A DNA stretch of 64,000 nt, taken from an uncultured Saprospiraceae bacterium. GTDB lineage: Bacteria > Bacteroidota > Bacteroidia > Chitinophagales > Saprospiraceae. Shown here one piece after another: positions 1 through 64,000 of this stretch. The position numbers were made by a program, and so were the translations under genes. A model generated the notes under the pieces. That model was not told where the DNA came from. It did no database searches and saw nothing but the letters and a program-made list of their open reading frames with translations. The stretch's first letter is position 1; each line of letters starts with the position of its first letter. The DNA is taken from contig CALIAU010000008.1 in assembly GCA_938045585.1 (NCBI GenBank), forward strand, positions 1 to 64,000. The letters are read 5' to 3'.

Positions 1-1660
1 TTCTGCTCCCACTTCAATCATCTCATTTGTGCTTAAGACAAAGTCGGATACACCATCAAAGGATGCTGTGTTATCCATACCTGAATTTGTTTCCATACCG
101 CCTCCTACATAACTCGCAGTTGAACTCACTACTGTCGCTCCTGCTCCATATTTCAACGTATCTGTCAATGTATAAAAAGCTTTTGCATCTCCCGTACTCG
201 TTACTGTGATGGTATTCTCTATGCTAAATTCATTCGGATTGCCTGTTGGCGTAGCACTACTTGATATGGTCTTTGCTATTTCCACTGCTGGCATTGGTAA
301 TGGTTCGCATACATCTACCACTTCTTCTGGAACGCCACCACTTACTGCAGCACAGTTCAATAAACCTGTGCCTGCTTCGCCTGCCTCCAGACTACAGTCT
401 GCGCTTGTCGTTGTTACACTTAATGGATCTACTGTAAAGACTGTAGTCACCGTCCATTCTTCTTCCGCTCCCACTTCTATCATTTCATCAGTGCTCAAGA
501 CAAAGTCAGATACTCCATCAAAGGATGCTGTGTTATCCATTCCCGAATTCGTCTCCATTCCGCCTCCTATATAACTCGCAGTTGAACTCACTACTGTCGC
601 TCCTGCTCCATACTTCAACGTATCTGTCAGAGTATAAAAGGCTTTTGCAGTTCCTGTATTCGTTACTGTGATTGTATTCTCTATGCTAAACTCATTCGGA
701 TTACCCGTTGGTGTTGCACTACTTGATATGGTCTTTGCTATTTCTACTGCTGGTACTGGGATAGGTTCACATGCATCTGCTACTACTTCTGGAACGCCGC
801 CACTTACTGCTGCACAGTTCAATAAACCTGTGCCTGCTTCGCCCGCATCCAAACTACAGTCTGCACTTGTCGTTGTAACACTTAATGGATCCACCGTAAA
901 GACAGTGGTCACAGTCCATTCTTCTTCCGCTCCCACTTCTATCATTTCATCTGTACTCAAAACAAAATCAGATACGCCATCAAAGGATGCTGTGTTATCC
1001 ATACCCGAATTCGTCTCCATTCCACCGCCTATGTAACTCGCAGTTGAACTCACTACTGTCGCTCCAGCTCCATACTTCAACGTATCTGTCAGAGTATAAA
1101 AGGCTTTTGCGGTTCCAGTATTCGTTACTGTGATTGTATTTTCTATGCTAAACTCATTCGGATTACCCGTTGGTGTAGCACTACTTGATATGGTCTTTGC
1201 TATTTCTACTGCTGGTACTGGAATAGGTTCACATGCATCTGCTACTACTTCTGGAACGCCGCCACTTACTGCTGCACAGTTTAATAAACCTGTGCCTGCT
1301 TCGCCAGCATCGAGACTACAGTCTGCGCTTGTCGTTGTTACACTTAATGGAGCCACTGTAAAGACTACTGATACTGACCACACTTCTGCCGCTCCAGCTG
1401 CGATCGATTCATTTGTAGATAAATTATAATTAGATACGCCATCATAGCTTGCCGTCAGATCAGTTCCACTATTTGTTTCCGTACCTCCTCCAATATATGC
1501 TGCACTTACTGAACCTATAGTTGCTCCTACACCATACTTTAAAGTATCTGACACATCATAATTTGCCGGACCAGTCCCAGCATTTGTAACTGTTATATTA
1601 TAGGTTAAATTAAATTCATTTAGATTTCCTGTTGGACTCGCACTTGAGACAATTGCTTTT
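1..1660 (-). repeat. 462-bp tandem repeat array encoding 154-residue units
   Basis: The same DNA recurs every 462 bp: the block beginning AAACTCATT is at 1150 and 688, with a diverged version (AAATTCATT) at 1612. On the coding (minus) strand the units run approximately 1660-1199, 1198-737, 736-275 and 274-off the edge. The last three are near-identical in DNA. The first differs strongly in its N-terminal half, but its second half (from about 1380 down) matches the others almost exactly. Each unit encodes an ITVTNTGT-type beta domain ending in ACEPIPVPAVEIAK. The high DNA identity suggests recent duplication or ongoing homogenisation. Confidence 0.9.
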
Positions 1661-3657
1661 TCAATGGAAACGTCCGCGAATAATAATTCAACTTCGCATG
1701 CACTCATGCATCCATTTGCATCCTCTACTTCAACGGTATAGACACCAGCTGGCAAAGCAGTTAAGCTAATGGATTCTCCATCAAGAGTTGCGTTTCCTGA
1801 AGAAATAATGGCAGAACCACTATCCAATATATTATATGAGTAAGGGGCTGTGCCATCCGTAAAGACAACATCAAATGCAGCATCTGTATTTGATGGTGAC
1901 GAGGCAGGTATTTCATTTAAAATCTCGCAAGAAGGTAATGCGTTTACAAGCACATCAAAACAACAAGCTGTTTGACATCCATCTTCAGTTGTTATAGTAA
2001 CACAGTATTCACCTGCATCAGCAAGTGTTGCTGATGGAATGCTGTAGGTTGAGCTTGCAACAGATCCGCCAGCAGGGTCTTCCCAACTATAGGTATAAGT
2101 AAAAGCAGGATCAGTTTCTACTTCGACTAGAAGCTCTTCACCAACACAAATTTCTTCTGTTCCAGACATAAGGCAATCGGCAATAGACAGATCAACCATC
2201 TGTTCTTCTGCCACATAAGCAAACCACCAAGTATTCAGTGTATTAAAATTTCCATATCCAGGAGCGGTTCCACCTCCACATGCAACAAAGTTATCCCAGG
2301 TTCTGCATCCTGCTGTTTGGCAATCACAACCTGCTGTACCATCAAGAGGTTGTCCTGTACCAGAAACTGAGTTTATATTAGTATCATCATAGTAGAGTTT
2401 TGTGTCTGAAGGACAACCAGCCGGTCGAACTGTTTCTACACAAAATCCTTCTGACAAATACTCCACATCATAGGCAGCATAATGCTGCACTCCCTGTGTA
2501 AACTGGAACACTGCTGTCACACTTTCTCCAGCCATAAACACACTTCCGTCCCCCTTTATACCATCCCAGAGGATACATTTATCGCCTGCTACATCATAGT
2601 TTTCTAAGAAAAGTACATCGATCCCATCATCAAACATTCCGTTTGTATTAAAATCTAGGTAGGTTTCAACTGTACCAGCCTGTGTTAGATTAAAGTTTAT
2701 ACAATATCCTCCTGGTGCGCAGCTTAATCCAATTACTAATATGTCACCACATTCACCATCTGGAAAACAGATAGGATCCGGTGCACTTAAAAATATTTTA
2801 TGCTCAGCTGAATTTGCAGTTGCATTTTGATTTTCTATCGACTTTCTTTGATCAGCAAGCACACCACTTGTGCCTGGACCATCTGTATCAAAAGCAACAT
2901 TAAATGTCAATCCTCTAAGTCCTGAACCTGCAAAATCAATCTGTGAAACAAAACCATCAGACGTATAACTAAATAATGTTCCGTTGAATGGTCTTTGAAA
3001 AAAGTTACAGAACTCGCCAGCAGGTAAACCATCTGGAGGCGTTCTGAATGACCAATTCTGAGAATATACTCGTCCAGTTTCAAGAGCTCCAGTTGCAGGA
3101 TTGCCTACTGTAAAATCCCATAAAGGAATATACGAGGTACCTTGAAATTCAATCCAATATTCACCCGGAGTAGGCGGGCAATAAGTGTATATAAGTTCTC
3201 CACCACTTGTTTCTGTAACTTCATAACCACCTGCTACCCCTAAATCTGTAGGACCAGCAGCTTCGTTCCATGAAGAAACATTTTGGTTTGCACTATTTAT
3301 AGCAAACGGTCCATGCACAGGTGTTCCTGCTGCATTTACCAGTCTAAAATTATAAGCATCATTAAAGTTTGTTGTTACTGATGAAGACGATCCAGAAGAA
3401 AGTCCCAAGTAAATACATTCTCCAGCTTTAACTGTAATGGAGATGCCACTTGTTGTATTTGCTGAACCATAGGCAGCAAAGTTTCCGAAATTATTATCAT
3501 CGATATTCAGCCAGACAACATCTGAACTTGCTGGAGCAGCGTTGGTAACGCCATCTGCATGAAGAAGATTATAATTAGAGAAAGTTAAAGTGATAAGTAA
3601 TAAGGTCCATATACACGTACGTAGGGTACGCTTTGGTGTTTCATTCTCAAAGTTCAT
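1..3657 (-). CDS. Giant secreted repeat protein, N-terminal part (gene runs off the left edge)
   Basis: The minus frame stays open from an ATG at 3655-3657 to base 1, giving 1219 codons with no stop, so the C-terminus lies outside the window. Residues 1 to about 35 form a long signal peptide with a hydrophobic stretch (WTLLLITLTFSN). The next roughly 470 residues are beta-rich with paired cysteines. Around residues 550-660 come two Ig-like/SprB-type domains (TACCFDVLV and GCMSACEVELL). From about residue 665 to the edge the protein consists of 154-residue tandem units that begin near SASPTGN or SATPTGN and contain ITVTNTGT, a conserved-repeat/DUF11-like signature. The likely role is a surface or released adhesin of a gliding or T9SS-carrying bacterium. 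A C-terminal sorting domain would be expected beyond the edge but cannot be seen. The start is chosen because the signal peptide follows it directly. Family assignment of the repeats is by eye. Confidence 0.8.
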   Translation of the reverse strand, partial: MNFENETPKRTLRTCIWTLLLITLTFSNYNLLHADGVTNAAPASSDVVWLNIDDNNFGNFAAYGSANTTSGISITVKAGECIYLGLSSGSSSSVTTNFNDAYNFRLVNAAGTPVHGPFAINSANQNVSSWNEAAGPTDLGVAGGYEVTETSGGELIYTYCPPTPGEYWIEFQGTSYIPLWDFTVGNPATGALETGRVYSQNWSFRTPPDGLPAGEFCNFFQRPFNGTLFSYTSDGFVSQIDFAGSGLRGLTFNVAFDTDGPGTSGVLADQRKSIENQNATANSAEHKIFLSAPDPICFPDGECGDILVIGLSCAPGGYCINFNLTQAGTVETYLDFNTNGMFDDGIDVLFLENYDVAGDKCILWDGIKGDGSVFMAGESVTAVFQFTQGVQHYAAYDVEYLSEGFCVETVRPAGCPSDTKLYYDDTNINSVSGTGQPLDGTAGCDCQTAGCRTWDNFVACGGGTAPGYGNFNTLNTWWFAYVAEEQMVDLSIADCLMSGTEEICVGEELLVEVETDPAFTYTYSWEDPAGGSVASSTYSIPSATLADAGEYCVTITTEDGCQTACCFDVLVNALPSCEILNEIPASSPSNTDAAFDVVFTDGTAPYSYNILDSGSAIISSGNATLDGESISLTALPAGVYTVEVEDANGCMSACEVELLFADVSIEKAIVSSASPTGNLNEFNLTYNITVTNAGTGPANYDVSDTLKYGVGATIGSVSAAYIGGGTETNSGTDLTASYDGVSNYNLSTNESIAAGAAEVWSVSVVFTVAPLSVTTTSADCSLDAGEAGTGLLNCAAVSGGVPEVVADACEPIPVPAVEIAKTISSSATPTGNPNEFSIENTITVTNTGTAKAFYTLTDTLKYGAGATVVSSTASYIGGGMETNSGMDNTASFDGVSDFVLSTDEMIEVGAEEEWTVTTVFTVDPLSVTTTSADCSLDAGEAGTGLLNCAAVSGGVPEVVADACEPIPVPAVEIAKTISSSATPTGNPNEFSIENTITVTNTGTAKAFYTLTDTLKYGAGATVVSSTASYIGGGMETNSGMDNTASFDGVSDFVLSTDEMIEVGAEEEWTVTTVFTVDPLSVTTTSADCSLEAGEAGTGLLNCAAVSGGVPEEVVDVCEPLPMPAVEIAKTISSSATPTGNPNEFSIENTITVTSTGDAKAFYTLTDTLKYGAGATVVSSTASYVGGGMETNSGMDNTASFDGVSDFVLSTNEMIEVGAE

Positions 3658-4138
3658 TATAAAGGTATTATCAATTCTTTGTACCAGTTTTTAATCCAGA
3701 TTAGCAGTTGCTTATTGGTACTTCAAGCAGCTGACATCATTAAGACCCAAAAATTTTATTAAGCCACTAATAGAAATGTAGTTTATTATACATTTATATA
3801 TATTACATATATTATCAACTGATTATATAGATTTTACATATTATATATTTAACACATATGGTTAAAAAAAATTATAATTTAACTTTTAGTAGAATTTGAC
3901 TCATTTGTTCAAAATCGACGACTCACCCTAGATATACGACTGATTATAAATACTTTATATATATATAATTGTATAGATATATATTTTATCAATGTCGGTT
4001 TACTTACAAATTAAAAAACGTCTAAATCAATAGACAGTTAACTCAAATAGTGCTCAGTAAGTTTCGTACTTTACACCTGAAAGAAGTTATGATGATGTTT
4101 GCATTCAGGTCACAGAACCTTCTTAAAACCAATGACTT
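3658..4138. other. Very AT-rich divergent intergenic region (481 bp)
   Basis: This stretch separates the minus-strand repeat protein from the plus-strand acyl-CoA dehydrogenase. It is extremely AT-rich, with runs of TATATA around 3790-3850 and 3955-3985. It must hold both promoters, but I could not pick out a convincing -33/-7 pair. I see no RNA gene and no coding frame in it. Confidence 0.6.
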
Positions 4139-5650
4139 ATGGAAATAGACATGCAATATCAGGTAAAACCATTTCAAGAATTTATATCAGAATTCAAGAC
4201 TACCCTTTCTGAATTGTTTAAAGAAAGAAATGCCAATCCAGAAGAAATTATTACCCGTAGCTACTCGCCTGAAATGCTTTCCAAAATTATGGCGCATAAA
4301 CCTTTGTCTGTCGCTATCCCTCAGGAGTATGGTGGACGAGGACTGCACGTAAAAGAATGCCTAGCCTTATTAGAAGCAGCATCTTATGAGTCGATTTCGC
4401 TCACTCTTATCTTTGGGATTAATTTTGCATTATACCTAGAGCCATTGGCTAAGTATGGCCATCATGTAAATAAGGAGCCAATCTATAAGCGTTTTTTAGA
4501 AGAAGGTAAGATGGGAGGATTAATGATTTCAGAGCCTTTGTATGGAAGTGATGCTCTGAGTATGCAAACATCGCATGAAAAGGAAGGAAGTAACTATAAA
4601 ATCCAAGGGACAAAACATTGGCAGGGACTTACTGGCATGGCGGATTTTTGGCTTGTTGCATCGAGAGGAAAAACATCGAAAGGAGATTTAGGGAGAGACA
4701 TTAGTCTGTTCCATGTAGATGTCCAACAAAAAGATCAAAATATAACTGTGGAAGAGTACTATAATAATTATGGACTCTATCCTATTCCTTACGGAAAAAA
4801 TAAAATTGATGTACGCGCTCCTGAAGAAAACTTATTAGTACCAGAAACTACAGGTATTAAGATGCTGATGGATACTTTGCATAGAAGTAGAATGCAATTC
4901 CCTGGCATGGCAATGGGCTTCTTAAAAAGAGCAACTGAGGAGGCAAGTAAATACTGTAATGAACGTCTGGTAAGAGGAAATTCCCTTTTGCAATTTGATA
5001 AGGTAAATCATCAGATTGCCGAATTACAAAACGCTTGTACAATCTGTGCAGCCATGTGCTATCGGAGTGCGCTTACGAGTGGCTACAAAGAAGATCTTGC
5101 TTTATTTGGTGTAGAAGCAAATACCATAAAAGCTTCTGTTACAGATCTAATGCAACAGACCGCACAAACACTAACACAGCTGCAAGGAGGAAATGGTTAT
5201 AAAATTGAAAATCTAGGAGCTCGTGCTATCATGGATTCAAGACCATTTCAAATATTTGAAGGACCAAATGAAATGCTGTTTTCTCAAATTTCTGAAGGGT
5301 TTACCAAAACAATGACCCGTCAGAAAAACACAAATTTATTCGATTACCTTTCTGAACATGAACTATGTGCACAATCTGCCAGTCTTTTTAAAGAGGAATT
5401 AAATTTCCATGCAGATAGAACAATTCCTCAAAGAAAACATGTTGTCTTAGGTCGGATTATTGCAAAAGTGATAATTGCCAACTATGTTATGGAATTAGGT
5501 AATCAAGGCTATGCGAACGGACTCATCAGTAACTGTATTGCGGGCTTGAAATCAGATGTCAAAACTCTAGTAAGTACTTTCAATGCTTCAGAACAAATTA
5601 TGCCTGTAGAGCATCCTTCAAAGGATGCGTCGTGGTTTGACTTAGTCTAA
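4139..5650 (+). CDS. Acyl-CoA dehydrogenase family protein
   Basis: This 503-residue flavoprotein should oxidise an acyl-CoA to its 2,3-enoyl-CoA and pass electrons to an electron-transfer flavoprotein in the cytoplasm. An N-terminal helical domain carries PQEYGGRGL, the central beta domain has MISEPLYGSDALSM and KIQGTKHWQG, and the C-terminal helical domain contains LQGGNGY and IFEGPNEM. The Glu in the last motif (about residue 374) is at the usual catalytic-base position. It is longer than the usual 380-residue enzymes by an extra C-terminal region of about 110 residues. The ATG at 4139 is the first in frame, and a second at 4151 is equally possible. The substrate is not predictable. It is monocistronic and convergent with hutI. 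Confidence 0.85.
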   Translation: MEIDMQYQVKPFQEFISEFKTTLSELFKERNANPEEIITRSYSPEMLSKIMAHKPLSVAIPQEYGGRGLHVKECLALLEAASYESISLTLIFGINFALYLEPLAKYGHHVNKEPIYKRFLEEGKMGGLMISEPLYGSDALSMQTSHEKEGSNYKIQGTKHWQGLTGMADFWLVASRGKTSKGDLGRDISLFHVDVQQKDQNITVEEYYNNYGLYPIPYGKNKIDVRAPEENLLVPETTGIKMLMDTLHRSRMQFPGMAMGFLKRATEEASKYCNERLVRGNSLLQFDKVNHQIAELQNACTICAAMCYRSALTSGYKEDLALFGVEANTIKASVTDLMQQTAQTLTQLQGGNGYKIENLGARAIMDSRPFQIFEGPNEMLFSQISEGFTKTMTRQKNTNLFDYLSEHELCAQSASLFKEELNFHADRTIPQRKHVVLGRIIAKVIIANYVMELGNQGYANGLISNCIAGLKSDVKTLVSTFNASEQIMPVEHPSKDASWFDLV

Positions 5651-5659
5651 AGAAAGACG

Positions 5660-6895
5660 CTAGATTTTTTTACCATTCACAAACACTTCATCAATCTGGG
5701 GTGCTCCAAATGAGTATGGAATAAATCCATAGGAATGCATCGGTTTTGTCATGATCAAGTTGGCGCGCTTCCCTCGTGTAATTGACCCCACTTCCCTTTC
5801 CAAGCCCATTGCATAGGCACCATTCAAGGTTGCAGCATTAATTGCCTCCTCAGGTGTCATCTTCATTTTAATACAGGACTCAGAAACAATAAAATTCATA
5901 TTCCCCGAGGGAGAAGAACCTGGATTGTAATCTGTTGCCAAGGCGAGTGGCAAACCGGCTGATATAATTTTCCTAGCAGGCGTATAAGGGATATTTATGA
6001 AGTGTGAACATCCCGGCAATGCTACTGGCATAGTTGTGCTGCCCTTTAATGCTTTGATATCTTTTGGAGTCATTACTTCTAAATGATCTACCGAAAGTGC
6101 ATTATACTTAACTCCCAATGCTACCCCTCCAATTGCATTAAATTGATTAACATGAATCTTTGCACGCAATCCATATCTTTTGCCTGCTTTCAAAATTTTC
6201 TCTGTGTCTTTGAGGTTAAAATATCCTTTTTCACAAAATACATCCACATAATCTGCCAAGCCCTGTTTTGCGATAAGCGGCATTAGTTTTTTTATGAGAA
6301 GCTGTAAATATCCTTCTTTGTTCTTTTTAAACTGCAGAGGTAAGGCATGTGCTCCTAGAAAACTAGCTTTAATTGGGATCGTATAATTTTTTTTCAATTT
6401 TTTTATTACACGCAGCATTTTTATTTCGGCTTCAACTGTAAGACCATATCCAGATTTTATTTCAATGGCACCTGTACCTAAGCGCATTACTTCTTCTAAA
6501 CGTTCTTTGCTTTCGCTATAAATTTGTTGTTCAGTAGCAGCTTGAAGTTTTTTAGCAGAATTAAGAATACCACCACCCTTCTTTGCAATTTCTTGGTAGC
6601 TTAATCCCTTAATGCGGTCTACAAATTCACCTTCTCTATTTCCTACATAAACTATATGCGTATGTGAATCACACCAACTGGGAAGAATCATTTTATCACT
6701 CGCATCGATGACTTCTACCTTATTAAAATTTGGTAGATTATCCATACTGCCAAAGTCAGCAATTCTACCATTTTCGATGAGAAGATAGGCATTTTTAATA
6801 GTAGGTAGTATCGCCATATCTGCTCCTATGACCCTGCGCACTCCTTCAGTTCGTACCTGAAGCAATTCCTTTATATTTTCAAATAATAATTTCAT
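5660..6895 (-). CDS. hutI: Imidazolonepropionase
   Basis: HutI hydrolyses 4-imidazolone-5-propionate to N-formimino-L-glutamate, the third step of histidine degradation in the cytoplasm. The 411-residue protein shows the amidohydrolase metal motif DSHTH near residue 82, followed by the family block GNREGEFVDRIKG, then KSGYGL and GAHALP. Further blocks are HVNQFNAIGG, SVDHLEVMT, ALATDYNPGSSPSGN and a C-terminal GSITRGKRANLIM. Length is normal for HutI. It ends 9 bp from the convergent acyl-CoA dehydrogenase stop. The next gene upstream is an AhpD-like protein 17 bp away, so they may share a transcript. Other hut genes are not in this window. Confidence 0.93.
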   Translation of the reverse strand: MKLLFENIKELLQVRTEGVRRVIGADMAILPTIKNAYLLIENGRIADFGSMDNLPNFNKVEVIDASDKMILPSWCDSHTHIVYVGNREGEFVDRIKGLSYQEIAKKGGGILNSAKKLQAATEQQIYSESKERLEEVMRLGTGAIEIKSGYGLTVEAEIKMLRVIKKLKKNYTIPIKASFLGAHALPLQFKKNKEGYLQLLIKKLMPLIAKQGLADYVDVFCEKGYFNLKDTEKILKAGKRYGLRAKIHVNQFNAIGGVALGVKYNALSVDHLEVMTPKDIKALKGSTTMPVALPGCSHFINIPYTPARKIISAGLPLALATDYNPGSSPSGNMNFIVSESCIKMKMTPEEAINAATLNGAYAMGLEREVGSITRGKRANLIMTKPMHSYGFIPYSFGAPQIDEVFVNGKKI

Positions 6896-6912
6896 AATTT
6901 AAATTCATAGGA

Positions 6913-7515
6913 TTAATTATGCGACCAATCCTCCTCTTGATCAGAGCTAGGGGACAAACCAATATTATTTTCTTCTAAATGAATTCCTAAACCCACCACC
7001 ATACGGTTTACATAATTGAAATAGCAACTCACTTGGTTTAATTCCAGAATTTCACCATCACTAAATCCTACTTCCCTTAAGGCAACGATATCTTCTTCTG
7101 TAATCTCTGCATGATTAGAGGTCAACTTGACTGCATAGTTAATACCTAGCGCTAAATTCTCAGGAAAGATTGTATCAAAATCTTGTGCTTCAATGGCTGC
7201 GATAATTGCATTATAATGCTCTTCTGATTCTACATTTTTTTTAATACCTACACTGTGGTGTACAGCACAATATTCACAATCATTTATTAAACTAATGTAA
7301 GTCCCTATCGTTTCCAAATACCACTTTGGCAGTGTATTAGAACCATGATGCAATACCGCTTTATATAATGCCATATGTCCTTCTAAGGTATGCGGACGTA
7401 AACTATGTCCAGCAAGCACATTATCGATATGATTGTTTGGTCCACTCACCTTGCCATAGAGGCGTTTTAATTTTCCAGTCGCCTCTTGGTATTTGAAAGT
7501 TTTTATGTAGGTCAA
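6913..7515 (-). CDS. AhpD-like / carboxymuconolactone decarboxylase-family protein
   Basis: This 200-residue helical protein is of the AhpD-like superfamily, which includes alkylhydroperoxidases with a thiol pair. The redox motif is visible as C80-E-Y-C83-A-V-H-H87, followed by a helix (YNAIIAAIEAQDF). The C-terminal block LELNQVSCYFNYVNRMVVGLGI is typical of peroxidase-related members of about 190-200 residues. The likely role is a cytoplasmic peroxide- or disulfide-linked reductase, but the partner is unknown. It precedes hutI on the same strand. The frame of the divergent membrane protein overlaps its start only if an unlikely early start is used. Confidence 0.8.
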   Translation of the reverse strand: MTYIKTFKYQEATGKLKRLYGKVSGPNNHIDNVLAGHSLRPHTLEGHMALYKAVLHHGSNTLPKWYLETIGTYISLINDCEYCAVHHSVGIKKNVESEEHYNAIIAAIEAQDFDTIFPENLALGINYAVKLTSNHAEITEEDIVALREVGFSDGEILELNQVSCYFNYVNRMVVGLGIHLEENNIGLSPSSDQEEDWSHN

Positions 7516-7587
7516 GATGTATACTTTTGGGTAACGTTCAATAATAAAAACAAATTAAAGGTTTTAGTCGGAGATAAGAAAGGAAGC

Positions 7588-8301
7588 ATGAAATTGCTTT
7601 TAAAATTACTATTTTTAAAAATGGCGACCAGTGGTATGAAAACTTCCAGCAATGCATTAATTATGTCCTACCTTTCTTTGCGCATAGTTGTAGGTATTCT
7701 AGGAATCATACTACCCATAGTGCTTTTCATTGGAACTCGACTAATCTTCAACTGTAGCCATGTCCAAGAATCCATTAGTGCGTATTATCACACTGGCATG
7801 CGTGATGCGTTTGTAGGTATTATTTCTGCCATAGCTGTTTTTCTTTTTACATACAAAGGGTATGACCGTACAGATGATATCGCTGGAAATTGTGCTAGTG
7901 TTTTTGCAGTTGGGGTAGGATTTTTCCCATCCTCTTATTTTGGCTTAAAAACAACTTGTATTCAGCATCATATTGATAATGGAATTTTTGATGTGCTCCA
8001 TTTGATTTCAGCAGCCCTGCTCTTTTTAATCTTGGCCTATTTCAGTTTCTTTTTATTTACGAAGACAAAAGGAGATCCTACGGAGCAAAAGTTAAAACGT
8101 AATCTAATTTATCGAGTCTGTGGTATTTTAATATTAGTATGCATTTTAGCTATTGCACTATATGTACTATACCTAAGAGGTAGGTTTCCTTATCTGATGA
8201 ATTTACGTCCCATATTCTGGTTAGAATCGATTGCTTTATGGGCTTTTGGGTTTTCTTGGTTAACAAAAGGAGAGATGATTTTAAAAGACCTAGAACGATA
8301 A
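7588..8301 (+). CDS. Multi-pass membrane protein, unknown function
   Basis: A protein of about 237 residues with roughly six hydrophobic segments, including LRIVVGILGIILPIVLFIG, DAFVGIISAIAVFLFTYKG, VLHLISAALLFLILAYFSFF and YRVCGILILVCILAIALYVLYL. A polar loop holds ESISAYYHTGMRD, which looks conserved and might face a ligand. I do not recognise a characterised function. The frame is open from 7486, but the ATG at 7588 is preferred because AAGAAAGGA lies just before it and because the earlier start would overlap the divergent AhpD-like gene. Met codons at 7621 and 7636 are alternatives. It stands alone, with 280 bp of non-coding DNA after it. Confidence 0.65.
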   Translation: MKLLLKLLFLKMATSGMKTSSNALIMSYLSLRIVVGILGIILPIVLFIGTRLIFNCSHVQESISAYYHTGMRDAFVGIISAIAVFLFTYKGYDRTDDIAGNCASVFAVGVGFFPSSYFGLKTTCIQHHIDNGIFDVLHLISAALLFLILAYFSFFLFTKTKGDPTEQKLKRNLIYRVCGILILVCILAIALYVLYLRGRFPYLMNLRPIFWLESIALWAFGFSWLTKGEMILKDLER

Positions 8302-8581
8302 AATTAACTCTGAGTTAGTTTATACTCACTTATTTTATTAAAACAGGGTAGAAAAAAGCTTCTATTATAGGTCTATTCATACGTCTTAAAATACAAGAAA
8401 ATGAGCCTTTTATGGGAGAAGAACTCCAATTAGAACTAAATAGGGAACTAAAATCTAGATTATTGTATTAAAAATATCAGAAATACGACATTACTAAGAT
8501 TATTGGCTTAGTTTTATAGTATCGGAAGGTTATAGCTTTAGCTTTCTTTTTATTATTTATTATACACATTAAACTTTATTT

Positions 8582-8950
8582 ATGAACATTTTTGTAGCTA
8601 AGTTGAACTATGACACTGACAGCTCAACATTACAATCAGCCTTTGAACAGTATGGTCAGGTTGATTCGGTAAAAATTATTATGGACAAATTCACTGGAAA
8701 GTCAAAAGGATTTGGATTTGTAGAAATGCCTAACGATGACGAAGGACAGGGAGCAATCGACGGATTGAACGACACGGAGATGGATGGCAGAAACATCGTT
8801 GTTAAGAAAGCTGAACCAAGAGAGAGAAGAGATAACCGCGGAGGCGGTGGTGGAGGATACCGCGGAGGCGGTGGTGGCGGAAACCGCGGAGGCGGTGGAG
8901 GTTATGACAGAAATCGCGGCGGAGGCGGCGGTTATGACAAAAGATATTAA
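8582..8950 (+). CDS. Glycine-rich RNA-binding protein with one RRM
   Basis: This 122-residue protein has a single N-terminal RNA recognition motif (residues 1-77). RNP2 is IFVAKL (3-8) and RNP1 is KGFGFVEM (42-49). A low-complexity tail of RGG and YRGGGGGG repeats follows (83-122). Such proteins bind single-stranded RNA and in bacteria often rise in the cold or under stress. The tail probably adds nonspecific RNA contacts. A long AT-rich leader precedes it and a strong intrinsic terminator follows 25 bp after the stop, so it is a single-gene transcript. Confidence 0.92.
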   Translation: MNIFVAKLNYDTDSSTLQSAFEQYGQVDSVKIIMDKFTGKSKGFGFVEMPNDDEGQGAIDGLNDTEMDGRNIVVKKAEPRERRDNRGGGGGGYRGGGGGGNRGGGGGYDRNRGGGGGYDKRY

Positions 8951-8974
8951 GATCTAATCAAAATATTTACCGAC

Positions 8975-9006
8975 TGGGTTCCTAATTATTTAGGAACCCA
9001 TTTTTT
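8975..9006 (+). terminator. Intrinsic terminator of the RRM gene
   Basis: A perfect 10-bp stem TGGGTTCCTA (8975-8984) pairs with TAGGAACCCA (8991-9000) around a 6-nt loop and is followed at once by six T residues. It lies 25 bp after the RRM gene stop. Confidence 0.92.
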
Positions 9007-9054
9007 ATTCTTCAATTTGGTGGCGTTACATTCTACTATCAATATCTTTACTCC

Positions 9055-9765
9055 ATGTCTGATGACTCTATAAGTATAAACAAATATGTAAGTTCTACTG
9101 GCTTGTGTTCTCGTCGAGAAGCAGATAGATGGATTGAAGAGGGACGCGTTCAAATCAATGGAAAAGATGCAAAAAAAGGAAATAGGGTCCTCCCCCATGA
9201 TCAGGTTATAGTGGATGGTCAAATTATTTCAAAGAAACCAAAGTTAGTGTACCTAGCTTTTAACAAACCAAAGGGAATTACTTGTACGACTGACCAGAAT
9301 GACCCAAGCAACATTATTGATTTCATCGATTATCAAAAAAGAATTTTTCCTGTAGGTCGACTAGATAAGGATTCTACTGGGCTTATTTTGATGACCAATG
9401 ATGGAAATATTGTCAATCAAATTTTACGGGCTGAAAATGAAAATGAGAAGGAATATATCGTCAGGGTGCACAGAGCGATCGATGGAGAATTTATTCAAAA
9501 AATGTCCAATGGAATATACATACTAGGTAAAAAGACTAAAAAATGTAAAGTGGAGCGCTTGTCCAAACATGATTTTAAAATCACCTTGACACAGGGCTTA
9601 AACAGACAAATTCGTAGAATGTGTAATGCCTTAGATTACAAAGTGACCTGGTTAAGCCGCGTGCGGGTTATGAATATAACAATTGATAATTTAGCAGCTG
9701 GTAAGTGGCGCTATCTAAGCAAAACGGAGATTAAAGAATTAGAAAATAAAATTACAAGACGATAG
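9055..9765 (+). CDS. rluF: 23S rRNA pseudouridine synthase, RluF type
   Basis: The 236-residue enzyme converts a specific uridine of 23S rRNA to pseudouridine. An N-terminal S4 RNA-binding domain (SINKYVSSTGLCSRREADRWI) occupies residues 7-60. The RsuA/RluB/E/F catalytic core follows, with GRLDKDSTGLILMTNDG (D104 as catalytic Asp). The block QGLNRQIRRMCNALDY (about 180) is characteristic of RluF. The length matches RluF rather than the longer RluB. It starts 48 bp after the upstream terminator, so it has its own promoter. Confidence 0.9.
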   Translation: MSDDSISINKYVSSTGLCSRREADRWIEEGRVQINGKDAKKGNRVLPHDQVIVDGQIISKKPKLVYLAFNKPKGITCTTDQNDPSNIIDFIDYQKRIFPVGRLDKDSTGLILMTNDGNIVNQILRAENENEKEYIVRVHRAIDGEFIQKMSNGIYILGKKTKKCKVERLSKHDFKITLTQGLNRQIRRMCNALDYKVTWLSRVRVMNITIDNLAAGKWRYLSKTEIKELENKITRR

Positions 9766-9869
9766 AACCTTCTATACAAATAGAAACAGTTGCTGGTTTT
9801 GAACATTTACTTTTATCTAAAGAGCGATACTGGAATTTAGATACATTCAAAATCAATCCGCTGCGTCGT

Positions 9870-10508
9870 GTGTTTTTGAACACCTTGGATTTATTGAAAC
9901 AACCCAATAGAATATTTCAAAATGCGGAGCAACGGTTTCAGTCTGACTGCCAAGAAGAGCTGCATAGAAGAACCTATGGAAGACCGTGGAGTCTAGGGAA
10001 TCATTTCTTTGCGTTTATGCAAGAATTAGGTTTGGAAAAACATCATCGGGTTTTAGATTTTGGATGTGGTTCAGGGAGATTAGGAATTCATTTGATTCAC
10101 TACTTGGACGCAGAATGCTACTTTGGAATAGAATCGCACACAAATAGTTTGCGCGCCTTTGCAGGCTATGAAATTCCAAAGCTGTCTTTAGAAAAAAAAC
10201 ATCCTCGACTATTATTAGATAGAAATTTTAGTTTTGATCATTTCCAGACACAATTTGACTTTATAATTGAAACGAGTGTCACTCAACACATTTATGATGC
10301 TACTGCAATAGAAAAAGCATATAGAAATATAGGAAAGGTCTTGGCTCAGGACGGTACATATATAGTAAGTCCGCGATTACGATGGAGTACTGAAAAAATG
10401 CAGACCCTTGGTTTGCAAAAACAGCAAGATTTAGAATCTGTGTTTTTAGAGTTTGAAGATACTAGGTATACTGCAGAGACTTATTGGTCGATGTATCGGA
10501 AATACTAG
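9870..10508 (+). CDS. Class I SAM-dependent methyltransferase
   Basis: A methyltransferase-fold protein with motif I VLDFGCGSGRLG near residue 60 and ETSVTQHIYD plus GKVLAQDGTYIVSP later in the fold. The substrate is unknown. The listed start is a GTG. However, the frame is open back to 9750 with protein-like sequence (IETVAGFEHLLLSKERYW) directly after the rluF stop and contains no ATG, GTG or TTG, so the true N-terminus may lie upstream at a near-cognate codon. It probably shares a transcript with rluF. Confidence 0.7.
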   Translation: MFLNTLDLLKQPNRIFQNAEQRFQSDCQEELHRRTYGRPWSLGNHFFAFMQELGLEKHHRVLDFGCGSGRLGIHLIHYLDAECYFGIESHTNSLRAFAGYEIPKLSLEKKHPRLLLDRNFSFDHFQTQFDFIIETSVTQHIYDATAIEKAYRNIGKVLAQDGTYIVSPRLRWSTEKMQTLGLQKQQDLESVFLEFEDTRYTAETYWSMYRKY

Positions 10509-10849
10509 TAGGCATTGTTAAATCATATGCATATAGACTGGAATAAACTTGGCTTCGCATTCAATAAACAAAAGCAGTTAAACCGAATTGAATTTACATA
10601 AATAATATTCTTATCATTTTATTATAGGATGACTTTCACATAATTGAAATTCACTGTTTAAAAATTTATTAAAATTTATATTTTTATGGCTTTAGGTATC
10701 AATAATTTTAATCTGTTTACATATAGTGAATTTAGCAAGGTCCAGACAACAAGAGCTGTATAGCCGTCAAATCTCAATTTTTAGCTCTATATTTAGATAA
10801 AAGACGCTTTATAATCATTACTTTAACGACCAAGAAACACCCTTTTTGC
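10509..10849. other. Intergenic region before the secreted LRR protein (341 bp)
   Basis: AT-rich sequence that should contain the promoter of the following secreted protein. A 24-codon frame starts at 10527 (MHIDWNKLGF) but has no visible ribosome site, so I do not call it a gene. No hairpin followed by a T-run was found. Confidence 0.5.
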
Positions 10850-12985
10850 ATGAGAAACACACTTATCACTGTGGTATGCCTATTGGTATATCTTGGATTA
10901 AATGCTCAGACCTGCATACCTGCAGGCACTTCATTGATATTATCTTCACAACAAGAAATTGACGATTTTAGCACGGACTATAATGGATGCACCCATTTAG
11001 AAGGTAATCTGTTTATTCAAGATATGGCCGGTGACATAACTAACTTAGATGGTCTATCAGGAATTACAACTGTAGACGGATACATATATATACGACAGAA
11101 TCATGTCCTCACTGACATTACAGGTTTAAGCAATTTGACTACAATAGGTGATTTTATATTTCTGTACTTTAACGAATTGATGACTAATCTAGATGGTCTG
11201 TCTGGACTCTCTTCGATTCCAGGTTTTCTATACCTAAGCAAGATGGATGGCTTGGTCGATTTGACAGGATTAAATAATGTAGCTAGTATCGGTGAATTTG
11301 TCTATATAAACGACAACGCATCTCTCGCATCCTTATCTGCTCTTTCAAATCTAAGCTCGATTGGGGGATTCCTGATTGCAAGAAACAATGATGTACTCAC
11401 TGACTTTACAGGCTTAGAAGGATTAACATCCATTCCTGGTCTTTTAAATGTTGCTAATAATGCTTCATTAACAAGTTTCAAAGGACTAGATAATATTACC
11501 TCCATAGACAGCTTTGCATACATCTTAAATAATAATGCGTTGACGTCTTTTACTGGTTTGGAAAACCTTACAACGATTAAAGATTACCTCTATATAAATG
11601 ACAATGTAAATGTTGAAGATTTTAATGCCTTTGCAAATCTAAATACTATCGGAGAAAATCTATACATAGGAAATGCACCCAAAATTACATCTATGGCAGG
11701 ATTTGAAAACCTAGCCTCTATTAATGGTAGCCTTTCTATTTTTAATTGCGACGATCTAGAATCTATTGAAGCACTCAATGGTATAGACCCTGCAACAGTA
11801 AATGATTTATACATTGAGCAAAATAATTCTCTGAAAATCTGTGAGTCTGATTTAGTATGCACATACTTATCAAGTGATTCTCCATCTTCTTTTACAGGAA
11901 ATCACCCTGCTTGCGGTACTGCTCTTACAGTAGAGAATAGATGTAGTGGCATCTACCCACTTACCGAGCCAGATAATGACCAATGTATCTCTTTGCCATC
12001 TGTAGAGATTTCTAATGCTGTTGGCAATACCAACGAAGATGTACACATATTTGATCTAGACTGCAATCTTTTATGCACAATAAATGCCAATGGAAATGAT
12101 TTGGGCAATGTGTTTTTTGAAGTATTCCTTTCTTCAACCACTAGATATGTGGCGCAGAGTTACATAAATAGAGACATTGCAATTACCCCACAGCATCAAC
12201 CAAGCTCAGACGTAGAGGTTACTCTGTATTATACCGCTGCTGAATATGCAGCCTTGCAAATGGCTGATCCTAGTATCAATTCTCCATTTGATATTGTTAC
12301 CAGAAAGTCTCCTGATTTCTGTTCAGCGGGCATTGATATTTCATACCCCTATCTACAACAAAAGTTAAGTGGATTTTACGGCAACAATGGAGACATTTAC
12401 ATCACTGTAGATGTTTCTTCCTTTAGTACCTTTTACCAACATGGGAATGATGTACTGATTTTACCAGTTGAGCTTACAGAATTTACCGGCAAACAAAACA
12501 ACACGCACATTGATCTTTTTTGGTCAACTCTTACAGAAACCGATAACGACTTTTTTGAAATTGAACATTCTAGTAATGCCGCAAGAGATTTTTACCCAAT
12601 CGGTACAGTAAAAGGAGCTAATACAACACTAGAAAAACAAGAATACACATTTACACATACTAAGCCCCAAGAAGGAAATAATTATTATAGACTAAAACAA
12701 GTGGACTTGAATGGAGAATACATTAACTCTCCAGTTATTGTAGTTGAACACAAAATGATCCGTCTAGGGATGTATCCCAACCCTGCAGCAGACCAAATTG
12801 TATTCGGAGCAGATCAGCAAAGTCATATTGAAATTGCTATTTATAATAGTGTAGCAAAAAAAGTAATGGATATTAGCAGCACTACAAACGCGAACATCGA
12901 CATTTCTGAGCTACCTAAGGGTATTTACCACATTGTAGTTATAAACGGACTAGAACAGTTAGAATACCGCTTAATAAAAATGTAA
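10850..12985 (+). CDS. T9SS-exported protein with receptor-L/leucine-rich-type repeats
   Basis: The 711-residue protein starts with a signal peptide (MRNTLITVVCLLVYLGLNAQ). Residues 20-360 hold about a dozen 23-24-residue repeats of the form LTSFTGLENLTTIKDYLYINDN, a beta-solenoid related to receptor L and leucine-rich domains. Residues 380-520 form a cysteine-containing beta region, and residues 535-640 are fibronectin-like (VELTEFTGKQNNTHIDLFWST). The last 75 residues are a type A T9SS sorting domain (GMYPNPAADQIVFG ... LPKGIYHIVVI). It should cross the outer membrane through the T9SS and be anchored or released, probably in recognition or adhesion. It is monocistronic. Confidence 0.88.
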   Translation: MRNTLITVVCLLVYLGLNAQTCIPAGTSLILSSQQEIDDFSTDYNGCTHLEGNLFIQDMAGDITNLDGLSGITTVDGYIYIRQNHVLTDITGLSNLTTIGDFIFLYFNELMTNLDGLSGLSSIPGFLYLSKMDGLVDLTGLNNVASIGEFVYINDNASLASLSALSNLSSIGGFLIARNNDVLTDFTGLEGLTSIPGLLNVANNASLTSFKGLDNITSIDSFAYILNNNALTSFTGLENLTTIKDYLYINDNVNVEDFNAFANLNTIGENLYIGNAPKITSMAGFENLASINGSLSIFNCDDLESIEALNGIDPATVNDLYIEQNNSLKICESDLVCTYLSSDSPSSFTGNHPACGTALTVENRCSGIYPLTEPDNDQCISLPSVEISNAVGNTNEDVHIFDLDCNLLCTINANGNDLGNVFFEVFLSSTTRYVAQSYINRDIAITPQHQPSSDVEVTLYYTAAEYAALQMADPSINSPFDIVTRKSPDFCSAGIDISYPYLQQKLSGFYGNNGDIYITVDVSSFSTFYQHGNDVLILPVELTEFTGKQNNTHIDLFWSTLTETDNDFFEIEHSSNAARDFYPIGTVKGANTTLEKQEYTFTHTKPQEGNNYYRLKQVDLNGEYINSPVIVVEHKMIRLGMYPNPAADQIVFGADQQSHIEIAIYNSVAKKVMDISSTTNANIDISELPKGIYHIVVINGLEQLEYRLIKM

Positions 12986-13179
12986 AGAGAACTGACGCCA
13001 TTCATTAGAAAACATAAAAATATCGAGTTTCTATTAGATTATTAAGAATTATATTTGGCTTAATTCCCCCAGCAAAGTATATAATTTTGATTTCATCCAT
13101 AACACCTATTTAATAGCTGATTTTTTTGGTATTTGTGAAATTTTATGTATATCTTAGAAAGGAACTAAACTTCTTTTCT

Positions 13180-13269
13180 ATGGAATATGTAATACCTACA
13201 ATTGGACTTTTGTTAGTAGCAGCTGTTATAACTTGGTTGTTACACGCGCTTGATGTCATACCTGATTAG
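13180..13269 (+). CDS. Possible 29-residue membrane peptide
   Basis: A short frame from ATG to TAG encodes MEYVIPTIGLLLVAAVITW followed by LLHALDVIPD. This is a single strongly hydrophobic helix with an acidic end. AGAAAGGAAC lies about 15 bp upstream, rather far for a ribosome site. A terminator-like hairpin follows 42 bp after the stop, which makes a dedicated short transcript plausible. Function unknown, and a chance ORF remains possible. Confidence 0.35.
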   Translation: MEYVIPTIGLLLVAAVITWLLHALDVIPD

Positions 13270-13310
13270 AATATTAGGGTGAAAATCAACTTGAATTTAT
13301 TACACAAAGA

Positions 13311-13345
13311 AAAGGGGACGTAACGGTAATCGCGTCCCCTTTTTT
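13311..13345 (+). terminator. Intrinsic terminator-like hairpin after the small ORF
   Basis: AAAGGGGACG (13311-13320) pairs perfectly with CGTCCCCTTT (13333-13342) around a 12-nt loop, and the T-run continues to 13345. The nearest upstream plus-strand frame is the 29-codon ORF. With the A-run on the other side it could also act in reverse. Confidence 0.8.
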
Positions 13346-13579
13346 AATTCCTATTTCTCTGATTTTGTTGCTGGTTTTGGAATGACCTCTCTGATTTTTC
13401 AGATAAAAAGGAATATTTCTATAACGATTCGAAATTACAAATTATTAGCCTCATTCAGATATATCCTTGTTAATAATTATTAACATATTCTAAAATCACA
13501 GCTAGGACAAACTGTATGCCTCGAATTTGTTTCTAAATATTACTTTTATAGCCTCTTACAACAAAACCATACAATCAAT

Positions 13580-15250
13580 ATGTCAGATAAGAAAGTAATC
13601 TTTGCAATGGAGGGTGTATCCAAAACGTTTCCTCCCAAAAAGCAGGTATTAAAGAATATATGGCTCTCCTTTTACTACGGTGCCAAGATCGGCGTACTCG
13701 GACTAAACGGTTCCGGTAAATCTAGTCTACTCAAAATTATTGCTGGCCTAGACAGTAACTATGAGGGCAAGGTCACTTTCGATAAAGAATATAAGATCGG
13801 ATATCTTGCGCAGGAACCAGAATTAGACGAGAATAAAACTGTCAAAGAAATTGTACAAGAGGGTGTCCAGCACATCGTAGATGTTGCAAAAGCCTATGAG
13901 GATATCTCTAACAAGTTAGCCGAGCCAATGGACAACGACGCTATGATGAAACTCATAGAGGAACAGGGCGAACTTCTTGAAAAAATGGATCATTTAGACG
14001 CTTGGAATCTGGACCATACCTTAGAACTCGCTATGGATTCACTTCGCTGTCCTCCAGATGATGCAAAAGTATCTGTCTTATCAGGTGGTGAAAGACGACG
14101 TGTAGCTCTTTGCCGATTACTTTTAAGCAAACCAGATATACTTTTATTAGATGAGCCTACTAACCACCTAGATGCAGAAAGCGTACATTGGTTAGAACAG
14201 TTCCTAAAATCCTTTCCTGGAACAGTAATAGCAGTAACGCACGATAGATATTTCTTAGATAACGTAGCTGGATGGATTCTTGAACTAGATCGCGGTGAAG
14301 GAATTCCTTGGGAGGGTAACTACAGCTCTTGGCTGGAACAAAAATCTGACCGACTAGCAAATGAAGAGAAAGCTGAAACCAAACGTCAGAAAGCCTTAAA
14401 AAAGGAACTGGAATGGTCTCGCATGAACCCTAAAGCAAAACAGTCAAAGGGTAAGGCTAGATTAAAAGCCTACGAATCTCTTAGTAGTCAGGAAGTCAAA
14501 GAAAAAGAAGCAAGATTAGAACTATTCATTCCCCCAGGACCAAGACTGGGAGATAAGGTAATCGACCTTGAAAAAATTACAAAATCATATGACAAACGCA
14601 TACTGATTGAAAATCTGAGTCTCTCTATTCCTAAAAATGCCATTGTTGGTATTATTGGACCAAATGGTGTTGGTAAGTCTACCTTGTTCCGAATGATTAT
14701 GGGTGAAGAAACACCAGATTCTGGAAATATTGATGTAGGTCCTACTGTTGAACTAGCATACGTGGACCAATCCCACAAAGATTTAATACCTGAAAAAACG
14801 GTGTATGAGGTTATTAGCCAGGGTAATGACTTTATAGAAATTGGAGGTAAAGAAATAAATGCTCGGGCATATCTAAGCAAGTTTAATTTCGCTGGCGCAG
14901 ACCAACAGAAAAAAGTAGGCGTGCTCTCTGGAGGAGAAAGGAATAGATTACATCTTGCTATCACACTTAAGGAAGGTGGTAATGTAATCCTACTCGATGA
15001 GCCTACCAATGATATTGATGTAAATACCTTACAAGCCTTAGAAGACGCTATTGAAAATTTTGCAGGCTGCGTACTTATGATTTCGCACGACAGATGGTTT
15101 ATTGACAAACTCGCTACACATATCCTTTCTTATGAAGATGAAGGAGAAGTATTATTCTTTGAAGGAAACTTTCAAGCATATGAAGAGAAGAAAAAAGAAC
15201 GCCTAGGAGATGTAACTCCTAAGAGGCCACGCTTTAAGACTTTACTTTAA
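13580..15250 (+). CDS. ettA: Energy-dependent translational throttle protein (ABC-F ATPase)
   Basis: EttA binds the ribosomal E site and gates the first elongation step according to the ATP/ADP level. The 556-residue length matches the family. Two ABC modules are visible: Walker A GLNGSGKSS, signature LSGGE and Walker B LLLDEPTNHLD in the first; GPNGVGKST, LSGGE and ILLDEPTND in the second. The inter-domain linker is basic (KAKQSKGKARLKAYESL). The N-terminus VIFAMEGVSKTFPPKKQVLKN is the EttA type rather than Uup or YheS. Single gene, convergent with the symporter operon. Confidence 0.94.
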   Translation: MSDKKVIFAMEGVSKTFPPKKQVLKNIWLSFYYGAKIGVLGLNGSGKSSLLKIIAGLDSNYEGKVTFDKEYKIGYLAQEPELDENKTVKEIVQEGVQHIVDVAKAYEDISNKLAEPMDNDAMMKLIEEQGELLEKMDHLDAWNLDHTLELAMDSLRCPPDDAKVSVLSGGERRRVALCRLLLSKPDILLLDEPTNHLDAESVHWLEQFLKSFPGTVIAVTHDRYFLDNVAGWILELDRGEGIPWEGNYSSWLEQKSDRLANEEKAETKRQKALKKELEWSRMNPKAKQSKGKARLKAYESLSSQEVKEKEARLELFIPPGPRLGDKVIDLEKITKSYDKRILIENLSLSIPKNAIVGIIGPNGVGKSTLFRMIMGEETPDSGNIDVGPTVELAYVDQSHKDLIPEKTVYEVISQGNDFIEIGGKEINARAYLSKFNFAGADQQKKVGVLSGGERNRLHLAITLKEGGNVILLDEPTNDIDVNTLQALEDAIENFAGCVLMISHDRWFIDKLATHILSYEDEGEVLFFEGNFQAYEEKKKERLGDVTPKRPRFKTLL

Positions 15251-15253
15251 GGC

Positions 15254-15310
15254 GGTTTCCTGGTTTCAAGAACGTATCGAACCAGGGCATAGCCAGAAAA
15301 CCGGGAAACC
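15254..15310. terminator. Imperfect inverted repeat between convergent genes
   Basis: GGTTTCCTGG (15254-15263) can pair with CCGGGAAACC (15301-15310) with one G-T pair, and a shorter CCTGGTT/AACCAGG pairing nests inside. It sits between the convergent ettA and symporter stops, where a bidirectional terminator would be expected. There is no T-run, so support is weak. Confidence 0.35.
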
Positions 15311-15336
15311 ATGAAACCCTAATCATGCAGTGATTC

Positions 15337-17040
15337 CTAATGCGTCGCCTCCCCCGCCCCCGAAGGAATCCTGATATTATCCACTAGCTTCTGTATACTT
15401 TCAGGAGGCGCTGAAGTAAACTTAGATACAGTGATTGCAACAATAAAATTTACTAGCATTGCAATAGAGCCAAATCCTTCTGGCGAGATACCAAACCACC
15501 AATCAGAACTTAAAGCTGCTACTACTCCCTTCCCCCCGTCGAACAAACCAAACTTAAATTTCAACATATAAAAGAGCATCAAAAGAATACCAGAGATCAT
15601 TCCAGCAATAGCTCCTTCCTTGTTCATGCGTTTGTAAAAAATCCCTAAGACTATCGCTGGAAAAAATGAGGCTGCTGCTAAGCCAAATGCCAGAGCTACA
15701 ACAGCTGCTACGAATCCTGGAGGGTTTATACCAAAATAGCCTGCAATACAAACACCAACAAAGGCTGACACCCGCGCAGCAATCAGTTCGCCCTTATCAG
15801 TAATACTAGGGTTTATAATTTTCTTTATGATATCATGGGATACAGAAGAGGAAATCACTAGCAAAAGTCCCGCTGCCGTAGACAAGGCAGCAGCTAAACC
15901 TCCAGCTGCTACCAGCGCAATGACCCAATTAGGCAAATTGGCAATTTCAGGATTTGCAAGTACCATGATATCTCTATTGACATCCAGTTCATTCTTCTCC
16001 TTGTTAGCAACATACTGAATTAATCCATCTCCATTCTTGTCATCAAATCGAATCAAGCCTGTCGTTTCCCATTTAGTAAACCATTCCGGCATATCCGAAT
16101 ATTTCTTCTCACTTACCGTTTCTATTAAATTGGTTCTTGCAAATAGCGCTATGGCTGGTGCAGTTGTATATAATACTGCAATAAACAGTAAAGCCCATCC
16201 CGCAGATTTGCGCGCATCACTTACTTTTTTCACAGTAAAGAATCGTACTATCACATGCGGCAATCCAGCCGTCCCCAACATCAAAGCAGCAGTTATAAAA
16301 AACACATCTACCTTAGATTTACTACCAGACGTATAAGCATTGAATCCTAACTCGCGATGCAATCCGTCCAGCTTATCCAATAGATATATGCCGTCTGCTC
16401 CCGTACTTCCAAAACCAATCTGTGGTATTGGATTTCCTGTCATTTGTATAGATATAAAGATAGCAGGAACCATAAATGCAAAAATCAAAACACAGTACTG
16501 AGCTACCTGCGTATAAGTAATCCCCTTCATCCCTCCTAATACCGCATAAAACAAAACGATAACCATTCCTATAAGGACACCCGTTGTAATATCTACTTCT
16601 AAAAACCGGGAAAACACAATGCCAACTCCCTGCATCTGACCAGCGACATAGGTAAAAGAAATGAGCAAAGCACAAAACACCGCAACTACCCGTGCATTAT
16701 TAGAATAGTATCGGTCTCCTATAAAATCTGGAACCGTAAATTTTCCGAACTTCCTAAGATAGGGTGCTAACAGTAAGGCCAACAAAACATAACCACCTGT
16801 CCAACCCATCAAGTATACTGAACCATCATAGCCACCAAATGAAATTATTCCAGCCATTGAAATAAAAGAGGCAGCGGACATCCAATCAGCAGCTGTCGCT
16901 AAACCATTTGCAATAGGATGTACACCCTTGCCTGCCACATAAAATTCTCCTGTAGAACTCGCCCTCGACCAAATCGCAATTCCTATGTAAACGGAAAATG
17001 TTAAGCCAACTAATATCCATGTCCACGTTTGAATATCCAT
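15337..17040 (-). CDS. Sodium:solute symporter, acetate/VC_2705 type
   Basis: A 567-residue inner-membrane symporter of the SSS family with about 13 transmembrane helices. Motifs include AADWMSAASFISMAG, GYVLLALLLAPYLRKFGKFTVPDFIGDRYY and LSTAAGLLLVISSSVSHD. An insert of about 70 residues (around 290-360) holds ARTNLIETVSEKKYSDMPEW, typical of the subfamily that works with a small DUF4212 subunit. Such a small subunit is encoded 3 bp upstream, and acetyl-CoA synthetase lies upstream of that, so acetate or another short carboxylate is the likely substrate (inference). It resembles ActP, but I give no symbol because the two-subunit type is distinct. Confidence 0.88.
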   Translation of the reverse strand: MDIQTWTWILVGLTFSVYIGIAIWSRASSTGEFYVAGKGVHPIANGLATAADWMSAASFISMAGIISFGGYDGSVYLMGWTGGYVLLALLLAPYLRKFGKFTVPDFIGDRYYSNNARVVAVFCALLISFTYVAGQMQGVGIVFSRFLEVDITTGVLIGMVIVLFYAVLGGMKGITYTQVAQYCVLIFAFMVPAIFISIQMTGNPIPQIGFGSTGADGIYLLDKLDGLHRELGFNAYTSGSKSKVDVFFITAALMLGTAGLPHVIVRFFTVKKVSDARKSAGWALLFIAVLYTTAPAIALFARTNLIETVSEKKYSDMPEWFTKWETTGLIRFDDKNGDGLIQYVANKEKNELDVNRDIMVLANPEIANLPNWVIALVAAGGLAAALSTAAGLLLVISSSVSHDIIKKIINPSITDKGELIAARVSAFVGVCIAGYFGINPPGFVAAVVALAFGLAAASFFPAIVLGIFYKRMNKEGAIAGMISGILLMLFYMLKFKFGLFDGGKGVVAALSSDWWFGISPEGFGSIAMLVNFIVAITVSKFTSAPPESIQKLVDNIRIPSGAGEATH

Positions 17041-17043
17041 ACG

Positions 17044-17298
17044 TTAATCTTCTACCTTATATTTTTTATCAAGCGCATTCATTAACCTAACATATACAAA
17101 AATTAGAATCACGAATACATATATGGACCCCTGCTGGGCAAACCAAAAGCCTAATTTAAATCCCCCAAACGCAATTGTATTTAATTGATCTACAAGCAAT
17201 ATCCCAAATACAAAAGAAACTAGAAACCAAATCGACAAAAGGATCGCCAGGTACTTTAAATTCTCTTTCCAGTATTTTTTCTGGTTTAAATCATGCAT
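17044..17298 (-). CDS. DUF4212 small subunit of a sodium:solute symporter
   Basis: An 84-residue protein with two transmembrane helices (LAILLSIWFLVSFVFGILLV and AQQGSIYVFVILIFVYVRLM) and the family features KKYWKENL, LNTIAFGGFKLGFWFAQQG and a basic C-terminus. Members are encoded directly before SSS symporters of the acetate type and are presumed small subunits. Here it lies 3 bp upstream of such a symporter. Confidence 0.9.
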   Translation of the reverse strand: MHDLNQKKYWKENLKYLAILLSIWFLVSFVFGILLVDQLNTIAFGGFKLGFWFAQQGSIYVFVILIFVYVRLMNALDKKYKVED

Positions 17299-17398
17299 GT
17301 GGCTGCGATTTTATTCTGTTCAAATTGATCCCTGTATCATTTACAAAACCATTACTCTAATTACATGGCATACAACTCAAAAGCAAATCCTTAGTTAA

Positions 17399-19294
17399 TT
17401 ATACTTTGCCTGCTATCAAGGCATCTACAACATCTGGATTCAATAATGTACTGATATCTCCTAAGCTATCTGTCTCGTCAGAAGCAATCTTTCGTAGTAT
17501 CCTACGCATAATTTTCCCTGACCTCGTCTTAGGAAGCCCTCCTGCTATCTGAATTTTATCTGGCTTAGCAATAGGTCCTATTTCTCTGACCACCACGGTG
17601 CGCAGACTTTTTACAAACTCATCTCTGTCTACTGTTCCATCCGTAATCACATAGGCATAAATCCCCTGTCCCTTTATATCATGTGGATATCCTACAACCG
17701 CGGACTCAATAACATTGGGGTGCTCGTTGATTGCATTTTCTAACTCTGCCGTTCCCATTCTATGACCAGATACATTTAATACATCATCTACTCTACCTAT
17801 GACACGAATTCTTCCCTCCTCATCTCTTCTAGCACCGTCTCCCGTAAAGTAGACACCTTCAAAAGTGGAGAAATACGTTTTTTTACAACGTGCATGATCA
17901 CCCCAGGTTGTACGCAACATAGAAGGCCATGGAAACTTTATACACAACAAGCCTTCTACCCCATTCTGTTCCAACACATTACCCTCTGCGTCTCTAAGTT
18001 CTAATTGCACGCCAGGCATTGGATAAGATGCATAGGTAGGTTTGGTATCTGTAATGCCTGGCAAAGGTGTAATCATTATACCACCTGTTTCTGTTTGCCA
18101 CCACGTATCTATGATAGGGCAATTCCCTTTACCTATGTGTTTATCATACCAGTGCCAAGCTTCTGCGTTTATCGGTTCACCCACAGACCCTAGCATTTTC
18201 AAACTGCTCAAGTCATATTTAGCTGGCCACTCTTCTCCTTTCGCCATAAGAGCACGTATCGCTGTGGGTGCAGTGTAAAACTGATTTACCCTATGTTTCT
18301 CACATATTTCCCAAAAACGTCCTGCGTCTGGAAAGGTAGGTACACCCTCAAACATGACAGTAGTAGCTCCTGCTAGCAAGGGACCATACACAATATAACT
18401 ATGGCCAGTTATCCACCCAATGTCTGCCGTACACCAATAGACATCGTCTCCCTTATATTGAAAAGCATTTTTAAAACTAAAGCAGGTATACACCATGTAG
18501 CCACCACAGGTATGCACAACTCCTTTAGGTTTGCCTGTAGAGCCAGATGTATATAAGATAAATAATACATCTTCCGCATCCATGAGCTCAGCTGCACATT
18601 CTGTCGATTGTTCTTCTACTATCGCATGCCACCAGACATCAGTATCGTCGCTCCAATTTATATCTTCATCTGAATTCTTGAGAACTACTACCTTTTCAAT
18701 GCTATTACATGATTTATCCATCGCCTCATCCACAATGGCTTTGACTGGAATTTTTTTGTTCCCTCTATTATTGTAATCAGAGCAAATAATCATTTTTGCT
18801 TGTGCATCATCCACTCTATCTGCTAAGGCCTGCGCAGAAAAACCTGCAAAGACAACAGAATGTATAGCACCGATTCTCGCACAGGCTAGCACACCGATAG
18901 CAAGTGCAGGAACCATTGGCATATAAAAAACAACCCTATCCCCCTTTACAATACCTTGCTCTTTTAAAGCATTCGCCGTTTTACATACCTCATCAAGTAA
19001 TTGCTTATAGGTATACTTCACGACTTCCTCACTTGGATCATTAGGCTCCCAAAGTATTGCCACCTTGTCCCCCCTTTTTTCTATATGCCTATCTAAACAG
19101 TTCTCTGTAATATTTAACTTTCCACCTTTAAACCAACTAATTGAAGGTGTATCAAATTCCCATTCAAGAACAGTATCCCACTTAGAATGCCATGTAAAGC
19201 TCTCAGCCTGTGATTCCCAAAAACGTATAGGGTTTTGAATACTTTCTGCAAGTGTCTCGTTGTAATCTTTTAGGGAGGAAATTTGATATGTCAT
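17399..19294 (-). CDS. acs: Acetate--CoA ligase (acetyl-CoA synthetase)
   Basis: Acs activates acetate to acetyl-CoA with ATP in the cytoplasm. The 631-residue protein has the adenylate-forming motif YTSGSTGKPKGVVHT, ACS blocks WCTADIGWITGHSYIVYGPL and TAPTAIRALM, and TGDGARRDEEGRIRVIGRVDDVLNVSGHR. Near the C-terminus is LPKTRSGKIMRRILRKIA, whose Lys is the regulatory acetylation and catalytic lysine. The length is normal. It heads a minus-strand set with the DUF4212/SSS symporter genes about 100 bp downstream, which together form an acetate uptake and activation unit. It could also salvage acetate released by the adjacent catabolic island (inference). Confidence 0.95.
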   Translation of the reverse strand: MTYQISSLKDYNETLAESIQNPIRFWESQAESFTWHSKWDTVLEWEFDTPSISWFKGGKLNITENCLDRHIEKRGDKVAILWEPNDPSEEVVKYTYKQLLDEVCKTANALKEQGIVKGDRVVFYMPMVPALAIGVLACARIGAIHSVVFAGFSAQALADRVDDAQAKMIICSDYNNRGNKKIPVKAIVDEAMDKSCNSIEKVVVLKNSDEDINWSDDTDVWWHAIVEEQSTECAAELMDAEDVLFILYTSGSTGKPKGVVHTCGGYMVYTCFSFKNAFQYKGDDVYWCTADIGWITGHSYIVYGPLLAGATTVMFEGVPTFPDAGRFWEICEKHRVNQFYTAPTAIRALMAKGEEWPAKYDLSSLKMLGSVGEPINAEAWHWYDKHIGKGNCPIIDTWWQTETGGIMITPLPGITDTKPTYASYPMPGVQLELRDAEGNVLEQNGVEGLLCIKFPWPSMLRTTWGDHARCKKTYFSTFEGVYFTGDGARRDEEGRIRVIGRVDDVLNVSGHRMGTAELENAINEHPNVIESAVVGYPHDIKGQGIYAYVITDGTVDRDEFVKSLRTVVVREIGPIAKPDKIQIAGGLPKTRSGKIMRRILRKIASDETDSLGDISTLLNPDVVDALIAGKV

Positions 19295-19441
19295 AATCCA
19301 ATTTAGAGCTAAAATAAATATTTTATATAATCCTACAGACTGTTGTCTTAATTAATGTGATATGCTAATTCAGAATTAATGTCAGACAATGATTCTAGAT
19401 GAGGACCAGCTTCCTAACTTATCCGACAAACAGTAAGAGCC

Positions 19442-19463
19442 GCTTACATGGAAGTATGTAAGC
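19442..19463. repeat. Perfect 8-bp inverted repeat upstream of acs
   Basis: GCTTACAT (19442-19449) and ATGTAAGC (19456-19463) flank a 6-nt spacer in the 223-bp gap between the nitrilase-fold gene stop and the acs start. There is no T-run on either side. It could be a weak terminator, an RNA hairpin or an operator for acs. Confidence 0.45.
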
Positions 19464-19517
19464 TAAGCCCATAGAGGCTGACACAAAGGCGACCTACTCT
19501 ACAAATTTTGATTGCAC

Positions 19518-20549
19518 CTAAATGACACCCTGTTTTATAAGACGGTCAATTGTTTCTTTCTGAACATCTATAAATCGTTTCTTATCTTTCTCTCCTTGTG
19601 CAAAAAGATTGGATGGATAGTGCATGTGCTCTGCATAAGACTGTGCGTATAAGCCAAAACGTTGGCGGGCAATATAATTTTTCATAGACACTTGCGTGCG
19701 ATAATGGCGCAGTGCATCTATATGAATGTAGGCATTAGCAACAATACTTTCTCCTGTATCCGCTTTCGCCAATAAGTGCCCCTCATAATGTACGATCTGC
19801 GATGCACCATCTGTACTATTTTCTAGAACACCTATATTTTTAATTCCTGCTGAATTTGCAGAAACCACATAGGCCATATTTTCGATGGCTCTTGCCTGCT
19901 TCGCTATATTTTTTTTACTTGGGATTGGACTAGCTATTTCTGAGGAAGAATGCAGAAATACTTCTGCACCACGCATCATCAGACAGCGTGCAACTTCTGG
20001 ATAAAGTATTTCTTCTGAAGCAATACAAGCAAGACGCCCCAAACTTGTGTCGGCAACAGGAAACAAATACTCGTAACCGTAGATTTTTATGTAATCTTCA
20101 TAGACATCAAAGGGCGTGGGCGAATACATAGAATTAAGTCTACGATAGTTTAGTATCATCTCTCCATTATCATCAATGATGAAACTACTCTGAAAAAAAA
20201 GTTCTGGAAAATTGGGGTCTTTCTCATAGTAATTACCCGAAAAAAAAACACCAATTTGTTTACATAACTCTCCTATCTTTTGAAAAATTATATCATCCTT
20301 TTCTAAACAAGCTTTTTCTCTCCATTCTTGAATATTTTCTCTGGCAGGAAAACTTGTCATAAAATATTCTGGCACCACGATCAGCTTGACACCGCTGCCT
20401 AAAAATTTCTTCGATGCGAACATTTGTTGACCAAGCCTTTGTATTTGTGTTCCTATCTGCGCAAGAACTTCATCCCTACTCTTAAGAGGATTTACTCCTT
20501 CACAACTTAGTTGCATCGCCAACGCTATATACGGTTCCACCTTAGCCAT
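19518..20549 (-). CDS. Nitrilase-superfamily protein with altered catalytic residues
   Basis: The 343-residue protein has the nitrilase (C-N hydrolase) fold. E61 in IVVPEYF matches the catalytic Glu. The block GEMILNYRRLNS carries Arg137 where the catalytic Lys normally sits. The block GRLACIASEEILYPE places Ser178 where the nucleophilic Cys is expected, counted back from the conserved YPE; the nearest Cys is three residues earlier (C175). So either chemistry differs or it is a binding protein. It is the last gene of the MDR-VOC-MarR operon, 3 bp after the regulator, which suggests action on the same substrate or inducer. The common annotation would be amidohydrolase or carbon-nitrogen hydrolase; activity is uncertain. 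Confidence 0.75.
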   Translation of the reverse strand: MAKVEPYIALAMQLSCEGVNPLKSRDEVLAQIGTQIQRLGQQMFASKKFLGSGVKLIVVPEYFMTSFPARENIQEWREKACLEKDDIIFQKIGELCKQIGVFFSGNYYEKDPNFPELFFQSSFIIDDNGEMILNYRRLNSMYSPTPFDVYEDYIKIYGYEYLFPVADTSLGRLACIASEEILYPEVARCLMMRGAEVFLHSSSEIASPIPSKKNIAKQARAIENMAYVVSANSAGIKNIGVLENSTDGASQIVHYEGHLLAKADTGESIVANAYIHIDALRHYRTQVSMKNYIARQRFGLYAQSYAEHMHYPSNLFAQGEKDKKRFIDVQKETIDRLIKQGVI

Positions 20550-20552
20550 TAT

Positions 20553-21041
20553 CTATCCATTTATTTTTTGCACATTCTCCGTGCACTTTTGTAAGTATCT
20601 TAAAAATTCAGCCTTTTCTTTATTTTTTAGTCCTTTAAGCATCGCAGCATTCGAACTTAGACGCTCTGATTGCATACTAGCAATTAACTTTTCTCCTTTT
20701 GGCGTTAACATTAATCGTTTCTTTCTTCTATCTTGATCATCTTCAAACTGCTTCAATAGCTTCTTCTCCATAAGTACCGTAAGTAGATTAGTAATATTCG
20801 CTCTTGTGACACCTAGTGAATCAGCTAGCTCAGATGCCATCATCGGTTTATCGTGTTTTTCACGAATAAAATAAGGTAAATTGGGATCCTTTGCTAAATG
20901 AATTAATATGACCCATTGCTGATTCGTAAGTCCTCTTTCGCTTACAAATTCTATATTTTTCTTAATAAGTAATACGGCAGTTTCGTAAATGCTTAGAAGA
21001 ATAGATGTATCTAAGTTTTTCTCAATCATAGTGGTACGCAT
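20553..21041 (-). CDS. MarR-family transcriptional regulator
   Basis: A 162-residue winged-helix protein. Helices around ILLSIYETAVLLIKKN form the dimer region. The DNA-binding part has MMASELADSLGVTRANITNLLTVLMEKKLLKQFEDDQDRRKKRLMLTPKGEKL, with the conserved wing DQDRRKKRLMLT. The start ATG overlaps the stop of the upstream gene as TAATG, and a second ATG lies five codons later. MarR proteins bind short palindromes as dimers and are released by small-molecule ligands. The operon promoter region carries a palindrome at 23217-23239 with relatives at three more places in the island, so I infer that this protein controls itself and the island. Confidence 0.9.
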   Translation of the reverse strand: MRTTMIEKNLDTSILLSIYETAVLLIKKNIEFVSERGLTNQQWVILIHLAKDPNLPYFIREKHDKPMMASELADSLGVTRANITNLLTVLMEKKLLKQFEDDQDRRKKRLMLTPKGEKLIASMQSERLSSNAAMLKGLKNKEKAEFLRYLQKCTENVQKING

Positions 21042-22174
21042 TAATTTGATAACTCAACTTTTAATTCCTTAACAGGAGTATTCTTTGTACTCTTTTTTTC
21101 AATAATTTGCCAAGTTACACCAGCATTATCACTAAACACAAAAGAACGCTCATCAAATTCATTCTCAATTACAGAAGTAGCTGAAAATCCGTGGGATAAG
21201 ACATTTTGATGCACCATTTCAATTTTTGGTGTAAAAAAACTATGCATTGTTATTCCTAACTCCCCCAAACGTTGGTGCTGTGAGCGATCTAATTTATCGC
21301 CGATAGGAATAAAAAACTTAAGCTTTCCGCAAATATTGTTAGGAGATACAAATCCTTGATACCAATGACTATAACCATCCTCCATCATGAATACGGATTT
21401 GGGACCTTTCAACCAATCACCCGCTACTACTGGTTCTTTTTCTGCTTTCAAACCAAGAGCAGTACTTAAATAGGACATCTCTTCCATAGATTCTGCATGT
21501 ATAATAAAGTCATGGTGAGTAAATTCACTTGTACCTAATTTTGTTTCAGGGTCTATAGTCCCATAGCCTTCTATGTGATATCCATAGCGTTGAAAAAAGA
21601 CATGGTTGAAAAATTCGCCATAAACAGCATTTTCTCTTACAAGTACCGGTCTATTAAAAAAATCTTTTTCCCCTGTATTTAGACCAAATAAATCATCAGA
21701 AATGGGATAGGTTGGCAACCAGCTCTTCTTGTTTTCGCGTGCTGTATTAAAAATATCATAGAGCCTAAAAATATCCTCCGTTTTCATAACAGCCATCCGT
21801 TGACCAATGGTTTCTGGAGGCACATAACCAATGCCTCGTCCGAGTGGCTGCTCCCATACTAGCAATCGTATCAGGCCATGACTGTCTATATTTCCATTTT
21901 GCATACGGATCGATCGTAAGGCACTTTGGACTCCATATAATTTAAAAGCAGTTTCTTTGGAAATACGCTTGTCTTCTACAATGCTAAAACCAAAGTCGGA
22001 AAAATACCGAATGCCATAGTCTGCATCCGCCACCGCTGTGACAACCTCGTATACACCACTAATCCCAGTATCAGGAAGGCTCTGCTGAGCTAAAAGAAGG
22101 CTCTGCTGAGCTAAAAGTCCAGGATTGCCTCCCAGAAAAAATATCCATATAAAAAGTGTTACAATCTGTTTCAT
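21041..22174 (-). CDS. Exported VOC-like (glyoxalase-fold) protein
   Basis: A 377-residue protein with a signal peptide (MKQIVTLFIWIFFLGGNPGLLAQQ) and then beta-alpha-beta repeats. YEVVTAVADADYGIRYFSDFGF opens like a vicinal-oxygen-chelate module and IRLLVWEQPLGRG ends its first half. A second half begins near FTHHDFIIHAESMEEMSYL. It is a divergent relative of the other VOC proteins in the island, but exported to the periplasm. It may bind or modify the imported substrate. It overlaps the upstream MDR gene by 4 bp (ATGA) and the MarR gene by 1 bp. A 21-bp tandem duplication repeats LLLAQQS at the likely cleavage site. Enzymatic role unknown. Confidence 0.6.
   Translation of the reverse strand: MKQIVTLFIWIFFLGGNPGLLAQQSLLLAQQSLPDTGISGVYEVVTAVADADYGIRYFSDFGFSIVEDKRISKETAFKLYGVQSALRSIRMQNGNIDSHGLIRLLVWEQPLGRGIGYVPPETIGQRMAVMKTEDIFRLYDIFNTARENKKSWLPTYPISDDLFGLNTGEKDFFNRPVLVRENAVYGEFFNHVFFQRYGYHIEGYGTIDPETKLGTSEFTHHDFIIHAESMEEMSYLSTALGLKAEKEPVVAGDWLKGPKSVFMMEDGYSHWYQGFVSPNNICGKLKFFIPIGDKLDRSQHQRLGELGITMHSFFTPKIEMVHQNVLSHGFSATSVIENEFDERSFVFSDNAGVTWQIIEKKSTKNTPVKELKVELSN
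22076..22117. repeat. 21-bp perfect tandem duplication in a signal-peptide region
   Basis: AAGGCTCTGCTGAGCTAAAA plus G occurs twice head to tail (22076-22096 and 22097-22117). In the minus-strand gene it duplicates seven residues (LLLAQQS) around the predicted signal peptidase site and keeps the frame. Confidence 0.9.
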
Positions 22175-23163
22175 ACCTTTACTATTAATTTACCAAAATT
22201 ATCTCCATTAAATAGCATCTGTAGTCCTTTCGGAAAATTATCCAATCCTTCAATAATATGCTCCATCGTCTTCAGTTTAGTTGCTTCCATCCATGCTGAC
22301 ATTTCAGCAACTGCTTCTGGATATCTATCTATATAATCAAATACAATTATGCCATTTATATAACCACGTGCTGTTACAATTTTCATATAGTTTTTAGGAC
22401 CATAGAATTCTGTTTTGTTGTATTGTGATAAAGCTCCACAGATTACTACACGTGCTCCCTTTGCTAGATTAGTCAGTAAAAGGTCAAGTAAGGGACCCCC
22501 TACATTATCATAAACCACATGAATACCCTCTGGGCAGGTTTCTTTTATGCGTACTGATACATCTTCTTTTTTATAATTTATTGCATGATCAAATCCACAT
22601 TCATTTATCAGATAATTGCATTTTTCATCTGTACCTGCTGTTCCTACCACTTTACATCCCTTTATACGTGCAATTTGGCCCACAGTAGAACCTACAATAC
22701 CAGCCGCACCAGCAATAAAAACAGTCTCTTTTGCCACTGGTTTCCCTTTTTCTAAAAGCCCAAAGTAAGCTGTCATTCCAGGCATGCCTAAGATACCCAA
22801 ATAATAAGACAGCGGCGCAGATAATTCTCCCAAGGCAGTCAAACCCTTTCCATCTGATACGACATGGCTTTGTGCTCCTGACAAACCCGTCACATAGGCT
22901 CCCTCATTCCAATCTGGATGCTTTGAAGCTATTACCTGCCCCGCAGCAAACGCTCTCATTACAGCTCCTATTTCTACCCCCTTTATATAGCTTGTACCTG
23001 CATTCATCCAGCCACGCATTGCAGGATCTAACGATATATACTTATTCTCTATTAGAACTTGACCCTCTACTAATTCCGGTACTGCCACAGTTGTAATATC
23101 AAAATCTTCTGCCTGAGCCATACCCACTGGGCGTCGCTTAAGAACTACTTGTTTATTTTCCAT
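22171..23163 (-). CDS. NADP-dependent oxidoreductase, MDR (zinc-free leukotriene B4 dehydrogenase) type
   Basis: The 330-residue enzyme is of the medium-chain dehydrogenase/reductase superfamily, like prostaglandin/2-alkenal reductases that reduce the C=C bond of enones with NADPH. The N-terminus NKQVVLKRRPVGMAQAEDF and YISLDPAMRGWMN are family hallmarks. The nucleotide-binding motif is FIAGAAGIVGSTVGQIA, followed by VVYDNVGG and a C-terminal GKLIVKV. No zinc-binding cysteine set is visible. It heads the MDR-VOC-MarR-nitrilase operon, directly behind the 23217 palindrome. Confidence 0.9.
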   Translation of the reverse strand: MENKQVVLKRRPVGMAQAEDFDITTVAVPELVEGQVLIENKYISLDPAMRGWMNAGTSYIKGVEIGAVMRAFAAGQVIASKHPDWNEGAYVTGLSGAQSHVVSDGKGLTALGELSAPLSYYLGILGMPGMTAYFGLLEKGKPVAKETVFIAGAAGIVGSTVGQIARIKGCKVVGTAGTDEKCNYLINECGFDHAINYKKEDVSVRIKETCPEGIHVVYDNVGGPLLDLLLTNLAKGARVVICGALSQYNKTEFYGPKNYMKIVTARGYINGIIVFDYIDRYPEAVAEMSAWMEATKLKTMEHIIEGLDNFPKGLQMLFNGDNFGKLIVKV

Positions 23164-23216
23164 TGTTCACATTACTTTAGTTTAAAGCTAATTAAAAATT
23201 ATTAGTTAATTGTTTT

Positions 23217-23239
23217 AATAGTTAACCATATTAACTATT
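23217..23239. promoter_or_regulatory. Putative MarR operator, copy 1 (divergent promoter region)
   Basis: AATAGTTAAC-CAT-ATTAACTATT is a 23-bp palindrome with one mismatch between arms. It sits in the 96-bp gap between the divergent MDR-VOC-MarR-nitrilase and hydrolase-MDR-MFS operons, where one dimer could control both. A degenerate half (ATTAGTTAAT at 23201) lies beside it. Confidence 0.75.
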
Positions 23240-23259
23240 TTACAAGATATAACGTAGCT

Positions 23260-24282
23260 GTGATGATGAAATCCTACTCAATACTTCTTGGTGACAGGAA
23301 AATGCATTTTAAAGAAATGGGCTCCGGTCCTCCCATTCTTCTCCTGCATGCTTCACCTCTCAGCAGTAATTTTTTAATACCATTCATCCAAGCTCTTGCC
23401 CCTCATTTTACAGTAATTGCCCCTGATACTCCAGGGTACGGAAATTCTGAATTACTAAGCAAAACGCCCAGTTCCTTAGATGATTATATAGATAATTTTA
23501 ATCTATTTTTAATGGAGTTGGGAATCAAAAGCTGTTCCGTTTACGGTACCGCTACAGGTGCGCAGTTAGGCATTCGCTACGCACTTATGTGTCCTGAAAA
23601 AATTGATCATCTGTATCTTGACAATATTGCCCATTTTACCCCTGCTGAGCGAGAAGAGATTCTACATAATTATTTCCCTGATTTTTCACCCAAAGCTGAC
23701 GGAAGTCACCTTGATTCTATATGGCAGGTTATATTATCTATGTTTGAGTATTTCCCCTGGTGCTTTCCACGTGATGAGAATAAGATCCATACAGCTAAAC
23801 CTCCTTTGGCTGCCTATCACTCTATAATGATAGAATACCTGCGAGCAGGAAAACATTACGATATCGCGTATAGACTAGCTTTCAAACATGAAGACATCAA
23901 CAATCTCAAAGCAGTCAAAACAGCAACTAGCTTTTTTCATTGGGAAGGAAGTATTTTAGGTCCCTATATGCAACGCATTCGCGAAGCTACTCTGCCAGAA
24001 AATATACATATTATTCCCATTCCAAGAGATACTAAAGATCGCTACGGTATCATGGCTAAGTATATGCAATCCCATGCTAATGCAGTCTCATCTACCCTGA
24101 ACATCCATACCGCTAAACTACAGGAAGATGTCCAACAGAATTTGGTAGAATCTATTCCCAACCACAGTTTTCCCGAAGCACAATTAGATGGTAACTATTG
24201 GCGAAACGCTTGGAACGCCCTACCAGATTTTGGAAATCTAGAAGACAAGACTGCGGCTCTCATTTCTTGGGCAAAAAAATAA
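23260..24282 (+). CDS. Alpha/beta-hydrolase-fold protein without a Ser nucleophile
   Basis: A 340-residue protein with the fold's oxyanion segment PPILLLHASPLSSNFL, PDTPGYGNS and the nucleophile elbow as VYGTATGAQLGIRYAL. The elbow is G-T-A-T-G, so Ala98 occupies the place of the usual Ser in GxSxG. A cap region follows (about 125-215), and the C-terminal end has NHSFPEAQLDGNYWRNAW. Either it has lost hydrolase activity and acts as a binding or lyase protein, or it uses other residues. Start codons GTG 23260, ATG 23263 and ATG 23266 are consecutive, and ATG 23266 (MKSYSILLG) is as likely as the one listed. First gene of a plus-strand operon behind the 23217 operator. Confidence 0.75.
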   Translation: MMMKSYSILLGDRKMHFKEMGSGPPILLLHASPLSSNFLIPFIQALAPHFTVIAPDTPGYGNSELLSKTPSSLDDYIDNFNLFLMELGIKSCSVYGTATGAQLGIRYALMCPEKIDHLYLDNIAHFTPAEREEILHNYFPDFSPKADGSHLDSIWQVILSMFEYFPWCFPRDENKIHTAKPPLAAYHSIMIEYLRAGKHYDIAYRLAFKHEDINNLKAVKTATSFFHWEGSILGPYMQRIREATLPENIHIIPIPRDTKDRYGIMAKYMQSHANAVSSTLNIHTAKLQEDVQQNLVESIPNHSFPEAQLDGNYWRNAWNALPDFGNLEDKTAALISWAKK

Positions 24283-24288
24283 AACACG

Positions 24289-25293
24289 ATCAAAAATAAA
24301 CAGTACATAATCCAAAGTTTTTCTGATCGCATCGAAGATGCCACAACGGTTATCGAAACAGAGTTACCCAAACTAGGAGCTCAGCAGGTTCGCGTAAAAA
24401 ATATCTACGTGGGTATTAATGCCATCTATGATAGAGAATTGTATAAAGGCAAGGTACCCTATATTAACCTTAGCTTCCCGCATACCTTTGGTGTAGAAGC
24501 AACCGGAGTAATTGAAGAGATAGGGAATCAGGTCACAAATTTTAAAAAAGGAGACACAGTAGGTACCATAAAAGTAGGCACCGCCTACCAAGAATATCAG
24601 AATGTAGATGCAGCTCATCTTATTCCTTTTCCCGAGGCTACACCTGAGTATTTAACCCTGGGAACTACAGGAGTCTCCGCATATCTTGCTATTGAAAAAC
24701 TTGCTGAGATACAAAATGGAGAAACTGTTGTTATATCAGCTGCAGCGGGAGGACTAGGACATATTCTTGTCCAATTATGTAAGAAAAAAGGAGCAAAGAT
24801 AGTTGCTATTTGTGGTACAGATAAGAAGTGCGCGATGCTAGAGTCTTTAGGCTGCTGTGATCATATAATTCAACATAGAAGACAGGATGTTGACGCCGTT
24901 TTAAGCAAGGAATACGGAGGGAAGATTGATGTAGCAATAGATTCTGTAGGACGACATATGTTTGACAGCTTTTTAAAAAACATAGCACCTAAAGGAAGAC
25001 TCATTGTAGTTGGCCTAGCAAGCGAACTCTCTGACTCGGACTTTGAGTCCAGGCAAGCACCACGCGTCTACCAATCTATTTATTGGAAAGGGGCATCCGT
25101 ACGCTGTTTCATGAACCATTTATATAAGCAAGAGCATACTAAAGCAAGAGAGCATCTCTTTACTTTATATCAAAAAAAATTACTTCAAATCAAGATTGAC
25201 TCCACTGTTTTTAAAGGAATTGAAGCTATTAAAACAGCTTCACAATATCTTTTAGCTGGTAAGAGTTGTGGAAAACTAATAGTCGAATTATAA
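24289..25293 (+). CDS. Quinone-oxidoreductase-like MDR enzyme with no standard start codon
   Basis: The protein is a zinc-free MDR oxidoreductase (QOR/zeta-crystallin type, NADPH). It carries INAIYDRELYKGK, FPHTFGVEATGVIEEIG, the nucleotide motif VISAAAGGLGHILVQLCK, VAIDSVG and GKLIVEL. The GroES-like start is homologous from about KNKQYIIQSFSDRIEDATT, but between the upstream stop TAA (24280-24282, same frame) and GTG at 24409 there is no ATG, GTG or TTG. Starting at 24409 would delete about 40 conserved residues. I place the start at ATC 24289; ACG at 24286 is an alternative. Readthrough of the upstream stop would fuse it in frame to the hydrolase-fold protein. Confidence 0.7.
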   Translation: MKNKQYIIQSFSDRIEDATTVIETELPKLGAQQVRVKNIYVGINAIYDRELYKGKVPYINLSFPHTFGVEATGVIEEIGNQVTNFKKGDTVGTIKVGTAYQEYQNVDAAHLIPFPEATPEYLTLGTTGVSAYLAIEKLAEIQNGETVVISAAAGGLGHILVQLCKKKGAKIVAICGTDKKCAMLESLGCCDHIIQHRRQDVDAVLSKEYGGKIDVAIDSVGRHMFDSFLKNIAPKGRLIVVGLASELSDSDFESRQAPRVYQSIYWKGASVRCFMNHLYKQEHTKAREHLFTLYQKKLLQIKIDSTVFKGIEAIKTASQYLLAGKSCGKLIVEL

Positions 25294-25366
25294 AAACTTA
25301 GACACAAGAATGAATCATTAGATTAACTACTGGTTTCTTATATTACACATAAACTAAAACACAATT

Positions 25367-26617
25367 ATGGAAAAAGGTATGGGCGAATTTAAGTACGGAT
25401 GGCCAGTCGTGGGATCTTCTGCAATCGGTATAGGACTAGGCATGTCTCCCCTTCCTTTTTATACAATTGGAGTCTTCGTCGCTCCCTTCATGGAAGAGTT
25501 TGGTTGGGGTGTTCAGGATGTCATGTTAGCCCTCAGTTTCTTCTCCTTCACAGCCCTTTTTACAAGTCCACTTATTGGAGTCATCACGGATAGAATAGGC
25601 GTACGAAAAACTGTTCTTATTTCAATTGTAACATTTGGACTTTCTTTTATGGCTTTTTCATTAAATAATGGATCCAAAACTCTATACATCGCCCTCTGGA
25701 TACTGCTCGCTTTTTTTGGCGCAGGCACTCTACCTATTACATGGACACGAGCAATTAATAGATGGTTTTCTAAGAAGCGTGGCCTTGCCCTAGGTCTTTC
25801 ACTACTAGGGACAGGCCTTTTCGGTGCCTTCGCTAAATTATATGCCGCCTACTTTATAGAAATGTATGGATGGCGCACAGCCTATATTGCACTTGCACTA
25901 CTTCCACTACTTATTTCATTACCGCTCGCCTTTTTCTTTTTTAGAGACACAGACGATCCTAAGGTTGCTGATAAGGTAAAACGGATGCATGCAGAATTTG
26001 GATCTAAAAATGCTAACTCTATTGCTAACAATGCAGGAGCCACACTTAAAGAAGCATTAAAAGACTATCGATTTTGGCTGCTTGCACTATCTTTTATTCC
26101 TATTTCTTTTGCTATCGGCGGTCCCATTCCTAATCTCGAAAAAATCCTGGACACGAAGGGATTTATGCGTGCAGACACAGTACTTCTAGCTAGTATCGTA
26201 GGTTATTCTGTTATTGTTGGTCGTTTGCTTGGAGGCTACTTGATAGATAAAATCTGGGCTCCAGGGGTTGCCTTCGTTATGTTTATTATTCCAGTCTTAG
26301 CCTGTTTAATATTTCGCCAACCTGAGTTGAGTTACACTATGGCGCTCGTTGCAATTGCCATTATTGGATTTGCTGCAGGTGTAGAATACGACCTCATGGC
26401 CTTTCTTGTATCTAAGTATTTTGGCTTAAAGAATTACTCTGCGATTTATGGTATGCTATATGGTTTTTTCGCAATTGGTGCAGGATTTGGACCCTATATT
26501 TTCGGAAAATCATATGCAGTTACAGGTAGCTATACAACTATTTTTGGCTATGCAGCAGTAGCCTTTGTAGTCGGTGCTCTGCCATTACTTTTTCTAGGTA
26601 AATACCAATATGATTAG
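25367..26617 (+). CDS. MFS transporter (monocarboxylate/oxalate-formate antiporter-like)
   Basis: A 416-residue inner-membrane permease with 12 hydrophobic segments. The loop motif GVITDRIGVRKTVL follows helix 2, RAINRWFSKKRGLALGLSLLGTG lies around helices 4-5, and SKYFGLKNYSAIYGMLYGFFAIGAGFGPYIFG lies in the second half, as in the oxalate/formate and monocarboxylate group. It ends the operon with the hydrolase-fold and MDR genes. The cargo is probably an organic acid intermediate or the island's substrate, but specificity cannot be read. Confidence 0.88.
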   Translation: MEKGMGEFKYGWPVVGSSAIGIGLGMSPLPFYTIGVFVAPFMEEFGWGVQDVMLALSFFSFTALFTSPLIGVITDRIGVRKTVLISIVTFGLSFMAFSLNNGSKTLYIALWILLAFFGAGTLPITWTRAINRWFSKKRGLALGLSLLGTGLFGAFAKLYAAYFIEMYGWRTAYIALALLPLLISLPLAFFFFRDTDDPKVADKVKRMHAEFGSKNANSIANNAGATLKEALKDYRFWLLALSFIPISFAIGGPIPNLEKILDTKGFMRADTVLLASIVGYSVIVGRLLGGYLIDKIWAPGVAFVMFIIPVLACLIFRQPELSYTMALVAIAIIGFAAGVEYDLMAFLVSKYFGLKNYSAIYGMLYGFFAIGAGFGPYIFGKSYAVTGSYTTIFGYAAVAFVVGALPLLFLGKYQYD

Positions 26618-26710
26618 GAAACATTTTCTAGGATTGTTTTTGTTTTTTAGGGCATCTTTCCAGGTATTCTCACTTTGTTCACATACCTAGAAACCGCGCT
26701 ATACAGAACT

Positions 26711-26725
26711 CCGCGTTCGCTGCGG
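26711..26725. repeat. GC-rich mini-hairpin in an AT-rich gap
   Basis: CCGC and GCGG flank GTTCGCT within a locally GC-rich patch (about 26695-26745) of the 295-bp gap between the MFS and VOC genes. Its base composition differs from the surroundings. It may be a fragment of a dispersed repeat or a weak terminator; no T-run follows. Confidence 0.3.
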
Positions 26726-26863
26726 TCCTTTGGACTAGACGCTGTCTATTCTTCCTATCCCTGATGCAAGTTTTTCCAGCTATTAAGCATTGTGAAAAAT
26801 AATATAGACAACTTGTAAAAACTCTTACTATTCTCAGTCTGTTTGTCAGTTTAGTTTTAGTAT

Positions 26864-26886
26864 ATTAGTTAACTTTATTAACTATT
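26864..26886. promoter_or_regulatory. Putative MarR operator, copy 2
   Basis: ATTAGTTAAC-TTT-ATTAACTATT is a 23-bp palindrome with mismatches only at the arm ends and one inner position. It lies 26 bp upstream of the GTG start of the VOC gene that opens the 26913-32161 operon, where bound repressor would block transcription. Confidence 0.72.
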
Positions 26887-26912
26887 AACTTGCTTAATAA
26901 TATACTTCACAC

Positions 26913-27869
26913 GTGCATACAATTATAAACATCCGAGAAATTCTTTACAGCGTAGGGAATATGCAAAAGGTTTCTAGTTTCTTTGAAAAGTATGGAGGTT
27001 GGAATCGTGTAGGAAAATACACTACTCCCGAGGCAACTCTACAATATTGGGGTCTCCCCTCTTCCGCTGCAGCAGAAGAGATTTTAATACAATCAAATCA
27101 TGTAGAAAACGGACAAATCCGCTTAATTGCCTTTGATAAGGTGGAACAGAAATGTATACGTTCTTCGCAACAGCCCTGGGATACAGGAGGCATCATGGAC
27201 ATCAACCTGCGCGTGCATGAGGTAGAAGAAAGTTTTGAGCAATTAAAAGAAATGGGATTTCACGGCTTAAGTGACCCCCTGCTGCAAGTGATGGGACCCT
27301 TTAAATTGTATGACATTCTCATGCGAGGATATGACGATACAATAATAGCGTTTACGCATCGCTTAGAACCACCTATGGAATTGACTGCACAGATACATTT
27401 ACCTACACATGTTTACAAAAGCACTATCACAGTCCGAGATTTGGAAGAAGCTAGAGAATTTTATGTAGATAAACTAGGGTATAACATATTGTCAGAATAT
27501 AAAGTTACAAAAGACAGTCCTCAGGAAAACATGTTTGGACTACCTTTTAATTTGGCAGACAAGGTGACCTGTCATGCGATTATACTTTCTCCCCATGGCG
27601 GAAAAGACACTGACTTTCAGATTGTCTACTTTGAAGGTGTAGACGGCAAGGATCATAGTAACAATGCAAAAGTGCCCAACAAAGGATTTCTATTATATCG
27701 CGTTGAGCTAAAAAACATATCTGATTATCATACTAAGCTCCAAAAAGAAGAGAAGCTTGCTCCTGGTAATATTACTACATTAGAGATACATCCCTATGGT
27801 CAGGTACAGTGCTTTAGTCTAAGCAGTCCCAATAAGGTGATTTGGGAATTTTTTGAAATCATAAATTGA
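26913..27869 (+). CDS. Two-domain VOC (glyoxalase/dioxygenase fold) protein, paralogue A
   Basis: A 318-residue protein of two VOC modules. The first begins INIREILYSVGNMQKVSSFF and the second KSTITVRDLEEAREFYVDKLGYN. It shares with the proteins at 38210 and 41953 the block RLIAFDKVEQKCIRSSQQPW followed by D-T-G-G-I-M-D and a C-terminal ..WEFFEII. The positions that carry metal-binding His in glyoxalase I and extradiol dioxygenases hold other residues here, so metal-dependent catalysis is doubtful. The start is GTG; no closer ATG keeps the first strand. First gene of the operon behind operator copy 2. Role: substrate binding or a non-metal reaction, unproven. Confidence 0.7.
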   Translation: MHTIINIREILYSVGNMQKVSSFFEKYGGWNRVGKYTTPEATLQYWGLPSSAAAEEILIQSNHVENGQIRLIAFDKVEQKCIRSSQQPWDTGGIMDINLRVHEVEESFEQLKEMGFHGLSDPLLQVMGPFKLYDILMRGYDDTIIAFTHRLEPPMELTAQIHLPTHVYKSTITVRDLEEAREFYVDKLGYNILSEYKVTKDSPQENMFGLPFNLADKVTCHAIILSPHGGKDTDFQIVYFEGVDGKDHSNNAKVPNKGFLLYRVELKNISDYHTKLQKEEKLAPGNITTLEIHPYGQVQCFSLSSPNKVIWEFFEIIN

Positions 27870-27966
27870 TAAGATGATGTATCTATGTCACTTTCTATTT
27901 AATTAAAATAAAGAATACAAGAAAATCAAAGTCCATTTAAAAAGAAATAAAAAAACAAATACAAAG

Positions 27967-28713
27967 ATGTTTCCCAAGCTCTCAGGATCATATGACAATT
28001 TTCAGCAACATTGGAAAGAAAACACGGAGGAAGCTATGCATAGAGATGCTGTCGAGAATGCACATACCCACATTCATCTGAAAATTGAAGCCATTGAAGG
28101 TTTAGAAAATACGTACCTAGCAAAACACTTTTCTGGAAGAAATAATGCACATTTTATCAAAGAACAAACACTACGTTTTATACGTTTGAGCAATAACGAA
28201 ACACAAATAGAAATTGATGGACATTTCTGTATTCCTATCACAATAACCAAAACTGGATTTAAAACCCTTGATCCGTTTTTAATACTAGATGGTGACACCC
28301 TACTTATAAGCGACATGGGTATACATCCAGCGAATACATTCTACAGCCTACAACGTTGTCGATATTTTGATGGATGGATTCAAGTCCCTATTCCAGAGCA
28401 AGAAGAGAGCTTTCATGAAATCAGAAATATACAAATACATGATCAAGGCGGATTGGCTGAAATTGTAATTGCAGGCAAGTCTTATACATCGGAATTGACA
28501 CAGCTTGTATTTGCCCATAAAATACATATCATGAAGCTAGCAATCTATGATATGCCCATGGATCAGGTCGGAATTAACAGCAGGGCAATAAGTTATACTT
28601 GGACAAACCCTGAATCAAAACGAATAGGCATTAATCTAAGGACAATCCTATCAGGTTGGACCCTCATGGAAGATGGATATATTAACTCTTCTAAACTTGC
28701 CCAAGAAAGTTGA
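27967..28713 (+). CDS. Unknown 248-residue protein, beta-rich
   Basis: No signal peptide or membrane helix. The sequence alternates short beta-like stretches (LRFIRLSNNETQIEIDGHF, FLILDGDTLLISDMGI) and may form a beta-barrel of the lipocalin or CpcT-like kind, but I do not recognise the family. Several His residues cluster near the N-terminus (ENAHTHIHLKIEAIEG). It sits 98 bp after the VOC gene and 38 bp before a flavin amine oxidase, so it belongs to the same operon. Confidence 0.55.
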   Translation: MFPKLSGSYDNFQQHWKENTEEAMHRDAVENAHTHIHLKIEAIEGLENTYLAKHFSGRNNAHFIKEQTLRFIRLSNNETQIEIDGHFCIPITITKTGFKTLDPFLILDGDTLLISDMGIHPANTFYSLQRCRYFDGWIQVPIPEQEESFHEIRNIQIHDQGGLAEIVIAGKSYTSELTQLVFAHKIHIMKLAIYDMPMDQVGINSRAISYTWTNPESKRIGINLRTILSGWTLMEDGYINSSKLAQES

Positions 28714-28750
28714 CATACAACAAAACAACGAATTCAAATAAAAGATAGAT

Positions 28751-30232
28751 ATGAAAACATCAAGAAGAAACTTTTTAGGAACACTGGCAGGTGCAGCCGT
28801 ACTCACTGGATGTGGAAAATCATCCATCAATAACAATACTTCTTCTTCTATAGAAACTGTAAACGACATGCACACAGACAAAGTCTTTGATGCTATCGTC
28901 GTAGGAGCAGGACTTTCTGGCCTAATGGCTGCCATGACCTTAGAAGAAAATGGCTTAGATGTTTTAGTGCTTGAAGGTAGAAATAGACTAGGTGGGCGTG
29001 TCTATACACTTATGGACGTACCAGGTAAACCAGAAGCTGCTGGAGAGTATATCGGTGCTAATTATGCACGCATGCGCAACACAATCCAAAAACTCGGATT
29101 GAAAATGTATAATCCGGAAACGAATGGAATTGATAGACCATGGATGTATAATATAATGGGCCAGAATATCGATGCTAGCTCTTGGAAGAGTCATGCATTA
29201 AATCCATTAGAAGGAGAAGATAGAGAACTACTTCCGCACAGATACCTCTCACGACTATCAAATAGAGACAATCCATTAAAAGACAAATCTCTAAGTGCTT
29301 GGCTAACACCAGAGATGCAAAAATATGATATACCACATGATCAATACCTGCGTAGTAAAGGTTTAAACGAAGATACAATTCGACTTATGAATGTCGTGAT
29401 ACATGCAGATGGTATGAGTAATACATCTGCACTGAATGAGTTAAGAAGATACCATGTTATGGATTTTAATTCGAAGCTTAGCTTTGAAGATGGCAAAAGC
29501 TGGAAAATGGTAGAAGGTGGTAATTCCTTATTACCACAGGCAATGGCCGAAAGTTTAAACCACGCACCTATTCTAAATAAAACGGTAATCTCCTTTAAGG
29601 AAGAAAACGATATAGTTGAAATTCAGTGTGCAGATAATACGCGCTACAGGGCTCGCCAAGTCGTTTGTAGTATACCTATATCAGTTCTGAGGAATATCAC
29701 TTTTGAACCACAGATACAAGGAATCACTAAAGAGGCAATTGATCAAATAGACTACGGCCTGTCTATTCAAGCGCACTTTTTAGTCAAAGAAGCATTCTGG
29801 GAGGAGGATGGATTAGATGAGAATATGTGGACAGATGGTCCTCTTGAACGCTTTGCAATTCGAACAAAGAAAAACCCCGAAGATCAGGATGCAGCGATTG
29901 TGTTTATTAATGGGCCAGAATCATTAAAATTTCGCTTGATGACAGATGATCAGGTGTTTGACTATGTAGAACGTGAACTTGCAATTCTTAGACCAGCTTC
30001 TAAGGGTAAACTAGAAAGATTGATTATTCAATCGTGTGAGCGCGATATACATGGTGCAGGTGATTGGGTGTTTTGGCAGCCAGGCCAGGTGACAAAATTT
30101 GGAAATCATATGCGCAAGCCACATGGTCGTATTCATTTTTGTGGAGAACACACCGCCATAATGGAACGTGGAATGGAGGGTGCATTTGAATCAGGTGAAC
30201 GCGCAGCAACAGATATAATACTTAATAGTTAA
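28751..30232 (+). CDS. Exported flavin monoamine-oxidase-family protein (Tat lipoprotein)
   Basis: The 493-residue protein has a Tat-like leader (KTSRRNFLGTLAGAAVLTGC) ending in a lipobox Cys, so it is probably exported folded and lipid-anchored. The FAD-binding motif is IVVGAGLSGLMAAMTLEENGLDVLVLEGRNRLGGRVYT. The C-terminal amine-oxidase signature is GRIHFCGEHTAIMERGMEGAFESGERAA. Such enzymes oxidise C-N or C-C bonds and pass electrons to O2 or another acceptor. A lipoprotein cytochrome c is encoded in the same operon and is a plausible acceptor (inference). A related protein is at 54171. The substrate is unknown. Confidence 0.88.
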   Translation: MKTSRRNFLGTLAGAAVLTGCGKSSINNNTSSSIETVNDMHTDKVFDAIVVGAGLSGLMAAMTLEENGLDVLVLEGRNRLGGRVYTLMDVPGKPEAAGEYIGANYARMRNTIQKLGLKMYNPETNGIDRPWMYNIMGQNIDASSWKSHALNPLEGEDRELLPHRYLSRLSNRDNPLKDKSLSAWLTPEMQKYDIPHDQYLRSKGLNEDTIRLMNVVIHADGMSNTSALNELRRYHVMDFNSKLSFEDGKSWKMVEGGNSLLPQAMAESLNHAPILNKTVISFKEENDIVEIQCADNTRYRARQVVCSIPISVLRNITFEPQIQGITKEAIDQIDYGLSIQAHFLVKEAFWEEDGLDENMWTDGPLERFAIRTKKNPEDQDAAIVFINGPESLKFRLMTDDQVFDYVERELAILRPASKGKLERLIIQSCERDIHGAGDWVFWQPGQVTKFGNHMRKPHGRIHFCGEHTAIMERGMEGAFESGERAATDIILNS

Positions 30233-30235
30233 ATC

Positions 30236-31216
30236 ATGAGAGATATATTTATAATCGGTCTTATTCATTTGATTTGTGTTGGCAGTCTTATTTCACAAAA
30301 ACTGGACCCCTATGCGAGAGACCTAGTACAGATTATAGAATTCTATACGGGTGTGTTCGACAATGATTCTCAAATTTGGTTTGAGAATAGACGAGGTTAC
30401 CCAGGCACAGAGGAAGATAAACACCAACGCTTGCATGCAATTCATACACGTATTCATATACCTTCTATTGGTGACAATGTCTTCTATGTAGAAGAATACA
30501 TAGATAACGATCCTGAAAATATTATTAGACAACGGATCGTAAATTTTAAATCTGATATAGAAGCGGGAGGTATTGTCATGCAAGTTTATTTTCTTAAAAA
30601 CCCAAAAGAACTTAGACATGCTTATTTAGATATTGCTAAGTTAGAAGCACTTAGCCTAGATGATATGTTTGGCTTAGATGGTTGCGATGTTATTTTCAAA
30701 AGAGAAGGCGATCAATTTTTTGGCCAGATGGGAAGTAAAACATGTCAATTCGGCAAAGAGGATAAGAAACGTTACTCTGTACATAACATCCATCTGTCTG
30801 CAAGCAAATACTGGAGAACTGATCAAACATACTTAGTAGCAACAGACCAAATATATTCTGGACACAAAAATAGTGAACCGCACAAAATGCGTAAGGCAAA
30901 TTTTTACAACTGTGATATCAGCTTTACTGAAAAAGGATACTACGATCCAAGTGGCAATGATAAAAAGTATTCAGATCTGAATGTCCATACACAAGGAGGT
31001 TCTGTAACTGTGCATAATCCAATCCAGGATAAAATGTATACACTTCAACTACGGGAGAAAGAATACCCATATTATGCTACTGGTTCAGATTTCTTTATGA
31101 TGCGCTTTATTGAAAAAGATGCAAAACGATCAGAGGTGATTATTACCGCTGAGCCAGGAGTAGAAAAGATATCTTTTTCACTAGGCTGGTCTTCCGCAGC
31201 CTGTTACAAACAATAA
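30236..31216 (+). CDS. Exported CpcT/CpeT-like protein
   Basis: A 326-residue protein with a signal peptide (MRDIFIIGLIHLICVGSLIS). The mature part resembles the CpcT/CpeT family of cyanobacterial phycobilin-attachment proteins: IIEFYTGVFDNDSQIWFENRRG at the start, YVEEYIDNDPENIIRQRIVNF in the middle, then LDGCDVIFKREGDQFFGQMGSKTCQF, where the G-C and G-S-K-T-C spacing matches the family by eye. CpcT/CpeT members have a beta-barrel that binds linear tetrapyrroles. An exported homologue next to an exported flavoenzyme in a non-photosynthetic bacterium suggests a bilin-like ligand. Recognition is from memory of the family pattern, so moderate. It starts 4 bp after the flavoprotein stop. Confidence 0.55.
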   Translation: MRDIFIIGLIHLICVGSLISQKLDPYARDLVQIIEFYTGVFDNDSQIWFENRRGYPGTEEDKHQRLHAIHTRIHIPSIGDNVFYVEEYIDNDPENIIRQRIVNFKSDIEAGGIVMQVYFLKNPKELRHAYLDIAKLEALSLDDMFGLDGCDVIFKREGDQFFGQMGSKTCQFGKEDKKRYSVHNIHLSASKYWRTDQTYLVATDQIYSGHKNSEPHKMRKANFYNCDISFTEKGYYDPSGNDKKYSDLNVHTQGGSVTVHNPIQDKMYTLQLREKEYPYYATGSDFFMMRFIEKDAKRSEVIITAEPGVEKISFSLGWSSAACYKQ

Positions 31217-31236
31217 AAATAGAAAAGGAATATATT

Positions 31237-31692
31237 ATGAAGAAGCAAGTTTTAGTGCTTATAGGAATTCTAATAATCATCGCCTGCGGTCAAGAACAAG
31301 CTAAGAAGAAAGTTCCAGCTCCAAAGAGTGCAAAGGTAGAAACTGCAACTAGTGAAGTTCCAAGACCAAAGAAAAAACAAAAAATAATCAATAAGAAAGG
31401 TTCAAAGCTATTTATACTTTGTTCTGCCTGTCATAGTCTTAAAGAAAATGAAGTAAACAAAGTTGGACCAAATTTATATGGCTTTATGGGCAAAAAAGCA
31501 GGTATAAAAGATGATTTCAAATATTCAGAAGCACTTCTTTCTTCTGGAATCGTATGGGACGAAGAGTCTTTACGGAAATGGATAGAAAATCCAGCTAAAT
31601 ACATTCCTGGTACCTCCATGGCATTTATTGGCATAAAGGAAAAAGATAGACAGGATGCTCTCATTGCATATTTAATCGATCAAACTCAATAA
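31237..31692 (+). CDS. Lipoprotein c-type cytochrome
   Basis: A 151-residue single-heme cytochrome. The leader ends in a lipobox (IIIAC17G), followed by a charged linker rich in Lys and Pro (18-50). The heme motif is C62-S-A-C65-H66, and PGTSMAF supplies the axial Met. KVGPNLYGFMGKKAG is typical of class I small cytochromes. It should sit on the periplasmic face and shuttle electrons, probably from the flavin amine oxidase in the same operon to a terminal oxidase (inference). Confidence 0.92.
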   Translation: MKKQVLVLIGILIIIACGQEQAKKKVPAPKSAKVETATSEVPRPKKKQKIINKKGSKLFILCSACHSLKENEVNKVGPNLYGFMGKKAGIKDDFKYSEALLSSGIVWDEESLRKWIENPAKYIPGTSMAFIGIKEKDRQDALIAYLIDQTQ

Positions 31693-31702
31693 AAATCTAA
31701 TA

Positions 31703-32161
31703 ATGGAAATAGGAACTAAAGCCCCAGAATTCAAACTCGTCACTACTGAACTAAAAACAATTACAAACAAAGACTACGTAGGAAAAAATATGGTTTTATT
31801 ATTCTTCCCTTTGGCCTTTACAAGCGTCTGTACTACAGAAATGTGCACAGCGAATGATGATATGCAGGTGTATAAAGAACTTGATGCTGACATTGTGGGT
31901 ATCTCCGTAGACTCTCCTTTCGTTTTAAAAAAATTTGGTGAAGAAAACAAGATTGCCTTTACCCTAGCATCCGATTTTGACAGATCTGCTAGTAAGGCCT
32001 TTGATACTTTATTTGAGGATAATTTTTTAGGTCTGACGGGATTCTCTAATCGCTCTGCCTATATCATAGATAGAGAAGGAATAATTCGATATGCAGAAAC
32101 TACAGATGGCCAAAGTCTTCCTGACTTTGATAAAATCAAATCAACTCTGCAAAGCTTGTAA
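31703..32161 (+). CDS. Peroxiredoxin (AhpC/TSA, AhpE-like)
   Basis: A 152-residue thiol peroxidase. The peroxidatic Cys43 lies in FPLAFTSVCTTEMC, with Cys48 as a possible resolving residue, and the fold continues with VGISVDSPFVLKKFGEEN and GFSNRSAYIIDREGIIRYAE. It reduces H2O2 or organic peroxides in the cytoplasm using a thiol donor. It closes the operon with the flavin oxidase and cytochrome, 10 bp after the latter, and could remove peroxide formed by the oxidase chemistry (inference). Confidence 0.92.
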   Translation: MEIGTKAPEFKLVTTELKTITNKDYVGKNMVLLFFPLAFTSVCTTEMCTANDDMQVYKELDADIVGISVDSPFVLKKFGEENKIAFTLASDFDRSASKAFDTLFEDNFLGLTGFSNRSAYIIDREGIIRYAETTDGQSLPDFDKIKSTLQSL

Positions 32162-32365
32162 TCATCTAAATCAATATACTTTTGATATACTATCAAGCAA
32201 TTGAATTAATGCATGTCTGGCAACATGTATGTGCTTGCCTGTCTGACTAAATACCAAATTCTACTTGATGTTATAGTGCGATGGTACTATTTGTTGATTT
32301 ATTAATTTGTATTTAAGTCAGCTAATTGTTTTACACCAATCTACTCATTCTGCATAATCTAATAA

Positions 32366-33829
32366 TCAATACGGTCGCGCTAGATATTTACCCTTGGATT
32401 CGCCTAATACCGAGCCATTTTCAAAAACCAGATTTCCTCTTAAAAAGGTTGCCTTCACTTTTCCTGCCAACTCCATTCCCTCAAAGGGTGTATATCCCTG
32501 TGCCGACTCAGACTCTGCAGCGCGCACAACGAAACTAGCATTCGGATCATATAAAACCACATCTGCGTCCTTCCCTACAGCAATATCTCCCTTACTCCTG
32601 AGACCAAATCGCTGTGCTGGGTTTTGACTGGTCAATTGTGCTATATGTTGCAGACTCATTCCGCGTTTAGTCCCTTCTGTGTGTAATCCTGACAACAAAT
32701 ACTCAGTGCCTCCAAAACCAGACTTTGCCAGAAAGATATTATCTGGGTGAGTATTATCTAATTTGAATTCTGCTGAGCAGCAGGCATGATCGCTTACTAC
32801 CCAGTCTAATTTCCCTTCTAACAATTTCTCCCAAAGATATTCAACATTTGCTCTATCACGGATCGGAGGATTCACCTTAGCATGTCCCGCCGCAGGAGAA
32901 TCTACATCGAGCAATAAGTGCCCCACTGTAACTTCCCTTTTAAAATTGATATGAGGAAAACATTCTTGCATCATAAGTGCAGCATCAACTGCTTTTTTTG
33001 AGGTAAGATGCAAGAGGTTAATATTTTTACAAGCTGTTTCGTGCGCTAGATAACTAGCAATGAAAATAGCGAGTCCCTCAGAGTGTGGTGGTCTGGATGC
33101 ACTATAGGCACGCAAGCCAGACAGACTACCATCTCTTTCCACTATTTCTGTATACGCTTTCATTATTTCTGCTGTTTCACAATGCAAACTCAAACTAATC
33201 TCATCTTGTAAATCAGGATTATTCTGAATTGCTTTTTGCACACTGCGCATTATAAATTCGAAATGAGCAATATCATAGCTCTCCCCTTCTGGTGTCATCA
33301 GGAATTCATTCTGACTTCCCTTAGATGACTTGCCATGCAAGCCGTGACTCCCATAAAACATAAATATTTTAAATGAAGTAACTCCAAATTTCTCTATTAG
33401 CATCTCGATCTCATCTCGATGTTCGTAACGGATAGGTGCCAAGTGATAGGTATAATCTACATGAAACTTATCCTTTGAAATTTCCAATACTTCTGGATAG
33501 AAATCGGCGTAGGGTCCTGTCTTATTTAAGTAGTAATGCCCTGTTCGCATATAGTTCATAGAGGAAGTAACACCTCCCATAGCTGCAGCTTTACTTTCTG
33601 TTATGGCATCTTCAGAAAGGTGTGAGTAAATACCTGTATGCATATGTGCATCCACTAAACCAGGAAAGGCTAACAGCCCTTTAGCATCATACACTTCTTT
33701 TGCAAGAGTAGGATCTATATTAGGAGCAAGTTGTACTATCTTTTCATCTTTTATTCCTATGTCCAAATCTCTCGTTCCACTAAAATTGGGACTTACTACT
33801 TTAGCATTTTTAATTATTTTATCCATCAT
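32366..33829 (-). CDS. Dihydropyrimidinase/hydantoinase-type cyclic amidase
   Basis: A 487-residue amidohydrolase. Metal ligands visible: H62 and H64 in VDAHMHTG, a Lys in TSFKIFMFYGS that would be carbamylated (about 155), His in SLHCETAE, His in LLHLTSKKA and Asp in VSDHACC. The layout matches dihydropyrimidinases, D-hydantoinases and cyclic imide hydrolases, which open five- or six-membered imide rings. The family cannot be resolved further by eye; allantoinase is less likely. It is the last gene of a seven-gene operon with aconitase-like subunits and a CoA-transferase, which fits opening of a maleimide- or succinimide-type ring to feed acid intermediates (inference). Confidence 0.88.
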   Translation of the reverse strand: MMDKIIKNAKVVSPNFSGTRDLDIGIKDEKIVQLAPNIDPTLAKEVYDAKGLLAFPGLVDAHMHTGIYSHLSEDAITESKAAAMGGVTSSMNYMRTGHYYLNKTGPYADFYPEVLEISKDKFHVDYTYHLAPIRYEHRDEIEMLIEKFGVTSFKIFMFYGSHGLHGKSSKGSQNEFLMTPEGESYDIAHFEFIMRSVQKAIQNNPDLQDEISLSLHCETAEIMKAYTEIVERDGSLSGLRAYSASRPPHSEGLAIFIASYLAHETACKNINLLHLTSKKAVDAALMMQECFPHINFKREVTVGHLLLDVDSPAAGHAKVNPPIRDRANVEYLWEKLLEGKLDWVVSDHACCSAEFKLDNTHPDNIFLAKSGFGGTEYLLSGLHTEGTKRGMSLQHIAQLTSQNPAQRFGLRSKGDIAVGKDADVVLYDPNASFVVRAAESESAQGYTPFEGMELAGKVKATFLRGNLVFENGSVLGESKGKYLARPY

Positions 33830-33843
33830 TGGAATTCAAAATT

Positions 33844-35022
33844 TTATCGTGTTTTAATAATTTCTTTTTTATTGAGACTTTCTATATCAACGTTGCTCAT
33901 TTCTATAGATTTGAGAATATCTTCGGTCGCATTACCTATCTCAGGTGGATCATTTTGCTTCTCTACACGTGTACCTTTGTATTCAAGCGGAAATTTAGGA
34001 AGCATTACCATCTCTCCATTTTTCATTTTAATTGGCATAAGACTATTTCCTTCATTTAACTGAGGATCATTATATAGATCTTTTGGCTGAGTTATGGGAG
34101 CGAAGGGAATGTTATTTTCACTACAAAGCGAAATGATCTCTTCTTTGCTTTTTTCTGCGATACGAGCGTTTAAGGCTGGTATAAACCATTCTCGTTCATC
34201 AATCCTACCATTGTTTGTAGCCAAGCGTGCATCGTGTATCCAATCTTCCCATGCAAATGCTTTGCAGAATCGTTGCCAATGTTTTTCACTTATAATACCT
34301 ATGAAAAGTCTATCCGCATCTTTCGTTTCAAATATCTTGTAGATGGACCAAGCACTTATCCGTTCTGGCATAGGAGGAATATCATAATCTACCTGAGATT
34401 GATATGCCATATGCTGTCCCACCAGAAAGGTACATGTTTCATAGAGGGCAGATTTCACAAAACCACCCAGCCCTGTCTTCTCTCGTTCATACAGTGCTTG
34501 CAATACACCGATGTAGCCAAACATTCCCCCAGTTATATCAACTACAGAAGTACCTGCTCGTAAGGGATCACCTGACCTACCAGTCATAAAAGCGAGACCA
34601 CCCATCATTTGGACAACTTCATCCATCGCATGTCTTTTCTCATAGGGCCCCGTTAAAAATCCTTTTAAAGAACAGTAAATCAATTTAGGATTTATGTCCT
34701 TTAATTTTTCATAACTAAAGCCAAGACGATCCATAGTGCCAGGACCAAAATTTTCAATAAGAACATCCGTTGTCTTAATCAGCTTATATATAATTGCTTT
34801 GCCCTCTTCTGTCTTCAAATCAATTGCTAGACTCTTCTTATTTCTATTGTAAAACCAGAAATAACCTGTACCGAAGCCTTTAAGATAGCGCGTCGAATTT
34901 CCTTTTGGTGGTTCTACAAGGATAACTTCTGCTCCATTATCAGCCATCATCATACCTGCACATGGACCCATCACTGCATGTGTGAACTCTAATACTTTTA
35001 TGCCTTCTAAGGGTATACTCAT
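33844..35022 (-). CDS. Class III (CaiB/BaiF) acyl-CoA transferase
   Basis: A 392-residue member of the formyl-CoA/carnitine-CoA transferase family. It has LEGIKVLEFTHAVMGPCAGMMMADNGAEVILVEPP at the start, ENFGPGTMDRLGFSYEKL, and the catalytic Asp134 in RHAMDEVVQMMGG. The C-terminal domain follows with the usual NNIPFAPI. These enzymes move CoA between carboxylic acids through an aspartyl thioester intermediate. Within an operon holding a lyase of the HMG-CoA type, it probably makes the CoA ester that is then cleaved (inference). Confidence 0.92.
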   Translation of the reverse strand: MSIPLEGIKVLEFTHAVMGPCAGMMMADNGAEVILVEPPKGNSTRYLKGFGTGYFWFYNRNKKSLAIDLKTEEGKAIIYKLIKTTDVLIENFGPGTMDRLGFSYEKLKDINPKLIYCSLKGFLTGPYEKRHAMDEVVQMMGGLAFMTGRSGDPLRAGTSVVDITGGMFGYIGVLQALYEREKTGLGGFVKSALYETCTFLVGQHMAYQSQVDYDIPPMPERISAWSIYKIFETKDADRLFIGIISEKHWQRFCKAFAWEDWIHDARLATNNGRIDEREWFIPALNARIAEKSKEEIISLCSENNIPFAPITQPKDLYNDPQLNEGNSLMPIKMKNGEMVMLPKFPLEYKGTRVEKQNDPPEIGNATEDILKSIEMSNVDIESLNKKEIIKTR

Positions 35023-35023
35023 A

Positions 35024-35584
35024 CTATTCTGGATTCAATGATTCTAATATTGCTCTAGGTACATCTTCTACCTCGGTTGCTAATGTTTGATTAAATCGAT
35101 TCAGAAATGCATATAAGCTTAACAAGGAGACTAATTCAATTATTTCTGCATCATTTAAATGTTCTTTTAAGCGAATGATATCTGCATCTGTGACCGCATT
35201 AGGTTGCATTCCTGATCGTGCTGCAACATGCAACATCGCTTTTTCTTTTTCACTAAACACATCACTATTCTTATAATCCCATACTGCTTCAATTTTTTCT
35301 TTGGGCACTTCAAATTTATCCGCTGAAAATGCTGTATGTGACATACAATAGGTACAGCCTGTAGCCATACTTGTAACCAGCCCCATGAGTCGTTTCATTC
35401 CAGGATCTAGAGTTCCAGAATAAAGAATGCTTTGCGTCAAGCCTGCGAAAGCCTGCGCTATCTCTGGAGTATGTGCCATCAGCAAGCCATCATTTAACAT
35501 AAATCCCATCTTAGATTCTACGCCCTTAAGCAAAGCATACAAAGGATGGTTCTTATCAAGTTCTATGGATGGAATACGTTGCAT
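35024..35584 (-). CDS. Carboxymuconolactone decarboxylase-family (AhpD-like) protein
   Basis: A 186-residue helical protein with the redox motif GC77TYC80MSH83 and preceding helix LDPGMKRLMGLVTSMA. It is of the same superfamily as the protein at 6913. Its start overlaps the stop of the upstream small dehydratase subunit as TAATG, so it is co-translated within the operon. Either peroxidase-type thiol chemistry or a decarboxylase/isomerase role on a lactone is possible; the CxxC motif favours the first. Confidence 0.8.
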   Translation of the reverse strand: MQRIPSIELDKNHPLYALLKGVESKMGFMLNDGLLMAHTPEIAQAFAGLTQSILYSGTLDPGMKRLMGLVTSMATGCTYCMSHTAFSADKFEVPKEKIEAVWDYKNSDVFSEKEKAMLHVAARSGMQPNAVTDADIIRLKEHLNDAEIIELVSLLSLYAFLNRFNQTLATEVEDVPRAILESLNPE

Positions 35585-36078
35585 TATATGTTATAATCTC
35601 TGTGTTTCTTAAGGTAATTCACCAATCCTCCCTCTTGTAATATATCTATCATGACCTGAGGCATTTTAACAGCATCGTAGGTTTTATCAAGCAGCTTATC
35701 ATAGACTTTTCCCTCCAGCACATGGGCTTCAATTCTACTGTTCTCTGAAATTGTATGTGGTCCAATTTCAATAATTGCTAAGCCGATATTAATTGCATTC
35801 CTATAAAATATTCGTGCAAAATCTTCTGCTATAACCAATGCTATCCCCGCTTGCTTTAAAGCCAAAGGTGCTTGTTCTCTGGATGAGCCACAGCCAAAAT
35901 TTTTACCTGCTATTAATATATCTCCCTCTTTCACTTTATCTTTAAAAGAAGGATCTAAATCTTCTAAGACATGATCAGCCAACGTGCTCAAATCTAAGGT
36001 TTTAGTATACTTTCCAGGAATAATCCTATCTGTATCTATATTATCTCCATACACATGAATATCTCCTTTACATATCAT
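35584..36078 (-). CDS. Aconitase-superfamily hydratase, small (LeuD-like) subunit, first pair
   Basis: A 164-residue swivel-domain subunit. GDIHVYGDNIDTDRIIPGKY opens the family pattern, GKNFGCGSSREQAPLALKQAG is the signature loop, and IFYRNAINIGLAI completes it. It assembles with the large subunit encoded immediately upstream (4-bp overlap, ATGA). The superfamily includes isopropylmalate isomerase, homoaconitase, dimethylmaleate hydratase and citraconate/maleate hydratases. No leuA or leuB lies nearby, so leucine synthesis is unlikely. Confidence 0.9.
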   Translation of the reverse strand: MICKGDIHVYGDNIDTDRIIPGKYTKTLDLSTLADHVLEDLDPSFKDKVKEGDILIAGKNFGCGSSREQAPLALKQAGIALVIAEDFARIFYRNAINIGLAIIEIGPHTISENSRIEAHVLEGKVYDKLLDKTYDAVKMPQVMIDILQEGGLVNYLKKHRDYNI

Positions 36079-37304
36079 AGCCTCACATTTACAGGATTAG
36101 TTATTTTTCCTTCTAAGGCACTCGCTGCAACAGTTGCAGGAGCAGCTAAGTAAATATTGGAATTTGGATTTCCCATCCTTCCTTTAAAATTTCTATTTGC
36201 TGCGGAGATAACTGTTTCATTATTTCCGGGAACACCTTGATGTGTACCTACGCAGGGACCACATCCAGGTGTAATAATGGAAGCACCTGCCTCTATTAAA
36301 ATTTGCAGAGTCCCTTCGTTCATAGCATCTAGCAAAACACTTTTACTTGCAGGTCCAATTAAGAATCGCACACCCTCCTTAATACGTTTTCCTTTTAAGA
36401 TTTGAGCAGCACTGCGCAAATCTTCCAACCTACCATTACAGCAGGTTCCAATAAATGCATAGTCAATCGGCAGACCTTCCACTATTGAAATGTTTTGGAC
36501 ATTATCAGGAGAAGAAGGAATAGATATTTGTGCTTCTAAGTCAGCCACGTAAAATTCTAAGACACGCAGATAATTAGCATCTGCATCCGGATAAATCGGA
36601 TCAAAATCATATTCAAGTTCCAATCCTTTAGGGTTTACAATTCCAGTTTTACCCCCCATTTCTGCAACCATATTTGCAATCGTCATGCGACTGGCTAAGC
36701 TCATACCTTCAAAGGCTTCTCCTTCAAATTCAATAGCTTGGTAAGTTGCTCCAGAAATAGTAATCTGCCCTACTAAGAAAAGAATTAGATCCTTCGCGCT
36801 TACTCCTGCTTGCAACTTACCATGACAAATAATCTTAATGGTCTCTGGTACCTTCATCCAAATCTTTCCAGTCATTAATGTTGCCGCAAGATCTGTCGAA
36901 CCAACGCCGCATGCAAAAGCATTTAATGCACCATAGGTGGAAGTATGTGAATCCGCTCCTATAAATATATCCCCGGGTTTCACGTATTGATGTTCAACCA
37001 TTACCTGATGACAAATACCCTCTCCTATTTCAAACAGACGCATACCTTGTTCCTTTGCAAAGACTCTCAGCATGCTGTGCAGGTTTGCAATACGTTCATT
37101 AGGTGGTGGTACTGCATGATCCAAAATCAATGCACACTTGCTAGGGTCAAACACCCTGCTCCCGCCCATTTCTGCGAAGGCTTTTAATGCCAGTGGACCC
37201 GTTGTATCAGTAGCCATAACGCCATCTACTGGTGTTACTACTAGATCACCTGCTTGCACCCTCCTTCCCACATGTGCTGAAATAATTTTTTCTGATATTG
37301 TCAT
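36075..37304 (-). CDS. Aconitase-superfamily hydratase, large (LeuC-like) subunit, first pair
   Basis: A 409-residue [4Fe-4S] subunit of the short LeuC/homoaconitase/DmdA type. Visible motifs are LILDHAVPPPN, EIGEGICHQVMVE, GADSHTSTYGALNAFACGVGSTD, FIGTCCNGRLEDL and TPGCGPCVGTHQG. The Cys in GTCC and the two in GCGPC are the cluster ligands. The reaction is probably reversible addition of water to an unsaturated dicarboxylate such as an alkylmaleate; the substrate is inferred from context only. It overlaps the HMG-CoA-lyase-like gene by 4 bp. Confidence 0.9.
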   Translation of the reverse strand: MTISEKIISAHVGRRVQAGDLVVTPVDGVMATDTTGPLALKAFAEMGGSRVFDPSKCALILDHAVPPPNERIANLHSMLRVFAKEQGMRLFEIGEGICHQVMVEHQYVKPGDIFIGADSHTSTYGALNAFACGVGSTDLAATLMTGKIWMKVPETIKIICHGKLQAGVSAKDLILFLVGQITISGATYQAIEFEGEAFEGMSLASRMTIANMVAEMGGKTGIVNPKGLELEYDFDPIYPDADANYLRVLEFYVADLEAQISIPSSPDNVQNISIVEGLPIDYAFIGTCCNGRLEDLRSAAQILKGKRIKEGVRFLIGPASKSVLLDAMNEGTLQILIEAGASIITPGCGPCVGTHQGVPGNNETVISAANRNFKGRMGNPNSNIYLAAPATVAASALEGKITNPVNVRL

Positions 37305-38209
37305 ATAAACTGTATATCCTTATCTAACAAATTATACATTTTGCCTGGCAATGCCTGTCCTAATATTTTTTCCATTTTTTTAGCCGTCTCCACTAATCGC
37401 TTAAGATCAATTCCTGTTTCGTAACCCATCTGATGCAACATATGGACGGTATCTTCAGTTGCAATATTTCCTGTAGCACCTTGTATGAAAGGACAACCTC
37501 CTAAACCACCAAATGCTGTGTCAAAAATTCGCACACCTGCTTGAAGTGCTGCATAGAAATTAGCTAAGCCTTTCCCTTCTGTATTATGTAAATGTAATAC
37601 AACAGGAATGCCATCTGCTTTTTCAACTATCTGCTCCATTAAGCTTCCCATCGAAGCTGGGTTAGCCATACCAGTAGAATCTGCAAGTGCAATTTCATCT
37701 ATTCCTTCTGCTAAATGCGCATCCACCATTTCTAAAACATGATTTTGATGTATGTTACCTTCATATCTACATCCAAATGCACATTGGATTCCACCTCTCA
37801 CCTTTAATCCATTTCTTTTCGCAAGTGCCACCATATCCGCAAAACGTGTTCTAGCCTCTGAAAGAGACATGCGTGTATTTTTTTGACTATGGGTATCACT
37901 GGCAGAAATAGAGCAAGAGATATGTTGTAAATTAGTTTCTATCGCTCGTTCTACCCCTTTGACATTAAGTACAAGACCAGAATATAGTACTCCAGACCTT
38001 TGATCCAACTGACGTAGCAATTCTTCTGCATCTGCCATTTGTGGCACTAATCTAGGATGCACAAAGGAGGCAATCTGTATTCTTTGCAAACCTGCATCTA
38101 ATAAAGATTTTATCAGTTCTATTTTTTGAGATGTAGCTAAAGTAATATCCAGATTTTGAATACCATCGCGCAGTCCTTGTTCTTCTATAATTACCTTTCT
38201 ATCGTTCAT
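37301..38209 (-). CDS. HMG-CoA-lyase-like enzyme (DRE-TIM metallolyase)
   Basis: A 302-residue TIM-barrel lyase. EEQGLRDGIQNLD holds the metal-binding Asp and Arg of the family, IASFVHPRLVPQMADAEEL and HLHNTEGKGLANF follow, and the loop GGLGGCPFIQGATGNIATED carries the catalytic Cys typical of hydroxymethylglutaryl-CoA lyase. It cleaves 3-hydroxy-3-methyl-acyl-CoA type substrates to acetyl-CoA plus a ketoacid. Beside a CoA-transferase and a hydratase it may instead cleave an alkylmalyl-CoA (inference). Leucine degradation genes are not seen nearby. Confidence 0.9.
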   Translation of the reverse strand: MNDRKVIIEEQGLRDGIQNLDITLATSQKIELIKSLLDAGLQRIQIASFVHPRLVPQMADAEELLRQLDQRSGVLYSGLVLNVKGVERAIETNLQHISCSISASDTHSQKNTRMSLSEARTRFADMVALAKRNGLKVRGGIQCAFGCRYEGNIHQNHVLEMVDAHLAEGIDEIALADSTGMANPASMGSLMEQIVEKADGIPVVLHLHNTEGKGLANFYAALQAGVRIFDTAFGGLGGCPFIQGATGNIATEDTVHMLHQMGYETGIDLKRLVETAKKMEKILGQALPGKMYNLLDKDIQFI

Positions 38210-39241
38210 TTAGTCTTTGATCACTTCTAAAAATTCTAACCAAGCTCCATCCGGGGAACGTAAAGCCAAGACGTTACACATACCATAAGGCGCTACTTCC
38301 ATCTCTTGAATATTTGATTCTGATGTCACATTTTGTTCTTGAAGATGCGCATAAAACTTTTCAATATTAGAAACAGGGAAACGCAACATTAAAATACCTA
38401 AATTTGGTGGCACAGCAAATTCTGAAAAATCCCTACCTTCAACCCCTACTAACTCTATCAACTCTACCGAACCAAAATTATTCCCTTGTGGACTTAGAAT
38501 ACATATTTTCCGGTCTATACCTGAATATAAGTTATTAGGCATTCCAAAAATATTATAAGCTTTTTCACTACCCTGTACATTATGGTCCATATAAACCTTA
38601 AATCCTAGCACATCCTGATAAAATTGTTTTGATACATCCATACTCTTCACTATCTGGGAAGAATTAAATATATGACTCAACTTCTTCAAATTTGGATATC
38701 CCTCTAATGTGGGTTTAATGCGCTGAATTAAAGCAAAAACTACATCTTCGTGCCCTCGCATAAGTATTTCTGCTACTTGGAATGAACCAAATTCATATTC
38801 TATAGTATCCGCATATCCAGACCATCCAGCTGCTTGAAATTCTTCCACACAACTCTCAATATCTAAAACACGTACATCCACATCGTAAATACCACCAACA
38901 TCCCAAGATTGACCTGAAGACCTAATATGCTTTTTTTCAACTCCGTCAAACTGCACTAGACGTAGAAAGCCTGTTCTATCTCCTTCGTTATGAAGAACAA
39001 CTTCATGTCCAACACAATGATTTGGCAATTTCCATAAATCCAAAGTCGCACGTGGAAGGACTCCTGAATGCAATATTTTCCAAGATCCTAAGCCCGTATA
39101 CATCTCTACACTCTTTGTTAAGTTTCTCACAGAAAATATGACTTCTTGGAAACCTCGTAGCGCATAGGGCTTGCCTGTATCTTTCTCCTCTGCACCTAGA
39201 ACAAGGCAATCTGCATAGTTATTTTCACCGACTTTTATCAT
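38210..39241 (-). CDS. Two-domain VOC protein, paralogue B
   Basis: A 343-residue protein close to those at 26913 and 41953. First module: LRGFQEVIFSVRNLTKSVEMY. Shared block: LVQFDGVEKKHIRSSGQSW then DVGGIYDVDVRV. Second module: FNSSQIVKSMDVSKQFYQDVLGF. It ends ..WLEFLEVIKD. The His ligands expected of metal-dependent VOC enzymes are not at the usual strand starts. It heads the minus-strand operon 39241-32366 directly behind operator copy 3 and abuts the HMG-CoA-lyase-like gene with no gap. Confidence 0.72.
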   Translation of the reverse strand: MIKVGENNYADCLVLGAEEKDTGKPYALRGFQEVIFSVRNLTKSVEMYTGLGSWKILHSGVLPRATLDLWKLPNHCVGHEVVLHNEGDRTGFLRLVQFDGVEKKHIRSSGQSWDVGGIYDVDVRVLDIESCVEEFQAAGWSGYADTIEYEFGSFQVAEILMRGHEDVVFALIQRIKPTLEGYPNLKKLSHIFNSSQIVKSMDVSKQFYQDVLGFKVYMDHNVQGSEKAYNIFGMPNNLYSGIDRKICILSPQGNNFGSVELIELVGVEGRDFSEFAVPPNLGILMLRFPVSNIEKFYAHLQEQNVTSESNIQEMEVAPYGMCNVLALRSPDGAWLEFLEVIKD

Positions 39242-39260
39242 TATAAAAGTAAAAGTAAAA

Positions 39261-39283
39261 AATAGTTAACTAAGTTAACTATT
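39261..39283. promoter_or_regulatory. Putative MarR operator, copy 3 (perfect palindrome)
   Basis: AATAGTTAAC-TAA-GTTAACTATT, a perfect 10-bp-arm palindrome, lies in the 125-bp gap between the divergent VOC genes at 38210-39241 and 39367. It is 19 bp upstream of the minus-strand start and 83 bp upstream of the plus-strand start, so it could regulate both operons. Confidence 0.8.
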
Positions 39284-39366
39284 TTAGATAACTTTATTGT
39301 ACGATCAAATACAATAAGCAATTGTGTGAACATCGTTTCTAGTTTAAAACCTATAAAAGAAACAAT

Positions 39367-40368
39367 ATGGGACAATCAGATCCGCTTGCTGCAAAATCTG
39401 AAGCCGGACTATGCGGACACTTGCATACAGCAACATTATGCACAAATGATTTAGAAAACATTAAGAAATTCTATGTCACTGGAATGGGTATGACTCTTTC
39501 TCCTCCCATTGAACTGACGGAAGAACAAGAGGCTATCCAAAGAAAAATATGGGATATTCCAGATGATCTGGAATATACATTTTATCATTTAAGTAGGATT
39601 GCAGTTCCCAGCCTTGTCCAAGTTAGACTCTTGGTCTTCAAACAAGAAACGCCTGCAATGCATAACTCCTATAGTTGTTTGGAACTAGGTCCGTTTTCAT
39701 TAGGCTTCCCCAATCTAAACGAAAAAGCTTTAGATAAAAAGTTATATGATTTGGGCATTGAAAGCATGGCCCCTCTTCAAATTGGAGAAATTAAACGAGC
39801 AGATGGCACGAGCTACAATTATTTGGAAACAATATTTAAGGGTCCAGATTTCTTACATTGTGTAGGAATACAAAGAGATAGCGGCATGCCCCAAGTATCG
39901 CTCTGTGATCCTGCGACCGAATTAGGGGGTCCAGGTTACTCTGCCCAGGTTATTACAAATTCGGATTTCTTTCTGCGTTTCTTACTTGAGGTATTGGATT
40001 TAGAATTAAGACAGGACTGGTACTGGGAAGCGTCTCCAGGATCAGCTTTAGGAATAGCTGAAGGCACCCCTTTTAGATTTGCACTTGTCTACGCCAAGGG
40101 AGCAACTCAGAATCATTTTCTATTTCTTGATTTCAAGGAATCTGAAATGATAGACACAGGAGTAGCTCCACGTATACCAAATAGAGGCTTAGGCGCTTGG
40201 ACAATTGAGTCAAGTAACATTGATGAAATTTACAAGAGAGCAAGCTTGTTTGGAGCACAAATTATAGCAACGCCACAAGACTATTTAAGTCCTATCTATG
40301 GCAGGTCCAGAGTTATGACTATGCTCGCTCCCAATAATTTTCTAATCGAAGTATTTCAAAAAGTATAA
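39367..40368 (+). CDS. VOC-superfamily protein, divergent two-domain type
   Basis: A 333-residue protein. LCGHLHTATLCTNDLENIKKF opens the first module and keeps a His at a ligand-like position. GPDFLHCVGIQRDSG ends it. The second module begins GGPGYSAQVITNSDFFLRF and ends NNFLIEVFQKV with a Glu at the usual last-strand position. It is less similar to the three paralogues at 26913, 38210 and 41953 and may be the enzyme of the set, such as a lyase or dioxygenase. First gene of a plus-strand operon behind operator copy 3. Confidence 0.7.
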   Translation: MGQSDPLAAKSEAGLCGHLHTATLCTNDLENIKKFYVTGMGMTLSPPIELTEEQEAIQRKIWDIPDDLEYTFYHLSRIAVPSLVQVRLLVFKQETPAMHNSYSCLELGPFSLGFPNLNEKALDKKLYDLGIESMAPLQIGEIKRADGTSYNYLETIFKGPDFLHCVGIQRDSGMPQVSLCDPATELGGPGYSAQVITNSDFFLRFLLEVLDLELRQDWYWEASPGSALGIAEGTPFRFALVYAKGATQNHFLFLDFKESEMIDTGVAPRIPNRGLGAWTIESSNIDEIYKRASLFGAQIIATPQDYLSPIYGRSRVMTMLAPNNFLIEVFQKV

Positions 40369-40415
40369 TCAAAATACCACTCCTTGAATTCGAATTAAAA
40401 AAAGATGAAAATGTG

Positions 40416-41825
40416 ATGAAGGTAAGAAACCCACGTACTGGAAAATATGATTATGTCTTACACGTAGATACGATAGAGAATATTAATCAAAAAGCAGAGA
40501 ATGCTCGAGCGCATCAGTTAGATTGGCAAAAAAGTGGTGTAGAGTTTAGAACGCAACAACTTATGCAATTTGCTGAGCAATTAGAAAGTAGAAAAGAAGC
40601 AATATTTGAACAACTCAGTATTGATACAGGAAGAAGAAAAATATCACGAATTGAAATAGAAGCTGTAATAGGTCTCATTAAAGGGAGATGTTTTACGGCT
40701 CAAAAGCATATGCAGACATCAGAGGAACGCCCTTCTTTTAATTTGCAATCAGTCCGTATTCGACAGCAGTTAATTCCTTACCCCTTAGTAGGTGCTATCA
40801 GCCCATGGAACTTTCCATTGTTACTAGCATGCATAGATGCTATTCCAGCTCTCCTTGCTGGTTCTGCCGTCTTACTAAAGCCTAGCGAAGTTACTCCGCG
40901 GTTTATTGATATAATTGAACAAGCAATTGAATCTCTTCCAGAACTTAACAAAGTATTCAAATTGATCCGAGGAGCTGCAGAAGCAGGTAAGCAGGTTGTC
41001 AATTGTACGGATGTCGTTTGTTTTACAGGAAGTGTTGCTACAGGAAGAGCCATTGCTGTACGCTGTGCCGAACGTTTTATTCCAGCTTTTCTTGAACTAG
41101 GAGGTAAGGATCCTGCAATTGTACTTGCAGATGCAGACTTAGAAATAACTACAGATGCCATTTTATTAAGCGGTGCTGGAGCTACCGGTCAGGCCTGCCA
41201 ATCTCTAGAACGCATATATGTGGCGGAGGAAATTCATGATGATTTTGTAGACTTACTCCTTAAGAAAATAAATCCACTTGAATTCAATAATGACTACGAC
41301 AAAGGAGGTCAATTAGGTCCTCTCATTTTTGATAAACAGGCAATGAAAATTCAAGAGCAAATACAAGATGCTAAAGATAAAGGAGCCACAGTCCTAAGTG
41401 GAGGAAAGATTGAAAACCTGGGAGGCGGACTTTGGATGAAGCCTACTGTGATTGTGGATGTAACTCATGACATGACTATTATGACAGAAGAAACATTTGG
41501 ACCTGTTATTCCTGTTATGAAATTTACCAGTGAATTGGATGCGATAAAAATGGCAAACGACACAGACTATGGACTTTCAGCCTCTGTTTTTTCTTCTAAT
41601 AACGACAAAGCTATACAGCTAGCACAAGAAATCGATGCTGGTGGTATAAGCATCAATGATGCGAGTCTTACAAATAAAGTTTTTGATGCAGAAAAAAATG
41701 CATTTAAATTATCTGGCCTCTATGGTTCCAGAATGGGTGCTGAAGGCTTCACTCGCTTTTTTAGAAAAAAGGCCTTACTAATTCAGACAGAGAAACCTGG
41801 AACCATTCATAGTCAATCTGAATAA
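40416..41825 (+). CDS. Aldehyde dehydrogenase family protein
   Basis: About 469 residues, NAD(P)-dependent. SPWNFPLLLACIDAIPALLAGSAVLLKPSE marks the Rossmann region, VCFTGSVATGRAIAVRCAERFIPAFLELGGKDPAIV carries the catalytic Glu, and GATGQACQSLERIYV the catalytic Cys. TEETFGPVIPVMKF follows as usual. It oxidises an aldehyde to the acid, and the substrate is probably an intermediate of the island. The frame is open from GTG 40413; ATG 40416 directly after it is used here. Confidence 0.92.
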   Translation: MKVRNPRTGKYDYVLHVDTIENINQKAENARAHQLDWQKSGVEFRTQQLMQFAEQLESRKEAIFEQLSIDTGRRKISRIEIEAVIGLIKGRCFTAQKHMQTSEERPSFNLQSVRIRQQLIPYPLVGAISPWNFPLLLACIDAIPALLAGSAVLLKPSEVTPRFIDIIEQAIESLPELNKVFKLIRGAAEAGKQVVNCTDVVCFTGSVATGRAIAVRCAERFIPAFLELGGKDPAIVLADADLEITTDAILLSGAGATGQACQSLERIYVAEEIHDDFVDLLLKKINPLEFNNDYDKGGQLGPLIFDKQAMKIQEQIQDAKDKGATVLSGGKIENLGGGLWMKPTVIVDVTHDMTIMTEETFGPVIPVMKFTSELDAIKMANDTDYGLSASVFSSNNDKAIQLAQEIDAGGISINDASLTNKVFDAEKNAFKLSGLYGSRMGAEGFTRFFRKKALLIQTEKPGTIHSQSE

Positions 41826-41829
41826 GAAC

Positions 41830-41925
41830 ATGAGGTCAATCAATGCATTTTTAATTTATTCGATTCTTACGCTCTGCTATTGTGCCATTCCTGTTCTATT
41901 TGTAGATCTTGTTATCCAGAACTAA
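41830..41925 (+). CDS. Possible 31-residue hydrophobic peptide
   Basis: ATG starts 4 bp after the aldehyde dehydrogenase stop and encodes MRSINAFLIYSILTLCYCAI followed by PVLFVDLVIQN, a single membrane helix. It fills most of the 127-bp gap before the next VOC gene, which keeps otherwise tight operon spacing. There is no clear ribosome site and no homologue that I recognise, so it may be spurious. Confidence 0.35.
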   Translation: MRSINAFLIYSILTLCYCAIPVLFVDLVIQN

Positions 41926-41952
41926 AACAATTAAGCCAAAACCAGGTCAGGC

Positions 41953-42945
41953 ATGCAAATAGAACATAACTTAGATTTTACAAATACGGAACGAAATATA
42001 AAAGGGTTTCAAGAAGCCGTGTTCAGTGTTTCGAATCTCCATACCTATGTTGAATTTTTTACTTCTATTTGTGGCTGGAAGCAGGTACATAGAGGACGTT
42101 GTGATAACAACATGAAGCAACTTTGGCACTTGGATGATCAAGTGGAAATCGAAGAAGTCTTGATGCAAAATGCCGGCGATAATGAAGGATTTATTCGCCT
42201 AGTATCATTCAAGAACGTAGACCAAGTGCAGATCCGATCTGCTGCGCAAACATGGGACTGGGGAGGTATTTTTGATGTCAACATTCGTACAAATGATATG
42301 GATGCCTTCTACCGTGCTACCCAAAATGCAGGCTGGAGTGCCTATGCAGACCCTTTGCGCTATACCTTCGGAAAGTATGATGTGTCCGAAGTACTCTTAC
42401 GAGGACCTGACGGAATTACAATAGCTGCGATGGAGCGTTTTTCTCCTCCACTTGTAGGCTTTCCACATATGAAAAAAACAAGTCGTCTGTTTAATTCTTC
42501 TATTGTTACAAACAATATGGCGGAATCCTATGACTTTTATATACATAAATTAGGGTTTCAAATGTTTTTTCAAACGGCTGGAGATGCTAGAAAAGCTGGA
42601 AAGAATGTTTTGGGCATACCACCTAATATTAATAAAGATATCACTGTACCTGTAGATATTGTTAGACCTGACATTGATAATTTTGGATCCATAGAATATC
42701 TCGAATTAAAAGAGCTAGAAGGAAAAGACTGCTCCAGCCTTGCGAAGCCTCCAAATCTTGGAATATTAATGCTCCGATTTCCAGTACGCGACGCTGAAAA
42801 ATATGCGAATCAACTTATGGAAAGAGATGTAACTCTAAATTCTGAGCTGCACACTGTTGAGCTCTTACCCTATGGAAAAGTAAAAATATTTTCTATTCGA
42901 ACTCCAGAGGGAGTTTGGTTAGAATTCATGGAATTGATTAAATAA
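41953..42945 (+). CDS. Two-domain VOC protein, paralogue C
   Basis: A 330-residue protein close to the one at 38210 and related to the one at 26913: IKGFQEAVFSVSNLHTYVEFF, the shared block RLVSFKNVDQVQIRSAAQTW then D-W-G-G-I-F-D, second module FNSSIVTNNMAESYDFYIHKLGF, and ..WLEFMELIK at the end. As in its paralogues, metal-binding His residues are missing from the expected places. It is followed after 11 bp by a single-domain VOC gene. Confidence 0.72.
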   Translation: MQIEHNLDFTNTERNIKGFQEAVFSVSNLHTYVEFFTSICGWKQVHRGRCDNNMKQLWHLDDQVEIEEVLMQNAGDNEGFIRLVSFKNVDQVQIRSAAQTWDWGGIFDVNIRTNDMDAFYRATQNAGWSAYADPLRYTFGKYDVSEVLLRGPDGITIAAMERFSPPLVGFPHMKKTSRLFNSSIVTNNMAESYDFYIHKLGFQMFFQTAGDARKAGKNVLGIPPNINKDITVPVDIVRPDIDNFGSIEYLELKELEGKDCSSLAKPPNLGILMLRFPVRDAEKYANQLMERDVTLNSELHTVELLPYGKVKIFSIRTPEGVWLEFMELIK

Positions 42946-42956
42946 AAACCTTACAT

Positions 42957-43397
42957 ATGTCCCTATTTTATAAAAGAATTACACTAGTCGTTGCAGACAT
43001 TGAGCGCTCATTGAAAATATACAGAGACATCCTTGGTTTTAGCATCAATAGTCTAGAACCATCTGACGACGATTCTTACTCCTACCCCGTATTCAGAATT
43101 CCAAAACACGCAAAAATCACCTTCGCAACTTTGGATAGTCCAGAACAAAATCGGACACTCGGGCTGACAGAAGTAAAAGGCTGTCCCTTACCAAAAAATG
43201 CAGGTATACATATGGCGGCATCTGTTATTAAAGTGGCTGATTTAGATAGTTGTATGGAAAAAATTAAATCCCTCGGATTAGAAACTACTGAAAAAGCTAC
43301 TGATAAGAATGATAATTTTAGTTTTAATGAACAAGCGTTTGTAGATTTTGATGGCCATTTGATAGTACTGTATCAAATTTTCCTAAATGATGAGTGA
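42957..43397 (+). CDS. Single-domain VOC (glyoxalase-like) protein
   Basis: A 146-residue protein with one complete VOC module pair: FYKRITLVVADIERSLKIYRDILGFSIN opens and GIHMAASVIKVADLDSCMEKIKSLG starts the second half, ending FVDFDGHLIVLYQIF. It may dimerise to form the usual cleft. It closes the operon and is convergent with the MFS gene 21 bp away. Catalytic role not predictable. Confidence 0.8.
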   Translation: MSLFYKRITLVVADIERSLKIYRDILGFSINSLEPSDDDSYSYPVFRIPKHAKITFATLDSPEQNRTLGLTEVKGCPLPKNAGIHMAASVIKVADLDSCMEKIKSLGLETTEKATDKNDNFSFNEQAFVDFDGHLIVLYQIFLNDE

Positions 43398-43418
43398 CAT
43401 TAAAACATCTGAATTGTA

Positions 43419-44642
43419 CTAGCGTGCAAGTAATTGTTCTGGTGTCACCTTTCTTATGTAAAAACTTATAAGCAGAGACAAAAATAGTAAGACAACTACT
43501 ATCCAAAAACTCATGCTATAATCACCTGTAATATCAGAAACTAGTCCAGTTACCCATGCACCTAATCCAGATCCTATACCTTCAAATGTAGATATCACAC
43601 CTCCAATCTTCCCAGCAGACTTGACGCCAAAAGTGGTAATCATTATATAATTTAATAAGGTGTATAATCCTCCCCAACCTATCCCAATAGCAATTAAGCT
43701 AGGCCACACCATACTTGAGGTGTTTAATGACATGCCTACCGTACCTAACATCATTATAGCTATTTGGATTCTAAACAATTTGTACTCATCAATTCGTTCA
43801 GCAATCATTCCGGAAGTTAGTTTCGCAACTAAGATAATACCAAAGAAAATACTGAAGGTATTTGCTGCCTGAGTAGTAGAAAAATCCAATTCTCTTAGAT
43901 ATAAAAATAGGTTTGATATAATCCCCATTATACTATAAAAACAAAAAACACCAGCAAAACAAATCGCCCAAAAAACAGGTAAGCGCAGGGCTTTTTTAAA
44001 CGTAATTTCAGTTAATCCGGTTTCTGCATCCACCTTTCCTGATTCCGCTTCTTCGTTCTTCTTAAACTTAACAGGCTTAATTAATGTCACAATAATCAAA
44101 AGTATCACTATAGGTATTATTGCCTCATATTGAAATGCAGTCCTCCACCCAAAACTTTCTAATAAAGGCCTTCCAATTTGTGGAATTATTATCCCTCCTG
44201 CCGAGGTTCCTGCTAAAGCTATTCCAATGGCAGTCCCCCGATTCGTCGTTACACGTTGCGAAACCATAATAACTGTGGCTAATGTCCCAGCACATGAAAC
44301 TGCTATAGCAAAGACTAGATGAATCGAATACATATGATAAGTAGTCTGTATAAAGGAGTACAGATAATACATCAAAGCGATAAGCGATAAGCCTAAGACC
44401 ATTAATCGTTTAACGCCATACTTATCTATCATTGCACCTACAAAGGGTACAATAAGCGAGGATGCAACCAGATTGACTAGATCTCTAAATTTGAGCTCAG
44501 ACTTGGACCACCCAAATTCATTTAGAATTGCTTCATCAAAAATGGTAATTCCTGAAAAGGTCATACCATTGGTAACAATCAATATAATAGTACCAATAAT
44601 GGCAATGCTAAATACGCTAAAGAAGGATTTCTGTTCGTTCAT
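43419..44642 (-). CDS. MFS transporter
   Basis: A 407-residue permease with 12 predicted helices. VPFVGAMIDKYGVKRLMVLGLSLIAL is the loop 2-3 motif, and GTAIGIALAGTSAGGIIIPQIGRPLLESFGWRTAFQYEA is the helix 4-6 region. A central cytoplasmic loop is charged (KFKKNEEAESGKVDAETG). It is most like monocarboxylate or oxalate/formate type carriers. Last gene of the minus-strand operon, overlapping the preceding gene by 4 bp. Confidence 0.88.
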   Translation of the reverse strand: MNEQKSFFSVFSIAIIGTIILIVTNGMTFSGITIFDEAILNEFGWSKSELKFRDLVNLVASSLIVPFVGAMIDKYGVKRLMVLGLSLIALMYYLYSFIQTTYHMYSIHLVFAIAVSCAGTLATVIMVSQRVTTNRGTAIGIALAGTSAGGIIIPQIGRPLLESFGWRTAFQYEAIIPIVILLIIVTLIKPVKFKKNEEAESGKVDAETGLTEITFKKALRLPVFWAICFAGVFCFYSIMGIISNLFLYLRELDFSTTQAANTFSIFFGIILVAKLTSGMIAERIDEYKLFRIQIAIMMLGTVGMSLNTSSMVWPSLIAIGIGWGGLYTLLNYIMITTFGVKSAGKIGGVISTFEGIGSGLGAWVTGLVSDITGDYSMSFWIVVVLLFLSLLISFYIRKVTPEQLLAR

Positions 44643-45214
44643 GCTTCTATTTTTTTGTAGAGTATGGGAGTATCATATGTGGTAAGTTTCACACCATCTT
44701 TGTGCACTAATTCCATAACAGATAATCCATCATAGCTAAGCGTCTCAATTAAACGGAAAGTAATCCCATTACCCATATCTGCTGTATGGTCAACTCTGAA
44801 ACATTGTTCTTGCTCAAACCAAGTATATTCAGCAATTCCAAAATTTCTAAATTCTAAATCATTCCAATCCATAACTAAATCTGGGTTGGCATTTCTTGCT
44901 GCATCCTTAGTGATGTGCAATGGTATTTGGACTGATTGAAGTAGAGCTTTCGATACTCCATCAGAACGCATATAAAACAACAAGGGCTTTAGTTCCATTT
45001 CTGTTTTGCCAGGGTAGATATAATAACTTTCCTCGAGAATATAAATACCCGGGTGCCCATCTGGTCTATTTTTTATTTTATCATCACAAATATCTGTGAC
45101 ATGTTTTGCATATGGATGCAACTGCTTTCCTGCAGCTCTTTCTTCATCAATTTGTGCTTGATTATCTAAAGAGCCACAAAGTATTTCTGTAAATTTTTCA
45201 AGTATCCTATCCAT
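44639..45214 (-). CDS. Unknown 191-residue protein, faintly CpcT-like
   Basis: A cytoplasmic protein without signal peptide. It starts LEKFTEILCGSLDNQAQIDEERAAGKQLHPYAKHVTDI, contains GIYILEESYYIYPGKTEMELKPLLFYM and ends in a beta-rich tail. The opening L-x-G-x-L/F-D-N-x-x-Q pattern resembles CpcT/CpeT proteins and the exported one at 30236, but I cannot confirm it. It sits between MDR and MFS genes of the DUF1838 operon. Confidence 0.45.
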   Translation of the reverse strand: MDRILEKFTEILCGSLDNQAQIDEERAAGKQLHPYAKHVTDICDDKIKNRPDGHPGIYILEESYYIYPGKTEMELKPLLFYMRSDGVSKALLQSVQIPLHITKDAARNANPDLVMDWNDLEFRNFGIAEYTWFEQEQCFRVDHTADMGNGITFRLIETLSYDGLSVMELVHKDGVKLTTYDTPILYKKIEA

Positions 45215-45229
45215 ATTGATTATAATTAT

Positions 45230-46246
45230 TTAACTAATTTTTACTAATTGCTTACCTTGATTTTTGCCTTCAAACAATCTATTTAAAGCTTCTGGCATGC
45301 GCTCCAAGCCTTCTAAAATATCTTCGTGGTAATTTAGTTTACCTTCCTGTATCCATTGTATCATATTAGCCTCCGCTTCTTCAAACCTATCTTCATAATC
45401 ATAAATAAAAAATCCTTCCATCTTCGATCGAGTAGCACCAAGCATATGCCAATTTTTCAAGGCATAGGATTGATTTTTACCTGATCCATCTTGATAGGAA
45501 GCAATGCGTCCACATGAAACAACACGGCCATATCTTTTCAACTTACTTAGTGCTATATCTAAAATTTCGCCGCCCACATTATCAAAATAAACATCTACGC
45601 CGTCCGGTAAGTAAGCATCAATTTGCTTGGAAACATCCTCCGTCTTATAATTGATAGCAGCAACGTATCCTAACTTTTCTGTAAGCAGCTTCTTTTTTTT
45701 ATCTGTACTTGTTAAGCCAACAGCTTTTGATGACCTAATTGTACTTAAAAACCCAAGACTACTACCCACACCTCCTGCCGCGGAAGAAACCAACACATTC
45801 TCATTTGCTTTAAGTGCACCTACCTCATATAAACCAAAATAGGAGGTAAATCCTGTGACTCCCAAAACCCCGAGTGCCGTTGATGGTGAAACAGTAGATT
45901 GTTTCACCTTATACATCATATCATACGCCTGTACATTAGACACAACATATTCTTGCCAACCAAATTTTCCATGTACAATATCGCCTTCTGAAAACCTAGG
46001 ATTCTTTGATACTATTACTTCTCCTACACCGCGCCCCCGCATAGTATCGCCAAATTGCAATGGCTGTTCTATACCAGCACCATCCAACATATAAAACTTC
46101 ATTACTGGAGCCAATGATAGAAATTTTGTTTTGACTAAAATTTGTCCTTCTGCGAGCTCAGGTACATCCACTTCCTCCATGCGGAAATCTGTGTTTTTAA
46201 TGAGTCCATTTGGACGTGCTGCAAGTACAAGTCGCTTGTTTTTCAT
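45230..46246 (-). CDS. NADP-dependent oxidoreductase, MDR (zinc-free) type
   Basis: A 338-residue paralogue of the enzyme at 22171. NKRLVLAARPNGLIKNTDF, LSLAPVMKFYMLDG, the nucleotide motif VLVSSAAGGVGSSLGFLS, VDVYFDNVGG and GKQLVKIS follow the leukotriene-B4-dehydrogenase/2-alkenal-reductase pattern. It should reduce a conjugated C=C bond with NADPH. It starts directly after the DUF1838 gene stop (no gap). Three MDR enzymes in one island point to several enone-like intermediates. Confidence 0.9.
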   Translation of the reverse strand: MKNKRLVLAARPNGLIKNTDFRMEEVDVPELAEGQILVKTKFLSLAPVMKFYMLDGAGIEQPLQFGDTMRGRGVGEVIVSKNPRFSEGDIVHGKFGWQEYVVSNVQAYDMMYKVKQSTVSPSTALGVLGVTGFTSYFGLYEVGALKANENVLVSSAAGGVGSSLGFLSTIRSSKAVGLTSTDKKKKLLTEKLGYVAAINYKTEDVSKQIDAYLPDGVDVYFDNVGGEILDIALSKLKRYGRVVSCGRIASYQDGSGKNQSYALKNWHMLGATRSKMEGFFIYDYEDRFEEAEANMIQWIQEGKLNYHEDILEGLERMPEALNRLFEGKNQGKQLVKIS

Positions 46247-47164
46247 CTATTCTTCGTGTCCACTTGTTTTTACTTCTTTTTTCTTTCCACCTTCTTTTTC
46301 CATATGCTTTTTAAAGACAGTCCAACTTGTTTCATTTGGTCTATCATCATCTAATGGAGGCGGTGTATTATATAGTGGATATCGCTCATCTAAAATCTGC
46401 TGAAGTTTTGGCCAAATTTCAGATTTATCGAAGGTGCTAAATCCAGTAGCATTAAACACCATCAATCCTGGCTTAGAACCCATATGCATCCATGGCAACC
46501 ATTGCGCTACTCGAGTCCAAGCGATATTACTGTGACTCAGGCTCTTTACATTGGAGTCTAACATTTCTTTGGACTTGTAGATCGAATTAAAAATCTCCAT
46601 TGCATGATAATGACCACCTACATTATTTTGATACTCACTTCCCAAGGGATTATTATAAAATAAAGGAATTTCATCTGAACTAAACGTCAAGTCCTCATAC
46701 TGTCGCAATTCTAAAGGCCGCACATCATTCCCATCTTTATCTTTTTCATATCTAAATCCACGCATATTTACGGGATCATTTGCAACATGTAAGACTTCTA
46801 CTTCTTCACCTGTCCAAGGATTTTTCCACACATCCATGATTTCATTTGTTTCAGGATCTAAATACATCATAATCTCTCTTGAAACGGATCGAAAACCAGT
46901 GCCACGTATAGGATCTTCCTCCACAATACAATGTCTAGTATTAATCCCTATGAGATTAAATAGATGTTTATCTTTTTCTCCTTCCACCCTACTATAAGAC
47001 CTCCCTTCCCACATACCATAGCGAGTCTTAGCTTCTTCCGTAGTTCCGCAAGTCATTTTTTGCCTACCTATAACCGCATCCTTCCCTTTTAAAAAAACAC
47101 GTTGAGCATCCATCTCTGGCAGGCCCAAAAGTGTCAAACACAGCATAATTACTATTCTGTTCAT
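46247..47164 (-). CDS. DUF1838 family protein, exported
   Basis: A 305-residue protein with a signal peptide (MNRIVIMLCLTLLGLPEMDA). Conserved DUF1838 blocks: MYLDPETNEIMDVWKNPWTGEEVEVLHVANDPVN, then SNIAWTRVAQWLPWMHMGSKPGLMVFNATGFS, and the tail PLYNTPPPLDDDRPNETSWTVFKKHM. The family has no known activity. It is paired with a second copy at 48566 in the same operon. The invariant WxPWMxMG and NETSW motifs suggest a small-molecule site. Confidence 0.85.
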   Translation of the reverse strand: MNRIVIMLCLTLLGLPEMDAQRVFLKGKDAVIGRQKMTCGTTEEAKTRYGMWEGRSYSRVEGEKDKHLFNLIGINTRHCIVEEDPIRGTGFRSVSREIMMYLDPETNEIMDVWKNPWTGEEVEVLHVANDPVNMRGFRYEKDKDGNDVRPLELRQYEDLTFSSDEIPLFYNNPLGSEYQNNVGGHYHAMEIFNSIYKSKEMLDSNVKSLSHSNIAWTRVAQWLPWMHMGSKPGLMVFNATGFSTFDKSEIWPKLQQILDERYPLYNTPPPLDDDRPNETSWTVFKKHMEKEGGKKKEVKTSGHEE

Positions 47165-47314
47165 ATCGTATATTTTATTTATTTACCAATGAATTTTGAT
47201 TTTTAAATTTAGTATCATCAAGATCTTATATTCTGCCCTTTTAAATATCGAAAAAACTTTACCCATACGATCAATATTTGTCATTTCATTAAATTATTTT
47301 GATTTTAAACTGTC

Positions 47315-48562
47315 CTAAATTATTACTGGTTTAATTTCTGGAATCATAGTGACAATACACAGAACTGAAACTATATGCAGCACCGAAACAATCATAAATA
47401 CTGGTGAATAAGAAAAATTGTCAATTAAATATCCAATAATAGGCGTGAATAACATAGCCCCAAAACTACCTGCAGAACCAGAGATTCCCCATACACTTGC
47501 CGCATTCTTGGAATCAAATAAATCTATAGGAATAGTAAACAATGCAGATTGTTTAAACTGTGTACTAAATAAAGCAAACGAAATAATTGCAATCGCAATA
47601 AATGCACTTTCTACATACAAACAGAATAACACCGGAATTACGAATATGGCACCTATCCACAGGACCAACTTCCTCGCACTATCTAAAGACATGCCCTTTT
47701 TCATCAAATGTGTCCCAGTCCACCCACCTACAAAACTCCCAATATCAGATGCAAGAAAGGGTATCCAAGCAAAGACCCCTATCTGAAATAAATCAAAGCC
47801 TTTTTCATCCACTAAATAACTAGGTAACCAAAAAATAAAGAAATAAAATGCGCCATCCGATACAAAGCGTGCGAGAGCTACAGCCCAAACCTCCTTATAT
47901 CTGAAATAAGAATACCATACTAATTTTTTAGACTGATCCGACTTTAGGTGTTTTTGCAACAATCTTTCTTCTTCCTTATCTAAATCTGGATGATCTTCAG
48001 GATCAAAATACAGCTGATTCCAAAACAGCAACCAGACAAAGCCAAACAATCCTGTAATAACAAATGCAATCCGCCATCCAAAATAAAAAATCAAGGCAGC
48101 CATTAATGGAGGCGCTATAATGGCTCCTAGACCAGGTCCCATATTTAGAATTCCAGTCGCTTTTGAGCGCTCTTCCTCTGGAAACCACTTACTAATTGCC
48201 TTCATTGCAGCAGGATAATTCGCTGCCTCTCCAATTCCTAATAGAAAGCGCATACCCGCCATACTTAGAAAACCTTTCACGAATGCATGTGCTATCCCAG
48301 CCATTGACCACCAAATTACAGCGAATGAAAAACCCTTTTTAATTCCAATCTTATCAATGATATTTCCAGAGCAAAATTGCATGAGAGCATAGGCAAATAA
48401 AAAAGCAGAAACGATCCAGCCATATTGTTCATTACTTATACTCAAATCTTCCCTTATAAAAGGTGCTGCAACAGATAAAGCTTGCCTATCAATATAATTG
48501 ATAGTAGTGGCAACAAAGATGAGCCCAATAATCTTCCAACGGGTAGCTAGTTTTTTTGACAA
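47315..48562 (-). CDS. MFS transporter, anion:cation symporter (ACS) type
   Basis: A 415-residue permease of the hexuronate/phthalate/organic-anion group: ATTINYIDRQALSVAAPFIREDLSISNEQYGWIVSAF, FLLGIGEAANYPAAMKAISKWFPEEERSKATGILNMG and GIKKGFSFAVIWW are the classic ACS blocks. It should bring an organic acid across the inner membrane with protons. It lies between the two DUF1838 genes, 4 bp after the first. Confidence 0.9.
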   Translation of the reverse strand: MSKKLATRWKIIGLIFVATTINYIDRQALSVAAPFIREDLSISNEQYGWIVSAFLFAYALMQFCSGNIIDKIGIKKGFSFAVIWWSMAGIAHAFVKGFLSMAGMRFLLGIGEAANYPAAMKAISKWFPEEERSKATGILNMGPGLGAIIAPPLMAALIFYFGWRIAFVITGLFGFVWLLFWNQLYFDPEDHPDLDKEEERLLQKHLKSDQSKKLVWYSYFRYKEVWAVALARFVSDGAFYFFIFWLPSYLVDEKGFDLFQIGVFAWIPFLASDIGSFVGGWTGTHLMKKGMSLDSARKLVLWIGAIFVIPVLFCLYVESAFIAIAIISFALFSTQFKQSALFTIPIDLFDSKNAASVWGISGSAGSFGAMLFTPIIGYLIDNFSYSPVFMIVSVLHIVSVLCIVTMIPEIKPVII

Positions 48563-48565
48563 AAT

Positions 48566-49462
48566 TTATTTGGGGTTCATTTTTTTGTAATACGTCCAAC
48601 TTGTTTCATTCGGGGAAGAATATTCAGTCGGCGCGTGTCTATATTCTGGCTTGTTTGCCATAACGTAATTTCGCAGTGCCGCTGGCATTTCATCATAGTC
48701 GTTCTCTGATAATTTATATCCAGCACCCTGATAGACAAGTTTACCTGGACGTTGTCCCATTTCCATCCAAGGTAACCAAGGTCCAATACGAGTCCAAGAT
48801 ATATCCACCTCTGTACTAGGTTTGGAAGCATCATTCAATTCACTTTCTGAAAAGAAAAACTGAAACAGCTCTACAGCTTCATAGAGGTCAGATTGTGAAT
48901 TTTCTGGATAGTCTGCAACTTTTAATGGAGACGGATATGCCAAAAAGACATCCGCATTCATACAAATACGGTCCTTTCCATATTTATTATGGTTAATACC
49001 CCACTCTCCATACTTACCCTGCATTCTGAACTCTTGGTTTACAGGTGAATTCCAAACGTGTAAGACCTTGTTCTCCTTATTTGTATATGGATTGTTAAAT
49101 GTTTCGAGTACTTCCCCTGTTTTCAAATCTGTATATAATAAGACCTCATTGGTCAATAGATCATAGCCACCCTCCGCTTTAAGCACTTTGCCAATATTAT
49201 ACATCTCATACCCTAATATAGGTTTATCTCTCTCCCCATCTACGAAAGCATAGATGGTACCATTTGCATAATAAATAACTTCCTCTCCTTCAGTAAGTGA
49301 GCCACGCACCTTTACAAAGGCTGTTAAATTATCTTCAGGGCTATCTAGGTCTAAGCCAAGTGTGCTACTCTTAGTGGGATTGCTTTCTTGGGGGTTTTCT
49401 TTACATGAAGTAAAAAAAACTAAGCAGATTAAGAGGAATAATACATTCGTTTTCATATTCAA
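48566..49462 (-). CDS. DUF1838 family lipoprotein
   Basis: A 298-residue protein with a lipobox (LICLVFFTSC20). DUF1838 blocks: LLYTDLKTGEVLETFNNPYTNKENKVLHVWNSPVN, ISWTRIGPWLPWMEMGQRPGKLVYQGAGY and YSSPNETSWTYYKKM. It is a paralogue of the protein at 46247 and the first gene of the minus-strand operon, divergent from the TonB receptor. Lipid anchoring plus a shared divergent promoter with an outer-membrane receptor suggests periplasmic handling of the imported compound (inference). Confidence 0.85.
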   Translation of the reverse strand: MNMKTNVLFLLICLVFFTSCKENPQESNPTKSSTLGLDLDSPEDNLTAFVKVRGSLTEGEEVIYYANGTIYAFVDGERDKPILGYEMYNIGKVLKAEGGYDLLTNEVLLYTDLKTGEVLETFNNPYTNKENKVLHVWNSPVNQEFRMQGKYGEWGINHNKYGKDRICMNADVFLAYPSPLKVADYPENSQSDLYEAVELFQFFFSESELNDASKPSTEVDISWTRIGPWLPWMEMGQRPGKLVYQGAGYKLSENDYDEMPAALRNYVMANKPEYRHAPTEYSSPNETSWTYYKKMNPK

Positions 49463-49689
49463 AAATTATGTTTTTTCTTTTGTTTCATATAGCAACGCAG
49501 AAAGAGAAAAAAGGAATTATTCAAAAATAGTTAATTTACTTAATCATTAACATTATTAATTATTATATTAGAAAATATTTTTGGCCTAGTGAGTGTAAAT
49601 TAAAAGTGTTCAGGACGTTTTAATTGCTTTCTTATTAGGTGATATTTGACATATACATTAATAAAACCTTATGAAAAAACTATTAAACC

Positions 49690-52281
49690 ATGAAATACTT
49701 TAATTTTCTACTCTTAATGTTCTTCTCTTTAGGAGTCTTTGCTCAAAATGTAAGCGGAACTGTGACAGGTGATGATGGGGAACCTCTAATTGGTGCCAAT
49801 ATTATAGTCCAAGGTTCAGATACAGGTGTAGCTACTGACATAGATGGTAATTATACCATTTCTGCTAATCAGGGAGATATTCTAGAAATAAGTTATTTAG
49901 GATTTGTCACAAAAACAATGTCCGTAAATGGAAATACAATGGATATTTCGCTTAGTTCTGATATTAATACCCTAGATAACATTATTGTAAGTGCTACACG
50001 AAGACCCGTACGTAAATTACAAGCAACGACTGCAGTTAACAGTATAGGTACACAAGAATTAGCTACTATTCAACCAGAAACATACACGGAAGCAATTGCA
50101 AATACTCCAGGTATTACTGTTAATGAGTCGCAGGGACGTAAAGGCGGTTTTAATATTCGGGGCTTTCCAGGTGGTAATGTCTATACTACAACCTTATTAG
50201 ATGGTCTACCGGCTTCAGGGTTTTCTAGCCTTTCCTCAGGAACGCAGGAATTTTACAGTTTTGACCCTAGTGTTGATAGAATAGAAGTAGTAAGAGGGGC
50301 AGCAGCAACGCTTTTTGGCAAGTCTGCAGCCGCTGGTGCTGTAAACATCATTTCTCGTACTGGTGGTGCTGAACACGGTGGAGGTGTTTCCTTTACAAGA
50401 TATAACAATGTTGCACAGGAGGGACATCAATTCGAAGGGGATTTTGATTATAGACTTGACTTTGGTATTAACGGCCCCCTAGCTGAAAATTTACGTTATA
50501 ATATTGGTGGTTTTCTTCTTAATGATTCCGGTCAAAAGGAACAGCATCATAAGGATGAAGGTTACCAATTACGGGCAAATATTGATTGGCTAATTTCTGA
50601 AAAAAGTAATATTAGGTTCTCTGCTACAGCACTAAATACAAGCTTTAATAATAATATTGAGACAGCTTGGAATTTTCAGACTAACTCTCTAGGCGGATCC
50701 TACACAGGAGCAAGCTCTTCTAGTCCTTCGTATGAGTCGTTTGATACACTACTTCCTCTCCCAACACCAACAGAAACGGGCGAAGATATACTTAGAAATC
50801 CTGCTGATTTTAGAGAAAAAACTTGGGGCGCTAGTTTTGGCGTAGACGCTAATTTTGACCTAGGAAATGGGTTTTCATTTAACCAAAAGGCAAGATTTCA
50901 AAAGTTTAATTGGAATGACATGAATGACATTTCATTTTCTGACTTTTTTGATGATCAAGCAACGTTTGTCTTCAGGTTCTTAGGAAGATCCGAGCAGGAT
51001 AATAATACCATTATGTCGGAAAGTAGGATTTCAAAAGAATTAAAAACGGGGAATGCTTTGCATAACTTTAGTGCGGGTCTATTTTACAGTGATGGTAGAC
51101 GGGATCGGCTTGGGACGAATATGTTTTACTTTTCAAACATCGACCCACGCCCTACCAACAGCATATTTGGCACAGGTTTAAGAGACTCTGCAACAACCTC
51201 ACACAGAGAGGAAAAGACCACAGGAGTTTTTATAGGAGACGAGGTTGTTTTTAATGAAAAACTCAGTATTAATGCAGCGTTCAGATATGACTGGTTTAAT
51301 CCATTATTTACAAATGATCCTGGAGAAATAAGCAGCACTGGTACAGATGCAACATTTCAAGAATCTATCGGCTTAGTAACAATTGACTCATTAAGCTTTA
51401 GTGACTTTTCATTTTCTATTGGAGCGAATTACCTTATAGGCGAATCTTCTGCCATTTATGGTAATTTCTTGAGAGCATTTTCATTACCTGGTGTTACAAC
51501 CCGAACGTTTGTAAAGCCAGATGGGAATGAAATCATCAACAATTTTGAATTAGGTTACAGAGCTGGATTTAATGATCTTACTGTAGATGCAACATTGTTC
51601 TCTACACGTATCAATAACAGGGTTGCCCTAGCATTAAATGATGTGACTAGGGAATTTGAACCACGTGCTGGAGGAACAAATAAAATACTAGGAGCCGAAC
51701 TAGGTCTTACCTATACGCCTAAAGCAATAAAAGGATTAATTCTTCAAGCGAATGTTACTTCGCAAAATTCAGAATACGTAGAATTCAAAATTCCATTGAC
51801 TGTAAATAGTGACGGAATGACGAATGTAGACCAATCCGGCGACCTTTTTGGAGTTAACATAGAAGGATCTGGTACTGATGCAGTTATTAATCTAGCAGGA
51901 AATCAAGTAGAGGCTACGCCTACTCTTATTTACAGTATGAATCTCGCTTATAAAAATGACAACTTTGGAGCAAATTTTGGCGGATTTACGTATGCGGGTA
52001 CCGTGGCTGATGCTACTAACTTATTCGAAACTCCTAACTTATCTGTTTATAATGCCGGAGCACATTATGCACTGCAATTAGGAACAGGTGAGGTTAAAAT
52101 CGGATTTAGAATAAAGAATGTATTTAATCTCGCTACACCGCAATTAATTTTTGCAACGAATAGAGGAGATGCACAATTACGTGAAAAACAAGCAAATCCA
52201 AATCCAGGTGAGGATAGATTAGCATGGGCTATAATCCAAAACCCTAGGAGAGTACTTTTAACAATAGGATATAATTTCTAA
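49690..52281 (+). CDS. TonB-dependent outer-membrane receptor
   Basis: An 863-residue receptor. A signal peptide (MKYFNFLLLMFFSLGVFAQ) is followed by a CarboxypepD_reg-like beta domain (residues 22-100, VSGTVTGDDGEPLIGANI). The plug domain (about 105-235) has ATRRPVRKLQATTAVNSIG and GGFNIRGFPGGNVYTTTLLDG. The barrel ends in RVLLTIGYNF with the aromatic C-terminal residue. The plug and barrel resemble siderophore-type receptors (FecA/FhuA) rather than SusC, and no SusD partner is present, so a small molecule or chelate is more likely than a glycan. First gene of the long plus-strand operon and divergent from the DUF1838 lipoprotein. Confidence 0.92.
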   Translation: MKYFNFLLLMFFSLGVFAQNVSGTVTGDDGEPLIGANIIVQGSDTGVATDIDGNYTISANQGDILEISYLGFVTKTMSVNGNTMDISLSSDINTLDNIIVSATRRPVRKLQATTAVNSIGTQELATIQPETYTEAIANTPGITVNESQGRKGGFNIRGFPGGNVYTTTLLDGLPASGFSSLSSGTQEFYSFDPSVDRIEVVRGAAATLFGKSAAAGAVNIISRTGGAEHGGGVSFTRYNNVAQEGHQFEGDFDYRLDFGINGPLAENLRYNIGGFLLNDSGQKEQHHKDEGYQLRANIDWLISEKSNIRFSATALNTSFNNNIETAWNFQTNSLGGSYTGASSSSPSYESFDTLLPLPTPTETGEDILRNPADFREKTWGASFGVDANFDLGNGFSFNQKARFQKFNWNDMNDISFSDFFDDQATFVFRFLGRSEQDNNTIMSESRISKELKTGNALHNFSAGLFYSDGRRDRLGTNMFYFSNIDPRPTNSIFGTGLRDSATTSHREEKTTGVFIGDEVVFNEKLSINAAFRYDWFNPLFTNDPGEISSTGTDATFQESIGLVTIDSLSFSDFSFSIGANYLIGESSAIYGNFLRAFSLPGVTTRTFVKPDGNEIINNFELGYRAGFNDLTVDATLFSTRINNRVALALNDVTREFEPRAGGTNKILGAELGLTYTPKAIKGLILQANVTSQNSEYVEFKIPLTVNSDGMTNVDQSGDLFGVNIEGSGTDAVINLAGNQVEATPTLIYSMNLAYKNDNFGANFGGFTYAGTVADATNLFETPNLSVYNAGAHYALQLGTGEVKIGFRIKNVFNLATPQLIFATNRGDAQLREKQANPNPGEDRLAWAIIQNPRRVLLTIGYNF

Positions 52282-52376
52282 AAGAACCAACTAGAACAAC
52301 AAGAGAAGGGACAGGCTATTATATGCACTGTTCCTTCTTCTTTTATTGTTTCAAAAAGTTAAAAACTAAAGCATAC

Positions 52377-52889
52377 ATGGATCTTAAAGTATTTCCAAAA
52401 CACACAGGCGTCTGGGAAGGTACATACAAACGAATTAATCCAGACGGAAGCCTTCGGGATGCATGGAAATGTAGACTTTCTGTACGATTTGAAGGAGCAA
52501 ATAAATACCACCAAGTAAACGAATACATGTGGGATGATGGGCACTACGAATGCTTAGATTTTGGCGTATGTGCATTCAATGATAAGGGAGAACTCATCTT
52601 TGATAATCCACGTATTCTTGGAAAAGCATGGGAGACGCAGAATAGTATCGTCTTACATTGGAGCTACAAGGATCGACCCGGTTCCAAACTCTATGAAATT
52701 ATTGACCTAATCGGTCCTAAAGAGGAACATAGAATTCGCGTTTGGAAATGGTCTCAGAATGATGAATTTCAAGGCCTTACTATGATAGATGAACGCAAAG
52801 TTAAAACCGTTGAAGAAATTGATCCTGCATTCTGGGCAAATTTACCTAACACAAGAACAAACGGTCAAGCTTCCAGATCAGATAAATAA
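52377..52889 (+). CDS. Lipocalin-like (DUF3598-like) protein
   Basis: About 170 residues from ATG 52377. The open frame extends upstream to 52323, but the extra 18 residues lie in the leader and look non-coding. MDLKVFPKHTGVWEGTYKRI, YHQVNEYMWDDGHYECLDFGV, then FDNPRILGKAWETQNSIVLHW and LYEIIDLIGP form a pattern of beta strands as in small ligand-binding barrels; it resembles DUF3598, a group common in cyanobacteria. It is cytoplasmic, 13 bp upstream of the dehydratase large subunit. Ligand unknown. Confidence 0.6.
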   Translation: MDLKVFPKHTGVWEGTYKRINPDGSLRDAWKCRLSVRFEGANKYHQVNEYMWDDGHYECLDFGVCAFNDKGELIFDNPRILGKAWETQNSIVLHWSYKDRPGSKLYEIIDLIGPKEEHRIRVWKWSQNDEFQGLTMIDERKVKTVEEIDPAFWANLPNTRTNGQASRSDK

Positions 52890-52901
52890 AACTACACAGA
52901 C

Positions 52902-54170
52902 ATGGGAATGACAATTACTGAAAAGATAATGGCTAATCAGAGCGGACGCAGTTCTGTTAAGCCAGGTGAATTAGTTTGGGTAGATGTCCAGTCAGTAATG
53001 ACAATGGATTACCTGGGTAAAACGTGTTTTGAAAAATTCAAGTCCTTGGGTAAAACCGAGGTTTTTGATAAAGATCGTGTGATCTGCGTATCTGACCATC
53101 TCGTCCCTCCTCCGAATCAAAAGTTTGCGACCATGTTAAATGAATGGCGCGAAGTTGTAAAAGAACATGATATCACTCATTTCTACGATCTAGGAAGACA
53201 GGGCATTGCACATCAAATAATGGTGGAGCAAGGCCATGTTCTTCCTGGTACCGTCAGTATTGGTACAGATTCCCATGCCAACACCTATGGCGCAGCAGGG
53301 GCCATAGGAAATGCTGTGGGAGTAACAGATGCAGCTGTAGCAATGGCAACTGGTAAAGCGTGGTTCCGCGTTCCTTCTGCTGTTAAATTTCACATTACAG
53401 GTGAATGGCAGCCCTTTGTTATGGCAAAAGATCTTTCACTTCATATTATGGGCATGATGCACTGGAATGGTCACCTGATTTATAAAACCTTAGAGTTTGA
53501 TGGTCCAGGGATCACTTCTCTGAGCATGGCAGGTAGAATGACACTGTGTAACATGACAGTAGATCTTGGCGCTAAAAATGGTATTGTTGCTCCTGATGAA
53601 ACCACTAAAGCCTACTTAGAAGGAAGAGCAAAGGGCGATTGGGAAATGATAGCCTCTGATGAAGATGCAGTATACGAGCAGAGTTATGAGATAAATCTAT
53701 CCAACCTGGGTCCCACTATTGCCCTACCTGACAAATTAGATGATACGGTACCAATCGAAAAAGCAATTGGAAAAAAATTCAATAAAGCCTTTGTAGGTAC
53801 CTGCACAAATGGAAGATTGGAGGACCTTGAGATATTAGCACGAATAATGAAAGGTAAACAAATACACAGAGATGTAAATATGATCGTTGTACCCGCATCG
53901 CAAACTGTCTATCTAGATGCATTGAGGGCTGGATATTTAGAAACTCTGATTATGGCAGGTGCAGCTATAGACACACCAAGTTGTGCAGCTTGTGCAGGCA
54001 TACACACAGGTGTCGCTGGTGATGGGGACATCGTATTGAGCGCTGGAAATAGAAATATGAAAGGTAGGATGGGAAGTAAAAATGCACAAATTTACCTCAC
54101 CTCTCCAGCCGTTGTCGCCGCTTCCGCAATTCGCGGTGAAATTACAGATCCTAGGACCTTTGATATATAG
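52902..54170 (+). CDS. Aconitase-superfamily hydratase, large (LeuC-like) subunit, second pair
   Basis: A 422-residue [4Fe-4S] subunit paralogous to the one at 36075: VSDHLVPPPN, DLGRQGIAHQIMVEQGHVLPG, GTDSHANTYGAAGAIGNAVGVTD, FVGTCTNGRLEDLEI and TPSCAACAGIHTG. The Cys in GTCTN and the two in SCAAC are cluster ligands. The active-site signature differs from the first pair (TPSCAACAG against TPGCGPCVG), which suggests a different but related unsaturated diacid. Its small subunit is encoded at 55521, separated by a flavoprotein gene. Confidence 0.88.
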   Translation: MGMTITEKIMANQSGRSSVKPGELVWVDVQSVMTMDYLGKTCFEKFKSLGKTEVFDKDRVICVSDHLVPPPNQKFATMLNEWREVVKEHDITHFYDLGRQGIAHQIMVEQGHVLPGTVSIGTDSHANTYGAAGAIGNAVGVTDAAVAMATGKAWFRVPSAVKFHITGEWQPFVMAKDLSLHIMGMMHWNGHLIYKTLEFDGPGITSLSMAGRMTLCNMTVDLGAKNGIVAPDETTKAYLEGRAKGDWEMIASDEDAVYEQSYEINLSNLGPTIALPDKLDDTVPIEKAIGKKFNKAFVGTCTNGRLEDLEILARIMKGKQIHRDVNMIVVPASQTVYLDALRAGYLETLIMAGAAIDTPSCAACAGIHTGVAGDGDIVLSAGNRNMKGRMGSKNAQIYLTSPAVVAASAIRGEITDPRTFDI

Positions 54171-55511
54171 ATGGAACGCAGACAATTCATAAAAAACACT
54201 TCTATTGCTAGCACAGCTTTGCTCACAGGACTTGCAGCTTGCAATAATAGATATGATACTGAAGTCCTTATCTTAGGGGGTGGGTTTAGCGGCCTTTGTC
54301 TAGCACACTTACTTGATTCTAAAAACATAGACTACATTTTACTCGAAGGCAGCCAAAGATTAGGTGGACGCATGTTCATGCATCCAGATATAAAACGGGA
54401 TGTAGGGGGCAGAGGAATCGGAGACAAATACCTTGAAACTATGAAAATCGTTCAAGCACTTGATATTGAACTAATTGATATAAGTTCAGAAATTTCCAGC
54501 CCTACGTCTATTTATTTAAATGGTACTCTTTATCCAGATTGGAAAGACAGTAAAACGAATCCAAGACTTTTAGAGTTTACCAGTAAAGCTGATCTGAGTT
54601 TGGAATACCTAGAGGAATGGTATCAAAGACCTGACATGGATCTAAGCTATGCTGAATACTTGACGAGAAATGGTCTAAGTAAAGAAGAGCTTGATCTTAT
54701 TAATATATCTTCTAATTATAATGATATCTATAAAACTTCTGTACTTAATCGTTTACACAGTAGTGCCTTCAGAAAGTTCAACGGATCAAAAAAAATATAC
54801 AACTTCAAAGGCGGGACTGGTAATTTTATATCAAAGATCGAAAAAAGTTTACTGCGCCCCATTAAAACTGGAAAATTCATAACTGCAATTTCAGATAATA
54901 AAGAAAGTATCCAAGTAACTTGTGCAGATGGCTCAAGCTATTCTGCAGCTTCCGCGGTGACTACGCTTCCGTTTTCCACTTTACGCGATGTCAACATATC
55001 GGTAACTTTAAATAAAAATCAAATTAAAGCAATTCAAGCTCTAGAATATACACGTATTACTCAAATACATTTTGATGCAAAAGAAAAATTTTGGGAACAG
55101 GATGCTGCTCCTCCTTCTATGTGGACTGATACCCCTTTAGAACGCATAATGGATGTAAATGCAGATCCAGACACCTATCATTTGGCAGCATGGATAAATG
55201 GAAAAGGGACACATGCAATTGACAAAATGACGGATAATGAAATAAAAGACTTCACCCTGAAAGAAATGGCAAAAATTAGACCTGCCTCAGAGGGGAAATT
55301 AGAATATATTGGGACGCATAGCTGGGGTAATTACAAATTTAGCAAAGGTGCTTATGCAGAGTTTCTACCTGGTCAGGCTGCCTGGTTTGAAGATATGATT
55401 CGTCCTGCTGGCCGATTGCATTTTGCCGGCGAACATACTGCTAAAGCGTCTAGAGGAATTGAAGGAGCAGCAGAGTCTGCAAGACGGGTATTTAATGAAT
55501 TAACAGCTTAA
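54171..55511 (+). CDS. Exported flavin amine-oxidase-family protein (Tat lipoprotein)
   Basis: A 446-residue paralogue of the enzyme at 28751. The leader ERRQFIKNTSIASTALLTGLAAC carries twin-Arg-like residues and a lipobox. FAD motif: VLILGGGFSGLCLAHLLDSKNIDYILLEGSQRLGGRMF. C-terminal signature: GRLHFAGEHTAKASRGIEGAAESARR. It starts at the base after the upstream stop and lies between the large and small subunit genes of the second hydratase. It is about 45 residues shorter than its paralogue. Substrate unknown; likely periplasmic oxidation of the imported compound. Confidence 0.86.
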   Translation: MERRQFIKNTSIASTALLTGLAACNNRYDTEVLILGGGFSGLCLAHLLDSKNIDYILLEGSQRLGGRMFMHPDIKRDVGGRGIGDKYLETMKIVQALDIELIDISSEISSPTSIYLNGTLYPDWKDSKTNPRLLEFTSKADLSLEYLEEWYQRPDMDLSYAEYLTRNGLSKEELDLINISSNYNDIYKTSVLNRLHSSAFRKFNGSKKIYNFKGGTGNFISKIEKSLLRPIKTGKFITAISDNKESIQVTCADGSSYSAASAVTTLPFSTLRDVNISVTLNKNQIKAIQALEYTRITQIHFDAKEKFWEQDAAPPSMWTDTPLERIMDVNADPDTYHLAAWINGKGTHAIDKMTDNEIKDFTLKEMAKIRPASEGKLEYIGTHSWGNYKFSKGAYAEFLPGQAAWFEDMIRPAGRLHFAGEHTAKASRGIEGAAESARRVFNELTA

Positions 55512-55520
55512 ACAAGAACT

Positions 55521-56045
55521 ATGATTAAAGGAAAATGCTGGGTTGCTGATGACTATGTGATGGCTTACAATATAATTATACAAGAATATTGGACTACAGC
55601 TATTGATAAGGAAGATAACAGTAGATGGGTAATGGCAGGAGTCCATGAAGATTTTAATTCTGAGAATGCATTTAAAGACAGGGGATATACTTTTATTGTG
55701 GCAGGTCATAATTTTGCGGGTGGTGGTAAAAGTATAGAACACGTTATTGCAGGCCTTATGGGTGCAGGAATTAAAACTGTCTTTGCAACAAGTTTTGCTA
55801 GATTGCAATTTAGAAATGCTATCAATTATGGTCTTCCCTTTGTAACATCAAAAGATATTGATAAAGATTGTAGCACAGGAGATGAATTAGAATATAATCC
55901 TCAGACAGGTGAGATAAAAAATTTAACAACAGGAAAATCCTTTGATTCACTACCAGCAGCCCCCTTTGTAGCAAAAGTAGGACAGGCTGGAGGACTCATG
56001 AATTATGTGCGTGACAAGATCGCAAAAGGAGAAGCTATTACTTAA
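55521..56045 (+). CDS. Aconitase-superfamily hydratase, small (LeuD-like) subunit, second pair
   Basis: A 174-residue swivel subunit. IKGKCWVADDYVMAYNIIIQEYW replaces the usual DNIDTDRIIP, and the signature loop reads AGHNFAGGGKSIEHVIAGLMGAG instead of GCGSSREQAP, so the substrate-binding loop is clearly altered. FARLQFRNAINYGLPF keeps the family pattern. It is expected to pair with the large subunit at 52902. The loop change argues for a substrate without the normal carboxylate arrangement. Confidence 0.8.
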   Translation: MIKGKCWVADDYVMAYNIIIQEYWTTAIDKEDNSRWVMAGVHEDFNSENAFKDRGYTFIVAGHNFAGGGKSIEHVIAGLMGAGIKTVFATSFARLQFRNAINYGLPFVTSKDIDKDCSTGDELEYNPQTGEIKNLTTGKSFDSLPAAPFVAKVGQAGGLMNYVRDKIAKGEAIT

Positions 56046-56057
56046 ATAAGAACAGCG

Positions 56058-56819
56058 ATGAAAGAAAATAAATTAAAAAGCCGAATCGCAGAAGGAAAAG
56101 CCTGCTACGGCGTAATAGCTCCAACCACAGATCCAACCATTTGTGAATACATTGGTTTAAACGGGTTTGACTATTATATGATCGATGGAGAACACGGCCA
56201 AATTACCGCCTCAGATGTTACAAATCTTGTAAGGGCCTGCGAACTGGTAAATTGTACTCCCCTAGCCAGAATACGCTCAGTGGATAAGAAATTGATTCTG
56301 CAATATATGGATGCAGGAGTCATGGGAGTTATGATGCCAAGTATAGACAATGCAGAAGATGTAAGTGCACTCGTAGATGCTGTAAAATATCCTCCATTGG
56401 GCAGCAGAGGGCTGGGACCTATTCGAGCTGCAGAATACATGCAAGGCAGTATGAGTCAGAAAGAATATGTAGAATTTGCAAATGAGCAAACATTAGTACT
56501 TCCACAAATTGAAAGTATGGAATGTGTCAAAAACTTGGAACAAATTTGTAAGGTAAAAGGTGTCGATGGGTTTATAATCGGCCCTCGCGATCTAGCTATG
56601 TCCATGGGATATTATGACGGTCCTGGACATCCTGAAGTTAAACAGCTCTTAGACGAAATCTTTAATACAATTCTTGCATCAGGGAAGTTTTATGGGACTG
56701 TTGCTGGAACATCTGAAGCAGCACAGGCTCTCGTAGATAAAGGCGCAAGCATGATATTAAATTCTGTACAAGGACTTATAAAAACATCAAGTAAATCATT
56801 TCTTAAAGAGAGAAAATAA
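56058..56819 (+). CDS. HpcH/HpaI-type (class II) aldolase or citrate-lyase-like lyase
   Basis: A 253-residue TIM-barrel enzyme: YYMIDGEHGQI holds the acid pair of the family, PLARIRSVDKKLILQYMDAGVMGVMMP the Arg and metal region, LPQIESMECVKNLEQI the Glu ligand, and GFIIGPRDLAMSMGY the metal-binding end. Members cleave 4-hydroxy-2-oxo acids or malate-type compounds to pyruvate or oxaloacetate-like ketoacids with a divalent metal. Directly behind a hydratase subunit it would cleave the hydrated product (inference). Confidence 0.9.
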   Translation: MKENKLKSRIAEGKACYGVIAPTTDPTICEYIGLNGFDYYMIDGEHGQITASDVTNLVRACELVNCTPLARIRSVDKKLILQYMDAGVMGVMMPSIDNAEDVSALVDAVKYPPLGSRGLGPIRAAEYMQGSMSQKEYVEFANEQTLVLPQIESMECVKNLEQICKVKGVDGFIIGPRDLAMSMGYYDGPGHPEVKQLLDEIFNTILASGKFYGTVAGTSEAAQALVDKGASMILNSVQGLIKTSSKSFLKERK

Positions 56820-56824
56820 ATAAT

Positions 56825-57136
56825 ATGGCATCATTAGTAGTTTTATTTAATTTAAAAGACAAAGCAGCAAAACAAGCTTATGAAAAATGGGCACAAACCA
56901 CTGACGTTCCTACGGTTAAAGCCTTAGTTTCTATTGATGACTTTCGTGTCTACAGACTAAATAGTATGATGGGAACAGAAGCTGCTCCACCCTATGAATA
57001 TTGCGAAGTTATTGATATAAATGACATGGATAAATTTGGTCAGGAGGTAGCCACAGAAACTATGCAGCGAGTGGCTGGAGAATTCCAAGAATTTGCTGAC
57101 GCACCTATCTTTATTATATCTGAACAATTTGCCTAA
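56825..57136 (+). CDS. RedY/HapK-like small protein (dimeric alpha-beta barrel)
   Basis: A 103-residue protein: MASLVVLFNLKDKAAKQAYEKW, TTDVPTVKALVSIDDFRVYRL, GTEAAPPYEYCEVIDINDMDKFGQEV and a C-terminal FADAPIFIISEQF. The pattern matches the group named after RedY/HapK of prodiginine (tripyrrole) gene clusters, which have the dimeric alpha-beta barrel (EthD-like) fold. Function in that group is not settled. Its occurrence among ring-opening enzymes is of interest for a pyrrole-related substrate. 5 bp after the aldolase gene and 1 bp before the SDR gene. Confidence 0.65.
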   Translation: MASLVVLFNLKDKAAKQAYEKWAQTTDVPTVKALVSIDDFRVYRLNSMMGTEAAPPYEYCEVIDINDMDKFGQEVATETMQRVAGEFQEFADAPIFIISEQFA

Positions 57137-57137
57137 A

Positions 57138-57974
57138 ATGAAAGGACTAAAAGGAAAAACAGCAATTATTACAGGCTCAGGTAGAAAAGGTGGCATAGGT
57201 GAAGCAATTGCTATGGCTCTTGCTAAACATGGATGCAATGTTGTAATCTCGGACATTGGTGAGCCTAAAGGTAAAGAGTTTTCCAAGGACCATGTAGGCA
57301 CCTCTAGTGAAATGAGACAAATAGTTCGTGAAATAAATAAGCTAAAAAAAGGGAAAGCTACAGCAATTCCCTGTGATGTGAGAAATGAAAAAGCTGTATC
57401 TGATATGCTTAAAAAGACAGTCAAAAAATTTGGCAGTATGGATATCATGGTCAACAATGCTGGTGTGGGTTACATTATGGAACCATTCACTGAATTCAAA
57501 GAAAAAAGTTGGAATGCAGTACTTGATGTGAACTTAAAAGGTGCCTTCCTGTGCTCAAAGCATGGTGCCATCCAAATGCAAAAACAAGGTAAAGGTGGAT
57601 CTATAATCAACATCGCTAGCCAAGCCGCAAAATCAGGCTTCCCCTTTGCTGCAGCATACACCGCTTCCAAGCATGGCATGATAGGACTGACAAGGTCTAA
57701 CGCTGTAGAACTGGGTAAAGATAAAATCAGAGTAAATGCAGTATGTCCCAATCATATCACTACTGGATTAGGCCATTGGCAGAATAAATTTTTCAGTGAA
57801 AAACTTGGCTTAAATTATGACGACTACCTCCAAGGAATAAAAGATAAAAACCCGCTTGGTCGTACAGGACTAGTACAAGACATTGCTAATGCAGTCTGCT
57901 TTTTGGCGTCAGATCATGCCTCCTATATCACAGGGGAAGCAATGAACGTAAGTGGTGGTGAAGAATACCACTAA
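57138..57974 (+). CDS. Short-chain dehydrogenase/reductase (SDR)
   Basis: About 278 residues from ATG 57138 (MKGLKGKTAIITG). The frame is open from 57093, but that would overlap the preceding gene. The cofactor motif TGSGRKGGIGEAIA, NNAGVG, the active-site YTASKHGMIGL (Tyr and Lys) and IRVNAVCPNHI are classical SDR. GRTGLVQDIANAVCFLASDHASYITGEAMNVSGG ends it. It oxidises or reduces a hydroxyl/keto group with NAD(P); the substrate is presumably a pathway intermediate. Confidence 0.92.
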   Translation: MKGLKGKTAIITGSGRKGGIGEAIAMALAKHGCNVVISDIGEPKGKEFSKDHVGTSSEMRQIVREINKLKKGKATAIPCDVRNEKAVSDMLKKTVKKFGSMDIMVNNAGVGYIMEPFTEFKEKSWNAVLDVNLKGAFLCSKHGAIQMQKQGKGGSIINIASQAAKSGFPFAAAYTASKHGMIGLTRSNAVELGKDKIRVNAVCPNHITTGLGHWQNKFFSEKLGLNYDDYLQGIKDKNPLGRTGLVQDIANAVCFLASDHASYITGEAMNVSGGEEYH

Positions 57975-58002
57975 ACAAATTTATTAACTAAAATATATAA
58001 CT

Positions 58003-60072
58003 ATCAAACTAGGTATAGACATTGGAGGTACATTTACAGACTTTGTTCTTTTTAACGACAAAGAAGAAGGACTGTATTTTAGCAAAACACTGACAACTTA
58101 TCCAGATCCAACACACGGAATCTTTACAGGTATTAAGGACATTAAAGATAGATTTAACTTTGATGTAACAGAAATCAAAAATCTTATACATGGTACTACC
58201 CTAGTTACAAATGCAATCATTGAACGTAAAGGTGCAAGAACAGGATTTATTACAACAAAGGGCTTTGAAGATGTTTTGGAAATAGCACGCGAATTACGCT
58301 ATGACATCTATGATCTTTTTTTGACAATGCCAGAACCTCTAATAGCTAGAAACCTACGATATGGTGTAGAAGAACGAGTAACAAATAAGGGCAAAGTACT
58401 TACCGAAATAAATCAAGACGACTTAAACAAAATCGCTTCCCAAATTGAAGACGAAAACTTAGAATCGGTTGGAGTTTGCCTACTTAACTCTTTTGCCAAT
58501 GTTAGCCATGAAGAAAAAGTTGGTCAATTTTTACAAGAAAAATTTCCTAATCTAGCAGTGAGTCTCTCTTCTAAAATAATGCCTGAAATTCGTGAGTACG
58601 AACGCAGTTCCGCAACAGCAATGAACGCTTATGTACAACCGCTTACCTCCTCTTATTTAAATAAACTCAAAACTGAATTAGTGAAAAAAGGCTTCGGAGG
58701 CAAACTGAACATTATGATTTCTAGTGGACGACTTACTACCATAGATGAGGCTATCAAAACACCTATTCATCTGCTTGAATCAGGTCCAGCGGGCGGATCT
58801 ATGGCAGGGGTATTTTATGGTAAATTATTTAATGAAAAAAATCTGCTTTGCTTTGACATGGGCGGTACTACAGCCAAAGCTTCTCTAATACATAATGGTG
58901 CTCCTGAGATCACAAATCACTTTGAAGCGGCTCGAGTTAAACGATTCAAGAAAGGAAGTGGACTCCCTGTTAGAATTCCCGTGATTGATATGATAGAAAT
59001 TGGTGCAGGTGGAGGCAGTATTGCACGACTAAACTCTTTAAATCTACTTACGGTTGGCCCAGAAAGTGCCTCTTCACAACCCGGCCCTGCCTGTTATAAC
59101 CTAGGAGGCGAATACCCAACTGTAACAGATGCGGATTTAGTATTAGGTTACCTAAATGCTGATTACTTTTTAGGAGGTACTATGCAATTAAATATAGAAC
59201 AAGCAAGGAAAGCAATTGATAAGCATCTTGCAGGTCCATTAGGGATTTCTATTGAAGAAGCAGCAATGGGAATCCACAAAATAGTCAACGAAAATATGGC
59301 AAATGCAGCTCGAGTACATATCCTAGAAAAAGGAATGGACCCAAGACATTTTAGCATGATTGGATTTGGCGGAGCAGGACCTGTACACGCCTTCGGCGTT
59401 GCAAAACTGATAAATTCACCTAATTTATATATACCAGTTGGTGCGGGTGTAGCATCTGCATTAGGATTCTTAGTATCTCCTATCGCCTCAGAAAAAATTC
59501 ACAGCCATATTTCTAATCTTGCAGATATGGATTGGAAGGAAGTAAATGATTTTCTTGACAACATGCAATCAGAGGGAAAGCGTTTCTTAAAGAAATATGG
59601 GAATAAAAACTCTAGTATACATATCGATAGAATTGTTGACATGCGATATGAAGGCCAGGGACACGAAATTACTATACATCTTCCTGAAGGTCCTCTTTCA
59701 GAAAAACACTTGAGTGAAATAAAAGACCGATTCCAAAAAGAATATACATTCAAATACAATAGATCCATAGAGGGTATTGAAATCCAAACGGTCACCTGGC
59801 GTGTACAAGTAAAGGGAGAAATCCCCAGTATTGATGTCGTTCAAAAAGATATAACCTACAAAAATTCAACTCCATTAAAAGGAACCCGTAAAGTATTTTT
59901 TGAAGAAACAGGCTACCTTGATTGTCCAGTCTATGATAGGTACAATTTTGAAAAAAATGTAACACTCTTAGGACCTATGATAATTGAAGAAAAAGAAAGT
60001 ACAACTGTAATTGGAATTAATAGTGAAGTGGAAGTAGATACTATAGGAAACATAAAAATAAAATTACTTTGA
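58003..60072 (+). CDS. hyuA: Hydantoinase/oxoprolinase A subunit (HyuA), no standard start codon
   Basis: The A subunit of ATP-dependent hydantoinase/oxoprolinase enzymes, which open lactam or hydantoin rings using ATP, with the B subunit at 61547. The ASKHA phosphate motif KLGIDIGGTFTDFVLFND lies at the very N-terminus. HGTTLVTNAIIERKG, CFDMGGTTAKASLI, GAGGGSIARL and GFGGAGPVHAFGVA follow. The conserved start requires translation from about 58003, but no ATG, GTG or TTG occurs between the in-frame TAA at 57985-57987 and TTG at 58276. ATC at 58003 (giving M-KLGIDIGG) or ATA at 57997 must serve, or the start codon has been lost. About 689 residues, normal length. Confidence 0.85.
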   Translation: MKLGIDIGGTFTDFVLFNDKEEGLYFSKTLTTYPDPTHGIFTGIKDIKDRFNFDVTEIKNLIHGTTLVTNAIIERKGARTGFITTKGFEDVLEIARELRYDIYDLFLTMPEPLIARNLRYGVEERVTNKGKVLTEINQDDLNKIASQIEDENLESVGVCLLNSFANVSHEEKVGQFLQEKFPNLAVSLSSKIMPEIREYERSSATAMNAYVQPLTSSYLNKLKTELVKKGFGGKLNIMISSGRLTTIDEAIKTPIHLLESGPAGGSMAGVFYGKLFNEKNLLCFDMGGTTAKASLIHNGAPEITNHFEAARVKRFKKGSGLPVRIPVIDMIEIGAGGGSIARLNSLNLLTVGPESASSQPGPACYNLGGEYPTVTDADLVLGYLNADYFLGGTMQLNIEQARKAIDKHLAGPLGISIEEAAMGIHKIVNENMANAARVHILEKGMDPRHFSMIGFGGAGPVHAFGVAKLINSPNLYIPVGAGVASALGFLVSPIASEKIHSHISNLADMDWKEVNDFLDNMQSEGKRFLKKYGNKNSSIHIDRIVDMRYEGQGHEITIHLPEGPLSEKHLSEIKDRFQKEYTFKYNRSIEGIEIQTVTWRVQVKGEIPSIDVVQKDITYKNSTPLKGTRKVFFEETGYLDCPVYDRYNFEKNVTLLGPMIIEEKESTTVIGINSEVEVDTIGNIKIKLL

Positions 60073-61499
60073 AAAAATCCTTCGACATACTAATTGTAGG
60101 TGCAGGCACTGCTGGCATGGCATGTGCCATCGAAGCAGCACAAAGAGGCTTGTCCGTTGGTATAGTTGAAAAATCGGATCATATTGGTGGTGCTATGCAT
60201 TGGTCTGGAGGCCATATGAGCGGGGGTGGCACAGCCTTACAAAAAAGAAAAGGGATCGATGATAGTCCAGAAGACCATTACAAAGACATATTACGCATCA
60301 GCAAGGGTACAGGAGACCTTAAGCTGATACAAAAAGCCGTACAAGAAGCACCAAAGACGATTGATTGGTTAGATGAGCATGGTTTTGAATTTGCTCCTGA
60401 AGCGCCCAGAATTATTTATGGACACGTAGCCTACACTAAGCCCAGAACCCAGTATGGAATAGACAAAGCAAAATCAATCCTCAAGGTGATGCAAACGATG
60501 TGGGATTCCCTTAAAGGGAATATCGAATGCTTCCTGGAGCATCCCGTTTTAGGAATAGATCAAGTCAATGGAAAATGGACACGTATCGTTTGCTCTACGT
60601 ATGAAGGGCAACTTGTTCTTACAGGGGATTACCTAGTTATAACAACAGGTGGCTATGGAAGTAATCCAGACTATTTCAGAGCAAAGCATCCGGATACACC
60701 TCTTATGAGCTCCACCTACCCTACTGCTACAGGGGACGGACACAAAATGCTTGAAGAAAATAAAGGGATGTTTCGAATGGCAGACTTACATCTTCCAAGT
60801 TTGGGTGGCATGGAATTAGAACCTGGAACAGGACGGTGCAATTTCAATGAAGCTTGGGCGATGGTTATGACATCCATATATAGAAGACCAAGAGACATTT
60901 ATGTAAACTTAGATGGCCATCGTTTTATGAATGAAGACGAGACAGATGCAGATATACGCGAACGTCATGTTACCAAACAAAAATCCTGGCGTTTCTGGGT
61001 AATCTTTGATGAAGAAGGACTCATGGCAAAAGATGAAAATGGAAATGAAAACCCAATTGTAATAGGCTGGACAATTGAACAAATAAAAAAAGAAGCGCAG
61101 CGCGGTAAATGCATCTTTAAAGCACATAGCATTGAAGGACTAGCAGAAAGTACAAAACTGCCTTATGAAACTCTATCGCGTACCATAGCAAACTTTAATC
61201 GCTATGTAGACCAAGGCGAAGATCCCGACTTCAATAGAGAACACCTAGAATATAAACTAAGTACAGCCCCCTACTACGCAATTCTTGTCTATGCCTCCGT
61301 CCTAGTAAGCTTCGGTGGCATCGCTGTCAATTCTGATCTTCAAATATTGGACACAGATGGACAGGTACAAACAGGAATTTATGGGGCAGGAGAATTATTA
61401 GGCTTAGGTGCATTAAGTGGAAACGCCTTTTGTAGTGGTATGGCTATAACGCCTGCCCTGAGTTTTGGAAGAATACTTGGACAGAGCCTAGGCAAATAA
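60069..61499 (+). CDS. FAD-dependent oxidoreductase, fumarate reductase/ketosteroid dehydrogenase-like
   Basis: A 476-residue FAD_binding_2 flavoprotein. DILIVGAGTAGMACAIEAAQRGLSVGIVEKSDHIGGAMHWSGGHMSGGG is the FAD site. ATGDGHKML and the C-terminal TGIYGAGELLGLGALSGNAFCSGMAITPALSFGRILG complete the family pattern. It should introduce or reduce a C=C bond next to a carbonyl or carboxylate. It starts with TTG overlapping the hyuA stop (TTGA), so it is translationally coupled and separates hyuA from hyuB. No leader is seen, so it is cytoplasmic. Confidence 0.88.
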   Translation: MKKSFDILIVGAGTAGMACAIEAAQRGLSVGIVEKSDHIGGAMHWSGGHMSGGGTALQKRKGIDDSPEDHYKDILRISKGTGDLKLIQKAVQEAPKTIDWLDEHGFEFAPEAPRIIYGHVAYTKPRTQYGIDKAKSILKVMQTMWDSLKGNIECFLEHPVLGIDQVNGKWTRIVCSTYEGQLVLTGDYLVITTGGYGSNPDYFRAKHPDTPLMSSTYPTATGDGHKMLEENKGMFRMADLHLPSLGGMELEPGTGRCNFNEAWAMVMTSIYRRPRDIYVNLDGHRFMNEDETDADIRERHVTKQKSWRFWVIFDEEGLMAKDENGNENPIVIGWTIEQIKKEAQRGKCIFKAHSIEGLAESTKLPYETLSRTIANFNRYVDQGEDPDFNREHLEYKLSTAPYYAILVYASVLVSFGGIAVNSDLQILDTDGQVQTGIYGAGELLGLGALSGNAFCSGMAITPALSFGRILGQSLGK

Positions 61500-61503
61500 A
61501 TGC

Positions 61504-61530
61504 AAATTAGTTAACTTTGTTAACTAATTT
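61504..61530. promoter_or_regulatory. Putative MarR operator, copy 4 (perfect 12-bp arms)
   Basis: AAATTAGTTAAC-TTT-GTTAACTAATTT is a perfect 27-bp palindrome, the best copy in the window. It lies in the 47-bp gap between the flavoprotein stop and the hyuB GTG start, 17 bp before the latter. Because it is inside an apparently continuous operon, it implies an internal regulated promoter or a roadblock at hyuB. Confidence 0.8.
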
Positions 61531-61546
61531 TACAATACGTAAAAAC

Positions 61547-63166
61547 GTGAGAAAGACCAAAACAAAATTTGATTCAATTAGTCTATCCATCTTGTGGGCA
61601 AGACTGATAAGTATCGTAGATGAGGCGGGTACTACCCTGCAACGGACCTCCTTTTCTACAGTAACTAGGGAATCAAATGATTTCGCCGTAGTACTAATGG
61701 ATAGAGATGGCAGATCAATCGCCCAATCCAGTATTTCCGTGCCTTCTTTTTTAGGTGTTTTACCTATTCTCACTAAAGCCTTATTAAAAGATTATTTTTC
61801 GCACGATGCATGGGAAGAAGGGGATGTAGTAATGACTAATGACCCATGGCTCTGTGCAGGACACAAACCTGATATTGGAATTGTTTCTCCTATTTTTCAC
61901 CAAAACGAGCTAATTGGTTTCATTGGCACAATCGCACATTCGCCCGACATGGGAGGCGTACTTTGGGGTGCAGGGTCTAGAGATCTATATGAAGAAGGAC
62001 TAATGGTTCCTCCTACCAAACTTATGCAGGCTGGCGTTCCTAACCTAACCTTGTTTAATATTTTGGAAGCCAACGTTAGAGCCCCCATGCAAACTATAGG
62101 TGACATCAAAGCGCAAATAGCAGCAAATGATCAAGGAATCCGTTCTCTCGCAAAACTGATGGAAGAAAATAATCTTACCGATTTACAAGACTTAGCAGAT
62201 GTCATTATTGATAATACAGAAGAGTCTATGCGAAAAGCATTGGCAGCTGCCCCCGATGGCACATTTACCTATAGTTATGACACAGATGGTGACGGCAAAG
62301 GCAATCCTTGTCATTTTGAAATTGCAATAGAAATACAAGGAGACGAAATTTTGGTTGACTATGCAGGTACCTCAGATGCCCACCCTTTAAGCATTAATGC
62401 AGTCTTAAACTATACCTTCGCTTACACAGCCTATCCTATTAAATGTGCTTTTAACCCAGAAATCCCAAATAATGATGGCGCATTTTATCCTATAAAAGTC
62501 ATTGCGCCTGAAGGCTGTCTAGTCAATGCACAAAAACCTGTTCCCTTGGGTGCGCGGAATATCACTGGCAACATGCTACATTCTGTTGTATTCGGTGCAC
62601 TCGCAAAAGTAATTCCTAACAAAATACAGGCGGACTGTGGCAGTGCATGCTGGTGTATTGTTTTAAACGGGACACACCACGGGAATGAATTTGTTGAATA
62701 CTTCTTCCTAAATGGTGGATATGGTGCACGTCCTCAATTAGATGGCCCACACTGCCTATCCTTCCCAACAAATGTTGCAAATGTACCCATTGAGGTTTTA
62801 GAAAATGATGTCCCCATCTTAGTTACACAAAAAGCACTCGTAAATAACTCTGCAGGAAATGGACAGTATAGAGGTGGCTTAGGTCAAATATTTGGATTCA
62901 AAAATATTGGTGAAAAAGATCTCAACATATCCATCCTTGCAGAAAAAACTGTCTCAAACGCTAAAGGACTACTCGGTGGAGAAGATGGTGCGCAAGGTAA
63001 GGTCGAAATTATTCCTCATAGAGACTTTCCTTCTAAAGGCCTTGACAAATTAAAACCCGGTGAAGAACTCATTCTTACCCTCCCTGGTGGCGCAGGATAT
63101 GGGCCACCATCCAAACGAGACAAAACATTAATTGAACGAGATCGTTTATTAAAGTATATTGATTAA
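61547..63166 (+). CDS. hyuB: Hydantoinase/oxoprolinase B subunit (HyuB)
   Basis: About 539 residues from GTG 61547. The frame is open from TTG 61517, but that codon lies inside the operator palindrome. FDSISLSILWARLISIVDEAGTTLQRTSFSTVTRESNDF is the HyuB start, followed by NDPWLCAGHKPDIGIVSPIF, GMGG-type block AHSPDMGGVLWGAGSRDLYEEGL, PVPLGARNITGNML and a C-terminal LTLPGGAGYGPPSKRD. It forms the catalytic complex with HyuA for ATP-driven lactam or hydantoin opening. Length is slightly below the family's usual 550-600. Confidence 0.9.
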   Translation: MRKTKTKFDSISLSILWARLISIVDEAGTTLQRTSFSTVTRESNDFAVVLMDRDGRSIAQSSISVPSFLGVLPILTKALLKDYFSHDAWEEGDVVMTNDPWLCAGHKPDIGIVSPIFHQNELIGFIGTIAHSPDMGGVLWGAGSRDLYEEGLMVPPTKLMQAGVPNLTLFNILEANVRAPMQTIGDIKAQIAANDQGIRSLAKLMEENNLTDLQDLADVIIDNTEESMRKALAAAPDGTFTYSYDTDGDGKGNPCHFEIAIEIQGDEILVDYAGTSDAHPLSINAVLNYTFAYTAYPIKCAFNPEIPNNDGAFYPIKVIAPEGCLVNAQKPVPLGARNITGNMLHSVVFGALAKVIPNKIQADCGSACWCIVLNGTHHGNEFVEYFFLNGGYGARPQLDGPHCLSFPTNVANVPIEVLENDVPILVTQKALVNNSAGNGQYRGGLGQIFGFKNIGEKDLNISILAEKTVSNAKGLLGGEDGAQGKVEIIPHRDFPSKGLDKLKPGEELILTLPGGAGYGPPSKRDKTLIERDRLLKYID

Positions 63167-63196
63167 CTAATAACTTTCATTTCGAAAATAAAGAAC

Positions 63197-64000
63197 ATGA
63201 CAGCTAAAAATCTTCCTCCTTCGTATGACAACATTGCACGGCATGAAGTCTTTCCTGAATTAAATCACGATGAGCGAGCACGCTATAATTTCTTAGCTAA
63301 TCTTAATAAGCATTTGGCACATGTTTCACAAGGGAATGCCATCGCTTTTGAACAAAGAGTACAACCCAAATTTAAAGAAGAACATGGTAGAGATTTTAAA
63401 ACTAAAGAAGAACTAGGAGCAGCCATGGCCAAGGACCAACACTATCAAACCTGGTCCGCACTGCGTAGGTCCACTATGGAAATGCGACAGCAGGCAGGTA
63501 GATCTATGACCTATCGACAGGCATTTGCCCTTAAGAAACGCGTAGATAAACTTAATGAAGGAAAGGATAGTTTGATTCTAGATGATTCAGTCCAAGTACC
63601 TCCCTATCTATTAGCAGTGGATAATCATCTCATGCCGGGTAGTTATCACACAGAATTGATTGAGGGAGATGTTGCAAATGCCGCAAATTATGATGGCGGT
63701 TTATTTGTAACAACAGCTGGATTACTAGGAAAATATTCTGACGGAGGAGGTGAAGCAATTGCACAATGGTTAAAAAACAATCATCCAGAATTTGCTCCTA
63801 AACGAATTCTTGACATCGGTTGTGGTATAGGTCACAATACACTTCCCATAGCCAAACACTATCCTGATGCTGAGGTTGTTGCTATTGATACAGGTAAACC
63901 TATGTTGCGCTATGGACATGCCCGCTCGGTAGCTTTAGGATACGATAATGTAAAGTTCATGCAAGCAGAGGCATCCAAACTTCCGTTTGAAGATGAATCA
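63197..64000 (+). CDS. SAM-dependent methyltransferase with a large N-terminal region (truncated by the window edge)
   Basis: The frame is open from ATG 63197 to the last base (268 codons, no stop), so the C-terminus is missing. Residues 1-150 are a helical region with no obvious domain (PPSYDNIARHEVFPELNHDERARYNFLANL). Motif I of class I methyltransferases is ILDIGCGIGHNTLPIAKHYP near residue 203, followed by VVAIDTGKPML and AEASKLPF. It lies 30 bp after hyuB, so it is probably co-transcribed. The N-terminal extension before the fold is unusually long. Confidence 0.8.
   Translation, partial: MTAKNLPPSYDNIARHEVFPELNHDERARYNFLANLNKHLAHVSQGNAIAFEQRVQPKFKEEHGRDFKTKEELGAAMAKDQHYQTWSALRRSTMEMRQQAGRSMTYRQAFALKKRVDKLNEGKDSLILDDSVQVPPYLLAVDNHLMPGSYHTELIEGDVANAANYDGGLFVTTAGLLGKYSDGGGEAIAQWLKNNHPEFAPKRILDIGCGIGHNTLPIAKHYPDAEVVAIDTGKPMLRYGHARSVALGYDNVKFMQAEASKLPFEDES

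Follow-up and report, generated by a model that had tools for sequence, protein, structure and literature searches.

A conserved bacterial gene island that looks like an undescribed pathway for opening nitrogen-containing rings and cutting the branched acids left over

Nicotinate fermentation in Eubacterium barkeri involves the dimethylmaleate hydratase DmdAB and a dimethylmalate lyase of the ICL/PEP mutase family, and the cyclic imide metabolism of Blastobacter A17p-4 an imidase, a half-amidase and a D-hydantoinase. Imidase is described as a dihydropyrimidinase (DHPase)-like enzyme and PuuE as a deacetylase-derived analogue of allantoinase, AllB and PuuE being a known displaced pair for allantoin (PMC9863593). 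The lactam hydrolases caprolactamase CapAB and oxoprolinase OplAB are reported to be HyuA/HyuB relatives (PMC11033972). Synthesis and breakdown of chlorophyll are stated to be of the order of 10^12 kg per year, and hematinic acid was reported from leaves in which maleimides were undetectable (PMC7318184). Bacteria are described as converting sedimentary porphyrins to single-pyrrole compounds including maleimides, the enzymes going unnamed in that description (PMC8669743). Among the open-licence papers listed in searches on bacterial bilin, chlorophyll and alkylmaleimide breakdown, none described enzymes acting on the end products, maleimides or pyrrolinones, and the literature searched held no link of the gene set described here to a substrate.

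Extent and gene content of the island

The window, i.e. the whole 64-kb stretch of DNA that was analysed, carries an island of about 40 genes (Table 1) whose right end lies beyond it, at contig position ~65,200-67,450. Downstream of position 64000 follow the remainder of the methyltransferase gene (to contig 64384), X3 (64399), a SnoaL gene (64733) and a BASS-type carrier gene (66548), the last retained in two genomes. At the left edge, the CN_hydrolase and MarR genes are retained in the compared stretches, unlike the acetyl-CoA synthetase gene at 17399, whose sole match there is weak (23%, G041). Relatives of CN_hydrolase were found in G033, G041, G032, G015, G130, G149, G396, G454 and G245.

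Each element listed in the first-pass annotation corresponds to an open frame at the position given or close to it. Profile searches matched the cyclic amidase (DHP), CaiB, both LeuC/LeuD pairs, the HMG-CoA-lyase-like (HMGL-like) enzyme, HpcH, HyuA, HyuB and both Amino_oxidase genes, and this part of the list is real. The three MDR reductases, three MFS carriers and the TonB receptor were identified, as was the aldehyde dehydrogenase, by eye and by tblastn conservation outside the Pfam scan. HyuB is present, with its start moved from 61547 to a TTG codon at 61517. Absent from the earlier list were the genes for CpeT/CpcT (30236), DUF3598_N (52323), the two DUF1838 proteins, the VOC proteins, HapK (56825), CN_hydrolase (19518) and cytochrome c (31237).

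Table 1. Features of the island within the window, with the basis of each assignment
Feature	Coordinates	Strand	Basis
CN_hydrolase (nitrilase-superfamily amidase), candidate for half-amidase or other amide step	19518..20549	-	Pfam 90 bits
MarR-type regulator	20553..21041	-	by eye; conserved near CN_hydrolase
VOC1, VOC-like	21041..22174	-	by eye; no Pfam match
MDR reductase 1	22171..23163	-	by eye; conserved
alpha/beta hydrolase	23260..24282	+	Pfam
MDR reductase 2	24409..25293	+	by eye; 43% to pJE1 counterpart
MFS carrier 1	25367..26617	+	by eye; 44% to pJE1 counterpart
VOC2	26913..27869	+	Pfam Glyoxalase
X1, divergent CpeT-family protein	27967..28713	+	profile comparison with island CpeT alignment
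AO1, amine-oxidase-type flavoprotein, predicted exported	28751..30232	+	Pfam Amino_oxidase 170 bits
CpeT/CpcT-family protein, signal-peptide-like N-terminus	30236..31216	+	PF06206 E 3.6e-21
cytochrome c lipoprotein (CSACH), possible AO1 electron acceptor	31237..31692	+	motif
peroxiredoxin	31703..32161	+	by eye; kept in G020:C51 (80%), G051:C66 (68%)
DHP, cyclic amidase, proposed imidase	32366..33829	-	Pfam Amidohydro_1/3; six family metal-ligand residues
CaiB-type CoA-transferase	33844..35022	-	Pfam CoA_transf_3, 363 bits, E 1.6e-108
CMD/AhpD-like protein	35024..35584	-	Pfam
LeuD1, canonical NFGCGSSRE loop	35584..36078	-	Pfam and alignment
LeuC1, aconitase-family large subunit	36075..37304	-	profile match
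HMG-CoA-lyase-like enzyme	37301..38209	-	NCBIfam PRK05692 319 bits, above cut-off 246
VOC3	38210..39241	-	Pfam
VOC4	39367..40368	+	Pfam
aldehyde dehydrogenase	40413..41825	+	by eye; conserved
VOC5	41953..42945	+	Pfam
VOC6	42957..43397	+	Pfam
MFS carrier 2	43419..44642	-	by eye; conserved
X2, possible CpeT-like protein	44639..45214	-	shared GxxDNxxQ motif only
MDR reductase 3	45230..46246	-	by eye; conserved
DUF1838 copy a	46247..47164	-	PF08894 221 bits
MFS carrier 3	47315..48562	-	by eye; conserved
DUF1838 copy b, predicted mostly beta barrel	48566..49462	-	PF08894 234 bits; model pLDDT 88.5
TonB-dependent receptor	49690..52281	+	by eye; conserved
DUF3598-like calycin barrel protein (DUF3598_N), likely start 52377	52323..52889	+	Pfam 24.1 bits, cut-off 22
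LeuC2, aconitase-family large subunit	52902..54170	+	profile match
AO2, amine-oxidase-type flavoprotein, predicted exported	54171..55511	+	Pfam Amino_oxidase 143 bits
LeuD2, invariant variant loop NFAGGGKSIEH	55521..56045	+	alignment
HpcH/HpaI-family lyase	56058..56819	+	Pfam 125 bits
HapK/REDY-like protein	56825..57136	+	PF11639 E 3e-11; PDB 2jdj E 2.4e-7
SDR1	57135..57974	+	Pfam
HyuA, ATP-dependent lactamase/hydantoinase alpha	58003..60072	+	NCBIfam caprolactamase alpha 532 bits, cut-off 1000
FAD dehydrogenase, flavocytochrome c/fumarate reductase-like	60069..61499	+	profile search
HyuB, lactamase/hydantoinase beta, TTG start	61517..63166	+	Pfam 477 bits
SAM methyltransferase, ~200-residue N-terminal extension; continues past window to contig 64384, then X3, SnoaL	63197..64000	+	

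A genome search for co-occurrence of the gene set revealed a conserved but sporadic island. At a match threshold of E 1e-60, relatives of LeuC1 and LeuC2 are both present in 8 of 119 genomes, the island's own included, and both absent from the other 111; both were also co-inherited in five of five further phylum-level genomes. This joint occurrence, together with blocks of island gene order that recur in other genomes, argues for more than chance. A scan of genome contigs returned at least 23 loci with identities of 72% and above (three being contigs of G040, G041 and G396); LeuC1 lay no farther than 10 kb away in just 6 of the 23 scanned. Eight sphingomonad plasmids, compared over stretches of about 40-50 kb each, carry a related cluster, and SDR1 has 51-54% identity on all eight. 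HyuA and HyuB are both present in the pJE1 and THN1 stretches, HyuA alone in RL4 and neither in the other five. The island is rare, and a large part of it is common to members of two bacterial phyla living on seaweed, in lake water and in soil; the hosts include the red-alga isolate Maribacter algarum RZ26, a lake-water host, and soil and rhizosphere sphingomonads. The TonB receptor is conserved over its full length at 34-44% in G033, G041, G032, G020 and G015.

The methyltransferase, HapK and X3 genes form a conserved core, and these three, SnoaL and the VOC genes are conserved yet have no role in the scheme proposed below. VOC gene number varies, VOC1 being the sole VOC match in the G032 stretch. 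In a marine Novosphingobium, a HapK gene is reported to be 1.9-fold up on a lignin dimer (PMC4609964). DUF1838 occurs in 8 of the 119 genomes, seven of them island genomes, but is not an exact island marker, since it is present in G047, which has no island, and missing from the island genome G040 (74% complete). No island genes were found among the annotated features around the plasmid DUF1838 gene of Novosphingobium sp. P6W.

Ring-opening amidases, hydratases and lyases

DHP matches allantoinase and hydantoinase, its best NCBIfam model being allantoinase at 239 bits, below the cut-off of 358. Motif positions assigned by eye (H62, H64, K154, H216, H274 and D347) supply the four histidines, one aspartate and one carbamylated lysine of the binuclear metal site. 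Among 13 island genomes DHP is found in five and PuuE-like polysaccharide deacetylases (NodB-type) in seven, both in none and neither in one incomplete genome. This mutual exclusion gave p 0.005 by genome and 0.048 by genus in an exact test, and the presence of either enzyme in 7 of 8 island genomes against 0 of 111 other relatives gave p 1.4e-10, all values treating genomes as independent. The NodB-type genes come in two copies in six of the seven genomes and in one copy, at a contig end, in G245. In G051 an isochorismatase-NodB2-NodB1 group adjoins CaiB, the place of DHP in the window, and in G396 DHP sits among island genes. A NodB protein matches PuuE allantoinase (3cl6, E 1.6e-25), and the isochorismatase amidase, which mostly adjoins the PuuE-like genes, matches N-carbamoylsarcosine amidohydrolase (1nba, E 1.9e-24). 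The displacement of DHP by PuuE-like enzymes is the best new evidence supporting a ring-opening chemistry as predicted from the sequences, and that two unrelated ring-opening amidases take each other's place within one conserved island is a new enzymology lead whatever the substrate. The nitrilase and the isochorismatase are not strict alternatives: both are present in G032, G015, G130 and G149, so the half-amide step can be assigned to neither alone.

In the first hydratase pair, the Fe-S cysteines C288, C348 and C351 of LeuC1 are invariant in six aligned rows and LeuD1 has the loop NFGCGSSRE in 10 of 10. LeuC2 likewise retains the large-subunit cysteines, but all 30 rows of LeuD2 read NFAGGGKSIEH in place of the SSRE-type loop. 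With the active-site loop rewritten the two pairs are not equivalent, which weakens the initial idea that they serve parallel branches; the LeuC2D2 variant would be a lead for new enzymology even with another substrate.

The lyases of the window are HpcH-like and HMGL-like, in place of an ICL/PEP mutase-family enzyme, and tblastn with the pJE1 protein as query (1e-10) found no match to the latter in the window contig or in other Bacteroidota loci. It adjoins LeuCD on pJE1 and pTomTYG65, which alone have this lyase in the plasmid stretches compared and count as one sphingomonad lineage because they are mostly 92-100% alike. The pJE1 enzyme matches 2,3-dimethylmalate lyase (3fa3, E 2e-41), but carboxyvinyl-carboxyphosphonate phosphorylmutase, methylisocitrate lyases and petal death protein rank above it in the PDB, and among NCBIfam models methylisocitrate lyase scores highest (253 bits, under the cut-off of 354); it is thus not a proven dimethylmalate lyase.

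Oxidases and candidate pigment-handling proteins

The N-termini of AO1 and AO2 appear Tat-like and lipobox-like by eye, and the nearest PDB entries of AO1 are monoamine oxidases. The AO1-CpeT adjacency recurs in G020:C51, where a cytochrome c gene adjoins it, and in L043 and L051. The stretches read of G032, G130, G149 and G245 gave no match to either AO1 or AO2, so an oxidase step is not universal.

The island CpeT protein scores 76.3 bits against PF06206 (cut-off 21), and its alignment finds the phycocyanobilin lyase CpcT (4o4o, E 1.2e-13). X1 and X2 have no Pfam match even at E 10; the X1 profile (5 rows) nevertheless matches the island CpeT alignment (9 rows) with 99.8% probability and E 4e-29, whereas the X2 comparison was not significant (12%), and X2 was rejected as a member. 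The DUF3598-like protein did not match the CpeT profile; its model (pLDDT 94.2) resembles BFA1 (Z 16.3), the DUF3598 entry 2o62 (14.9), nitrobindin (about 14) and CpeS 4tq2 (12.6). DUF1838 was discarded as a bilin-binding fold, its model having a weak barrel likeness only (best Z 9.0, rmsd 2.9, 128 residues aligned) with outer-membrane barrels scoring nearly equal. CpeT does not prove a bilin substrate either: it is carried by 37 of the 119 genomes, with no enrichment among those that have the island (4 of 8 versus 33 of 111, p 0.25).

Proposed pathway, source compound and comparison with described systems

In the proposed scheme, the TonB receptor would import a bulky N-heterocyclic compound, which exported lipocalin-like CpeT and DUF1838 proteins may handle outside the cytoplasm and a Tat-exported flavoprotein oxidase may oxidise there, passing electrons to cytochrome c. 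ATP-dependent HyuAB would open lactam rings, and the DHPase-type amidase, or NodB/PuuE-like enzymes in other islands, cyclic imides; an amidase would then release ammonia, leaving alkyl-substituted maleates. LeuC1/D1 would hydrate one maleate to a 2-hydroxy-2,3-dialkylsuccinate, CaiB form its CoA ester and the HMGL-like lyase split this into a 2-oxoacid and an acyl-CoA, with LeuC2/D2 and the HpcH lyase presumably acting on a second substrate. The general chemistry had been put forward in the first-pass annotation. The DHP/PuuE-like exclusion, the adjoining isochorismatase, the ICL-family lyase beside LeuCD and the nearness of HyuA to caprolactamase give it comparative support and favour a putative course from imide to maleate to malate to lyase products, each step remaining conditional.

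The source may be a linear tetrapyrrole, such as a bilin or chlorophyll catabolite, or its mono- or dipyrrolic fragments; the imides of these compounds bear side chains of two types. A tetrapyrrole is our best guess and the most likely source: two CpeT-family proteins, the DUF3598 calycin barrel and a red-alga isolate speak for it, and the wide occurrence of CpeT and the soil sphingomonads carrying the cluster against it. The genes scanned included none recognisable as a heme oxygenase or as a known bilin-cleaving enzyme, which also counts against it, as does the failure to detect maleimides in leaves (PMC7318184). Further points against the scheme are the conserved genes that have no place in it, the altered LeuD2 loop and the patchy occurrence of AO1/AO2, HyuA/HyuB, LeuC1 and the ICL-family lyase in the stretches compared. 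We give about even chances to a conserved aerobic catabolic island for imide/lactam opening and alkylmaleate hydration and cleavage, with a tetrapyrrole as its most likely source. More tentatively, it could be the first bacterial route from linear tetrapyrroles (phycobilins or phyllobilins, with maleimide and pyrrolinone fragments) to central metabolism, in which CpeT-family and calycin proteins would be reused for pigment destruction and LeuC2D2, with its altered active site, would act on a new substrate. If so, genes, hosts (including Maribacter algarum) and substrates could be named for tetrapyrrole end-product breakdown.

The same chemistry might instead serve another natural product, such as an alkaloid, a lactam-containing metabolite or a bisindolylmaleimide-like compound. 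The comparative evidence backs ring opening and the hydratase/lyase steps, not a parent compound, and both the soil and rhizosphere strains and a CpeT family that is not island-specific suit this reading, which the two CpeT-family proteins, the calycin barrel and the red-alga and lake-water hosts make rather unlikely.

Catabolism of hydantoins or ureides appears improbable. DHP or the PuuE-like enzymes would then open hydantoin-type rings, the nitrilase or isochorismatase remove N-carbamoyl groups and HyuAB act as an ATP-dependent hydantoinase, in keeping with the matches to allantoinases, hydantoinase and N-carbamoylsarcosine amidohydrolase, the AllB/PuuE precedent, and an Asp/Glu/hydantoin-racemase-family gene adjoining the cluster in pJE1 and pTomTYG65. 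LeuCD, CaiB-HMGL, HpcH and the ICL-family lyase would be left unexplained, and nothing else recognisable as a gene of purine or pyrimidine catabolism turned up in the set scanned. Cleavage of an aromatic, terpenoid or steroid ring, with the amidases as side activities, appears similarly improbable; against it, a ring-opening amidase of either kind is kept in 12 of 13 island genomes, which suggests a central role. VOC dioxygenases would cut the ring, and HMGL/CaiB and HpcH carry out beta-oxidation-like or meta-cleavage-like steps; the VOC-type genes (five by Pfam, one by eye), the MDR and ALDH genes, and 3-ketosteroid-dehydrogenase models among the lower matches of the FAD dehydrogenase are consistent with this, but VOC number varies down to the single match in the G032 stretch and no aromatic dioxygenase was recognised among the genes scanned.

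Returning to the imide/lactam and alkylmaleate reading, the island has in common with CapAB and OplAB a two-subunit ATP-dependent lactam hydrolase of the HyuA/HyuB type encoded together, with the caprolactamase alpha model as best match of HyuA. It differs in that HyuA falls outside the caprolactamase equivalog family (532 versus 1000 bits) and hyuA and hyuB are separated by an FAD dehydrogenase gene. The island CpeT protein shares PF06206 membership and the nearest solved structure, CpcT 4o4o, with the CpcT/CpeT phycobilin lyases, but has a signal-peptide-like N-terminus and adjoins an oxidase. An aconitase-family two-subunit hydratase and a lyase for alkylmalates are shared with the E. barkeri route at the level of enzyme families, and one sphingomonad lineage has an ICL/PEP mutase-family lyase like its dimethylmalate lyase. 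The window, by contrast, has an HMGL-like lyase accompanied by a CoA-transferase and, besides it, an HpcH-like lyase; imidase-type and lactamase genes are added and the LeuD2 loop is altered; no mutase or nicotinate enzymes of the E. barkeri type were recognised among the genes scanned. Cyclic imide metabolism in Blastobacter A17p-4, as described, likewise has DHPase-like ring opening followed by an amidase (PMC9863593), whereas the island would feed the products to aconitase-family hydratases and lyases, and its ring-opening amidase is interchangeable with PuuE-like genes.

Gene content and recurrence of the island

The contig comprises 115,359 bases, of which the window covers bases 1-64000, in a genome of 4.3 Mb. 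The first-pass annotation had described a 44-kb catabolic island, which gene content and recurrence in other genomes confirmed; all enzyme classes it named were found in the window by open frames and profile searches, with the MDR reductases named by eye and by tblastn conservation. Features from outside its list, and those continuing past the window, are collected in the table.

Features of the contig (window positions)
Feature	Position	Remark
Large secreted protein	1-3657	extended internal repeats, almost identical to one another (by eye)
Nitrilase-family amidase	19518-20549	absent from first-pass annotation
CpeT/CpcT protein	30236	E 3.6e-21; absent from first-pass annotation
DUF3598-like protein	52323	absent from first-pass annotation
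DUF1838 proteins, two		absent from first-pass annotation
VOC-type proteins		absent from first-pass annotation
HapK-like protein		absent from first-pass annotation
Cytochrome c		absent from first-pass annotation
SAM methyltransferase, remainder	past 64000	
Small protein X3	past 64000	follows methyltransferase
SnoaL-like protein	past 64000	follows X3

A YRR motif (matched by eye) is present in the nitrilase-family protein and in five of its relatives from islands, at the site where YRK, with the catalytic lysine, is usual. CpeT/CpcT genes are common in this order, and a strong-scoring class (about 139-176 bits) is present in genomes without the island.

Co-occurrence of the gene set, a check proposed with the annotation, was borne out. 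Relatives of both aconitase-family large subunits, LeuC1 and LeuC2, occurred together in 8 of 119 genomes, the own genome included; in the remaining 111 the LeuC1 query found nothing at E 1e-60. Many island genes recur as rearranged blocks in the other seven neighbourhoods (tblastn, 52 contig proteins). An alignment scan with LeuC2, one genome per species, yielded at least 23 loci at 72-88% identity, and among the matches listed identity drops from 72% straight to 47%. By title, all 23 listed loci belong to Bacteroidota or to groups near it, one being a Candidatus Kapaibacterium. In the roughly 10 kb around their LeuC2 they hold the small subunit LeuD2 and the HpcH/HpaI-family lyase (23/23 each), DUF3598 (22/23), HapK and SDR1 (20/23 each) and LeuC1 (6/23). 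The unit is rare across sampled genomes: at E 1e-40, LeuD2 was found in 6 of 395 phylum-sampled genomes, own included, and in the own genome only among 395 class-sampled ones.

Two genomes (G130 and G149) hold within 40 kb both LeuCD pairs, the HMG-CoA-lyase-like enzyme (HMGL), the CoA-transferase CaiB, HpcH, HapK, SDR1, HyuAB, methyltransferase, X3, SnoaL, DUF3598, DUF1838, CpeT, TonB, MFS and amidases; this core gave no match to the amine-oxidase-type AO1 and AO2, the FAD enzyme or the MDR genes. A lipoyl E2 lies beside the island in 12 loci, eleven Flavobacteriaceae-type (L040, L042-L047, L049, L050, L053, L066) and G020:C89, nine of them with an AceE-like E1 (named by eye), and these enzymes would suit removal of a 2-oxoacid product. 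Eight of the Flavobacteriaceae-type E2 loci also carry a pair of a membrane protein and a DUF3108-like protein, which is present on sphingomonad plasmids. An FGE-sulfatase-like protein adjoins island genes at L182:4756-5697 (PF03781) and, similar by eye, at L186:2047-3021. In G047 (L188:9712-11395), DUF1838 adjoins an SDR gene and the remainder of the island is missing.

The sphingomonad plasmid cluster

The island crosses phyla. Eight sphingomonad plasmids carry a match to the methyltransferase and also one to SDR1, both at about 50-54%. On pJE1, SDR1, HapK, methyltransferase, X3, FAD enzyme, MDR, HyuA and HyuB are near neighbours, and CaiB, HMGL, LeuC and LeuD lie in the same 45 kb. Among seven other plasmid stretches, CaiB, LeuC and LeuD were present in all and HMGL in six, HyuA with HyuB in one (THN1) and HyuA without HyuB in one (RL4). 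A second site on pSA1 holds DUF3598, DUF1838, AO1-like and LeuCD-like genes. The clusters of pJE1 (L170) and pTomTYG65 (L161) are mostly 96-100% identical on different plasmids, which suggests recent horizontal transfer.

The source compound

A tetrapyrrole source, as first proposed, is a tentative reading with slightly less than an even chance. The window CpeT protein, whose nearest solved structure is the phycocyanobilin lyase CpcT (E 1.2e-13), its divergent relative X1, and the AO1-CpeT neighbourhood, which recurs alongside cytochrome c, peroxiredoxin and X1 in G020:C51, speak for it; yet CpeT occurs in 37 of 119 genomes, and island genomes are not enriched. The predicted DUF3598 model (pLDDT 94) is a barrel resembling BFA1 (Z 16.3, rmsd 2.5, 136 aligned), the DUF3598 entry 2o62 (Z 14.9), nitrobindin (Z about 14) and CpeS (Z 12.6), which also favours a tetrapyrrole, but fatty-acid-binding proteins reach Z 11, and sharing such a fold does not reveal a ligand.

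Island hosts include a Lake Taihu strain and Maribacter algarum from a red alga, likewise points in favour; RZ26 is presumably the strain of that description, and the name was used again later, also for a Gelidium strain. No bilin-cleaving enzyme was recognised among the genes scanned, and the conserved methyltransferase, X3, HapK and SnoaL are without a place in the tetrapyrrole scheme, which counts against it. Hematinic acid and maleimides are pigment products (PMC7318184), a further argument for such a source, although in leaves the same paper did not detect maleimides.

Proposed hydration, cleavage and ring opening

Imide opening and deamidation would convert a maleimide to a maleate, which would then meet an aconitase-family hydratase, the CoA-transferase and HMGL, a set that would be suited to splitting a 2-hydroxy-2,3-dialkylsuccinyl-CoA. 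The two hydratase pairs had been read as parallel branches, a view weakened by their small subunits. The loop NFAGGGKSIEH was found in 30/30 LeuD2 rows (L039 and G040 being the same contig, as are L060 and G041), including window 55521-56045, whereas NFGCGSSRE was found in 10/10 LeuD1 and both pJE1 LeuD. Six genomes (G051, G130, G149, G245, G396, G454) have one loop of each type, and 57 background loci (LeuC at 41-47%) showed the usual loop in 45, the variant in 0 and neither in 12. Among the residues replaced in LeuD2 are the active serine and arginine of aconitase. With this altered loop, LeuC2D2 may take a different substrate, perhaps one that lacks a carboxylate.

On pJE1 and pTomTYG65 a second LeuCD pair adjoins an ICL/PEP mutase-family lyase. 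It matches the 2,3-dimethylmalate lyase 3fa3 at E 2e-41; since several other family members score higher, and since methylisocitrate lyase ranks first among the NCBIfam models (though below the cut-off), it was not accepted as a proven dimethylmalate lyase. The models matched are of the bacterial LeuC type for both LeuC proteins of pJE1 and of the HacA/archaeal type for those of the window, so the hydratases differ in subfamily as well.

The pJE1 cluster has no annotated gene of the dihydropyrimidinase type (DHP), the cyclic amidase of the window, and carries two PuuE-like polysaccharide deacetylases (NodB-type) and an isochorismatase; these three genes are also present in 6/7 other plasmid stretches, but not in that of RL4. 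In the set of 119, where eight genomes have the island, DHP was found in G000 (own), G033 and G041, NodB-type genes in G015, G020, G032 and G051, and neither in G040 (74% complete); the remaining 111 gave no match to either at E 1e-40. Five further phylum-sample island genomes have NodB (G130, G149 and G245, the last with one copy at a contig end) or DHP (G396, G454). Overall, 5 of 13 island genomes have DHP, 7 NodB, none both and one neither (p for mutual exclusion 0.005 when counted per genome and 0.048 per genus; association of either amidase with the island p 1.4e-10). In G051 an isochorismatase-NodB2-NodB1 module adjoins CaiB, the slot of DHP in the window, and in G032 an isochorismatase with 66% identity to that of pJE1 adjoins DUF1838 and LeuD2. 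Two unrelated folds in one slot are good evidence that the island requires opening of a cyclic amide-type ring.

The ring-opening and alkylmaleate proposal is thus supported in part, by the amidase displacement and the hydratase and lyase genes, and has become more testable; imide or lactam opening with alkylmaleate hydration and cleavage is, in our judgement, quite probable. The ring could in principle instead be a hydantoin, since AllB and PuuE are a known displaced pair of such kind for allantoin (PMC9863593).
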